Shown: piece after piece, positions 1 to 64,000 of the stretch
Numbering within the stretch: the stretch's first letter is position 1
How the letters are laid out: every line of letters begins with the position of its first letter
Assembly (NCBI GenBank): GCA_905250025.1
Contig: CAJNOJ010000075.1
Coordinates: 310,001 to 374,000 of the forward strand
Reading direction: 5' to 3'
DNA length: 64,000 nt
From: Adineta ricciae
Lineage: Eukaryota; Rotifera; Eurotatoria; Adinetida; Adinetidae
Notes under the pieces: generated by a model
What the model saw: only the letters and a program-made list of their open reading frames with translations
What the model was told of the DNA's origin: nothing
The model's database searches: none
Translations under genes and position numbers: made by a program

Positions 1-1
1 T

Positions 2-214
2 AGTGCAAGAGAGAAACTCTCTCTCAACGTGCTTGATCAATGTCTTGACACACACGTACAGAGAAAAAAGACTCGACATGAAATTCGTGTTTACGGATTT
101 CTGTTGAAAGAAACATCAACATTGGATACAGATTTGAGTTGCGAATGTGTGCGAACGCCGTTGATGAATGAAGAAGGAAAAATGACGGGAGAAGTTGGGT
201 ATTGTTTTTGTTGA
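2..214 (+). CDS. 3' end of an unrecognised gene cut by the left edge
   Basis: A reading frame is open from base 2 to a TGA at 212-214 and gives about 70 residues. The composition is coding-like (charged, mixed, with KLSLNV, TRHEIRVYGF and LMNEEGK) and it ends in the cysteine-containing tail GYCFC. There is no initiator in the window that must be the true start, so this is probably a terminal exon of a gene lying to the left. I recognise no domain. The minus strand here shows no competing frame. It could also be a chance open stretch, since it is short and GC content is only slightly raised. Confidence 0.3.
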   Translation, partial: SAREKLSLNVLDQCLDTHVQRKKTRHEIRVYGFLLKETSTLDTDLSCECVRTPLMNEEGKMTGEVGYCFC

Positions 215-786
215 TCGGTGAATATTCACGAGTGAAATTTTGGAATATGAGTTTCGTCGGCGATTTATCATTATATGTCGCAGTAATTTCTGTTGGTGAA
301 TGAAGAGAATCAGCTCGAATGGCTTATTTTAATAACAATAAATGATTGATGATGAATGGCGAGTCTTGAAACTCGTTGTCTGTTTTCACTTCGGCAATCA
401 TTTGTAATGTTTTTCTTAGCTCTTCTGTATGTGAAATAGTCTTTCTATGTGATTTTCGTTCCGATTGTGAAGATTTATGCCTGAGAATAAGTTTGTTTAG
501 AATCGTACAATTGTGCGAGGTAACTTTTTGGTGTTAACGATAAGAAGCATTCAACTTCCTCAACTGTAAGATGAATTATCGGATTACGGATTTACATTCA
601 GTTCTTATCAGTTATATGGATGAGGTAGAGAGGGTTGATTGGTAAAATTCTTAGGCGCGTTAAGATATGGATTTGATGGATATCTGTTGCTCACGAACAT
701 GAGTATTAAATTTTGTTAAACAATACAAATGAATGGAATTTTTCTGATTGATAGTCTGGTATAGAAGCACATATTTTGGCACTTAC
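215..786. other. No supported gene
   Basis: Both strands are broken by frequent stops. The minus strand may hold further exons or the 3' part of the fragment starting at 1128, because a GTAAGT donor lies at 786-781, but I could not find a convincing next exon. Confidence 0.4.
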
Positions 787-1128
787 TTGATCTATATTCG
801 GAAGATTGGCCTGAACGAGATTGTTGTCGTCGATATGTTGATTATTCTAGTTCAATAAATAGTAATTATGTTCGGTATAAACGTTAGTTCAAGAAAATAC
901 CTGAGGTATATTTTTGAGAATATCTTCAGAACTGTATCCTTTTCGTTTCCACAAATCGAAACATCCACGACGATTTTCTACATTATTTCTTTTGCCCATT
1001 TTAATGCAGAGCTGACCCCATACGTCAGCACTGGTTTTACAATTATCCAAAGAAATAATTTGATTGATTGAAAGCGAATACAGTGCTGTTTTGAACTCGT
1101 CATCATCAATTCGAGGTTGACGTGGCAT
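787..1128 (-). CDS. Two-exon fragment of an unrecognised protein (starts MPRQPRIDDDEF)
   Basis: Reading leftwards, exon 1 (1128-901) encodes 76 residues beginning MPRQPRIDDDEFKTALYSL and containing GCFDLWKRKGYS. A GT donor follows at 900, a 54-nt intron ends in a TAG acceptor at 847, and exon 2 (846-787) adds 20 residues in phase 0 before a perfect GTAAGT donor. Intron length and signals match the other genes of this window, so the gene model is credible although no third exon was found. An upstream in-frame Met (codon 1164-1162) exists, but I prefer the Met at 1128. The function is not recognised. A short DDEF-containing, helix-rich N-terminus occurs in many invertebrate transposon-derived proteins, which is only a suggestion. 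It may be a truncated remnant. Confidence 0.4.
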
Positions 1129-1899
1129 GGTTGAAAAGATCTGAATTTCCTTGGCTTTTAACAATTAACATAATAAAAGGTATAGATTGACTTACTGGAA
1201 ATTATTTGCTAATACTCTAACTACTCTTAAGCTTTACTCGCGTCTTTTATTAGTTATGCAGGTAAGATAAAAGTATTTGTATACTCAACTAAGAAGAGTT
1301 CGACTATTGAGTTCGTTTTTTTCATATATTCAGGTGTATGTATACCTGCTCTGCATTTAGAAGTAGATATCGTTTTACTACACGTGTTTTGTTTAATGTC
1401 CTTTAAGTGTTCTTTTCTAAATCAATTTATCATGTTTCTTTGGTCATTGAACACAAAATATATCATTCTATCCGACACATTTACACGAATATCATTTAGA
1501 TGAACCGAATTTTTTTATTTGTTTTACAAATAACAACTGCGGCAATAAATCGAACTCTTCTAACTAAAATAGCTATGCCAAACAAGATTGATCTCTATGC
1601 ATTTCTATAGATAATTGTTATCGAGCACGTGCTGCTCTTACTGTATTGAGCTTCACCAACAATTGATCAATCTACTTTTAAGGTCAATCAAGTCATTTCA
1701 CTGATCTTTACACTATGCAGATATTGATTAGATCTCAATTTTATGAACATAGTCTGTTTATCGTAAACATTAACAAAGTAACACAAGCTCACATTGATGT
1801 ATCATTCAAAAAAGTTCAGCTAGTCACACATTCATTATCATCAAACTCCTCGTTGATTATACTACAAATTTTTCTTCAACTTTGAAAAGTAAAACTTAT
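1129..1899. other. Gene-poor upstream region
   Basis: AT-rich, without coding signal on either strand. It presumably contains the promoter of the membrane glycoprotein gene starting at 1900. I looked for long terminal repeats shared with the sequence after 3519 and saw none. Confidence 0.4.
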
Positions 1900-3519
1900 A
1901 TGAAGACAATGTTTTCATCCATATTACTGATTATATTTGTTACTAATACATTAATTATTTTAACAAATGTCACAGCAACTGACGTTATTATTGAAACACA
2001 AAAAGGAATAGCTTTACATAATATTGGTGTGTATTATGAGCAGCTTGAGAAATCTATCGTCCATATACTTATACCTTTCAATGACTTATGCCTTACTTCA
2101 CCAACTTTAGATGTCTGTGAGTATGTTCAATCAAATGGTCCTAGCATCTTAGAAATTGGAACTGTTCTGCCATATTCGAATGCTGTATCTTCAATGTATG
2201 ATAAGAGTAATATTTCCCTTATAATGCAAGACGATTTTAAGCGTGTATTTGCAAGGCATGAAGTTGATAAAATTGTTCAAAAAGCAAGATCTATTCTATA
2301 CTTTAAGAATGACAAGTTTTATCTACCTAGTTATACAAAAAAAACACCAGTCGACACTTCTATCATCTCCACCAATGACAACCGTCAACAGACAATTTAT
2401 CGCTCGAATAATATTGCAACATTAGTTCTTGAACAAATGTTCAATAATAAAATAGGATTCGACTTTTTAAATGATGAACAAATAGCAGAACTTTTACCAT
2501 TAGTCGATTTAGCACATAATATTAAGCTTGATATTACAAATATTGAAGAGAGCAAACAGAATTTTATTAATATGATTTTTGGCCAAACCGTCTACGCGTT
2601 GAAATCATGTTCTACAAAAATTAATCATAATGTTCGTAACGGGCCGCAATGTCTTGTTGTCTCGACTATTTTTCGTGAAATTTCTAATGATAGCTCATCT
2701 ATTTATCAGGTTTATCGTTTAACACCATTACCTGTACTTTTCAATGGAAATCAATATATATATTCCAACCTGCCGAAAGTATTTGGAATTAATACAAACG
2801 AAAGGAAAGTTATATTATGGAACAATGACGAACTATCGACCAATTGCATATTGTCCTCAGTCATATATTGTCGTGAATATCCATTAACGATTCCTTTATC
2901 ATCGACACCTTGTCTGAACGAATTGATCGATACTGAATTGGATATGAAAAGCAGCAGCTGTGATGTTGTTGAATCAAAACATAATCAAATCGGTATACTG
3001 AATATTGTAAACAATATATGGTACATTTATTCACCTAATCAATTATCTAATTGTAATATGCATTCATTTCTATCACCATCAACAGATAAACAATTCGCTA
3101 CATACCCATTAATTGTACAGTTGCCTTGCGGGCGACCAATTCAATGCTCGACGATTCGTTTGCCACCAACAAAATGTATTGATATTAATATCATATTGAA
3201 GCCTAAACAAAATCGACACAAAAGACAACGATCCATCTCTACCATTCCACTTTCTGAAATTACTACTAGACTTGTTTCTATATACAAAACTGCATCTAAA
3301 CTTACTTTTGCAAATATTAAACATGATATAGATTCGGAACGATCATTTATGCAAAAATTATACGAAGAATTCGGTAACATATTTGCATTGTTACTCTCTC
3401 TACTGTTATCCACTGTTATATTGTCAATCTTGAAGGTTTACAAACGTCAAGAAGCTAAGCAAAACGACGACATGCAAAAGCGACTGAATCGATTAGAGAG
3501 AGATTCAATACACGTTTAA
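1900..3519 (+). CDS. Type I membrane glycoprotein, envelope-like
   Basis: A single uninterrupted frame of 539 residues from ATG at 1900; an upstream in-frame TTG at 1882 is not needed. A hydrophobic signal peptide occupies residues 5-25. The ectodomain has about 15 cysteines, several N-glycosylation sequons and a Pro/Cys motif CGRPIQCSTIRLPPTKC near residue 420. A basic furin-type site RHKRQR lies at 439-444. About 47 residues later comes a strong membrane span (about 491-514) and a 25-residue charged tail. This layout resembles envelope proteins of env-bearing retroelements and of insect and other animal viruses, but the C-terminal fragment after the basic site is unusually short (95 residues) and lacks an obvious fusion peptide. 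No gag, pol or LTR is seen nearby, so it would be a solitary captured gene. A cellular surface receptor is the alternative. Confidence 0.6.
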   Translation: MKTMFSSILLIIFVTNTLIILTNVTATDVIIETQKGIALHNIGVYYEQLEKSIVHILIPFNDLCLTSPTLDVCEYVQSNGPSILEIGTVLPYSNAVSSMYDKSNISLIMQDDFKRVFARHEVDKIVQKARSILYFKNDKFYLPSYTKKTPVDTSIISTNDNRQQTIYRSNNIATLVLEQMFNNKIGFDFLNDEQIAELLPLVDLAHNIKLDITNIEESKQNFINMIFGQTVYALKSCSTKINHNVRNGPQCLVVSTIFREISNDSSSIYQVYRLTPLPVLFNGNQYIYSNLPKVFGINTNERKVILWNNDELSTNCILSSVIYCREYPLTIPLSSTPCLNELIDTELDMKSSSCDVVESKHNQIGILNIVNNIWYIYSPNQLSNCNMHSFLSPSTDKQFATYPLIVQLPCGRPIQCSTIRLPPTKCIDINIILKPKQNRHKRQRSISTIPLSEITTRLVSIYKTASKLTFANIKHDIDSERSFMQKLYEEFGNIFALLLSLLLSTVILSILKVYKRQEAKQNDDMQKRLNRLERDSIHV

Positions 3520-3968
3520 CACTGCATTATAATAATTTTTACGAACATAATGTAGAGATATGCTTTTGTGTAGTTATACATAGATTTACTTCGTCAGTAG
3601 CATCCGATCCCCATAAGGGTGTATGTGTTCGATATTCTAAAACGCACACATAACATTTTCTCCCATCATCATATTTCTCTTTTGAGCTTTTTCAATAAAA
3701 TAACATGTTCATTTCTCTACACATGTATCATATAACGAAAACAAAGTCGTCTAGTCAAACTCAGCAAGAGAAACGATACTCATACACACATTCATATCAG
3801 TCTAAAGCAGATCATTGCACATAACTGCCGTGCATTGAACTTCAAAATAATATTTCTTTTCCCGTTGATTCATTGATCAAGTCAATAAACGAATGGATAC
3901 AACTTTTCAAATAATTTATTAATTTAGAAAAACAAACAAAAAAATATTTACAGAAAAAACTAACTCTG
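3520..3968. other. Convergent 3' intergenic region with two poly(A) signals
   Basis: It separates the plus-strand glycoprotein gene from the minus-strand membrane-protein gene that ends at 3969. AATAAA at 3694-3699 (plus) would serve the first gene and AATAAA at 3915-3920 (minus) the second. There is no coding signal. Confidence 0.5.
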
Positions 3969-4529
3969 TCATTCTCGCTGTTGTCCAAAGCCCATTTTAA
4001 TTTCAAATGCTTCTTCTAAAAAATAAAGCCTTTCAATATATATGTATAAGTAACAAAAGCCTACCTTTCGCTTCCTTTCGACGACGATACTCGTCCATTG
4101 ACTTCGGAGTGAACCAAGCTCTCTAAAGAAAAAAAATCAAAGTAAAAAATATTAAAACACAGAAACGAACATACTTTACAACTGCACCCATTTCGTATAC
4201 ACTTAATTCCACACCAACAGGAGCAAACAAATGCACCGGAACAAAATACACTAACCACCAACATTACCACCTTGAACACCCATTCGCTCGTTTGATGACC
4301 ACCAGTTACCTTGACACCATTACCCGCACCATCAGCCCTAACAACACTGCCACTCACCCCGACCTTATCCACAACGCTAACCGCCTCAAACTCCTCCAAC
4401 GAATTGAATTCCACCGGCTAAAAACAAAACGCTTTTGTTTTCTGAAACAAACATACAAACACTCACCCTTCCCAAAACACCCACAACCATCACCACATAA
4501 ATCAAGACAAAAACACCACACTTCAACAT
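3969..4529 (-). CDS. Small single-pass membrane protein, four exons
   Basis: Exons at 4529-4467, 4417-4175, 4122-4065 and 4015-3969 join in frame across introns of 49, 52 and 49 nt, each GT...TTTAG, giving 136 residues ending in TGA. Residues 1-20 form a signal peptide (MLKCGVFVLIYVV...). The ectodomain of about 50 residues is Gly/Val rich. A transmembrane helix (WVFKVVMLVVSVF...) follows, and immediately after it is a cysteine cluster (CSCWCGIKC and GCSC), possibly for palmitoylation. A charged cytoplasmic tail (SMDEYRRRKEAKEE) ends the protein. The perfect phase of all three junctions is the main support. I do not recognise the family. Base composition is more GC-rich than the surroundings. 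Confidence 0.65.
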
Positions 4530-4588
4530 ATTGAAACCGAAACAAACTGATAATCGAAGAATGTGACGACTGATCACTAACACGACAA

Positions 4589-4594
4589 TTTATA
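4589..4594 (-). promoter_or_regulatory. TATA box for the small membrane-protein gene
   Basis: TATAAA on the minus strand, 60 nt upstream of the ATG at 4529. That leaves about 30 nt to a plausible start site and a short leader. Confidence 0.4.
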
Positions 4595-4954
4595 TCTTTC
4601 TTCCGTCACCAATGTTCATTCTTCTATCGTCCGCTTACAACAAGGTCAACACAGAACAATCAACAATGACATTCATTCAGCGATCATCTCCTTTCAACAA
4701 TTACGCCCGACCGACAATATACGTTCCATTCCACACCACCAGAACACAACTCAATCAACATAACAATTGCTATTCAAAAACAAAATTTTGCAACTCCAAA
4801 AAAACCCGAACGCCACAAACACACCCTAAACCGTCACTGAACACATTCGTGATACTTCACTCCATAAGGAGTGAAAAAATAAAAATCAGAGTATACACGC
4901 ATCACTCATTCTAATCCCAAATATGAATTAGAAAAGATCATCTTCTTCCCAAAC
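4595..4954. other. No supported gene
   Basis: The plus strand has an open stretch (4612-4914) rich in Asn, Thr and His, but it looks like low-complexity composition rather than a protein. It lies between the TATA box of the leftward gene and the satellite array. Confidence 0.35.
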
Positions 4955-5823
4955 GTTTTCCGGTAATTCGAAACAGCTCCATTCGACGCAGAATTTCACT
5001 GTGTATCCATTCGAACACCTTCTAATCGCCGGAAAACGTTTCGTCGAAAAAAATTCGACGGATATTGGGTCCAATGTGACCGGGCCGACGTGATCAAAGA
5101 GAGAACGCCGCTCTCCCGAATGTTTTCCGGTGCTTCGGAACTATTGCATTTCATTCAGAATTCGATTCTGCATCGATTGCACTACTTTTAAACCGCCGGA
5201 AAACGTTTCGTGCGAAAAAAATGGCCGGATATTGGGTCCAATGTGATTGGGCCGACGTGATCAAAGAGAGAACGCCGCTCTCCCGAATGTTTTCCGGTGC
5301 TTCGGAACTATTGCATTTCATTCAGAATCCGATTCTGCATCGATTGCACTAGTTTTAAACCGCCGGAAAACGTTTCGTGCGAAAAAAATGGCCGGATATT
5401 GAGTCCAATGTGATTGGGCCGACGTGATCAAAGAGAGAACGCCGCTCTCCAGAACGTTTTCCGGTCCTTCGGAACTATTGCATTTCATTCAGAATCCGAT
5501 TCTGCATCGATTGCACTAGTTTTAAACCGCCGGAAAACGATCCTTCCAAAAACAATGGCCGGATATTGGGTCCAAAATGATTGGGCGTACGTGATCAAAG
5601 AGAGAACGCCGCTCTCCAGAACGTTTTCCGGTGCTTCGGAACTATTGCATTTCACTCAGAATCCGATTCTGCATCGATTGGATTACCTTCAAACCGCCGG
5701 AAAACGTTTCGTCGAAGAAAATTAGACGGATATTGGGTCCGATGTGATTGGGCCGACGTGATCAAAGAGAGAACGCCGCTCTTTAGCACGTTTTCTGGGG
5801 CTTCGGAACAGCTGCATCTGATC
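4955..5823. repeat. Tandem satellite, 167-bp monomer, about 5 copies
   Basis: The motif AACGCCGCTC recurs at 5104, 5271, 5438, 5605 and 5772 (TTT instead of C after the last), exactly 167 bp apart each time. Inner copies are nearly identical; the first (from about 4960) and last (to about 5823) are more diverged, the usual pattern for an array homogenised from the middle. Every monomer holds an inverted pair, AACGTTTTCCGG and CCGGAAAACGTT, about 65 bp apart. The array is clearly more GC-rich than its flanks. Because 167 is not a multiple of three, the open frames that cross it (for example 5414-5725 and 5581-6015) read successive copies in different frames and are artefacts. Confidence 0.9.
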
Positions 5824-6416
5824 GCGAATGTTACTGTGGTCGTGAAGACATCTGATTGTTTTTTTAGCCACCGGATTTCATATAATATCTGGTTACAGTG
5901 CGATCGTTACATGGTGCTAGGTTTGATTCGTGAATGTAGCTTGTTTGGTTGCTACGGAATCCATAGTCCAATCTATGACCACCATTATGGTGTTTTTAGT
6001 ATTGGTGTGATTTGATTGGTGTATTGTGTAGCGAATCGATTTGAATCTTAAATGGTGCTAGCGTTAAATGGTGCTAACTTCACACCGATAATTTATCTGT
6101 GTCGAACGCGTTGCACGGTGTAAAGTGTACCTTTTGTGGGTGAGAGAATGGTATTCTTATATGATAATCATTGTTTTTCAATGATTTCTTCGATTTTTTT
6201 AATTATTTTCAGAAAATCTTCGTAGAGACTTCTCAGAAATATTTTAAAATTTTTCACAATATTTTTCAAATATTTTGCATGAATTTCCAGAATTATCGAA
6301 AAAATAATTGAAAAACTATAGTTTTCTCTCGTGCTGTCACAATGGCCACTGCTATGCATTTCACAATTTTAATGTCTCTCCTCCAAGATGGAGCTTGCGC
6401 CGCGCATGACTGTATG
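5824..6416. other. No supported gene
   Basis: Contains a short local duplication (TTAAATGGTGCTA, twice between 6049 and 6080) and otherwise AT-rich non-coding sequence. Confidence 0.4.
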
Positions 6417-6502
6417 TATATGTTGTAGGCAGAATCGGAATACAGACAAATTCGGAATTTGCCCAGACAGAATTAGAATTCCGATTCTGTCTACAACATA
6501 TA
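6417..6502. repeat. Inverted repeat with 24-bp arms (MITE-like or hairpin)
   Basis: The left arm 6417-6440 and right arm 6479-6502 are reverse complements with one mismatch (core GTTGTAG.CAGAATCGGAA). The 38-bp loop holds further partial copies of the AATTCGGAATT theme. The DNA could fold into a long hairpin. No target-site duplication is obvious. It may be the collapsed remnant of a foldback or miniature inverted-repeat element. Confidence 0.55.
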
Positions 6503-9500
6503 TATGCAATAAATATGACATTCAGAGAAAAGCAGAACCGCTTCTAGCTCATAAATGCCATCTTAGCGACAAATCGAATCAGAAAAAACGGATGGCAATA
6601 GAACAATTTTTCTGCGGTTCCTGATGTTCAACATACTGAGGAAATAATTATTTCCGTTGCACACGAGTCATAGATTTAATTCTGTGTTAAATAAGAACGC
6701 ATATGGCTGTTTCAGACAACCTTACTGACTACATGAATTGAAATAATTGTGACGTCAGCGTTGTTTTAATAGATCACTGCGAATAGTTTTGAAGCATGAT
6801 TTTTGAAGATATATAGAAGAAAAGACATCTCTTTGTTATAACTGAACAGAAGAAAGTATTTGAAGCAACCAAATTATATTCTGAGCATGTAGAATCCATT
6901 AAGATTCATTTTTTGATTAGGATAATATTTGAAATCAAATACGTATACTGAAACAAAGCGGTCAACGCGGTTTTTTAATCTGCATTCTAACTCCTATTTT
7001 TTGTATTGCTATGCTAGCATAAAGTTCTAGACGAATTAAACGACCCATCTCAAATAAAGTTCGCGAAAGACACATTAGAAGACCCCTGTTTAATATATAT
7101 CAATGAATTTTTTTTGTCTCTCCTATCTGTCAGCATTTTAAGTTCACACTAATTAATGTTGTTCTACTCTTCCCAACGGCGTGAAAACATTATCGGGAGA
7201 GATTAGGTCGCTGTACCAGTTTTGAAAAGGATCATAAAACGTATCATACGGATATGCTATCTATTTTTATCACGAGTGCTTAGTTATTGGTGCAAAACTA
7301 TTTTATAAACTCATAACGAAAACAAATCATTCATGAAATCAGACTTATGGATTTTAAAGAGCAAGAATCTGCTCAAGGATAAAAAATATCTATGCGAATA
7401 TTTGGTAAAAAATTCTGCTGAATTTTCGGAAAGATTTCGAAAACTTTCTTCACTTTTGTAGGATTTCTTTCGAAATTTGAGGGAAATGCAACCTTTTATA
7501 ATGAATCGGTGAAGCACATATTGCCCTAAAGATTTACTTGTAATAAAATTATCGATGACAGTGCGAAAATGTTTGGTGAGCGGACGCCATCCCCTCATGC
7601 TCTATTGGGAATACGCTACTATTATAAGTGGTACTCATTAATATACATCTACAAAAGTATCGATTTTATAAGAGGATATAGTAGGAGGTCCCTCTCTAAA
7701 AATTTGTAAAAGAAATGATAGATACAAGACACAGGTTTATTATTAAGACCATAGCTTTAATCTAAATGACGAATGGACTGTAGTTTTTAATATTAACAAT
7801 AGATGGATCATTATGATCACTGCTGAAAATAAGATCGTCGAAAGGTGAGACCAGGAAATGATGCATATAATTATTTTCAACTGTGTCAATCTCGATATCT
7901 TTTTCTCAACGGGAAATATTTTCGATCCTCAAAGAGCTTATATTTAGCCGCGAAATAGCATTCATAAATGTGTAAAAAAAGGCAATTCATTTGAAAGATA
8001 AATGTCTGGAGAAAAATTTGCCATTGTCAGCTGAGTTTTATTTTCAGAAAACGATAAGAGAACTCAGTATTAAAAACAAATACGAAAAGTTCATTTAGCA
8101 AGTTGGCGTTTTGTTTAAATGATAAGAACGGTATGTATTCGAACAATTTCATACAGATATCTGTTTGCTTTTTCTTTGAAGTGAATTGTGCTACTGCCGA
8201 TACATACTATCATTAGATGTGAGAAAGTCGCCATTCAGTAATGTATTACAGATTATATAGCCAAACTACTTTTTTAAATACATATGATAAGAAATGTCCT
8301 ACCATTTCATTTGCTCCAGTGTTAGACTTGATAGTTGCATTTAACCACAATAGATTTTTCAATACAGTCACTGTGTTTCCAAAATTCTGGATTTGAATCC
8401 CTTAACTTAATAGTTAATGATTGAACTGATAAAATTCTTCATTTATTTTGTTTACTATTTAGTCAACCAATTGACCTGCAGATGCGAGCAGTTTTTTATT
8501 ATAGCCGGTAACATATTTTGAGCTTAACCTTTAATCTGTTATTTTAATGCGAATTTGTTCTTAAATTACATGGATTTTGTCTGTGGTATCTCATAAAATT
8601 AATCATCGTTTATTTCAGATTCTTTTAGTGTATCTGTATATTTAGAAATACTGTGTGTGTACGCGGACGACAATTCAGTGAATATTTGGAAACATTCATT
8701 ATTTCAAGAAAAATAAGCTCAAACTATGAGCTCACTCCACCACAGAGTATTTTTTATTTTATTTCAGTTACTACATTTGTAAGTTAGCGATATTGTACAT
8801 TTTTGTTTTTAAAAGTGGGTATTTAAAGACTATTCACCATTACTGCATTTGTAAGCAAATTAAAACCAATTATCTGTGAATAGTGCGTTGTCTATTATAT
8901 CCACGTCTTATTTTACGATAGTTTACTAAATCTCACGTCAACTGAAGTTATCTAAACTGAAATACAAAGTCCATTGAATTATTTGTTCTTTTGCACTGAA
9001 GCTTATTAACACTCTTTGTCGAACGAACTATCGAATCAAACTCGTTCATTTTAGGCAAACGTTTTTTGTTAAAAAGCAATGTGATCATTAATATTGAAAA
9101 ATATAGTTTATCTTTTTCATTTATACAGTTCATCATGCTTTCAAACTGCAAAGCTTGATGATAAATGACCTCCGTGTGAGAGAAAAAACACAAATTATTC
9201 ATTTGAAATCTTCCTGGATTCTGACTGTGCGGGCTTCCGAATTTTTTAGTATGAAAATCAGTATTCCTAATAACATTTTCATTCACCTATATTCGTACCT
9301 GTTTCTATCAGTAATTAATCTCATAGTTTCCGTACTAAACAATATGACACTTGAGCTTAAAAATAACTAAATCCTAATGTATTAAGAGAAACGTTGATGT
9401 TAACACTCAAATGATTAACATAAGCAGTAGTTTTATTCAGTATGATTATTTCTCTCATGTTAACCGTATCTGTAAATAGCAACTCAAAGTCTATTATTCT

Positions 9501-9812
9501 AGTTAGTCAAACATAACGAATAGTATAAAAAAATAATTAACTTTTCAATGGAGAAACATATTTTATGATTTTCTCTACATCCTTTTTCCAACGATACTTA
9601 TATTCAGGCATAAGGGCATTTCTTTCGCTCTGTGGTGACGCAGACAGATGATACAAGAATTTCATTATTAGTTTGTTGAAGTTTGACGTTATTAGAATGA
9701 GAAAATCTCTTGATGACTTATCATCAATAACAATAATGAAAATTCATCTTTCACAATGCATAATTTTCTCCACTGCATTTTCCCTGCATATATACTTCTT
9801 TTTTTACCTAAA
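6503..9812. other. Long gene-poor stretch
   Basis: About 3.3 kb of AT-rich DNA with many stops in all frames. Open stretches at 7311-7598 (minus), 8948-9286 (minus) and 9155-9370 (plus) overlap or lack coding character and splice context, so I do not call them. A 9-bp dyad (ACTATTCAC / GTGAATAGT, near 8830 and 8875) is the only other structure noticed. Confidence 0.4.
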
Positions 9813-9819
9813 TATATAA
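9813..9819 (+). promoter_or_regulatory. TATA box upstream of the insulin-like gene
   Basis: TATATAA lies 62 nt before the ATG at 9881, much like the TATA-to-ATG spacing of the small gene at 4529. A CTATTTCAG just after it (to about 9832) could instead be a 3' splice site of a leader intron, so this call is tentative. Confidence 0.35.
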
Positions 9820-9880
9820 CACCTCTATTTCAGTTCACTTTTTAACCATATCAACCTCCGTTCCTTCGATTATCATTGCC

Positions 9881-10255
9881 ATGCTCTCTCCCACGCTTCT
9901 TCTAATGACATTGCTTGTATTTAATCAAAACATCTGGAGTCAAGCGGTGGCATCTTCTAGTATTGTTCGGAACTGCACTATAAATCATGATGGAACTCTA
10001 TTGAAAGAAGGCGAAAGCGTTGAAATTCGTGGAAAACTATATAAAATGGAAGACTGTGATCTACATCGGGCTTATCATGCATGTGGTACTTATCTCTTAC
10101 AAATGGTTAGTATTGCCTGCGAAGTTGTCAGGCCGCAGAAGTCGAAGCGACCAAGCTCAAAACGTTTCCGTAGATTTTCGCGTCGAAAGCTATTAACTGA
10201 AGCGTGCTGTGAAACTTTATGTACTGTTGCAGAAATGACTCGATATTGTCCGTGA
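9881..10255 (+). CDS. Insulin/relaxin-like prohormone with an extra N-terminal cysteine pair
   Basis: 124 residues in one exon. Residues 1-24 are a signal peptide. The B-chain signature is C68-x11-C80 (HACGTYLLQMVSIAC) and the A-chain signature is C109 C110-x3-C114-x8-C123, exactly the insulin-superfamily spacing. The connecting peptide is only about 28 residues and is packed with dibasic cleavage sites (KR, RR, SRRK), so a secreted two-chain hormone acting on receptor kinases or LGR-type receptors is expected. C32 and C59 add two cysteines before the B chain, in a context (C..DGTLLKEGESVEI..LYKMEDC) that recalls a small vWC-like fold. An N-glycosylation sequon sits at N31. No neighbour is related. 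The family call is firm; insulin versus relaxin subfamily is open. Confidence 0.88.
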   Translation: MLSPTLLLMTLLVFNQNIWSQAVASSSIVRNCTINHDGTLLKEGESVEIRGKLYKMEDCDLHRAYHACGTYLLQMVSIACEVVRPQKSKRPSSKRFRRFSRRKLLTEACCETLCTVAEMTRYCP

Positions 10256-10263
10256 TATGAAAC

Positions 10264-10269
10264 AATAAA
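10264..10269 (+). terminator. Poly(A) signal of the insulin-like gene
   Basis: AATAAA starting 9 nt after the stop codon of the prohormone, implying a very short 3' UTR. Confidence 0.5.
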
Positions 10270-11324
10270 AGAACATTTTGTAGTTGTCACTACCTTCGTT
10301 CCCAGCTGAATTCCCATATATTTATTTCCATTCAAGACCAAAAATGATATTTATTTTTCATTTCTACAGTATGAAATTTTATCTTGTCTTGCTGTCGTGA
10401 ACTAGGAGAAAAAGTTTTAACAAATAAAGCAAAGAATTTTTTGTATTTGCTATAAAGTATTGTACTCAAAGCACAGTATGTAAATATACACTAGCGTTTT
10501 GTAATATCATTTGATTATAGAAGGTTGAATAACATAAAATATTCTATAGCTCAGCATGATTTTCTAGTAAAGTAGAATATTATTCAAAATAGAAAGATAT
10601 TTAAAATCACAGATTGAATTTATATTCGCAAGAGAGAAATCAGAAAAAATTTAATGACACTTATTCCAAACGAACTATTTTGTAGCGACTACTAGCAGAA
10701 ATCATTTTGCACCAGAAGAGCAAATCTATAATGATATTGTTGGTAAAAGTTTTCTATTACTTCTATCTATGAGTTTCGTTTCAATTATTTTACTATTTAT
10801 ATTGTTGATCAACGATTTACCAGAAAACTTCAAAGATGCTTTGGAGGAAATCCGTGTAACATTCTCCTCTAGACTTGCTATTCATTATAACATTGAGAAA
10901 TAAATTTAGAATAATGACCTTTCTTAACAGATAAGAAGAATTGTGTTATGCTCTTATTTAATTCATAAAAGGATGAAATCTGCTCAATCTTTACGTACAT
11001 TAGTTCGCTTTTAATTATGTGAAGTGTTTTGAAATAGTATTTTCTCGTAGTAGAAAATTTACGACGTTTACTCTTTAACATAAATCTTATACACTGTTTC
11101 TTAGCATTTCTTTGTCGAGCGATATTCTATACATATTTTGTCTTTTCAATGAATGGATTGGAAAATCGAACGAGGGGTCATGTAGAAGGAAGGAGATTGT
11201 TCTGAATAGTGACAGAGATAGACAGAGTATTGATCTTTTATTCTATTTATGTTTGTCTTACATAAAAAAATCTTGGATATTTTTCGATAAAAGTAAAAGA
11301 TAGTTCAAAATAGAATGAAAACAA
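10270..11324. other. No supported gene
   Basis: AT-rich spacer between the insulin-like gene and the 3' end of NitFhit. Short open stretches at 10878-11081 (minus) and 11112-11303 (plus) have no splice context or recognisable composition. Confidence 0.4.
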
Positions 11325-13218
11325 TTATTGTTTGTCGGAATAGAATAGTTTTCTAAGAGTTTTTGCTTCATCAATCATTTCCTGTTCTTGTCTCCAATCT
11401 TTCTGTTTTTTATCATGATGAGCCAACTAAAATAAAAATAAAAACAAGTATACACACATTTTGTTGAAGAAAACTGTACCTCATGATAAATCGTATCATT
11501 ATCTTCGAAATCACCGGGTACTCGTGGAAGAATATGAACATGAACATGCTAACAAAGAAAATTAATTTTTCTTCTAAATAGAAACTCTACTCAAGTAAAA
11601 GTAATTACTTTCACTGTTTGTCCAGCGTATTCTCCATCTTGTATTGCAATACTTAATGATTTTCCTTGGAAGAAATCCTCAATACGTTTTGCAATCAATT
11701 GTGTACTTAAAAATAAGTCGTCGATTTCCTCCGAAGTCAATTGAGAAAATCGTTCGACACAACGAATAGGTGATACAAGAATATCTGATTAAATAGATTA
11801 GAATATTTGACATATTCATACGATATATAGTGTGACATACGTCCGGGTACAACAGGTTTTCTATTGACTAGAGCCATACTTAATCTTGAGCGAAAAAATA
11901 CTTGCCCTGCTGTTATCTGCAATTGTCCCCAAGAGATTTTCTCATCGTCTTTGCTATCAATTCGTACTGAAAAAAGAAACAGAAGATATTATTTAATTAT
12001 TATTCACAAAAAAGTTCTCATACTACTCATATTCGTTGGTGATGTTAACGAATATAAATCTTGTCGGCGATGTTCCAAAATTGGCATTCGATCTCTCACT
12101 TCTCTGATACGTTCAAGATCAAGATCAACTGTGCGAACTGATGGATATTCTAAACCCATATCCAATAAAACTTTTCCCCAGGGATCGACTACCTATTGGA
12201 GAAAAAAAGGAAGTTTTTCGTTTTAGAAGAAAGAATTATTCAAACAAACCATTGAATGTCCATACGATTCCCGTTTACTCGTATGTGAACCAACTTGAGC
12301 AGCTGCAATGACAAAACATTGATTTTCAATCGCACGTGCACGAAGTAGAATCTATGAGAAATCGAAATTCCAATCGATAGAGTAAATGAATATATCTGAA
12401 ACTTACTTCCCAATGAGCCTCTCCAGTATGTTTAGTAAATGCACTCGGATAAGTTAAAATTTGAGCACCGTGTGTCGGTGACGATGTTAAAAAACGAGCA
12501 AATTCAACAAAACGAAGATCATAGCACTAAAAGTAGAGAAGAGTATGTTCGAATAAATTGTTGTGCAATGAAAACGAACAATTCCAAGAGCAATTCTTCC
12601 CAATGGTGTTTCAATTGGACTTATAATTGTTGAACCAGGTTGTGTATAATCCGATTCTCGAATATTTAAAGAACCAGCTTGAACATCAAATAGATGAATT
12701 TTCGAATAATGACCAACAATATCACCTTGATCATTGATCATTAAATGACTATTCAATATTCGATTTTTATCTTTCGACTGAAAAGTAAAATGATTTTAAA
12801 AAGAAAAATGAAAAAGCAAAACAAACTTGTTGATGAAAACCACCAAGTGAAAGCCATAACTGATTTTCTTTGGCTAAATTTCGATACCGAGTAATAATTG
12901 GACCATCGATTGGTTCAGCTTTCTCAATCGTTGCTGTTTTCGAATCACAAATATAATCAAATGCTTCGGGAAAAAAGACGATCTAAAAGAATACTTTGAA
13001 TTCATTTCTTTCTTTCTTTCTTTCGTTGAAAAACAAACTTTGGCATCTTGTTGTTTCGCTTCACGAATTAATTTTTGTCCAATTTGAAAGTTTTCTTCTT
13101 TATCATCACGACTGTTCAGTTGACATAAACCAATTCGAATAGATTTATTTGACATTTTTCGAGAAAATTTTCTTATATGAACGAAGTAATTTAATTTGAG
13201 ATTTAATCGACGAAACAT
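11325..13218 (-). CDS. NitFhit: Nitrilase-Fhit fusion protein, ten exons
   Basis: Ten exons run leftwards: 13218-13039, 12982-12827, 12777-12580, 12526-12407, 12351-12250, 12192-12024, 11966-11841, 11784-11609, 11548-11480 and 11426-11325. The introns are 49-60 nt and all junctions keep frame, giving about 465 residues. The nitrilase half has the catalytic triad Glu66 (FFPEAF), Lys138 (YSKIHLFD) and Cys179 (CYDLRF, first codon of exon 4). The C-terminal half is a HIT domain with H410-V-H412-V-H414 (HVHVHILPR). The Nit half is expected to hydrolyse deaminated glutathione and the Fhit half diadenosine polyphosphates. The fusion in one chain is known from fly and worm and persists in other protostomes. 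A basic, hydrophobic leader before [12 protein letters not shown] (residue 22) may be a mitochondrial targeting peptide, with the second Met giving a cytosolic form. Intron 1 carries a TTTC microsatellite. The gene looks intact. Confidence 0.95.
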
Positions 13219-13625
13219 TTATCATGCATTATTCGTTTATCTTTAATAAAAACTTTTATTGTCACGATAACTTTCTAAGATCATTTTAACTTTTTGAAAA
13301 TTTGAACGAATAAAAAAGAACTAGAACAATCTCCATTATTTTGACTATATAAAGTCTTTTCTCCTTGACAATCACGTCAAAGGTTTTTCAAAATAGAACA
13401 CAATTTCAAATGAAAAAATTTTTTAAAATATAATTAAACAATTGAGATACCCACGATCTACTTTATTCTCTAAAATGCGTGAAATATCTTTGTACTTAAA
13501 ATTTTATTTCATAAGATCTAAAATATAAAAAGAAAGAAACTTTTCTCAAAACTGGATCACAAGATAAGATGAAAAAAAAATGAAAAGATGTTTTTATTGA
13601 CTTTTAGTAGATTTTTATGAAAAAT
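13219..13625. other. Spacer between NitFhit and the ELL-like gene
   Basis: Very AT-rich, no coding signal. It should contain the NitFhit promoter and the 3' end of the ELL-like transcript. A TATATA-containing run near 13349 lies 130 nt from the NitFhit ATG. Confidence 0.35.
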
Positions 13626-15290
13626 TATATGAGTTGAGTATTTTTTTCAAGCCACTCTAATAAACTTGGTTCAACATGTTGATTTTTCATTTCTTCGGAA
13701 AGAATTTCATAGACATTTTGATGNAGGGAGAAGGTTTTTGTAAAAGTTTTTGTAAATGATTTAATTTGTGATGTAATTGATAAACACGTTGACGTTTATT
13801 GAGAAATCCATCATTAGTTTCACATTTAAAGAATTCTTCAACGATTTTCTTCGCTTTTTCATGATTCTGAAATGAATTTTAAAGAAAAAAAACCAAAATT
13901 ATCAATAGAAAGAAAAACAAACTTGATCATCAGTGAATTGTTGTTGAAGAACAGCAAATTTCTGTGAAATTTCATTTAAATAATCGATTAATTGATTATA
14001 TTCCGGAACAAGACGATGATATTCTTTTTCAACTTCATCCAAATCATTTTCATCAATTAAATCAAATTCATTTTTCAAACTAAAATGATTTTTATATAAA
14101 AAAAAATATTTTCTAAATAATTTTCATTTACTGTTCATGTGATTTCTCATTATCTGATAAAGCATTTGTTAATTTATCCAACATATCCGATACTAAAATT
14201 TTAAAAAAAATCATTTTGGATTTTGAAAAACATTTTTATTGTTACATTGTTGCATTTTTTCATCACTAAGAGGATTTTGTATGACATCATCACTTTCCAC
14301 TGATGTTTTTTCATTATTCACTGTTGATTTGCTTTTTATTGATGAAATTGAATTTGATATCAAAGGTTTCGAATTCGAACTTGATGGAACCTTTTGTTTT
14401 TTTTTTTCAAAAGGAAAATCATTTTGTTAAATCAAATTTTTTTTGTTTTACTTCATTATTTGTTTTAGTTAGAGTTGATCTTGCTGAATTCATTTGAGCT
14501 TCTTTGATTTTTCTTTAGAAAAAAAAAAGAAAGAAAGAATTGAAATGAACGAAAAAAGATGAAATAAATACTTTCGAACAATATTCGCTTCTCCTTTTGG
14601 ATAAAAAGGCCAATCATAATTGATTTCACCAGTTGTTAAAAGATGTTTTTGAAGAATATATTCTCCTGTTTTTAATTGAGTAGAAATTGATGATAAAATT
14701 ACATCTAATTGATCTTTATCTTCATCACGAATTCCTCCTTCTATTTATCATTAACAAATTTAATTTCTTATTGAGAAAATTCAAATAAATAAACAAACCA
14801 GTTTTCAATCGAGCGATTAGATCAGGTTTTTTATAAGTTCTTGCAGCTAATAGATGAATAAGTCTTTCTCTATAATTTCATATGAAAAGAAAATAATGAG
14901 AAAAAAGATTTTTAACCTTAATGGTCTTTCAAAAGATGATAGTTGAGTATTAGATGTAGAATTTGAATGTTCTTCTTGATTTGATCCAGGTCTTATTTTA
15001 CTTTTATTCAATGTTGATAAAGATGAACGAGGATTTGAAGATTTATGAGTCTTTTTCTCTAAAATTGCTTTCGATGTTTCACCAATTTCTTTTGTTCTTT
15101 AAAAATCAAATGAAAATCGTGAAACTTATTTTCATTCCAGAATATTTACTGTTTCTTTGTTAATTCTTCATGTTTTTGAAATTCGGAGACTTTAGTTCTT
15201 GNTGATACAATATCACTTGATTCTTTTCTTGATTAATTTTTTTTTTCTAATGAATTTGTTTTCATTTTAGTATTATTCACTTTTTTTTTC
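13626..15290 (-). CDS. ELL: ELL-type RNA polymerase II elongation factor, frame broken
   Basis: Exons read leftwards: about 15240-15150, 15096-14917, 14869-14799, 14740-14572, 14512-14246, 14192-14132, 14079-13923 and 13866-13626 (stop 13628-13626). Introns are 47-59 nt. The segment ERPLRERLIHLLAARTYKKP followed by INYDWPFYPKGEANIVRK matches the end of the ELL N-terminal domain. The last two exons (EYHRLVPEYNQLIDYLNEIS, then YQLHHKLNHLQKLL) match the occludin/ELL C-terminal domain. ELL factors suppress Pol II pausing in the super elongation complex. Problems: an extra A in an A-run near 14430 shifts the frame, N13724 appears to stand for three bases, an in-frame TAA follows an A-run near 15235, and the first part of the ELL domain is not found upstream. 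Sequencing error in homopolymers explains most of this; a decaying duplicate is the alternative. Confidence 0.75.
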
Positions 15291-16182
15291 TGTAATATAT
15301 CTTTTAAACAAATAAAAAGATTTTTTTTATACAAAATAACACAATAGACATTTATTCAAATATGTTTGTCCATACGTGTACTTTGCACAAAAGTCATTGA
15401 TTTATCTTTAAATATTTGTAACTTAGTTATTTTTTATGTAAATATCTTAGTAGAAAAATGTTTGTATAAAAGATTCTATTAACATTGTGGAAAAAGTGAG
15501 ATTTGTAGCATTGAAAAACGTTCTGAAAGTGTCAATTATACACGGTTTCTTTTTTCAAATTTTTGAGTTTGTGGAAAGTACAAAGTACAATCATTTAATT
15601 ATATTCGACTGATTATGAATAATATGCTCGTTAAAAAAAGACCTTGTATCATATATAATTGTTCGAATGATAAGTATTTTATACATATAAATAGAATACT
15701 TGAAGTACCTAAGACTTAAATAAAATATGTTGATGACTGTTCACATTGATTATTGTTTGTTCATCTCATTCTTATTGAATTTAAGATTAACTTAAGAAAA
15801 AAAAACAGGGAATTTAATACAAACATCATATTCTAAATAAGATAAATAAACTTATTTTTATGCCAGTTGAAGTTCAATTGATAAAGATTTTCTGAATATC
15901 TTTGAAATGTCAAAGTAACTTTGATGAACGACATTTAATGAAAATATACTTTTTAAACTAAGTGTGTTTTTTTTAAACATTTTTCGCAGACTATATTGAT
16001 TACCGTATGATAAATTCAGACACTATTTCATTTGTAAAACGTCTTATATCGAACAATTTACTTTTCTCCGTCTGAAATATTCTCATTACGTATATCAATA
16101 TATCGTGTTAAACGAACTGAAACGACGCTTGATTGTATTCCTATTTTGTCAGGTTAAACTTGAAAATACAAGTCAATATAAT
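15291..16182. other. No supported gene
   Basis: The missing N-terminal part of the ELL-like protein should lie here on the minus strand, but I could not find it: all frames are rich in stops. The minus strand has an acceptor-like TTACAG near 15290 only. Confidence 0.4.
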
Positions 16183-16497
16183 TTATTTCGATGATGAAAT
16201 ATAACGTGGATGGAGAAAATATATTAGAGTTGGTATTAATATCAATAAAATAATTAAAATTAAAAGAAAAATGACTAAAAAAATCTTAAGTTTATGTTTT
16301 AAACATATTGATTTGGAATCTTCGATTGATTTACTAAAAATGAAAAGAAATAAACTTTAGATTAAAAGATTAGATCGATAAAAATACTCAATAGTAATTG
16401 AAATTTCTCGTTGAATAGTCCAATTGGGATCTTCGAATGATTTTTCATTGAAATTACTTTGATCTTTCGAAGAACTCTCAATTGTTGTGTCATTCAT
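16183..16497 (-). CDS. Small tail-region membrane protein, two exons
   Basis: Exon 1 (16497-16388) and exon 2 (16333-16183) join in frame across a 54-nt GT...TTTTAG intron to give 86 residues. The first 50 are hydrophilic and acidic or serine rich (SSSKDQSNFNEKSFEDP). A short basic patch (KHKLK) leads into a 24-residue Leu/Ile-rich transmembrane helix (about 54-77), and the protein ends HPRYISSSK. With no signal peptide and a membrane span close to the C-terminus it is probably inserted with the N-terminus in the cytosol. It starts 394 bp from the divergent RhoGAP gene. No family is recognised. Confidence 0.6.
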
Positions 16498-16890
16498 TTG
16501 AAATCAAATGAGAAATGAAAGACATACGAAAAAATACAATTGTTTTTTGAGGTTTCATTCAAATTTCATTAAATAACAAGAAAAAAAACAATCAGAGAAG
16601 TCGATGAAAAGATTTCTTCTTGATTGAATCAAATTTGTAAATTAGCGACATCTGTTGAAAATGTAATTTAGTAATTTTCTTAGATAAAAAAAGTTTTTTA
16701 AAAAAAAAGATCAATTAAAATTAATCAAAATGAACAAATCATTTGGAAAAATTTTATTTTGAAAATATTGATTGATTGATTTTAATCAAATAGATTTTCA
16801 GTTGAAATGAAAAGAAAAGAAATCAAATCAATGTGATTTCTAATATTGATATTAAATAGAAAAGGAAATTGTAAATTCTATTGTTTTTAG
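16498..16890. other. Divergent intergenic region
   Basis: It lies between two gene starts that point away from each other, so it probably carries a shared promoter. The plus strand ends in GTTTTTAG directly before the RhoGAP ATG, so an untranslated or coding upstream exon of that gene may also be here. None could be defined. Confidence 0.4.
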
Positions 16891-19475
16891 ATGAATAAAT
16901 TTCGTCCATTTATCTCGGGAACAAAGTAAAATTCATTGAATTTTAATTTGAAAAGTATTATTTGTTGATAGGAGTGATGATGTTCCAGATTGTTACAATC
17001 GAGTTCGATATATTCGAGATGCTTGTAAAATTTTATCTGATGTTTATAAAACAGATAAAGATTTTGTAAGATTTTCATTTTGAGAATATTTGTTTTTTTT
17101 CGAAATAAAATTATTTTTTATTTTAGTTAAATAAAAGTTTTGATAATGAAATTTCCAAATCATTTAAAGATTTTCGTTCAAGTGAAGTTGGAAAAAATTA
17201 TCGTTCTCCTTATGGTTCAAATGGTGCTCCATCAATTTTAAATCGAACTATTGATGAATTAGTTCAAATTCATGATTTTATCGATTCAAAACGAAAAGAA
17301 TCTCTTGAACAAATAAAAAAAATCATCGAACAAGCAAAAGATAAACAAGTTTGTCAATATTTCTTTTAATTCACCAAAGATTATATTTGATTTTAGTCAA
17401 ATATTCGTCAAACAATGACTGAAGTGAAAGAAAATTATGAAAAAGCTCAAAGACGTTTAGAAACCGCCGATACGAATTTAAAAAAATTTCAAACTCGATC
17501 TGATCGTTATCAATTAGCAAATTATGATGAACGTTCTACTGAATTAGAAGATATTCGAAATGAATGTGAACAAACACGAACATTAACACGTGATATTTAT
17601 GTTACTGAAATTTATAAAATTGCAAGTGAAGAACATTTCATTACTCAAAATCTATTTTCTCAATATTTATTCGAACAAAATCATTTTTATAATGAAATTT
17701 GTAAACATTTATCATCAAGAATTCCAATAATTGAACAAAGATTAGAAGATGATGATTTAACTCCATCATTTCATTTAGATTTAATAAAACATTGTTCAAA
17801 ACGTTGTGATACAATTATTGCTTATCCAATTGAAATTTCCATTCGTTTATTAGAAAATTCTCTTCGTGAAGAAGGTCTTTTTCGTATTGCACCTGCACAT
17901 AATAAACAAAAGAAATTTGTTTCGGAACTTGATTTACAATTAATTGAACGAAGTTCAACTTTAAATGAACTTGGTTATGATCCACATGTTCCTGCAAATA
18001 CTTTAAAACAATATTTAAGAGGACTTCCTAATTGTTTACTTACATCAACACTTTTTGAACAATGGAATCAAATTCCACAATTAAATAATGAACAATTACG
18101 TCTTGAAAGAATTTCTCAATTATTAAAACAATTACCGAAAATTCATTATGAAAATCTCAAGTTCGTTTTCAATTTTCTTTTGTTTAATCTTTGATATGAT
18201 TTGTTTATTTTAGTTATTTAGTTCGTTTTTTAACACGTGTTGCAGAATATTCATCAGAAAATAAAATGAATGCAGCTAATTTAGGTATTTGTATTGGATG
18301 TAGTATTTTATATCCAAAAGATCAATCATCAAATACTTATACAAGTGGATCAATGATTCTTGAATTAATGATTAATTATTATAAACANNNNNNNNNNNNN
18401 NNNNNNNNNNNNNNNNNNNNNNNNNNNNNNNNNNNNNNNNNNNNNNNNNNNNNNNNNNNNNNNNNNNNNNNNNNNNNATCATTCTTGAATTAATGATTAC
18501 TTATTATCAACAATTATTTGTTTATTCAACTCAACAAGAACAAATCAATAAATCAACATTGAAATCTCAACCTGATCTCATTCCAATGGAATTTCATTCG
18601 AAAAATCGAAGTAATTCAAATGAAAATTTATTAGAAAATTCTATTTTATCTGTTCAACCGTATGTTATCTTTTTTTATCTTTTTGAAAAGAAAAAAAAAG
18701 ATTTAAAAAATATAATTTAGATCACCTGGAACACGTCGAAAGAATAAAGCTCCACCACCTCCTCCTTCTTCTTCAGCTCAACAAATTTATCAAGAAGAAA
18801 CTTATTCGGAACAAATTATTAATCCAAATCCTTCAGGTAATCAAACAAAATCCCAAATGTCCATATCCAAAAGTATTGAAGAATCATCTCAATCATCTAA
18901 TCAAATCAAAAATATTTACAGAAGATTTACAAGAGGTTTCTCAAATCCGCTCGCTTTCAATTTCTAATCGTTCGTCAATCACTCTTCTCTCTCTTTTTTT
19001 GCCTTTTGTCATTTCTTTGTTAACATTGGTGATTGGATGTTTATCAATTTCATCAAAATTCAATTCTCATATCTTTTTTTTTCATTTAGTTGTAAGTTCA
19101 TCAAGTTTCACTTCGAATGATAAAGTTCATCGACGAACTCCAAGTGATGGAATTCAATTAGATCGTCCGAATGCTCCACCACCATTACCACCACCTGTTG
19201 TTGTTGTTGCTTCACCTGTCATTCGATCAAAAGAAAGACTTTCAATTCCATTACAAACGAGTAGTAATTATTCAACTAATGAACAAACAACATGTAATGA
19301 AGACAAATCAAATGAAAATGATACAGTTAATGTTGGAAAATTAATTTCCGAATTAAATAATCGAATGGCTGCAGCAAAGTTAAATAATAATAATAATACT
19401 CAAACAAATAATATTCGTGTTTCATCTATTCGAAATAGCACTTTGAATTCACCTGGAGAAACAACGGATTTCTAG
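16891..19475 (+). CDS. BAR-RhoGAP protein of the ARHGAP17/44 type
   Basis: Proposed exons are 16891-16925, 16972-17065, 17127-17348, 17397-18160, 18214-18659 (contains the N gap), 18721-18836 and 19090-19475. The N-terminal 270 residues are helical and charged, as in a BAR domain that binds curved membrane. The RhoGAP domain follows: EEGLFRIAP with the arginine finger, then LKQYLRGLPNCLLT, YLVRFLTRVAEYSSENKM and NLGICIGCSILYP. It should stimulate GTP hydrolysis by Rac/Cdc42-type GTPases. The C-terminal tail carries proline runs (KAPPPPPSS and APPPLPPP) suited to SH3 partners, matching the BAR-GAP-proline layout of RICH1/RICH2. The ATG sits right after TTTTTAG, so the true start may be in an upstream exon. 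The 253-nt last intron is longer than the rest. Confidence 0.82.
18388..18477. other. Assembly gap of 90 N with duplicated flanks
   Basis: The roughly 30 bases before the gap and those after it are near-identical versions of the same coding stretch (ATTCTTGAATTAATGATTA...). Dropping the gap and one copy restores a smooth RhoGAP reading frame. This suggests the two contig ends overlap, perhaps as two haplotypes, and that no real sequence is missing. Confidence 0.7.
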
Positions 19476-20251
19476 TCGTTTATTCATTCAACTCGGTGCT
19501 ATTTCGATTTATTCTCATCAGTGACTCTTTTCTTTTTCAAACGAATCTTCTTCTTTTTACTAATATATATATATGAGAAAACAAATGCTTTGTTTATTAT
19601 TATATGAATAAAAAACAATGTTTATATTATCAAGTGAAATTCAATTGTTCAATGAATGATCCAATGTTTTAACTGTTTTACATAGTTGAAAATAATTCAA
19701 TAATCAATAATAAAATTGATACAATTCAAATCATTCTTTGATGTATTTTAAGATTTTAGTTTTTTTTTGAGATTTTCAAACAAAATCAGATGGCGCTTCT
19801 TTTCTACTCATGATCTCAGAATAGTTCAAGTTGTGACTACTGAAATGGATAAGAATCAATCATTGATCAAATATTGTTCCACGATCTCAAATTTCGTTTG
19901 ATTTTTATATTAAACCTGAATCGATTTCGTTGATAAAGGCATGTAAAATCAACCTTTTCACTATATTTCTCTGTTGCTTATTATTGGCCATGATAAGGAA
20001 TGAAAACATCAGACTATAGTAAATATTTGAGTATATATGACAACATCACTTGTAGTTTTTAATAACATCATTCTGTTGTTTGTGGAACAAATAGAATGAA
20101 TGCATCGTATCAACCCTGAGCATATAAAACTGCTTTAGTAATCTTATGAAAAGTTGGAAATGCAGCTGTTGCTATTGTAGCAGCATTGAAAGTCACTGAA
20201 TGATGTTGATGTGGAATTAGTGATGGGTGTTTTGTATTGTTTTAGAATTAA
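19476..20251. other. No supported gene
   Basis: 3' flank of the RhoGAP gene with a TA run near 19561-19573 and several AATAAA-like sites, then non-coding AT-rich DNA. Confidence 0.4.
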
Positions 20252-20491
20252 ATGGAAGTAGAAAATCTTGAAGAATATCAAACAGTGATTATTGAATTAA
20301 TCATATTTGTATCAAAAAGAAAATCTTTCATCAGTTTGAATATGGAAATGTTTACCAAATGATTAAGACATTTCTGCACTTTTATCCCTTGGAATTTTCC
20401 AGATACCTATGAAAAGTTAACATTACATGAAGAATTAACTGAAACAGATAGTCACAGAGATGATTTGATTGAATATTGTTTCAATCCTTAA
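20252..20491 (+). pseudogene. Decayed coding fragment of unknown family
   Basis: One frame reads MEVENLEEYQTVIIELIIF..., hits TGA at 20360-20362, then resumes in the same frame as LRHFCTFIPWNFPDTYEKL and HEELTETDSHRDDLIEYC before TAA at 20489-20491. The amino-acid mix after the stop is clearly protein-like, more so than anything else in this 2.7-kb spacer. Sequence on both sides continues with more stops. I read it as an old piece of a larger helical protein gene, disabled by nonsense changes. The family is not recognised. Confidence 0.4.
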
Positions 20492-22180
20492 AAACATTCA
20501 GATTTGCCAAATCTCTACTATATATGATGGCACCACGAACATCATATATTTAGAAACACTGTGGTAGATAATTCATATATTCTGTAAAATACTTTTTCCT
20601 TAATCCTAATTCAAAACGGTATAAATCCCTTCGATAGAGAGTTGAATATAGTAAGAAAATCATCTTTGAAAAAACTTTTCTGCTGGGAAAAAACACCTCT
20701 TACTATACATATAGATGATGCTGAATAAATATTTTCTTCCCACTTATTTTATGACACCTTCACGTCATTTAAAAGAAGAATCAGATGGCATCTCAGATTT
20801 TGTTTTTGGACAAGAAAATTGTTAAATCGAAGATGTGTACAGATACAAATTTGTAGCTGATGTGTTCGCATTCAGATGTAATTGAGGACTTATGACAAAT
20901 CAGTAGTGCACAATACAAAATCCAAATAGTTAGCTGAGATAAATCACTTATTCTATGGGCTATTGAATCGTGTTCCCATTTAGTCAAAGGAACACGATCG
21001 AAGAAGACAGAAGAAGGGAAAAATACGAGAGAACGTAGAAAACCAAAAAAAAAAGAATGCGAATACACGCATAATACGTGTGTATGGTAACGCCAACATG
21101 ATTGTGTGAAAAAAACCATTTAGGCTCATAGTGGGATATATCCTATGAGTCACAATTAGCAAACTATCACCTTCCATGATAAATAGACGTCTTTAAAAGA
21201 CTTGTTTTTTGCTTTGCATACAGAGAAAAGGAACGAACGTTTATTGTCCTTTTTATTTTCTGTTCTTCGTAAGTTATATAGATTTGGTTTCTTATGAAGT
21301 TGGAAAAATCCAATTGTTTTTTTTTTGTGAGTATTAACGCCTCGATACAACTCGTAGTAGCAGAAAGCGAAGTAAAACAGTGTGAAATACCTGTTACTAG
21401 CGAGTTCCTATCCAAACTGCACGGCAATTTTTCTCAGAAATTTTTTTATTTCTTCTCTAATCGTGCGTTCGTAGAGACAGTTCAAATTTCACTGTGTGTA
21501 AAGATATTGATCTTAATGTATCAGACCTTCTAGGCTTCATCTTTCGACTTTTACTTGACTTCGTATGCGGAAACACACACACACACTGAACATTAGATAT
21601 AGATCATGTATGTATATAGAATAGTTTACAAAAATTTCATTTTTCATTTAGAAAGATAAGACTACTTCAAGATGAAACCACGAATCTTAATATTTTAAGT
21701 GCTTTTGTTTTATCGCAATGTGTTTGCTTCTTCGATTTAGTCTTACTATCACGTGTTTTATATCTATATTGAGCCCAATCTGGCGCATTCTCCCATACAT
21801 CACGGACACTTGTATCCAGATTCTTATTGACACTTCTACTGACATGAGCCGTTTGAGTAAGTTTTTCGAGGAAATTTTCAACATTAAAGCTACGATAAAA
21901 CAATTTTCTGAACTCTCAGAAGAAACTTTCTTTCGTAGGATTTGTCGAGGTTACGAACTGTAGATATTTGCTTTCCACTGTGATTCACATACTCGATTAA
22001 ACATTAATGTCAAAAATACTACCGCTGAAGAAAAAAAAATATAAGATAATTACAACATTTAGTGTTTGATTAAATTAAAGGATTGAAAAATCCTTTATTG
22101 GCAAATTCTTATACATATTCTCTCTAAATTCTTCTAGATCATTCATATTTGAAATCTTCTCGATTTGATATCTGATATTC
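20492..22180. other. Mostly non-coding spacer before the giant-gene cluster
   Basis: Contains a CA run (about 21573-21586) and one doubtful minus-strand exon (next entry). The last 50 bases include TTCTTCTAG ending near 22137, an acceptor-like site 44 nt before the coiled-coil gene's ATG. Confidence 0.4.
21667..21903 (-). CDS. Doubtful terminal exon
   Basis: The frame gives FNVENFLEKLTQTAHVSRSV, then DVWENAPDWAQYRYKTRD and a Lys-rich end with TGA. Codon choice and composition look protein-like, and a TTATCGTAG acceptor-like site precedes it. No partner exon was found upstream on the minus strand. It may be the last exon of a lost gene or chance. The function is unknown. Confidence 0.22.
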   Translation of the reverse strand: MFYRSFNVENFLEKLTQTAHVSRSVNKNLDTSVRDVWENAPDWAQYRYKTRDSKTKSKKQTHCDKTKALKILRFVVSS

Positions 22181-24892
22181 ATGTCTCAAAACCAATCCAG
22201 TGGAAGTGATCAATCTGCCATTGGAGGTTTGCCTCCAGAAGTGCTAGAAGCTTTGCGTGCTAGTCAAGCAGACGTACAACATTGTGAAAAAGAAAACAAA
22301 AAATTAGAAGATATGAAGACAACAGCTGTTTCGGAGTGTTCAGTTATTGAGAAGCAGATTGACACTATCGTCGATGAAAGCGCAGAGATAGTTACAGAAT
22401 TGAGACAAGAGGCTGAGAAGATCAAAGAATTGGAAGAAGAGAAAACAAAGATCTACGAAAATCAGATTACACGTATGAATGATGCATCGACAGAATCAGT
22501 GAAAATGACCGAATCAAAAGATAAGATTGGTGATTATCAACGTGAACTGAAAAGATATGAACAACAATTGAACGAGCTCGAGAAGGAAAATCAAAAGATC
22601 AACGAGGAGCACGAGAAAGTTTTAAACGAACAAAGAGCTCTAGAAAACGAAATGTCCAATATTCAACGTGAACGTGAAGAGAACGAACAACTACTTAGTG
22701 AAGCAATGGATCGTCAAGAGCGATACGAAAAAGAAGTCGAAGTGGTACGACAGCTGATTGATGAAATTCAAACGAAAATTAAAGAAAATGAAGTTAAGCT
22801 TCAGGATCTTGTTCGACAACATCGTGAACTGGAGAGCCGGAAAAAAGATTTAGAAAAAAATATCGAACAATTAAAAGAAAATATTGTTAAATTGGAAATG
22901 GTTCTCCTTGCCAAAGAGGAAAGAGTAGCACGTTTAGAACAAGAGGTTAGAAAACTTGAAGAACGAATCAAAGAAATCGATGAAGAGCTCGAACAAGTAC
23001 GCGAGAAAATTGTTAAAGTTAATGAAACAATCCAAGAGTTACAACGAGATGTTGAAGAAAACAAAGTGAAAGTCGATGAGCTCGAAAGAGATGTGAAGGC
23101 ACTCGAAACTGTACGTCGTGAATTGGAAAAACAAGTTCAAGTGCTAGAAGATGAGCTTAGCAATAAAACTAATCGATTACAACGTCTTCAACAAAAGATC
23201 ACTGCGGTTCAAGATCTGTTCAACCAATCAGACACGAAAATCAAACAACTCGAATCTCAACGTGAACAACAAACGACATCAATCAACTATTTTGACGGAG
23301 AACAAAATCGATTAGAAGAATTAAAGACTCGTCAAAAGAATGAAACTGATGCATTGCACAATGATAAAGAAACAGCTATTCACGAGCGACAAACAGCTGA
23401 GAATGATTTTAAGAAAGCCGAAACTGATTTAGCGGCTGCCAAACAAACGGAACGAAATGCACAGAATGAATTGGACAAAGCATCAAATGAAGAAAATAGA
23501 ATTAAAGCCCAATTAGATCGAGCCATTTTGGAAGAAAACTTAGCCAAACAAGAAATGGATTCAGCAAAAGCACGAGCCAACGATAGTAGTTCATCAGATA
23601 CAATTTGGGGTTTGGTAGGTATGATTCCATTACTCAGTGCTTTTGCTCAAAGTCAATCGGGAAAAGGTCGAGAAGCTCGAAGTGAATACAATCAAGCGAA
23701 ACAAAATTATGAAACGAAGAAAAATGAGACAAACAGATTGCGTGATGAATATCAACGTGCAAAAGATAAAAAGAAGGATTGTACAACAACATTGAAACAA
23801 GCAAAGAACGATTTAAGTGAACGACAATCTACTTTTCTTCGCAAACAAACACAAATGAATTCAGCTAAAGCGAAAGTTAGTGATTTAATCGAACGACATC
23901 GTTATGCTCAGCGTCAACAAGCTCAAACAGAAACAAATCTACGAATCATTGTTGCTGATTTACAAAAGGCTCGAACACAACTCTCAACTATTACGAATGA
24001 AATCCAACGATATGAAGCAGACAAAACAACACTTAACTCTCAGATCAATGATTTAAAGGATAAATCAGAACAAATGATAGAAGAAATCACAAGTCATCGA
24101 CGAGTTATCGAAGGTAAACGTCGAGATTTGGAAGAGAAAACATCAGAAATTAATGAGAAAACAGCTCAATGTTCATATGCGAAAAGTACATTACAATTGA
24201 AACAAAGTAAATGAAATTTTCTTTCAAATTAAACATATGCAACGATCTTTGAATGGCGTTTAGACGAATGTGAGAATTCCAAGCGAATTTTAGCTGATCT
24301 ATCAAATACAGAGAAAGCTAAAGAACGTGAAAAAACCTACCAACGTGACTTATTAGCATCAGAGAAAAGCACAGTCGAAGAACTTCGACGTGATATCGAA
24401 GTGAAGAAAACAACTCTTCAGCAATGTCAAGATCAACTAATAGAAGTAGACAACGATCTTCGATCTGTCAATGATCAACAACAACAATTGAATGATTCGA
24501 AAAAATCTCTCCGTGATCAACTTCAAACTTCAAGAAATGATCTGAATATTGCCGAAACGAATCATCGAAAAGCACGAGAACAATTTCAAGCACAAAGTCA
24601 AAAAGTGGAAGTATTACGACAAAATTACGAGTTATTGGAACAACGTGATACTCGATTGACGAACACCTTAAAAGGTATCAGTGATCGATCACAGAATAAA
24701 CAAAATCAAATCAAAGATTTTGCCAAATTACAAGAAGTTTGTCGTGACAAAATCAAAGCTGAACAAGTCCAATATGATAAATCGAAAACGATTCTTTTAA
24801 CGTCAGTTGAGAACTTCAGCAAATTACAAGGAGAAATTCAAACCGCTGAGAACAAAATACAAAGCCGAGAAAAAGTCTTTCAACAACTATAA
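22181..24892 (+). CDS. Long coiled-coil protein with a central hydrophobic segment (cluster gene 1)
   Basis: Exon 1 (22181-24206) and exon 2 (24264-24892) join across a 57-nt intron to give 884 residues. Apart from a short N-terminus (GGLPPEVLEALRASQ) the whole protein is heptad-rich Glu/Lys/Gln/Arg coiled coil, with no ATPase head, so it is not an SMC or Rad50 protein. Around residues 473-491 the coil is interrupted by a Ser patch and a hydrophobic stretch, TIWGLVGMIPLLSAFAQSQ, long enough for one membrane pass or an amphipathic hairpin tip. It could be a scaffold or tether for the AAA+ proteins encoded downstream on the same strand. An in-frame TAA ends this reading at 24890-24892, but coiled coil continues beyond it. 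No known family is recognised. Confidence 0.72.
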
Positions 24893-25153
24893 GAACAATT
24901 CGATTTGAAACAAAAGGATTTCAACAATACAGATGTGAATAGAGAAGCGAAGTCAAAAGAACTTGAAAAAATTCAATACAATCTGCAATTACTGAAAAAT
25001 CAACATCAAGAGCAACAATTAAAACATGGAAAACGTATTGCTGATATCGCAGAAAAACAGAATCAAAATTATCAATCAATAATCAACGAAAACAAGAAAC
25101 AAAATATTGAAACAATTTCATCAGAAAAACAACAGACAAAATGGTCAAACTGA
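24893..25153 (+). other. In-frame continuation of the coiled coil beyond the TAA
   Basis: Directly after the stop the same frame stays open for 86 more codons (EQFDLKQKDF ... SKELEKIQYNLQLLKNQ ... QQTKWSN) and ends at TGA 25151-25153. Heptad character is unchanged. Either the TAA is a nonsense mutation or sequence error, or a weak 42-nt GT-AG mini-intron (24875-24916, no pyrimidine tract) removes it. Confidence 0.55.
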
Positions 25154-25331
25154 ACATTGAAATGGATTTATATTAATCTCGATTTGGACATTTTTTGATT
25201 GCCTATCTTATCGTCGAACTTCTATGCTTGTATTATTCAAGATTTTTCTTTGCGATGTATCTTCTCTTGAATCTTTCTGCAACAATTTCGTTTTCGTTTT
25301 TCTTTAAAGTTCACAACAAAACCATTTTCTT

Positions 25332-25340
25332 TGTTTTTAG
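25332..25340 (+). promoter_or_regulatory. Acceptor-like site before cluster gene 2
   Basis: TGTTTTTAG ends 14 nt before the ATG at 25355 and 187 nt after the last stop of gene 1. No matching upstream coding donor in frame was found, so it is a candidate spliced-leader trans-splice acceptor. Confidence 0.45.
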
Positions 25341-25354
25341 ATATCTGAATAACG

Positions 25355-28300
25355 ATGGTCGACAACAAGTATACACAACCGGAAATTCTATTTTCTCCAT
25401 TTCCTGATCGTTATTCGACACCTTCAAAGACAAGTGAAGAGTCGAATGAAGTTGAAATTCTAAAATCGATCATTTTAAACATTTCTATTAATTATGATCG
25501 TGAAGGACGAGTTGAAGCTTTAATTAATGAATTACGTCAATCGAATTCTCATCTGGAAAAACTTCATCAATGTCAACATCGTTCAATTCTTCATCAATAC
25601 ATCTTAGAATCGACTCGAACACCTATTGATCTGAGTAAACAGGAAAAACGCACATCATATCGACCAAATTTAATCATTCGAACAAATGATGCTCATGGAG
25701 TTTGGATTCATAACCATTTGTTGACTCTTCTCTCATTAGAATATTCCTGTGATACAGAATTTCCTCCTTTATGGAAGACTGATGAGGAAACAAAAGTACA
25801 AATTAGAACGATCAAAAATTATCAACAGGAAAAAAATAATCAAAGTTCAATGTCTAAAATCACAAACGAAGAAGAACAAAAGCTTCCTGGCTTTCTCAAA
25901 GCCATTTGTCGTCAATATCAACGAAGTGAAGATCTTGCCGAAGACTGGGAGAAAAAATTAAACGGTGAGAAAAATCTAAATCTAAGCGGGACATTTCTAA
26001 GGAATAGAATGATATTTTGAAGATGTAGAGCTTTTCACGGTCCACATAGTTTGGTTATCATAGGAGTGCAGATTCGTGATGTTCTTTTCTTTGAAACTAT
26101 CAGGAATCGAACACTAACAAAATAGCTTTGTATTTTTCTATATTATCATCGTGTAAAGATATGTAAAGTGTATCAAAAGAAAAATTCTTTTCGAATCTCA
26201 ACTTAAAAGCGGGAGAATAGGGTTTTTTGTTTTGATTTTAATCAGAACTCCCAGACTCGTTAATTTCACTGATAGGTCTCGTCTAAACACATGATATCTG
26301 GAATGAGATGTAAAAGACTACGACACATGTTCAGCAAATTAGATGTATACAATGTAAATAATAATGAAATAGAATACACTTTGTGTAAAGGTTCTGGATT
26401 TGATTATTTCCGTAGGTGAGAACATTGACACTGTGGAAAATCTTCGTCATGCTGTGGCGAATGAGCGAATTTGGAATGAGATTAAATCTATTACATTAAT
26501 CGGCAAAGAAATGATCAAAAATTATGTTCAACTAAATGATCCGTCATTAAATCAAAAACAATCAAAGATCGATTATGATACTTCAGATGCGACACTTTAT
26601 GCTGATATTCATCGAATCCGACGTTATTTTCATCATATTACAAATACATTGCAATTTACAAGTTATCTAAAAAAAGAAGCTGTTGTCTCTGCCATCATTG
26701 AAACACGAAAAACATATGCTGATGATGGAAATGTTCTCAATACAATTGAATCGTATCTTCAAACATTTTGTTTGGAAAATCGTCCAATCGATCGAGAAGG
26801 TCATGAAAAAAAATTATTGGAATGGAAGAAAGAAAAGAAAGAATTAGAAGAGGAAAATGAACGTTTACAAGAGGAACTAAAGAAATATGAAGCTGATGTT
26901 CAACAAGCTGAAAGTAAAGTTCGTCTTGAAAGAATTGCAATGAATAACATTGAACGAGATTGTCGACGTATTATCGACGAAGTAGAAAAGTCCATCAAAG
27001 AAACAGCAACTCTTGATCGAAGTAAATCATTGCGTGATTGGACTGATCAACGAGAAAGAGCAAAAAAGAAAAAATTCAAAGCAGAATCTGATTTGAAAAA
27101 AGGTAAAGATCGATTAGAAGAGGTTGAAGCTCAATTTGCATTGAAAATCGAACCAATCCGCAAGATTCAATGTACTATCATTGAAAATGAAGCAAAAATC
27201 GAAGATCTCAATTCATCAATCAACATTGATGGTGAAGATGTACAAAAAAAACTCACCGTCAAGTACGGACGAGGTTTACTTCTCTATGGACCTCCAGGCA
27301 CTGGTAAAACTTTGCGATTTCTTTGTTTGAGAAATATTCATTGATTGAAATGTTTTTAGGTAAATCAGAATTATTGAAACGAGTTGCACAATATGCGGGT
27401 ATCACCATGATCACAACACCATTATCAGCTGGTGAATTAAATCGACCATATGTTGGTGAAACTGAACGTTTATTAGTCGATATAATGAATCGTTCGAATA
27501 CAATTCCATATTTAATTTGTGCAATGACTATTGATGAAATTGATGGATTAGTACCTAAACGAACAAACAATGCTCAACAATCTAAAGTTGATGGAATTAG
27601 TGTTTTACTTTCACATATTGAAGGTGTGAAAAATATACAAAATCTCATTGTTCTGGGTGCAACAAATCGAAGAAATATGATGGATGAAGCATTTCTTCGT
27701 CGAATGCAAGCGAAATGTTTTGTTGGTCGACCATCTCCAACTATTCGAAAGAAATTACTCGAACCGTTACATTATCTCAATGCCGACATTTTCAATAACA
27801 AAATGTTGAATTTTCTCATGAAAATTACCACAAATTTTAGTGGTGCTGCGGTTGTTGCATTGAAATCAAGTATTATCGTTGCAATGAGTTCACATAAAAC
27901 AGTGCCAATTGATGAACGAATCTTTCTTGAATTGGCCAATAATGCTGCTCGTGAATTCAGTTGTTGGTTTGGTATTGGAACTTTACCTGAAATTTGTCGT
28001 CTTTATCCAAATATATTTTCATTGGAAAATAATCAACAAGAAAAATATTCATTAAAAATACCAAATGGTTCACCAACTGGTCGAATTTCTGTTGATTTAG
28101 AAACTCGAAAATGTCTCATTGAATTAGAAAATGAAGCAACTCTTGAAGAAGATTTATCTAAAGAAGAAAATTCTACAAATACTTTGCTTTCAAGATTTCT
28201 CAATGGTTGTGCCAGTAGAAATATTGACACAATTCAAATCATTGATTTGAATTTTCTTGTAAAAAATAATGCATTTGAAGAAAATCAAATCTTCGAATTT

Positions 28301-29194
28301 TTAACAACAATTTTTGAAGGTAAATCATTTTCAATAAAGATCAGTTGCATTCAGATTTGTTTTTTTTTATTAGAATGCGATGAATATAATCGTTCAATGT
28401 TGATATTTGATATTGATTCATTGATTATGATTGGTGTTTCCGATTCAGCTATGTCAAAATCACAATCGATTTCAAATATTCGTCTTTATCAATTCATTCG
28501 AGAGAAATGCAAAAAAGCTGTCGTTGAACAACAGGTTAACAAATATTTCTCATTTTTGCAAACAATTTTGTGTTTTATTTAGGGTGACGTGAAATTTTTA
28601 AAAGAACGATGGATCGTTATGATTGTTAAAGAAATCTTTCTACGTGATTTATTATTTAAAGATATCAATTTTAAAAAGACACTTCGACAAAAACAAGAAG
28701 AATATGAAGAAGAACAAAAACGTCTCGATGATGAAATACCAAAGACTTGTCCAAAATGTGATCAATCTTATATTCCTTCACAAGTTAATCATGGCAGTTG
28801 TAAATACCACGATGGTTACATTGTTCATATTGATCGCCCAAAAGAAACTGTCAAACAAGATGAAGCTGAACGAATTATTAAACGTATACGATTAGCAAAT
28901 GCGGATTGTAGTCATGATTCGAATCATTCGAAAGTACCCGTTCCAAAATTAATTTGGACTTGTTGTTTAACATTTTTTGCTGAAAATCAACCTTGTAAAA
29001 CTGGTATTTGTGGATTACCTGATCAATTAAAAGATAAAACTTTTGGCAAAGATGAAGATTTAACGATGAAAGTTAAAGAGTTTTTTGAGAATAATCAAGT
29101 AGCGAAAAAGAATATCGATGATTTTATCGCATCTTTGAACAGTACTTCGGAAGTGAAACAAACAAGAAAAACTACTATTACTCGTCCTAAATAA
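25355..29194 (+). CDS. NSF/Cdc48-type AAA+ ATPase with coiled coil and CHORD-like zinc module (cluster gene 2)
   Basis: Exons 25355-25964, 26416-27303, 27360-28319, 28374-28534 and 28583-29194 give 1,076 residues. Residues 1-320 are an unrecognised helical region. A coiled coil (about 327-470, KKEKKELEEENERLQEELKK) leads straight into one classic AAA domain: Walker A GPPGTGKS at 495-502, split by an intron after its sixth residue, Walker B MTIDEID with Asp558-Glu559, and ATNRRNMMDEAFLRRM as sensor and arginine-finger region. This type usually forms hexamers that remodel proteins. Near the C-terminus C929-x2-C932, C946-x2-H949 (HGSCKYHDGY), W998-T-CC (1000, 1001) and a final CKTGIC resemble a CHORD zinc module. 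The stop overlaps an AATAAA, and the next gene's acceptor is only 43 nt on. The CHORD call is from motif memory. Confidence 0.85.
25965..26415 (+). other. Unusually long intron in the AAA+ gene
   Basis: Donor GGTGAG at 25965 and acceptor CCGTAG at 26415 join AAC-G to GT-GAG-AAC in frame. At 451 nt it is about eight times the usual intron here. Exon-like GTGAGAA is repeated at both ends, so the splice could shift. It shows no coding content. Confidence 0.6.
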
Positions 29195-29228
29195 AAGAAA
29201 AACTCTCATTTCTCTGCTTTGCTTTGCT

Positions 29229-29237
29229 TTCTTTTAG
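29229..29237 (+). promoter_or_regulatory. Acceptor-like site before cluster gene 3
   Basis: TTCTTTTAG preceded by a pyrimidine-rich run (TTTGCTTTGCTTTC) ends 10 nt before the ATG at 29248 and only 43 nt after the gene 2 stop. The gap is too small for an independent promoter, which favours trans-splicing of a polycistronic RNA. Confidence 0.5.
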
Positions 29238-29247
29238 ATTAACATCT

Positions 29248-32200
29248 ATGACAAGACAAGTCGATTTTCACAGAATTTGTACACAATTAAATCAAACATT
29301 AAATCGAATTCTGGAATATGATGCAAGTTGTCAACCAGCAAAAAATTCGATCGATATATTAATTCAACAAAAGTATCTTAACGAAAATGAAGCCTCGCAA
29401 GTTTGGAACAATATCATCAATCTTCACGGGATAAAGTCTTTAAATTATAAAAATAAGGTCACATTAATAGTCTATTCAAATCACAAACATCTATTTTGTT
29501 TTCAATAGACATTGGCAATCAATATGATTCAATTGATGGTCTGGTGGTTAATTGAAAAACCAAGTGAAATCAAAAGTGACTTATTAATTAATTTACTTTG
29601 TCAAGAAAATTCTGATGATCAGACAACGGTTGGTATTCATATTCTCTTTTCATTATTCAATATACCTCAATGTAATGAGAAACAAATCGATGATTTGATC
29701 AATCTCATCTTCCAATGTCTTCATTTGAATCGTAATCGATTAAATGAATTCTTACATTTGAATCCAGAAGTTTTTCGACCCATTTGGAAAATTTATTTTG
29801 ATTCTGATGAATCGATTCAATCACGCGAAACACTCAACAAAATTATAGATCTTTATCTTATGAGTGTTCAATCAACTGATGAACTCATCTTGGTGTTGGG
29901 ATCCATCGATTTAAATGATGTACCAGTGAAACATTGTCTTCACAAATGGTCACTTCTCTTTGGTAATTTAGCAAAAAGAAATTTTCTTGATATCGAAGTG
30001 GTAAAATTGCTCTTCGAACAGCTCGATATTTTGAATGTGAACAATCATGAAAATGATTTAAATAAATTAATTTTGAATTTATTAGAACATTGGCCAAAAT
30101 TGACTCAAGATGATCAACAATTATTTATTATCGATCGATTAATTAATTTCATTCAAAAGATATTTTCGAAACGAACAGATCAATCTGTTCATCTTGTTGA
30201 AGATTTGGCAAAACGAATCTGTGCAAAAACATCCGCAAATGATCATCATGCTGGAAACGATTCTTATCTGATTTTAATTGACAAATTTCTTTCAATTTTT
30301 GAACAATTGGAAATATTTTCTGCAATGACCATTATTGATGATGATATTATCGAATGGTATGCCGAATTCTTTCTCAAACAACAAAACAATCTCATCACTG
30401 ATCAATGTTCAACTTTTATAAATATTCTCAAACAAATTGTCAAAATAACGAAGAAAAATTATTTAAAAATTTTCTTCAATTTCACCAAGAAATATCCAAA
30501 CAAAGAATTTCTTTATGAAATCATCGTTAATTCGATTTATCCAAGTACAACTGTACTCAAATTTGTTCAAGAGATTTCTGCTGATGAGATTCATCGATTG
30601 ATATCGAATCTGATCAATGTAATCAACTCGAAATTTATCGATCGATTATTAATAATTATTGAAATATTATCTGAAAATATCCCAACACATCTCATTCTCT
30701 TTCAATCAAATCGTTTTGATGAATTATTAATGAAATGGTTATTAAACGATGATTCATTTTCTACTAATATTCGTCTAATTCGACTTTTACTTGAATTTGG
30801 TACCAAATATGCTTCTCATCATAATGACATTTCTGATTTTCTACTTGAAAAATATTCGACAAAAATGTTTAGAATTGATTTTAAAGATCAAAGTCCATTT
30901 GTTGAAATTCTTCTTTTTTTATCCAATGATATTCAAGAGACAATTTATTCAAAGCGACGAAATGAAATTTTGCTTGAAAGGTTCTTCTATTCTGTTGAAG
31001 ATGAATATTCCGATGCATACGCGTCACATTTATTCAATCTTAGTCAAAATCTTCTCGATCTTAACTTAAGAATAAAGTTAACCGATCTACTCTTACCTTA
31101 CATTCCTGAATTTTTTGGCTTTCTTGATCAATCTGAATCAATTAAAGAAGAAGCATTGAAAATTCTTACTTTTCTTATGAATTTCACGGAGATTGAACGA
31201 ACTTCACTACTTGAAACTATGCACATTAAATTAAATCACGACGAACCTAAAGCTTCGGTTGACACAATCCAAACAACAACAAAGGATATCGATCATCGAC
31301 TAAAAAGCTTTTTTACATCGGAACAAGTTCAATATCGAAACTGCGAACCTGTTCGAGCGACTCATTTTGCTGCTGTTCGAGAATTTCTTGTCAACTTAAA
31401 GGAAGGTGAATTCGATCGATTATTTCGTGAGCGAATTGCAACAGAGAAAGACAACACCGAAATCATTCCCAATCAATTAGTATCTACTCCAACAACGATT
31501 GAAAATGTTTTGAAAATTTGTGAACTTACTTATAATCCGATTCCGATCCTTCTCGAAGGAGGAACAGGTGTTGGCAAAAGTGCAGTAGTTATGGAAGCTG
31601 CTCGACGATGTAATAATCAAAAACTAATTCGATATAGTATGTCTTCACGTGTCACTATTGATGATCTTTTAGGAAAGACAATGCTTAGTTATGATCAAGA
31701 ACAAAAGATTGATCGATTTAAGTTTCTTCCAGGACCATTTACTAGTGCATTTATTAATGGTGATTGGATTCTCTTAGATGAACTTAATTTAGCACAAGAT
31801 ACAGTGTTACAAGCTATTGAATCAGCATTGGATACTCAACAATTGAAGATTTATAATAATGGATCAGCTGAAGAATCGATTCTCAATTATCAAATGAATC
31901 CAAATTTTCGTTTGTTTGCAACACAAAATCCGAACAGTGGTTTCTTTAAAGGGAAGAGAGAACCGTCGTCAAGTTCGTTTTTAAGCCGTTTTCGTCTATT
32001 GATTTTCAAATCTTTGAGTTTGAATGAATGGTATCAAATCGCATTAGAACGATTTCATATGAATCCAATTGAAGCTGAGAAATATGGAGTCTTCCTTGTA
32101 AAAAGATTTCTTAAAAATTTAGAAACAACTATGAATGATCCATCAAAAAATGAATTAATTGAACGTGGGCCGTATGTGACAAATTCTATTCGTGAACTTC

Positions 32201-35200
32201 TCAAATGGATCGATCATCTAAATTGGCAAAGAGAAAATGAATCATGGCCAACTAATGATCACGAATGTTTATCAATGCTCAGTTTCAATGCTTGGTGTAT
32301 CTATGGAGCACGATGTCGCACTATAGGTCGACAATTAATCATTAACATTCTCACTGATTATCAAAGAGGTGGATGGGGAAATCCATTAAACGAAAATCCT
32401 TCTATTCGAATTGGCTTAAAACAACAAAAAATTTACTTTGATCATATTTCTTGTCCAGTTCAGATTCAATCATCATTGTTACAAAATTCTCATGATCAAT
32501 GGACTTCAATCTTTCGTGAAACTATTCCATTTAATCAATCAATTTGGTCATTAGCTTTGGAAATCCACATAACTGTGTATAAAGCATTAATGGATGAGGA
32601 TTTCATTCGTTTACATGGAATCTATTGTATTGATCAATCGTGGTTATATCATTGGTTACATTCAGCTTCGACTTTTCTAAATGAAACTGATCAATTTCTT
32701 TGTCATGGTTACAAACAATATGTTGCTCGTTTACGACATCAAAAAGCATATGAAACTGTTCGAAACTGTTTTCAAATTCATGTGAAAAACATCGATTTAG
32801 CCAAGACTTCTATCGATTCGTCTTCGATTCAAGTCGGAATGCCTTTTATTTTGACAAAACGAGTTTTGCGCACATTTAAAGAAGTTGCTTTTCACGCAAA
32901 TATTCATCAACCAATTCTATTGACTGGTCCTGAAGGATGTGGAAAATCCGACTTATTGTTGACTCTTGCTTGGTTGCATGGTCAACAAATCAATCAATTG
33001 AATATTACAACTGAAACTGAACCATCACTTTTCATCGGCCAAATGACTCCGAATGACATGAAGAATTCAAATGAAAAACTCATTTGGAAAGATGGTTATG
33101 TAACTCAATCGTATGTTAAAGGACATTGGATTTTGTTGGATAATTTTAATAGTGCAGAAGCGTCAGTTATCGAAAGACTTAATCCAATTCTTGAAGATAA
33201 ACCAATGTTAATTTTAACAGAGAAAGGTGACGACAAAGAATTGACGATGCATTGTAATTATCGTCTTTTAGCTACAGTGACAACTCCTCATTTCAGTACC
33301 ACTTCATCAATGAAATTTGATGAATTATCACCTTCGCTTTACAGTCGATTCGCTGTTGTTCATATGCTTGATTTTGATTCGAAATCTGATGAATTAGATC
33401 TATTAGCCAATGGTCTTTTGTCTGATGAAGATGAAAATCTATCAAAATTTGCCGTCGAAATAATTCGTCAAATATGTGAATTTTCATCAAAGAACATGAG
33501 CGCCATTCCTCATTTGACTTTGAGAACGATTATTCGATTCCTCGACAGTGTTTGTCGTCTTTATCAACGATTCAAATCGACAATGGATTCATTATCAATA
33601 CTTTGGAATGCTTATCAAATCACCATCGCAAATCAATTGAAAGGTGAACAGATGAAGAATATTCTATCCAACCAAATCGAAGAAATTCTTAAACGTCATC
33701 GAAATTTATCCACATTTTCAAAATTACCGTGGTCATCGTGGATTCCTCGAAATTCCGAACATATCTTGACTTCAAGTCGAGAAAACTACGCTCTTGCTAT
33801 TCTAGGAGCTGTTCTTTGCAATATTCCTGTACTTCTCGAAGGCCCATCAGCTGTTGGTAAAACTAGTTTGATTCATCATTTATGTCAATATGTTGATTAC
33901 AAAACAATGTTCAATCGAGATTGTGTATCGTCGATTAAACTCGAACGAGTTAATAATAGCGAAACAACGACTATTCAAGATTATTTGGGCACTTATTTAC
34001 CGGTTAACGATGGATTTCTTTTCCAAAAAGGTGCTCTTTATCGTGCAATGGAAAACGGTTGGTGGTTTCTTGCTGATGAATTTAATCTTGCTGATCCATC
34101 TGTTATGAGTGTTCTTTTCCCATTACTTGAAGGGAAAAATTCGATTGTTATTCCATCAACTGGTGAAGTAATTTATGCTAAAGTTGGCTTTCAATTTTTT
34201 GCCACACAAAATGATTCTTCATATCTTAATCGACATCAATTACCGAATTCACTTCGTAATCGTTTTCTTGAAATTCAATTTGATGATTTTCCTAAGAATG
34301 AACTTTGTGAAATTCTTCACAAACGAAAAAGAACCTGTGAAAGAAATTTGAATGAAGATGATTCTAATCGATTAGCTGATTTTTATCATCGATTGATTAA
34401 CACTCAAGCTCGATTAACTTTTCGTGAACTAATTAAATGGATTCATCGAGATGAACTTTTCTCCTCTAAAAACGATCTTTCACCATTGACGGGATTGTCA
34501 TTACTTATTGCAAAATATCCTTTGCAATCAAATAGTCGACAACAAATTATCGAACAATTGAAAGATATTTGGAAAACAAAAGAATCTTTATTAAATCCCA
34601 AGTTTGAAATCAAGCAGATCGGTGGAAATATCCTTCGATTTCAAGAAAATAATCTTTCGATGGACATTGAAACAATTCCATTCGAACAAAGTATTGTTTC
34701 ACTTTCACCTGAATGTTTTAAACAATCGCTCATTCGTCTTGCTCTGGCTGTCAATGCTGGTGAACCCGTACTTTTAATTGGACCAAATTCCTATAAAAGT
34801 CTTCTTGTCGATACTTGGGTCAAATTAATCAATCGTTCTGATGATTTCATCAAAGTCCATTTGACTAATGATACCGAAACAAACGATTTAATTGGTGAAA
34901 TTCAACCGTATAATTGTATCGATTTGCTGAAAAGATTAGGAAATATTGTTCAAAACTTTATTCAACGTTTTCGAAGTTTGTGTTCAAATGAACGAGATGA
35001 AAATATTGAAGGAACATGTCTAAAACAATTGACTTTGTTAGTCAACAAAGATCTTGTTGAAGCAATAAGAAACTTTGAAAATCTTTCGAATATTTCCAAT
35101 GAACAATATCAAGAAAAAGATTTCAAATTCAATAATTTCAATCAATTACATGAACAAACTGAAAAATACCTATGGCCAAGTATTAAGAAGTCAAATGAAC

Positions 35201-38200
35201 AAGTGTTTGATGATGATGATTATCAATATGATGACGATGCTTATGATCAAGTGGAATCCGATACAACAGAAACTGTATTAGAAACAACGATGGATGTGTC
35301 TCATAGTTCGATTTCAATTGAAGAAGATCAATCAATTGTACGAACCCCTTCGGATATTTTCATCAACCAATATTCTTTCAATAAGCACAAACTCACGAGA
35401 GAACTTTATGAAATAATCAAGAAAATTTATCATTTGATTGATGGAAATGATGTGTTGAAAAGATTTTGTTCAATAGATCCAACATTATCTGATTATCGAT
35501 CGAAATTGAATGAACTTTATCAAAGTTTATCTCATGAAAATCTTGATCTTCGAAAACCATATTTTTTGTTTAACGATGGACCAGTAACAAAAGCAGCGAA
35601 ACAAAGTGGAATTTTATTTTTTGAAGATCTTGATCTGCCCAATCAAACTGTTATTGAAAGATTAAATTCAATGTTTGAAACTAATCGAACATTTACATTA
35701 ACTGAAGATATAACAACATCTGGAACTGACAGACAATTAGAAATTAAATTAACAAAACATTTTCAAATCTTTGCCAGTGTTCATCAAGATGATTTTCATC
35801 AACAAATCAAATTAAGTGCAGCAACACGATCACGTTTTACTCAGATTTATATTTCTCCTTATAATGAAGATGATTTAAAAGATTTAGTTAAAATTCATTT
35901 GAATCAACAAACAAAGTCTTCGGAAGAAATTAATTTAATGTTTTCTCTTCGAACAAAGATTCATTGTGAAATGGAAAATAAATTGTCTAATGATGTTCAT
36001 TTATTATTTCGGTGGATTGATTTTATTAATCAACATAAAAAGGATGTTACTTTGATGGAGAAGATTCTCATTGGTGCTCGTTTTATCTATTTTGATCTTT
36101 TACCAATGGATCGACAATTAACCGTCTTTGATGATTGGTTACAATCACAAAATAAAACACAAGAATTCGGATGTTATCGTCGATTTTTTCAACAATTTCC
36201 CATAATGAATCAAAATGTTTTTAAACTTACTGAAGGACAACTTGTTTTGGATACTTTTGATTTAAGAATTCCTTGTGATGAAAATCAACACGAATTCAAT
36301 CAACGATTGAAGAAATTTGAAGAAAATTTTGTTGCTACATCAACATCGATTAATCAGATCGCTCGTATTTTCACCGCTGTTTCTTGTCGAACTCCATTAT
36401 TACTCGAAGGACCACCTGGTGTTGGTAAAACACAAATTATTCTTCAAATAGCGTCATTAATTGGAATGAAATGTGAAAGAATAAGTTTATCAGGAAATAC
36501 AACACTTGATCAATTAATTGGATGTTATGTTCCTCGATTTGTCAAAAATGTTCGTGTCTTTCAATGGCAACAAGGTCGATTGATTTCAGCTATTCGAGAA
36601 AAACGATGGATTTTACTTGATGAATTGAATTTGGTTTCTCCAGAAGTTCTTCAAGGTTTAGCACCATTGTTTTATCGTTCTACAAAATATTTTCATATTC
36701 GAATGACTGACGAACGAATCTGTTTAGATAATATTCAGATCTTTGCTACGATGAATCCATCAAATATTAACAATGGAAGACATCGATTAGCAAGATCAAT
36801 TCAAAATTTATTTGCTCTTGTTCAAGTTGATGATTATCATGAAGAAGAAATACAAATGATTCTTCACAGATGGTTCGCAAATGTTCAAATAAATAATGAG
36901 CAAATCAATGCGTTGTTTCAATTACATCTTTCATTCAAATTACAACTTTCACAAGGTGTTCTTAGTCGAACAAGAGCCTCTTATAATGTTAATCTGAGAG
37001 ATTTAGCTAAATTTCGTGATGTTTTTTGTAGTTTAATCAATAGTCAATTATTTCATGAAGATGCACAAATGATTTCATCTGTGGATAAGAATTTTCTTAT
37101 TCTTCATTCTCTCCGAAAATCTGCTCAGATTGTTTATGCTAATCAGTATCAAGATGAAAATGATTTTCAGCACGCATCAAATATGATTAATGAAATATTT
37201 CCAATTTCAATAGAATTCCAGGAAAATGCTCGTTTTATTGAAACATCATCATCGTCAACATTTATTCGTATTGGATCGATTTGTATGAAAAAAGGTTCTC
37301 ATTTTCAATCCACATTTACATCTGAATTAATTCATACAAAAAGAACGATTGAACAATTAGAACTTCTTGCTGCTGTGTGTCAATCGAAACGAACGATTTT
37401 ACTTGAAGGTGATGTGTGTTCAGGGAAAACTTCCTTAGTTATTGAATTAGCTCGATTGACACAAAATAAACTCGTTCTTATACCTTTACATGAGAATTTT
37501 CAAAGTAGTGATCTTATTGGTTCATTGTTACCATCGATCTTTGATAAAAATCAACATCCAGAATTCGTTAAAATCGATGAATTATTTCATGAAATCGAGA
37601 AATTCATTTTAATGAACATTCTGCCAATTCTTTCAAATATTTATATTGATTTTCAACCATTTTCATTGCTGAAAAGTATTCTTCAATTGAGAAAGTCCAT
37701 ATCGAAAGGAAATTTGAAAGAATTTTGTGCTTTTCAAATCGAATCACTAAAGCAAATGATCGATCTTCTAAAAAAATTCAATCAAATCGAAGAACAAAAA
37801 GTGAAAACATTTGTAACTCATTATCAAAAGAAACTTGTCGATGCAATGGAAATATTGGAAAATATTCAAACAAATCTCACAACAGAAATGGCATTTACTT
37901 TCGTTGAATCCGAATTGATTCAAGCGATGACCTATGGTTCATGGGTTCTTCTCGATAATCTAAATAGTGCATCGATTGATGTTTTGGAACGTTTAAATTC
38001 ATTAACTGAAGAAGATTCTTTTCTTTATTTACACGAACATCCTGATCAAAGAATTTTTAAAAGATCAGATGGAACTATTCATGAAAATTTTCGTTTATTT
38101 ACAACAGCAAATTTCAATCGAATATATTCGAATAAATTATCAGAAGCATTTTTAACTCGTGTCATTCGATTTTCTTTACCACAAATTGATCAAACTGATC

Positions 38201-41200
38201 AACTTGAACATCTTGTCAAGACTCAACTTGCTGATCTTTCTGGTGGACATGAATTTGCTCAAGTGTTTGTTACAATGCATCGATATGTGAAAGAAAATGT
38301 TGTTAAACAACAATTGATTTATCCAAATCATTTTCAAGTAACTTATCGTTTATTACAACAATGTCTCCAAACATTCAAATCTTTTCTAAAGACAAATCTC
38401 TCATCTGTTGACGCTTGTGTTTATTCTCTTTTTCGTTCTTATTGTTCATCATTATCAAATGATGAACAACATCGAACATTTCTTCGTCAATTAGATGAAG
38501 TTATTGTTTCATTAAATCTTCATTTATCATCAACGATATTCTCAGCACCCGTTTCGTTCAACAATAATCGAGATGAACAAATTCTTCAATTGAAAATGAT
38601 TTCATTGGAACGATTTATGATGACATTATCTATCAATGTAATTGAATTTCTTCCTTCGGATCAAATTCGAAATGTTTTGTTGTTCATTCTCGATGAAATT
38701 CTATTACATATCTTCCCAAATAATGTGGAATTAATTGAAGCAAAAAATCGTTTAGTCAATGAAGATCAAACTGAACTGATTTTGGAAATTGTTAAACGAT
38801 CAATACAAATTGAAAACATTGAAAAACAATTGACATTAGAAATATTTATCGAAAATGTTCTCAAATCATTGCAAATCTATGTTGAAAATATATCAATAGC
38901 ACTGGAAGATTATATTCTCAACTGTTCATATACCGATGTTCAGCAACGACGATGTTTTATTCAAAGAATTCTTTCTGTTATCGAGATTTTCTCTCAATTT
39001 TTCAATTATTTAACATTTTCGAAACGTTTCCGTGGAATTTCATCGTGTTTTCAATCTCTCGTTGCTTTTCGAGATCAGTTAAATCCATTGAAAATCCTCA
39101 TTGAACCCTCGTTTATTGAATTTCGAAGTAAATATTGGGAAACAATTACGAAAGATTTGACAATCAACATAAATCTTCTTTGTGTTTTTGAAGAACTTCA
39201 ATCAAAACCAATTCGATTTGTAGATAAACAAATTCGACGATTGATCGAAGGATTTCTTTTGTCCAACACTTGTTCATCAACAAGTCGTGATCTTTTACAG
39301 AAATATCTCATCATTTTAGAATTTATTCGAATTCATTGGACTTTTAAAGATTATTTGAATAAATCAATTCGTCAATCATTACAAGAAAATGTTTCAATTA
39401 CCGAACAATTTCTTCTCGAATGTGATCTCAAATATGCTTCATTGGATTTACATCGACAAATTGATAAACTAATCGAACAAACAGTGAGGAAATTACCAGC
39501 TGAAGTTGAATCTGATCAAATCAATGACGATTTTCTTCGAATAAAACAACAATTAGAAAATGAAAGAAAACAATTTGAAGATTTACAAAATGAAATTGAT
39601 GAAATTCAGCGACGTCTCAAGAAATCAAATGATGAAGAAATCTCACCATTCTTGGATTTTATAACACCGAATGTCGCGATTCTTCAACCATTTGGAGAAA
39701 ATCTTCAATCAAAAGATCATGAAATTCAAAGTCAACTTTGTTTAAAACAAAAAGATTTAGAAAAATTGAGTCAACAAATACAACGATCAACACAACAATT
39801 CAACGAAATCAAAGAGAAATATAAGAAATATCTTGATAAAGCAAGTGAAGCGCGAAATGTGTTTCGTTCCTCTTTGGAAAATATTCTTCAACTTTCATCA
39901 TTTGATAAACTTCGTTTGAATTATGAGAAAAGTAATACAGAACAATTAAATCAATTATGCGAATGTTTTCATCGATATCATTCAAAATTGAAATTTACTA
40001 CTAAAGATTTTCCTATCGATTTCAATTCTTTGATAAATACAACGAATATTAAACAATTACTTGGTAATGAACAAATTAGAAGATCACCTTTGTTTTTCTT
40101 CATTTCCACATTTTATTGTCTTCCACAATTTTCACATGAAATTTCTATTCGAATTTTCTCCAATTGGAATCAATTAATCGAACAGAATATCGATATTAAT
40201 TCATTTAATGCAAATCTCGAGTTATTTTTTTGTCCAAATCAAAATCCCAACGATTGTGCTCGTCTCAAATTTCTTCGCGAAGATCAACAATTCACCGTGA
40301 ATATTTTCAGTTTGAATCGACAATTTCCTCTTGACGAATTACAAAATTATTTCGAAAATCTTTTACCTTTGAATATTGATTTATATATTGAACAAATGAA
40401 TTCATTCAATAATCAAAATCTTCTCTCAAATGATCATCCAGATCTTTTCTCTTTTTGTTGTTTATTACAAATAATGAATGAAATACATCAAAGTGAACAA
40501 GATAAACTCTATGAACAAGGTTTAAACATTATTCAACGATTAATTGATAAAAATCCACTTCGAACGCGAATTTCACCTGCTATTACTTATCATCAAGTTT
40601 GTTCATTGAGAAATCAAGCTGAACTTTATTATCGAAATGAAATCAATGAAATGAATCAATGGTCAATCTGTGTACTTCAATTGTGGAATTTGTTGAAACC
40701 TTTTCAAATTGAATTTTCTTCTTCAACTTGTCAAACTATTGAAGATGATCTTCATAATACAATCAAATCATTAAAAATTCAAACTCTTAATGCACGTCTT
40801 GTTTCATTAGCCTTTTTAGAAACTCAATCGAATTCATTTGTTTCGAAACATTTAATTGCAAATAGTTTAACAATCGATAAACATCCCATCACTAAACAAT
40901 CAATTGATGAATATTCATTTCTTCTCAATGCAATACAAAAAAGTCAATTACTAATGAAATTAATCATTGAATTTGTGATTAATAATGATAAACTCGATTT
41001 GGAAAAGATTTACCAAAAAATGATTGATTTTGTTGATTATTTACAAAAAATTTTTCATTCGATCTTTTCCGTAATTGATATGAAAAACGTAGTTTTACAT
41101 ATCTCTCAACATTATTCGAAAGAACAATTAAACGAATTTCAAAAGATTATCAATGAATTTCTGAGTAACATCGATTTTCCATCAATGTTAATACGAAAAC

Positions 41201-44200
41201 ACAATTTGGAAAATTTCATCTCAAATCTTTGGCCAATGTTTGATATTCAACGAAAACCTTTAACACTTATCAATACACATTCAATTATTCGACGTTCAAG
41301 TTCATTTGAAAGTCTCCTTTGTCGTCGAGAAATGATTGAAAAAACAATTGAAGAAATTCGTTGCAATTTAATTGATATTCTTTCACGAATTAATCAACTT
41401 CCCTTAAAACCACATGAATTAATTCGTCAAATTCATTCAACAATATACGAATTAAAAAGCTTCAATATTGATCAAAATAATGATAATCATTTGAAAATAT
41501 TTCGAAATAAGGAAAAACAAATTATTCAATCTTATGAATTATATCGAATAGAAATTAAGAATTATAAATCATTACAAATTTATTTACCATTCGATCGACC
41601 AATTAGTAATTTAAATGAACAACAAATTCGTATTACTCATCCAATTGAGATCGATTTGACGAAGAATTTTGAAGAATTTGAAAGAATTCAAGAGAATATT
41701 TTTCAACGAAGTCATTGTAAAACATTATTTGATGTTGATCAACTTCCACGTTTAGTTCACACATCAATTATTAATCAATTGTGGCTTCATACTCTTTCTT
41801 TGTTTAATAAAGAAAATTATGAAGAATTCAAATCATCTTTAATGCTTTTAAATGATGATTTAACTATCAAATATAATTGTCAATCAAATGAAAAGTTCTT
41901 TTTTAACGAAATTATTAGAATTTATTCTCAACATCGATGTCAATTGTTAATAAATGAATGGAAACAAAAGGAAAGTCTTTCAAATTATCGTTTAGTAGCA
42001 GATTTTATTCGTACTTTCAAACATTGGCCTCGTAATCTTCATGTCAATATGTTTAATCTACTTGATCATATTCAAATGTTCAATGATATTTTCAATAATA
42101 CACGAAATAGATTGAAAAACTATACAACAGAAATGATTTGTGATTTATTACCAATAGAAATTCGACCTGAAGATTTAATTTGTTTTTTTGCACCACAATA
42201 TACAACAATTATCAATGAATTGATAAAAAAACTTGAACAAATCGATGAGAAATTATCGTGTAAGATTGATGAAATTGAACCGATCTCTTTAACTTTTCTT
42301 GATCCATCAACGGATGAGAAATCACATGGTTTAGTAAGTTTCTTCTATTATGATCAACATTCGCGAAAAATTCCTTTATTCGATGAGAGAAAACATATTC
42401 ATTATATTATTGACCGAACATGTCAATATCTTCAACAACTAATCAACACCATTATTGATAATAATTCTCAAAAATCAAATCTACTTTCAATTGCCACCAG
42501 TTACAAACAATTGTTTCCTCTTCAGATTTCATTGTCCTGTGCATTTTTAATAATTAGTGATTGGTCAGCAATGTGTTTAGAAGATTCTCCGACATTTGTT
42601 GAACATTTAGTTTTAAGGAAATTCGACGAAATCCAAAATCAGATCAAACAAATGGAAACAAATTTGAAACAAATGACAAATCAATTGACGAAATCTTCCA
42701 TCGAACTTGAAGAAAAAGAAAAATATCGAAAAGAAATTGAGAAAGAGTTAAAACATCGATCCAATTGTGAATTCATCGTTCAACAACGTCTCGAACAAGA
42801 TTACAATGTTACCAATAACAAATGTCAAATAATGCATAGTGAACATCAACGACAACGAGAAAATGTCGAATTCTTACAAAATCAATTGAAAGATTTTCGT
42901 CTTTCAGCACAACAACAAATGAAGAATGAACAGATTCAATGGTTTGATCGCTTTAAACAATCATTCAACCAAATTTCCCATTTAATAAGACGTTTTATCA
43001 TTCCACAGAATCATCATGACATGTGCGAACAAATACCAAATCATGATGAATGTTTAACTGCATTAGTTGATTTCTTCAATCACGATCTTTTTCAATCGAT
43101 CGAAGACAAAAGATTTAATAATGATGAGATTTATCAATTGAACGAACAACAGATTGAATCTTTTATGAAAGATTTACGTGAATTAGCAAATGAATTACAA
43201 GAAAGTGATACAATGTTCTCTTTCTTACATTTCTATTTCAATGTCATATCAATGTCATTGTGTTCATTGAAAAATTCGATTTTTAATTGGAAAAATTATT
43301 TGAAAACAATTCAAAGTTCAGAAATTGAATCTTTTATTTCAAATGGAACAAAAGAAATTCTTTGTCAATTGAAATCTTCTTTAATAACAAAATCTTTTCA
43401 ATTTATTCATCTTGTTCGTAATGCTCACGAATACGATGAAGTTAAAAGATCAGCTGAAGAAATTTATAAAACTCTTCGATGTCAAACTGATCGAATAATC
43501 AATCATCTCATAAGTCAACGATTATCCGAACAAGTTCAAAATCTTTTCAATGATTTTAATCAATTCATAATTAATCTTTTATTAATTGGTTGTAAATATT
43601 CACAAAAACAATTTCAAATTGAACACACATTAGATGATTTACTTATTGGTTTTACGTTTGAGACAATTGATTTGAAATCTTTAAACAAAGAAATTGATTT
43701 ACTTCAATTACTTGATGATTATGAAATTCAAATCAAATCACATATGAATAGTTTATCAAACATTATTTTACATTTAACATTTGATTTTAATTCAAGTTTA
43801 TATTCAAATTTTGAAGAACTCAATCAATTAAATCTTTCATTTATTGAACTTGTTGTTCCAACTGCTTTTATGATCGAAAAAACTTGGTCAACTATTCTCA
43901 CATTATTTCATCAAATCAAATTTCATCTTTTCACCGACGAATTTTCTCTTTTTCTATCAATTGCTAAGGAATTCGAAAAATTTGTTCATTCTTCATATGA
44001 AACTAAAAATCAATTCATTTTTCTTGATTCAAAATTTGATATTCAATGTTTTGAACAGATTTCGAACTTTCTCAATACTCTTTGTGATTTGTTGATTCGA
44101 CGACGAGCAAATATTCATTCATTTTGTAATGAAATGAAAGAACGATGGAATTTAACTTGTCGCGAACTTTTCCAAGGATTTATCAAAGTCAAATTAATCG

Positions 44201-47200
44201 TCTTGAATAGAAATATCGAAAAATATCGACGAATAGAAAAAGATTTTCATTCACAGACAAATCGAGAAACAATGAAATTAGCTGCGATTGATCCAATTCT
44301 TGTGAAAAGAAAAGATCTTCAAAATCAAAATGAACAATGGATCAAATTAAAACATCTTCAAGTTCTTTATCATTTACTTTATCACGGATTGAATCAATTT
44401 GCAAGAAAATTCGATGAAATTCCAATTCAATTGATTGGCTATCAATTAACAATGATTTTCTTGAACAAAACTACAAAAATATTTCAACAAGCAGAAGATC
44501 TCTTCCTTCAATATTCAATATTTGACGTCGTCGATGATCGTTCATCGATTTTATATGAATTACTCAATGAAATTTTTCAATTGGAAAATAAATTCTTCAA
44601 TGAAACATATTTAGTCTTATTGAAGACACAACTCGAAGAACTTTATGAAAAGAATTGGCAATTAAATGATAAATTAATATCAACCAATTCATCTTCTACG
44701 CAATGGAAATCAGCGAGTCTCGCGTTTCTCAATCTTCGATATGAAACACGAAAGAAAATGCTCAACAAGACAAATCAATCGATAAACTTAAAATATAAAG
44801 AACAAATTCCATTGATTATTGAAGATGTTCGAAAAAGAATTCAAGTTGAGCAATGGGGTAATGAACAAATCTTTACTTTAGCCACATCACAGTTTTTAGT
44901 GAAAAAGCTTATGAATCTTTATGAACGCTATGAAAAGTCACTAAATCTACAAAAAATTGATTTTAGAGAAATATTTCCAACAACGAAAAATGTTTTCACT
45001 TTTGAAATCTTTTCTAACGAAATTGTCTCGGTTAATCTTCATTTTTGGGTTAATGATCAAGATCAAAGTGATATTCAATTTCCTATGAAAATTTCTCGTC
45101 GTCAATCTCAAGTCTCATTTGTTATTAATACAACAATTAAACAAATCTCCATTGAAATCAATTCACAATTTGGACCAAGAATATCTTGGACAGATCTTGT
45201 CAATCGTGCAATGACTTATCGATACTCTAATGACTTCTATATTAACATCACTCGTCGATATGAAAGTTCTCTCAATTATATTGTTGATCGACACGAAAAT
45301 TCTCTGGAAAACAGATCTTTTGACGAACTTAGTACCACTATTGATCAATTAGATAATGATTTCACTCAAATTATCCAATCTGAGAACGAACATCAATTAT
45401 GGGAAAACTCACCGATCACTCGTGGTCTAAAGAGTTTGAATAATTGTTTTGAGAAAGTCAAAGAACTTCTTCGAATTCGTCGATTAAATCCGGAAGATTT
45501 GAAAAATGATGAAAATATCGAACAAATCTTTGCAATTCTTCCGAATTTAGAGAAATTCCGACAATCGGAGAACTTCTTAGAAATTGATGAACTGCAATCG
45601 ATTATCGTTCCAAGTGAAATTGTCGATGATAATGACGCAGCACTTCAAACAGATTTCGTTTATGTTTGGACAAAATCAATGGAAAAAGCGTATCTTCAAG
45701 CAAAGAAAAGTCTGTTAGAAATTATTCCAAAGATTCAACAACGATTTTCTGCTATTTGTTCGATTAAAGTTCATTTATTGTTAATTTATGCTTGTTCGAA
45801 CAATCGAATAAATCGACAAGACAAATTCAATGAAATGATCGATGATTGTCAAAAGTTATTTCAATATTCAACAAAAATTCATCTTGATAAAGAAAAACAA
45901 ATGTTGGATGAAGCACAAAGATTCTTCCAGAAACGTCAAAATCCCACAAAACTTCACAAAGAAGTGCAAATGTTAATGAAAATCAATGAATTTACAATTG
46001 AAGATGAACTTGACGAAGCATTTCATCATTCTCGAATGGATCGTGATGTTCATTTATGGTTAACTTTTGATCCAGAGACCGATTCGATTGTTGCTCATCC
46101 AAATCCAGCTCAATTAAATTTTGGTATCGCCCTCCGTTATGTTAATCAACAAATCATTCAACGGATTTATATTCATAACTGTTCACAACAGAAATTTACT
46201 TTGAAAGTTGAACGAATTCCAACCAATGATGATGTTTTTCATTTGAATAACGAAGAAATTCTTCTCAACAATGGTCAAATGGGAGAATTCGAAGTTTTAT
46301 TAAAACCTTTCACTAAAAGTCAACAAATTGAAGAAAATTTCAGTTTGAAAATCAATGAGAAGACAACATTAATTAATGCAATCAAAGCAACAGTACGCAT
46401 CGTCAATGTTGATGTCGAACTTTCCGAATCCAAGATCGATTTTGGTGTTGTTCCCTGTCGTGGACGACCAATTGAGAAAACAATTTTCATTACCAATGTT
46501 TTACCATGTGCAGTACGTGTCAGAGGACAAATCGTGTCAAATGAAAATCAGAATTTTCATTCAAAATTGACGATTTTAGAAAAAGATTTGATTTTAAAAA
46601 TTGATGATAAATTACCATTTCGAATAATTCTTCAACCAACAGAAAATGTCGAAGAAATCATTCACGCTGATCTCTCACTTGCTGTCGACACCGGAAAGAA
46701 TCTCAAATGGATTCCAATTTCAGCAAATGTTCAAAAGAGTTCATTGAAGATCTTCTATGAAGATCAATTAATTCTTAACAATGTTCAATCAGGAGAGATT
46801 TTTCTTCAGAATTTTTATCCTGGTGAACAAAGAAAAATTCCATTGAAAATGATCAATAATGGTTCTGTTGATTATGCCATTCAATTATCATCTAATGATG
46901 AAGAAATTCAAGTTGAAGATCAACAAATTGATTTACCAAAAGATATCAGAAAAATAATTGAAATTCAATTCAATATTTCTGAACAAATCATTCGAAAAGA
47001 ACTTTGTCTAAACATTGATTTTGTAAATATTCATCGTCGATGTCAAATTCTCTTTAAATGTCATGTTGTTCGACCTTCATTAAAATATCATTTACGCGAT
47101 AGTGATCGCGATCATACAATTATCATCGAGAATGAACATCAACTGCAAAATCTTTGGAATTCCAATAAACATCAATTGGAATCGATTGATCATCAAGTTA

Positions 47201-50200
47201 TATTCAAAAACAATGGACTTGTGGCAGCAACACTTCAACTAGATCAATCGTGTTCCTTACCTGATGAACTTCGAGTTCAACCAAATGAAGCAATTATTCA
47301 ACCACAATCAAAATTCATTGTTAAACTTCGTTATAAACCGAAAGATTTTCATTCATTTCAACATCTCATTCGTTTCTTGAGTAACACGTCGACAAAGATC
47401 ATTGAAATTCCTTATTCTCTTAGATTTCAACGACCAATTCTAAGTATAAATCCAGGTTGTGTCATTGATGTTGGTTTAATTACATTTGGAACAATAATTC
47501 GAAAAAAACTTTTCAATGTGAAAAACCTTGGTGAATCTGATCTTCGAATACGTTTCAAAGGACCTTTCTTTAAAAATTCCATTGTTAAAGAATTAGATCT
47601 GGAAAATCCATCTAAAGCATCCTCGACCACATCAGCTGTAACCGAAAATGGTTTTATCATTTCACCAAAAATGAGTCGTTCATTTCTCGTGAAAATTTTT
47701 TGCGAAAATCATTCATCGATTTCAAATTTACCAAATCTTGTTGTTCTCGGCGGTTATAAACTCATCACTTCATGCGATCCGATTATAAGTATTGATGGAA
47801 ATCTTGTTAATCGAGAATGGACAATTCTTCTTATCGGTCATAGTCGATCAATTCCACTTTTGAATCAACCAACCGAGTCACATTGCCAATCTTGGTCATC
47901 ATTGAGACTACTTCAGCCTGAATGGCTTCGTTCAATTTGTCAAAATTATCAAGATTTATCATCGTATGTTTCTCTCATCATTTTTGTTTCTCTTGCTCAT
48001 ATTTGTGGTTCACAACAAACAACTGATTCTTTACCGATTTCTGTCGACGAATGGAAATCATTTTGTAAAACAATCAGCACCGGAAATCATCAAATTTCTC
48101 TTGATATGTTTGACAAGAACGAAAGAATCGACGAAAATCTTTACATTTTATTGAAACTACTTCAAAATCAAGACTTCAATTCTTCATTTTTTTATCATTC
48201 AGCCATTTTCTTGAAGTCAGTTGATAATGAATTAACAATGGGCGCACAATTGTTTTCTTGTACGAATTCATCGAGGAACATCGATGAATCGATTACTTTT
48301 CAATACTATATCAATTATTTATATAAATTTTATAGAGAATCAAATCTTAAAGAATCGATTCGAAATTCTTTTAAATTGGTTTATCGTTGTTTTGCTAAAG
48401 ATCCGAAAATGAATCAATCAATTGTTGGTTTTGTTCATTTCCTCTATGGAACACTTGAAATGAAAACAGTTGATGAAATTCTCGATAAATTCTTGTCAAT
48501 GTTACCCAAAACGCATTCAATTTGTGAATTATTCTCCTTACAAGAAGATTTTCAATGGAAAATTCGTTTACTTATGATTGATGATGAAATTCGAGATGTT
48601 ATTATGAAATTAATCAATGAAGATTGTCAAACATTAATTGATCTGAATTGTAAATTTATCGATCAACAATCATCGAAGATGTGGAAACGTCAAATTCTAC
48701 TTTTACTTCGAATTATTACGAAACCTTGGAGAAAATTGAAGGATCATCAAAGAATACAGATTTTCAACGATATGTTTGCTGATTATACTGATTTTCTTTC
48801 AATCTTAATTGAAACAAATGAAAATTCTTCAAAAATGACGAAATGGATTTCGATTTCCAAATTTATTTTTGAAAAACTTCATTGTTTAACATCGTTTGAT
48901 GAAATTTGTTCACTTTTTCAAACATCGAATGAAAATCAAATATTGGAATTACTTCGATCATTTCCTCATCTTGAACATATTCATTATGATTTAGCCAAAC
49001 AAATCTTGACATGTCAAAAATCGATCAATGAAGATCATTATCCGATTTCTTCATTTGTTGAGATCGTTTCAAAAATATCGAATTTCACCAAAGATCAGAA
49101 ACATTCTGCACAAATGTCTTTCATTTCAGCTTGGAAATTAACACAAATTGTCAACGAAGTCAATACAAGAGTTTGTGACGTAATTGAAGAAATTCTTTTA
49201 TTTTTTTATACTTTAAATATTGATAAACATTGGTCATTAATTCGTGAATCATTGAAACAAATTTCAATTCATCCGTCTTGGCAAACAATGATGCGTTTAG
49301 TGAATTTAATTAATGAAGATTATTCAGTAAATAAACATATCGAGCAATTTCATTGTCAAACGAATCAAGAAGAGATGTTACAAAGTGTTTTTCAATTATG
49401 TTGTGATCTTTCATCTGATCGAGATGGGAATTTCTGTGAAAGAAATTTCCAAATTACTCCAATCGATTCTCCATCGAAGATGAATATCTTGAAGAGTATT
49501 CAACCGGTTGTTTCAGGTCAATTAAGACAAACAATTGATTTAATACTCCAATCGATGGAAATATTTGAAAAAATCTTTTCAAATGCTGACAATTTCGATC
49601 TTCTTCCATTGGAAATTCTTCCATTAATGTGGCAAACAGTATTTCATCTTGTTGATGAAGACTTAGTACGAAGTTTTCAAGCTATTTCAGCAATTCTCGT
49701 CTCTTTCCAAAGTTTAATAATGTTCAAAGGCGAATCTTTCTGCCAACAACTTTTCACGAGTAATTTATCATCAGCATTTTGTATTTTGGCACATTATCGA
49801 GAAAAGGATCTTTCGAAAACGAAATCTTCAACTTCTTCATCGAATATTTCATCTATTTTCACATTGATTCAAACTCGAATAGAACAAAATAATATTTCAC
49901 CATCGAATTCAATTCCATTCGAAGTCAAACAATGGATTATTCCAATTGAAAAACATCCACCGGAAAATCTCCTTCTTCCTAAAATAGATTTATATTCAGC
50001 AGCAACGCTGAAAACAATGGAGAACACAGTTATGAAATATGTAAATCGTTCAAACGTGCCAAAAATCTCCCTTGATACTCTTGACAATATCGAATCTTTA
50101 GTCAATTGGCTATTTGATGAAGAAACTGCTATTACTGAATGGTATGATGCCTTTGTAACATTCAATGTTCTTGTTTGTCAATCATCTACAAATGAGAAAC

Positions 50201-53200
50201 TCGATCGAATATCCTCCAGTACTTGTCTTGTTCAACGTGGTCTTCAATTACTTCGTTGTCTTGTGATCATTCGATTAAGACTCGAACCAATATTTACTTA
50301 TGAAGCTTTGAGTTTTGTTTCAAATCATATTGCACGAATAGAAAAATGTTTTCGTTCATTGGCTTTGGACAAATGTGTTCAGTTGAAGAAAGCATTGGCG
50401 TTACTTCACATCGATTTAACTGAGTCACCACCTTATTTCAAACGATCGTCATTTTCGTCGTCTCGATCAAAATTTAAATTCAAATTCGATTTCGATTTCA
50501 ATAAAAATCTTAACGATCAATCCGAATTTTCAACAATTTATGGAGAGAAATACGCTGTGAACTTATCAAAATCTCAATGGAAACGAATCCTCGGGGGAAA
50601 AGCTCATAAAAGATTTGATGAATTTGTCTCATCTCTCGATGATGTTCCTTCATCGGCGATGGAATTTGATATTGAACATCGAAATGAAAGAGATTTGTCG
50701 AGTAGCTTTCATCGAAAATCAAAACTTTCATCGAAGACTTCATTTGGTTTTAATTTTGGAGCATCAATGCAAAGTCATGGATCCATTGATGCTAATCTTC
50801 TTCCTGAAATTGATTCTCAATTGAAATTCAAATATTTGAAAGACGAACGACAATTAATGAAAATGTATCGAGCTGTTGATCAACGTATTTCATCGATTTC
50901 AAATATGAATCAACAGAATACTCATGTATCATTACAAATTCCTTCGAAAGCATCAAGATGGACATACGAACGACTCATTGAACTTCCTGTTTTGATACAA
51001 ATGATCAATCTAATGATCGGAGCTTTTCGAACAAATTGGGAACGTTTATTCAATCAAAGTCAAGGAACTCATTTTCAAGATATTCATTGGTGTATTTTAA
51101 TTGACAATTCCGGTTCAATGAGTGTTCATCGAAATATTCTTTATGAAAGTCTTGTCATCTTAATGGAAATGTTACATAAACTTGAAAGTCCATTTTCAGT
51201 TTCTCGTTTTGGTGGTCGAACTAATCAAAGAATATTGAAATCTTTTGACGAACCATTCTCTCTTCAACTTGGTCAATATATTCTTCAATCTTTGACATTT
51301 AATGAAGGAACATATCCAGCTGTTGGTCTTAGACGTATTCTTCAACTTCTTTTTAATCAATCAGAAATATCCAAATTACCAATTGAACCTGTTCATCGTT
51401 TTGTTATTATGATTACAGATGGTCTTACGAATGAGAGAGATGATACAACTTATTATAGTAGTTTAACCAAATATCAAATTGATCTCGGAATTCTTTTTAT
51501 TGAAACTGAACAAGCAGAGACAAGTCAAATACTTCTTGATTGTTTAAAACGAGTTGAAAATGTTGTGATCAAATCGAACGCCATGTCTGATTTACCTTAT
51601 TTAATGCCTGAATTATTACATAAAATGATACGAAAACAATTTAATTCAATGTTAACGAAAGATATAGAAATTCTTCTTCCATCAATCATTGAAACTCAAA
51701 TACCAAATCATGATGGATCAACTTCAGCAATTAATAAATATGAAAAACATTTTAATCGTGATCTCAAATCTTATTCAGTCAGTTGTCCAACAAGTATCAT
51801 TCCTGGATTGATTCTAGTTCGTATTTCATTTCTTTTCCTTTCAAATTCATTTTCTAATTCGTTTTTAGACTCATTCGAAACTTCCGACTTATCTTTTACA
51901 ATCCAACGATCGTACAAATTTGATTTCACATACTACTGGGAAATTATGTCAATATTATCAATTATTTCGATCAACACCAATGGTCAATGAAGCCGAACAG
52001 CATTGGTTCAATGATGAAACTCGATTTGTTCATTTGATTGATGATGTTGCTGAAATTCTTGGTAATTACGTTTTTCCAATAAATAAATTTACTCAACGAC
52101 GTGCGGCATTACATGGTTCATCCCTCTATATGCCAGGTGTGATTAAAGCAATGAATAGTGAATGGCAATATAAAAAGATTTTTGCAGCGAAATTAGCTGG
52201 TGGAAAACGTGAACATGCAGTTTGTTTAGTTATTGATGTTTCAACTTCAATGTCAAATGTCATCAATGAATCAATTTATGAAACACTTGTTGTTCTCATC
52301 GCAACATTAAGAAAAATTGGAATTGAAAATATTTCAATCATTGTTTTTGGACAAACTGTTCGATTAATTAAAACCAATGAACAAGAATGGAATGCATTGA
52401 TCATTTATACTTTAATGAAAGAATTACAATCGAAATCGGATCAAAATACAAAAGATGCTCATGGAATCGAAGCTGCGATTGATTTACTTCGACAATGTAC
52501 AAATAAAGGAGAAAAGAAAATTTTGATTTTTACCGATGGTTATACAAGTTGTGGATATCATTTATCGATGGTTCAAAAAAGAGCTGAAGATAATCATATT
52601 CATTTAATTGCTTTAGCTATTGGAAATTATCGAAATAATTTAAAAAATGTTTATAAATCTTATATTCAATGTTCGAATGTTTATGGATTACCCGGAGCTT
52701 TTCGAGCGTTGTTTCAAAATGATATTCAATTAACTTCTTCTGATTGGATGATGAACAACATTACCTCTTCGGATATCGATTCTGATCGAAGTCTTTTACC
52801 AGGTCTCTACGAAACTCTTCAATCAGAGAAAGTTTTTCAACCATTAATCAAACAATTAGATGGACAACGTGATATACAAATAGTTAATCGGAATTTACTC
52901 GATGGAGATCTTACAATTGATCTTTGTTTTTGTCTCGATTGTACGGGAAGTATGTCTCGATGGATGAATGCTCTAAAAACACAAATGAAACAAATCATTA
53001 AGAATATTCAAGAAATGATTCGAAAGAAATATGAAAATCTTCGAATACAATTACGTCTGGCTCTTGTCGGATATCGAGATATTCATGATGATCCTCGTTT
53101 TTCTATTCGTGATTTTACAACTGATCACGAAGAGATTTTCAATGAATTAAACAAATTCATAATTACTGGTGGAAATGATATACCTGAAGATGTTCTTGGT

Positions 53201-54208
53201 GCACTTCACACTTGTTTAACTTTACCAGGTTGGAAAGCAAATCATGGTCGATTTATTGTTTTAATCACAGACGCACCAGGACACGGTGATCTCAATGATT
53301 TATTCCATGATGATCATCGACAAGTAATTTTCGAAGAGAAAACAAATTTATTTTTCATTTGAATCTTTTTTTAGGGAACTGATGAACATTCATTTACGAA
53401 GATATGTGAACGTCTTCTTCTCAACAATTATGATATCGATTTAATCTTGTGTTCAATTAAAAAAGAAGCTACAATGAAAATGCAAAGCGCTTTTGCGAAT
53501 TATTATCGTCAACATGAAGAGAATACAGATAAAACATTTACTGTTGTTTATCCATTTGAAAATAATGAACATCTTATTCAATCATTTCATTATATTTTCG
53601 TTCTTGATGGATCAGATTCGATGGAAAATCATTGGCAAACAATGATTGCAGCATATCAGACATTTATTCAATGTCGAAAAATGAACCAAGATTTCGATGA
53701 TATATTCAGTGTTATACAATTCAGTGATCAAGTAAACATTGTCTATGAACAGAAAAAACTTGACGAAGCTCATCATGAGATTCATCGAATTGGTGGTGAG
53801 ACAAATTATGAAATTGTTTTGAGAAAAGTAGAAGAGATGATTGAAAATGATCAAAGTCAATCAGTAATTGTGATGATTTTCATGTCAAATGGAAAAAATC
53901 CATCAAAACAAAAGCCTGTTGAAATGATGAAGAAAATTCGAAATCAGAGTAAAGAAAAACATGATTTCGTTTGTCATACTGTCGCTTTTAGTCAAACATC
54001 GAGTTCAAATCAAGAAAACATCAAATTAATGGAGGATTTAGCAAAAGTTACTGATGGAATTTGTTATCAAACATTCAATGACGATCAGTTTAAAAAACCT
54101 TTTGTTGAAATTGCTGTTAATGACAAAACAACAAACAAATTGGTTCGAATTCTATGTGAAAGGCTTTCAGAAGCAATCGGAAAACAAATCTTAATTGATT
54201 TTCTGTGA
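29248..54208 (+). CDS. Giant midasin-like protein: six AAA+ modules, ASH/Ig-like region, four vWA domains (cluster gene 3)
   Basis: Exons 29248-29457, 29509-51816 (22.3 kb), 51869-53323 and 53375-54208 give about 8,268 residues. After 650 helical residues come six MoxR/midasin-type AAA+ modules with Walker A at 754 (GGTGVGKS), 1210 (GPEGCGKS), 1515 (GPSAVGKT), 1828 (GPNSYKS, defective), 2371 (GPPGVGKT) and 2704 (GDVCSGKT). Walker B is DE in modules 1, 3 and 5 but DN in 2 and 6, so those are probably inactive. An acidic insert (VFDDDDYQYDDD) sits in module 4. About 2,700 residues of helical tail with coiled coils near 3400 and 4460 follow, then a beta-rich region (about 5580-6150) like ASH/MSP repeats. 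Four vWA domains end the chain, with MIDAS Asp at 7269, 7629, 7863 and 8069. Midasin (about 5,000 residues, one vWA) removes ribosome-assembly factors; this protein is larger and differently decorated. Confidence 0.9.
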
Positions 54209-54283
54209 TTTTCGATCGAAATCTTGTTTTGTTCTATTTAAATAATCATTTTCTTTCTTTTGTCAATGTTGTTTTGTTTGTTT

Positions 54284-54293
54284 TCTATTTCAG
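54284..54293 (+). promoter_or_regulatory. Acceptor-like site before cluster gene 4
   Basis: TTCTATTTCAG, after a T-rich run, ends 85 nt beyond the gene 3 stop and 45 nt before the ATG at 54339. It follows the same pattern as the sites ahead of genes 2 and 3. Confidence 0.45.
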
Positions 54294-54338
54294 ATTATCA
54301 AATATAAAATTCATTCGAATATCTTGAAGAGAATTCGA

Positions 54339-57300
54339 ATGGCTTCTACATCTGTACCAAATTACCCTAATCGAGAAATTTCTCAAACATTTAAAGATAT
54401 ACTTGACAATAAATGTCAATCACCGTTGATTTCAACTATAAACATTCTTCGACAAGTTGTTGAGGAATTCAAAACTCAAAATCAATCAAAAGATGATCCA
54501 AATAATGAAAATATTCGTAACGCTTTTGAACGATTAAGAGAAATTGTTGGAGAAATTACGACAAATAGTATCGATGATCCATATGAAATCTCTTTCATCA
54601 TGGACACATTGATTCTTCCCTGTTTTCAATTTTATTCAACACATGAATTATTTTCGAAAGAATTCTTTCGACTATTTGCTCGTGTCATATCCCATTCATT
54701 TATTAGGAAGGACAAAGATTATCTCAATTCAATTGCCATTATAATCACTCGTTCAGTAATTTATACATCGAAAGCAGACATTATGAATTTAGATAAATGG
54801 ACCAAGGAGAAATGGTTGGGAAAGAGAAAAGATAGAAATCGATTAATTTATCAATCAGACAAAGAATTTCCTTTCAAAGAAAATTCAAACATTGTCAAAA
54901 CTTTAACGGATAACAGTAAATATCCTGTGGATTTTGATTCTCAATTAGTCCATTGGATTAATTCAAATCAAATTTCCCGACGAAAGAGCGAAAGTATTGA
55001 AACTATTCTCATGTGTTTAACTGATCTAGAATGGATTTTGCAAATTCTCATTAATAGTGACAAATGTCTGTCGCTTTTGCTTTCCTTTTCCATAAAAAGA
55101 CCAAGAATTCGAAAGATTGAAATCAACGATCGAAACAACGATCAAGCGATTGCTAAGCTTCAATCAATTCAAAATGAAATCATTGGTCAATATGAATATT
55201 TATCGTTAAATCGTTTCGATAATTTTATAAATGTTCGTTGTCAAGTCGAATGGTCCGATGGTTATTCATCAATTTATCCAACAAATCAAATTTCATGTCG
55301 AACATCATATTTAGAAATTGTCGCGAAAATGCTCATTTTTAGTTGGAATTTCAATGACAATGAACGATGTTTATGGAATTGTATGATACAAAAAATTCAT
55401 CAAATATCTCGAGATTCGTTAAAAGATTTCGAAGATTTTCTTCTTTATTTTGTTGAACACGATGATGAAAGTATTCGAGACATGTCATTCAAATTATTCT
55501 TATCATTTATCGACGATATCAACATTTCGGAAACGTTGAAACTATCTCGATTAATTTCATGTCGAATGATTGAACATATTTTGGAGAAATGTTGGAAAAA
55601 AAATCGATTTGATCTCGATACAAATGTCATTAATGCATGTCTTCGTTCATCATTAACATGGTCAATTAATGAACTTATTCATCTGTTGAAATCATTGTTA
55701 AAAACATTTCATATGATCTTTGATGAACAATCATTATGGTGGACATTCTTTCTTTCACTTATTGAAACAAATCTTCATCGATTAACTCTCGTCAAGACTG
55801 ACAAAGATTTTACTGACTTTTCTTGTCAAATTAATCTTTCAATTGCCCAGAGAATTAGTCAATATTCAATCGAAAAGAATAATATCGATTTATTGAAACT
55901 TTTCATCGAGTCTTGCCCTTTTGATTGGATAAAAGTCTTTTTAGAGATGTTATCTGATGAACATACGAAGTCAACAATGTTAAATCAAGGTGTCGAGCTC
56001 TTTCGATTAGCTCGTGTCAAATCTTTTCATCAATGGAATATTTCATCAAGTGAAAAGCTTCTTCTCGATTATTTTCGATTGTCAATCAATCATCAAACGG
56101 GTTTATTTGTCGAATTATTAAAATTATTCAAACAGATCACTCCTCAACATTATTTGAACAACAATACGATTGATTACCGTCAGATATTTTGTCTTTTCAT
56201 CGAAATTTTAGATCGGTCATTTCATTTGCCAAGTGAACATTGTCAATTTCATCGCGAAGTGTTCTCCATTGTTTTACCAATGATCTTCGATTATGTCAAA
56301 CGAGCTTTACTCAACGATTCCATGTTGATTGAAGAAAAAGATCTCGAACGAATTCTTCGATCGACATTTTACATTTCAATTGAAAACACAGATCTTCGTT
56401 GTTTATTTCAATACATCATTCGAAAGGGACGAAAAGATTTGATCAATACGTGGATGGATGAACTTCTTTTATTTTTTTCGAAAGATGATCAATTTTACGA
56501 ACGTTTGCGACTTTTTTCAATGGATGAAAATCAAATAAATGAACTATTAAAAGAAAAACTCGACCAAACAACAACTCTCATTTCAACAAGTTCATCATCA
56601 AATCTTTTCTCAACTCATATTCAACAATCAATGAAAATTTATCTGGAAAATCTTTTAAATTCCAATGAAAATATTCGATTGAGTGTCATTCGTTTGCTCA
56701 TTTCAACTCTAAACGTTCAATCGAATGAGATTGAACAAATTTATCAAATTTTGCCCAAAACATCCAAAGTACAAGAAATTGAAACAAATGATGATGAACG
56801 AGGATGCAATTATTTAATTGAACGACAAGAAAAACGTTCCAAATATCAAATTCCTTTTCAATTAATCAAATCTTCGCATTTTCAACAACTCAATCAAGAT
56901 TTACGTAGATCATTCGATGAAAACGAATCATCAAGCAAAGATCTTTCTGAATTTCGTTCGAATCGATCTTTAACTCAATTTAATTCATTGATTCCAAATG
57001 AACAAATTCATCAACCATTAGTCGAAACCCAATCATTGATTAACAATCGAAAACGAATTATTGAAGCTATTCGAACACCAATTCATCTTTTACTTCAAGG
57101 TGAAACCGGTGTTGGAAAAACCAGTTTAATCATTGATATTGCTCGTCAACTTCATCAACCATTAATTCGTTTTAATTTCTCATCGAAAACTGATCTTGCA
57201 AATCTATTTGGTTCATTTCAATTAAAAACAAATGGAAATCAGATGGAATTTCATTTTGACGAAGGACCATTTACTCGAGCATTTCGTCAGGGTCTCTGGT

Positions 57301-60300
57301 TACTCTTAGATGAAATGAATTTAGCATCACCAAATGTTCTTCAATCAATTGAACAAGCAATTGATTCAGGTATTTTATTTTTATCAAATGTTGAAGATGA
57401 TCGAAATGAAAATGATCAACAAAACAAATCAAATTATCGAATTTATAAAATGCACGACAATTTTCGTCTATTTGCAACACAAAATCCGTCGTTAGGTCGA
57501 TATAAAGATGCACGAAATGTTCAATCGACTTCATTAATGACACGTTTCAATGTTTTTCTTATCAATGGACCTGAACATGATGAATTGATCGCCATTATCG
57601 AACATCTTTTCAAACAAAAATCTTTTCGTTTTACGCTTCAAACACAAACAATGATTAAGCTTCATGAAAATGTTCTTCAACGAATTCAAACGACAAATTT
57701 TACTGAAAAACATACAAATTATTCTCAAATGACTATTCGAGAACTTTTTCGTTGGACTTTTAATCTTTGTCATTATGAAAACTTATTGAAATCCAACGGA
57801 GATTCGATATCTAATCCGAACGGAACATATATCAATGGAATTCTTGCCGAACAAGCGATGATTATCTATGCTTTACGATATCGTCAAAAGTCGAATCGAG
57901 AAGGAATTATCGATGAAATCAAACAAATTTATAGTTTAGATTCTTTATCATTATCGACAAATGTCATTGAACTTCAAGATTCACTCAAAGATTATTTGAA
58001 ATTTCAAATCGATGAAAGAATTCTTTCGAATTTGTATTTAATAAATCTTGAACAAATTATTTCTCATTGGCCAAAAGATGTGTCTCAACCAAGAGAGAAA
58101 GATAATGTGAGAAAAATTATTCGTATTCATAATGAAATCTTCAAGAAACTCCATCTTGGACCAATTCATCGAATTTATCGATGTTCCTACGAATGTCTCT
58201 TATCAATTCTCAAAAAATATTTTGGACATAGTTTAGAAACTTTATCAAGAATTCTTTTCAAAACTTATCTAAATATAACTCGTGATGAAAATCAACAAAA
58301 AATTCTTCTCCAACTTTTGGAAGATCAATGTAATGAATTGAAAAATAAATCAAATGATCTTCATTCATTACCGATTGTTCCTCCACCGTTTTATCTTGAT
58401 AAAGAAAGTCAACAACTGATGAAACATATTCTTTCTTTACCATCACAACAACCGATTCTTCTTGTTGGACCCGAAGGTTCAGGTAAAAGTGATTTTGTTC
58501 AAAGTTTAGCCAATCTTTGTCAAGTTCGTTGTGAACATTTGTATTTAACGCCACAAAGTGAACCATCATCATTAGTTGGTTCATTAGTTCCACAAGGCAA
58601 ATCACCTATTTGGCAAAATGGATCTGTAACTGAAGCGATTGAAAAAGGTTATTGGTTAATTTTAGAAAATCTTTCCGAAGCATCGTCTGTCGTTCTTGAA
58701 CGTTTAAATTCAGTTTTAGAACAACCACCACAATGGATTTTACTTGAAAATAATCAACTTGAACCAATGAAAGTTTCAAAAGATTTTCGTTTAATTGCAA
58801 CAATTTCACCACCAGCATTAAAACGTCTTCAAAATGCTTCAATTGCAATTAATCGAGAATTATCACCAGCATTGTACAATCGATTTACAATATTTTATTA
58901 TGAAGGTCTAAATTTAACATCTTGTGAAACATTTACTCAATTATTTCAAACATATTATCCAATTGATGATAAAGATCTTTTAGATTCTTTATACGATTTG
59001 ATGCAAGATGAGAAAATGACAAGTCGAGATTTTGTTCGATGGATCGATTGTGCTTATCGAATGAAACATTCCAAATATCTTTCCTCGATTTCAATCAATG
59101 ATGCTTCAGTTTTACTTTCAGCATTTGATTTAGTTTTCTCTTCGCTATTAGAAAAATCTATTCAAATCAAAGAGTATCTCCGGTCAAAAGCGGATAAGAA
59201 ATCAATTGATTGGTTCGATCTTTCAATTCCACAGACCATTCGAGATGAATATCAACATTATATAATCGATTCTCAAATAACTCCATCGAGATACGAAGCT
59301 GCAAAACGTATTTGTGCTTCGATTATTTGTTCTCGACCAATTTTACTTGAAGGACCCGCAGCAACTGGAAAAACAAGTCTCATTGATTATTTATCAAAAT
59401 GTTTCGAAAAATATCTTTATCGAATCAACAATACACAAGATACGACTATCCAAGATTATTTTGGTTCGTATATGCCAAATGGAGAATTTCTTTTCGGTTC
59501 TTTATCACGAGCAATGTCGGAAGGCGAATGGTTCGTTGCGGATGAATTTGATTTAGCTGAACCAGCGGTGATGAATGTTTTATATCCAATACTGGAAGGT
59601 CAACAACAAATTCTTATTCCCAATACAAATAAACGATTATTTATCCATCCAGAATTTCGTTTTTTTGCGACACAAAATGGAATGAATTATCTTGGAAGAA
59701 AACAATTACCCATTACATTACGATCAAGATTTCTCGAAGCTCCATTTCAATCATTTACTGAAGATGAATTCAAATTTATCATTATTCAAAGAAATCGAAC
59801 TGAATCGAAAGATTTTAATAAAGAACTCACAGGATTTGCCGATTGTTTAGCATCAACAGTAACACATTTGAATGGTTATGTCGATGAAAAACAAAGATTT
59901 TTATTTGGAGGAGATCGAATCAAATTAACAATGAGAGAAATTATCAAATGGATTCGAAGAAAACAAAATAAAAAATCGATTTCATGGCAAATCATCGGAT
60001 TAACCTTACTCGAATCTCGAGTACCAAAACAATATCGTCAAGAATTTCTCAATTGTTTTCAATATGAAAAGACTTTTTCACAATTTGTTGATCTTTCGTT
60101 TAAAGTTCAAATTCAAAAAGATCTCATTTCTCTTCATAATGTTAATTATGAACCGATTTCATTTAAGTTTTATAATGAAAAATATGCTAATGAATCGAAT
60201 CTTTCTTTCGCACCACAAACATTTCTTTTGTCTCTCTGGAGAATATTCGCTGCTGTTGAAGAAAAAGAACCAATTCTTCTTATTGGTCCAACATCATCGA

Positions 60301-63300
60301 AAACCCATTTGATTCGAACGTGGTCAAAATTAATGGCGAATGAAAATAATCTTTGTATCATAACATGTTCATCTGCAACTGAAACAAGTGATTTAATTGG
60401 ATCAATTAGGTAAATATATTCGTTTCGCTTCATAAAAAATCACTTTGTTTTTCTTTTTTCAAAGACCTTATACTCATGCCGAAGCGTTTTCTCTATTTGT
60501 CAAATGTCTCCGTGAATTTTATCAACGATTGATAAATATTCTACAGGATAATCATTCGTTAATGGAAAGTTATCTTCAAAATATTAATCGTCTAAGTCAA
60601 ATTATTGAAGATTTTCTCGTTCGACTCAAAGATGATCAAAATCGAAAACGACTAAGACAATTCAAACATGATCAACAAGTTGATACGATTAATGAAGAAC
60701 AAACTCAATTCGAAGATATTCTATCACCATTATCGCTTTCTGCTCCAAATTCTCGATCAGCCACTCCACCACCAATCTTACAGAAACGTCCTTTACAATT
60801 CGCTAATGATGATCAATCTTCGACAAGTGACGATGGAAGTGTTTTTGAATATGAAGCAATGGGAAATGAAGTGGATACAATGCAAACATCTGATGCAGAT
60901 GATGATCCATTTACAACGAAAAGTGATGCTATTAATGAACCATCAACACCTGATGATGTAGATCCATTCGAAAATAATTCGGATAATTTTACAGAGAAAA
61001 TGCCACATGATGATGAAGATGATAAAGATCCATTCGAAGAGAATTCCTTTCAATCAAAAGACGACTATGGAAATCTGATGGAATATTTTATGAAAAATGA
61101 AAATGATCTGTCGACAACATCATCGAATAACAATGGAATATCTTCAAAGCAAAATAAAGAAAAGAATCCAATTTGTGAAGCATTTCAATCAATTGAAAAT
61201 TCATGGAAAGATATCGTTGACAAAATGAAGTCATTTGAACGAATTTCTAATGATAATGGTCTGACATTGATGAAACACCGTTGTGAAATAATCATCAATG
61301 AACTTCGTCAAGCCATTGAAGAACAAAAATCGAATATATTTCTTTTTCAAGATGGACCTGTAACAACAGCAGTGAAACAAGGTCAAATTTTAATTCTTGA
61401 AGATATGAATGAACCATCACAAGCAGTGATAGAACGATTAAATAGTTTATTAGAAACTGAACCATCGTTTGTTCTCTATGAAGATTTTACCAGTCGAAAA
61501 TTTGGAACAGATGATCAAAATCCTCGTTCAAATATTTCAATTCTTCGATCATTTCAAATCTTCGGAACAATTCATTGTGATGAACAAAATGAAACACGTG
61601 TACAAATTAGTGCGGCGACACGATCACGAATGACAGAAATTCGTGTTGAATCTTATGATTATAAAGATTTAAAATCATTGGCCAAACAAAATCAATCAAA
61701 TGAACCAACATTCCAAGCAGAATTTGAACAAATGATTGACATTTTAGCGGATAAATTGGCACCAACACTCGCTCGAGCAACAATGAAAAGTGAATCACTC
61801 AATTCGAGAGATTTTCTTCGATTTGCTCAATGTTTACAATTACATTATCATTCAATGCCAATGAAACAAGCTGCAGCTTTATCGATTAAATTTTTATTTC
61901 TTGATCGGGTCTCCATGGGAAGAAAATCATCTTTGAAATCAGTCTCAACTAATGATCTTCTCTGGCAACAGGTTTTAAATGCTTTCCAATGTGACAGAAA
62001 TTCAATTATTCTCGATGATCAAATTGATCAATCGATTATTTATACAAATATCGATGATTGGTGTCAAATCGAAAAGAATCAATCGACATCTGAACATCAA
62101 TGGGCTTTACGTCTGAAATCGAATCGATTAATTGCTCCTTTTTCAACAAAAATTATTGAACAACCTCAACTTTCTCACTTTCGATTAGCAGTGACGAAAT
62201 CAGTTTTGAATAATATCTCACGAATCATTTTTTCTCTTCATTCATCGAATCGACAACTTCTTGTTGGTCCACCAGGTATTGGGAAAACAAAAATCATCGA
62301 AGTTTTAGCAGAATTACTTGGTTATCAAATCATTCGAATTAATTTCAGTAATAATACAACTTTTGACGATTTAATTGGTTCGTTTGTTCCTCGAGTTGCT
62401 CATGGACAACGATCATTTCAATTTCAACCAGGTCCACTTTATCAAGCTTTACAAAACGATCGTCATAATACAATAATTCTTTTTGATGAATTAAATTTAG
62501 CCCGAAAAGAATTACTTGATCAATTAACACCACTTTTTGCCAATAGTAAATCTCTTTTTATTCCATCTTTGGGTCAATCAATTGATATTGATGGTTCAAT
62601 TGTTATTGCTACAATGAATCCTGCATCAATTGGAAGTGGACGAGGAAAATTACCACGATCAACTGAATCACATTTTCTTCAAGTTCAACTTTCAAATTTT
62701 GAAGTTATTGAATTAATGCACATTACAATTTCTCTTCTTCGTCGTCATCTCGATGCTGGTTATTTAACAAGTAAAATCATTGAAAAGATCAATCTGTTTC
62801 ATTATGAAATCAGTGAAAAAGCACGACTTAGACAAATCGGTCGTATCGGTGGTCCTTATCAATTCAATTTACGTGATATTGAAAAATTATCAAATCTCAT
62901 TGCAAATCTTTCTGTAACACATCGAGCTCATCTTAATCTTTCGAAATCGATTCCAAATGAAAATCTTTGTGAATCAACTGAAAATGACAATGTCGAAGAA
63001 CAAAATATGATTCGAAGTCTTCATGTTTATTTAGATATTGTCTATGCTTGTCGATTTGAATCAATTAATGAACAAAATCAAGTTCGTGAAATGATTCGAA
63101 AACATTTTCCTTTAATTGACAATTCACCTTTGATCGATCAGAGTCGATCTCAAATAATTGATTGTGATTTAAATCTTCTTGGTTATGTTCGTCTTGGTTT
63201 TGTTTACATTGAAAAGAAAGACTATCCATCAATCTATCCACCGTGTACTCATAGTAAAAAAACTTTAGAGAAATTACAACTACTCGCTGCTACTGTCATT

Positions 63301-64000
63301 AGTAAAGCAACTGTTTTGATTGAAGGTGACGATTGTTCAGGAAAAACAGCGATTATTTGTGAATTAGCACGACTTTGTGGAAGACGTTTATTACTTTTCA
63401 ATCTTAACCATGAAACAACAACTTCGGATTTACTTGGTTCATGGACAATTATTAACAAAGATTTATATGAGAAGAAAAAAATCAAACAAAATCGACAATT
63501 TCTCAATGATCTTCTTCGATTTTCATTGGATCGATTATTACCTATTGCTGAACAATCGAAACAAATAGATCAATTTATTGAAAAGATTATTTCAATTGTT
63601 GAATTTTGGGAAAACAATGAACATTTGGAAACTTTCAATCATTGTCGTTCTTTATTAGAATTTTCCTCGAAACAATCAAATGAATTATTAAACAAATGTT
63701 TAAGTGAAGAAATTGAAAAATATTTCGATTTACTCGATCAAATTGAAGATAATTGTAAATTAATTGAAGGATTATCGGAAGGTTTAACATTTACATTTAA
63801 TAAAGGACCTTTAATTGAAGCAATGGAACGCGGTGATTGGATTCTTTTAGATAATATCAATTGTGCTCGAGGTGATGTGATCGAACGATTAAATTCATTA
63901 GCTGAAAGTGAACCAAGTTTAAATCTTTATGAATCAAATGAAACACAAATTTATCGTCGTGATCAAGGAATTCATCAAGATTTTCGTTTATTTGTTATTG
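54339..64000 (+). CDS. Second giant six-AAA+ midasin-like protein, truncated by the window edge (cluster gene 4)
   Basis: Exon 1 (54339-60409) and exon 2 (60465 to the edge), joined by a 55-nt intron, give more than 3,200 residues. It is a paralogue of the preceding gene in module order and detail: Walker A at 921 (GETGVGKT), 1377 (GPEGSGKS), 1672 (GPAATGKT), 1983 (GPTSSKT, one residue short as in its neighbour), 2625 (GPPGIGKT) and 2978 (GDDCSGKT). Walker B is DE in modules 1, 3 and 5 (LLLDEMNLA, FVADEFDLAE, ILFDELNLAR), EN in 2 and DN in 6. Module 4 again has an acidic, disordered insert (about 2130-2220), here with three DPF tripeptides. The N-terminal 900 residues are helical repeats. Whether it also ends in vWA domains cannot be seen. 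The start is the first ATG after the acceptor at 54293; the frame is open back to that acceptor. Confidence 0.88.

Follow-up and report, generated by a model that had tools for sequence, protein, structure and literature searches.

Single-chain rings of six AAA modules are rare, the known examples being dynein, midasin and RNF213. Midasin acts on pre-60S particles, where it binds the UBL domains of Ytm1 and Rsa4. In yeast midasin, AAA2 to AAA5 are required, AAA6 and, in S. pombe, AAA1 lack a functional Walker B motif, and the MIDAS domain grips UBL domains and docks on the ring, according to the available part of PMC6920918. A second point of comparison is the logic of the bacterial MoxR-vWA conflict systems (available part of PMC7159879). 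Moreover, the Rotaria magnacalcarata gene g37061, which carries an insertion of an LTR element, encodes 7,479 residues with about 25% similarity to midasin over about 1,000 residues, and was called a gene of unknown function (PMC7943196, part available).

We analyzed 64,000 bases of the Adineta ricciae genome (C75:310001-374000; assembly of 130.5 Mb), here called the window, in which a sequence-only reading had placed four adjoining genes on one strand. Our gene models, obtained with a home-made splice and codon Viterbi procedure trained on the long frames of the giants themselves and with one intron of the AAA gene (27304-27359) placed manually from the sequence, bear out this arrangement: genes for a coiled-coil protein (CC), an NSF/Cdc48-type AAA protein (AAA) and two giants (G1 and G2) follow one another in this order on the + strand, with spacers of 201, 53 and 130 bases, and all nine predicted introns have GT-AG borders. 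The cluster was also said to fill the DNA from position 22181 on; it does so within the window, but it ends beyond it, since G2 runs on for 18,239 bases, to C75:392239. CC (924 aa) lies at 22181..25153 (exons 22181-24206, 24264-24801 and 24943-25153), AAA (1,094 aa) at 25355..29194 (exons 25355-25964, 26416-27303, 27360-28534 and 28583-29194, with an intron interrupting the Walker A motif), G1 (8,249 aa) at 29248..54208 (exons 29248-29400, 29509-51816, 51869-53323 and 53375-54208), and G2 (9,281 aa) at 54339-82239 (exons 54339-60409 and 60465-82239). The largest exon makes up most of each giant (22,308 bases in G1; 21,775 bases in G2), and the open frame of 7,493 codons at 29509-51990 in G1 cannot be due to chance at a GC content of about 30%. 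The A. ricciae protein P0001 is 100% identical to the ring region of G1, and the NCBI prediction P0121 is 98% identical to the AAA protein over the part searched, in line with the rotifer origin that the sequence-only reading implied. Around the cluster lie RhoGAP (by Pfam), nitrilase and other ordinary genes (by eye), and an envelope-like frame was seen by eye 19 kb upstream. No description of the giant family or of the four-gene cluster was found in the open-licence PMC literature, in the parts available.

The genes of this cluster keep company elsewhere in the genome. On contig C12, AAA (872625-876288) and CC (876385-879345) lie on the - strand beside a G1-type giant of 8,595 aa on the + strand (880552-906550). 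On C48, the giant is of the G2 type and begins at 28598 on the - strand; CC1 (29468-32498) and AAA (32714-36419) lie on the + strand and point away from it, and a second coiled-coil gene, CC2, follows AAA on the - strand. Thus, a giant is accompanied by both CC and AAA in three differing arrangements and orientations, at C75, C12 and C48, as expected if they form one functional module, which the sequence-only reading had proposed. Its suggestion of a heteromeric pair of G1 and G2 found no support: the C12 and C48 giants each stand singly with CC and AAA. Adjacency holds in part: both partners accompany the giant on three of the five giant-bearing contigs, but C112 and C141 have no CC or AAA match among the best candidates, which were scored (43 out of 99 and 66 out of 439; C141 being judged by search matches alone). 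A genome-wide search for CC found at least nine places, and missed those on C48; at eight of the nine, among the candidates scored, a same-strand AAA match adjoins CC (the exception is C97), one of the eight being a fragment (C12:793600-793998), and on C137 one AAA lies between two CC. AAA matches occur on at least 13 contigs, mostly away from any giant found. The giant P0004 and the AAA protein P0144 are both listed on a contig of 40,742 bases, and Pelomyxa schiedti has both a giant (P0020) and an AAA protein (P0245), listed on contigs that differ in length. The distance to a contig end is about 8 kb for the C12 copy, about 25 kb for that of C75 and under 1 kb for that of C48.

Both giants contain six AAA modules in one chain, as the earlier reading had it and as the module alignments confirm, and matches in Pfam and, for G1, in the PDB label them midasin-like. 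Pfam AAA_5 is found in G1 (1.2e-95) and in G2 (5.6e-54 and 4e-40, one per exon, in the part within the window), with the midasin-type lid PF17867 also in G2; together with PF00004 in the AAA protein (4.9e-18; 2.1e-24 on P0121), these matches agree with the proposed three AAA+ proteins. From motif alignment and Pfam, the ring of G1 spans 31558..37971 on the + strand, with the Walker A positions of AAA1 to AAA6 at 31558, 32926, 33841, 34780, 36409 and 37408 and the Walker B position of AAA6 at 37942; in G2 (+ strand) the Walker A positions lie at 57099, 58467, 59352, 60285, 62266 and 63325.

We scanned the ring motifs in 15 aligned giants (in the available sequences, P0019 is without AAA1 and AAA2, P0016 without AAA1 and the C48 giant without AAA6). 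Wherever a row covers the site, Walker B has DE in AAA1, AAA3 and AAA5 (in the C48 giant the AAA5 site ends after DELN, where the sequence is cut), and the Walker B glutamate is missing from AAA2, AAA4 and AAA6. Walker A is standard in AAA1, AAA3 and AAA5, except for GDTGTAKT in AAA1 of Pelomyxa. AAA2 keeps GK and has DN or EN at Walker B; in AAA4 the glycine preceding the lysine is missing and Walker B is ED; AAA6 has GK or RK and DN. In contrast, in all 12 canonical midasins AAA1 shows ED, and AAA2 to AAA5 show DE, with two exceptions in Walker A (one unseen, one with SK); AAA6 was read in a single one of them, Diversispora P0025, and has DN. Mean profile scores between modules (15 pairs) were 202 for odd-odd, 193 for even-even and 148 for odd-even; the higher odd-odd and even-even scores fit a ring made by tripling an AAA pair, with pairs 1-6 (194) and 2-5 (187) as exceptions. 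These motifs suggest that the giant clade has a ring chemistry of its own, in which AAA1, AAA3 and AAA5 would be competent for hydrolysis and AAA2, AAA4 and AAA6 would lack the catalytic glutamate. Dynein linker and stalk/microtubule-binding families were absent among the Pfam matches listed (E 0.01); P0020 carries a dynein name.

The tails bear vWA domains, found by Pfam in exons 3 and 4 of G1 and, for G2, past the end of the window. In G1, the vWA tail extends over 51091..54055 (+ strand), with MIDAS motifs near 51091, 52223, 52925 and 53597. Of these, the second to fourth correspond to Pfam vWA matches; the first has no Pfam match, and aligns with a Pfam vWA domain of G2 and with P0019, the giant of Chlorarachnion reptans. 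MIDAS motifs number four in G1, in the C12 giant and in that of Chlorarachnion, three in G2 and three clear ones in the C112 giant. The G1 tail matches that of Chlorarachnion at 30% identity over 755 residues and 35% over 234 (463 bits together), compared to at most 96 bits for midasins. G1 also has Ig domains of the HYDIN/Cep192/ASH type above the Pfam cut-off (1.8e-8 and 2.9e-7), the best match lying at 47173..47397 on the + strand. The same type occurs below the cut-off in G2 (3.7e-4, past the window) and in the C112 giant (5.4e-4), and at three places in the C12 giant (1.6e-8, just below the cut-off; 8.7e-6, above it; 5.4e-4). In the Chlorarachnion giant, a weak RING-like stretch was noted (E 1.9e-4, below the Pfam cut-off).

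The AAA protein was earlier called NSF-type, and its predicted structure indeed matches NSF, p97 and NVL across D1 and into D2. D1 has intact Walker A (GPPGTGKS) and Walker B motifs; the fold match to p97 and NVL runs to residue 904-905 (model pLDDT 72.5), and we saw no Walker A in D2 by eye. D2 is probably dead. A long coiled-coil hairpin precedes D1 and a Cys/His cluster stands at the C terminus. Pelomyxa P0245 is 22% identical to P0121 overall; beyond the AAA core, seven Cys/His residues and one Trp are invariant between it, three bdelloid proteins and six further members. In the rotifer-protein search, the protist-type P0208 scored 6.9e-33 compared to up to 1.4e-35 for ordinary Cdc48 and is thus not distinct by score, so that membership of the protist-type AAA proteins rests on the Cys/His tail. 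A comparison of three such tails with CHORD (Pfam E of 0.23, 3.6 and none) left no more than a resemblance. Scans with the AAA family gave at least 14 viral loci and, among prokaryotes, the best 80 of 360 matches, all of them confined to residues 388-744 of a query of 1,150 residues and thus to the AAA core and the directly adjoining part. NCBIfam gave no match above its cut-offs, with the IetA-type antiphage ATPase model at 66 bits against a cut-off of 510. PADLOC, used without cut-offs, gave IetA as the best match of the AAA protein (5.7e-20, residues 404-681) and also TRIP13. It listed coiled coils of the JetC/LmuB type for CC (best 3.7e-9), short stretches of AAA for the ring and nothing for the vWA exon; we read these matches as AAA and coiled-coil stretches held in common.

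For CC, the model of exon 1 predicts two long helices with a loop at 469-494 and a hydrophobic stretch near residue 471. This hydrophobic tip is missing from CC1 of C48, which scores 36.6 bits against the C75 protein (maximum of 47.4 for shuffled sequences). Thus, CC1 is not provably homologous to the C75 protein directly, and the link goes via CC2 and C12. Between C75 and C12, CC has 25.8% identity and the AAA core 68%. Some bdelloid AAA models are longer and begin with a coiled coil (P0150 of A. vaga, and P0162 and P0163, the latter two by precomputed Pfam labels); they appear to be CC-AAA fusions.

To place the giants relative to MDN1, we built a tree of the ring from 31 sequences: nine canonical midasins (of 100 listed) and 22 giants, namely G1, G2, the C12 and C112 giants, 11 bdelloid-grouping proteins and seven others including the protist P0019 and P0020. 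P0001, which represents the G1 gene itself, and P0012, whose matched ranges equal those of P0011, were omitted. Giants and canonical midasins separated with an SH-aLRT of 100 on a branch of 0.99. Pelomyxa formed a long branch, and a second tree without it and with the C48 giant (23 rows) gave the same split (SH-aLRT 100). The separate search for the true MDN1 that the sequence-only reading had recommended found MDN1-like pieces on contig C135: L003 and L020 match Argopecten midasin at 45.5% (454 bits) and 48.9% (432 bits), and the giants at no more than 138 bits. These pieces are far closer to Argopecten midasin than to the giants and thus indicate that MDN1 exists separately, to the extent of the pieces seen. 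Their open frames have 387 and 161 codons, and 869 at the vWA match there; since these are shorter than the frames of the giants, the giants contrast with a gene of their kind that is richer in introns. The separate clade, the C135 pieces and the Walker B layout rule out that a giant is MDN1, and the earlier view of the giants as midasin-like yet distinct from MDN1 stands.

The giants' clade includes the proteins of Chlorarachnion reptans (P0019) and Pelomyxa schiedti (P0020), and bdelloid G1-type giants nest with protist giants in the tree. Under LG+G4, an origin of the G1/G2 split inside rotifers was rejected (p-AU 0.008), in a test limited by long branches, by the quick tree search and by a group that was defined once a first tree was available; a single clade of G2, P0017 and P0018 was borderline (p 0.042). 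Bdelloids are the only named animals with the giant family among the best 120 of 286 matches. Horizontal gain by bdelloids fits these data, as does ancient presence followed by loss elsewhere. Bdelloids and distant protists would then share another large machine that, in the matches seen, other animals do not have.

The spacing of the genes raised the possibility of an operon. The 53-base spacer between AAA and G1 (29195..29247, + strand) contains a pyrimidine-rich run, with AG ten bases ahead of the ATG of G1, and from its sequence is a candidate trans-splice acceptor. Such a run with AG within 15 bases of the ATG is found at two of the three downstream genes; for G2 it is further off. The published rotifer spliced leader had no exact match, and near-matches followed by GTA (GT donor) numbered 44 (41 with one and three with two mismatches), compared to none in a reversed control. 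These observations suggest that the cluster may be expressed as a trans-spliced polycistron.

We considered what else the cluster might be. That its adjacency is accidental or derives from segmental duplication, the genes having unrelated functions, is improbable: two of the five giant-bearing contigs lack a partner match among the candidates scored, but the trio is kept in three differing arrangements and, again among the candidates scored, CC adjoins AAA at eight of nine places. A giant transposon or virus carrying host-like genes as cargo is very improbable. The positions of the C12, C75 and C48 copies near contig ends and the envelope-like frame would suit such an element, as would the midasin homology of ORF1 of the planarian Burro and the telomeric location of bdelloid Terminons (PMC6431247, part available); against it, the neighboring genes include ordinary ones, and the matches listed in the viral scan (at least 14 loci) were to the AAA core. 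It is just as improbable that the giants are duplicated midasins still acting in ribosome assembly, perhaps with the Cdc48-like AAA protein as Rix7/NVL. The six-module ring with its midasin lid is largely colinear with midasin, and canonical assembly also employs midasin and Cdc48-type AAA proteins (available part of PMC6920918), but the giants form a separate clade on a long stem, differ in Walker B layout and carry additional Ig and vWA domains, and the genome has MDN1-like pieces elsewhere. Thus, we consider a ribosomal substrate for the giants unlikely.

Two other functions are our best guesses, each of them doubtful. Intracellular defence, or the dismantling of foreign complexes by a logic like that of the bacterial MoxR-vWA systems, is possible: the family is expanded (AAA matches on at least 13 contigs), CC has diverged fast relative to the AAA core, giants are patchily distributed among the best 120 of 286 matches, the AAA protein has IetA as its top PADLOC match, and the RING-like stretch of the Chlorarachnion giant, below the cut-off, points the same way. 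However, the Pfam and PADLOC matches listed include neither an effector domain nor a known third component, and the IetA match sits around the AAA core, with the NCBIfam model of this ATPase scoring far below its cut-off. A motor for ciliary or centrosomal transport or assembly, which we regard as somewhat less probable, would account for Ig domains of the HYDIN/Cep192/CFAP65 type in both giants and two paralogues (below the Pfam cut-off in G2 and C112), and bdelloids are heavily ciliated; yet the cluster has no recognised ciliary partner, and no other ciliated animal has the giant family among the named matches (best 120 of 286).

We conclude, with a probability of about 0.6, that the cluster encodes one dedicated remodelling machine of the dynein-midasin/MoxR branch of AAA+ proteins, apart from ribosomal midasin. 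The computed basis of this reading is the predicted gene structure, the family split, the motif alternation and the recurrence of the trio; we infer ring closure, substrate capture, the roles of the partners and the operon. In such a machine, the six AAA modules of each giant would close into one ring in which AAA1, AAA3 and AAA5 hydrolyse ATP and AAA2, AAA4 and AAA6 do not, and the Ig-like ASH tail would bear three or four metal-dependent vWA hands that seize substrate, as in midasin, and that the ring swings or pulls. By analogy with the MIDAS-UBL grip of midasin, the giant would seize and pull, and the Cdc48/NSF-type AAA protein, its second ring probably dead, would follow by unfolding or releasing what the giant loosens. 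CC would be a hairpin-like rod with a hydrophobic tip, serving as scaffold or membrane tether, and the genes would be co-expressed, probably from one polycistronic transcript split by spliced-leader trans-splicing. The earlier interpretation is thus partly supported. If the alternation of hydrolysing and non-hydrolysing sites is indeed fixed, it is a natural test of the division of labour between ring sites, and the recurrent partners point to proteins for co-purification with the giant. More tentatively, and with the odds somewhat against it, we propose an ancient, undescribed class of eukaryotic AAA+ machine: a single-chain ring of three active-inactive pairs with a multi-vWA grip, its own Cdc48-like motor and a coiled-coil rod, in which the G1/G2 split would predate rotifers, which scattered protists would have kept, and which bdelloids probably gained horizontally with intron-poor genes, expanded and run as an operon.

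Comparison with described systems sets out what is shared and what is not. Judged from its length and midasin similarity as described in the available part of PMC7943196, g37061 probably belongs to the giant family; that part presents it as a gene, with no family or cluster. Midasin (MDN1/Rea1) has the same six MoxR-type AAA modules, lid, long tail and C-terminal vWA with MIDAS, but it has the Walker B glutamate in AAA2 to AAA5 rather than in AAA1, AAA3 and AAA5, and one vWA rather than three or four. The giants add Ig-like ASH domains, reach 8-9 thousand residues and form their own clade in a genome with MDN1-like pieces elsewhere. With the type II AAA proteins NSF, Cdc48 and NVL/Rix7, the AAA protein has in common the D1 motif GPPGTGKS and an apparent D2 position by fold; unlike them, it has no recognised D2 Walker A, and it has an N-terminal region of its own, a hairpin before D1 and a Cys/His cluster. 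In the bacterial ternary conflict systems of the MoxR-vWA type, a MoxR-clade AAA protein, a vWA protein and a further component are likewise encoded together, whereas this eukaryotic cluster fuses AAA and vWA in a giant chain, with a Cdc48-type AAA protein and a coiled coil as partners.

In the Adineta ricciae genome (G000), AAA_5 gives its two strongest matches at G000:C10:851700-853170 (3.4e-33 and 1.0e-25). Since none of the giants (midasin-like six-module AAA proteins) or midasins tried matched this locus at 1e-10, we conclude that it is an AAA_5 gene other than those of the giants and midasins. Another contig, C141, carries pieces of the G2 type of giant as well as two separate vWA tails, at 104.7 and 108.4 kb; the giants there are perhaps arranged in tandem. 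In P0019, the giant of Chlorarachnion reptans, a RING-like stretch (E 1.9e-4, below the cut-off) separates the Ig region from the vWA region; no such stretch was seen among the Pfam matches listed for the rotifer giants.

Downstream of the cluster are three tandem paralogous frames (G000:C75:403178-407247), about 26-29% identical to one another. Upstream lie a RhoGAP-domain gene (window 16891-18194, + strand; RhoGAP 1.1e-20), a nitrilase-family gene (window 11591-13218, - strand; CN_hydrolase 1.8e-69) and, at window 9881-10255 (+ strand), a gene for a short protein of secreted appearance with an insulin-like cysteine pattern, for which both Pfam matches were below the cut-off (Ins_beta, E 0.0048; Insulin, E 0.033).

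A single-exon frame at window 1909-3519 (+ strand) encodes 536 aa, in which a signal, a basic cleavage-like site and a C-terminal membrane segment were recognized by eye. A Pfam search of this protein gave no match; from these features, it looks like an envelope-type glycoprotein.

Matches to the published rotifer spliced leader, on contigs C6, C8, C77, C99 and others of G000, often form inverted pairs spaced ~130 bases apart, and these begin with T, compared to G in the published leader.
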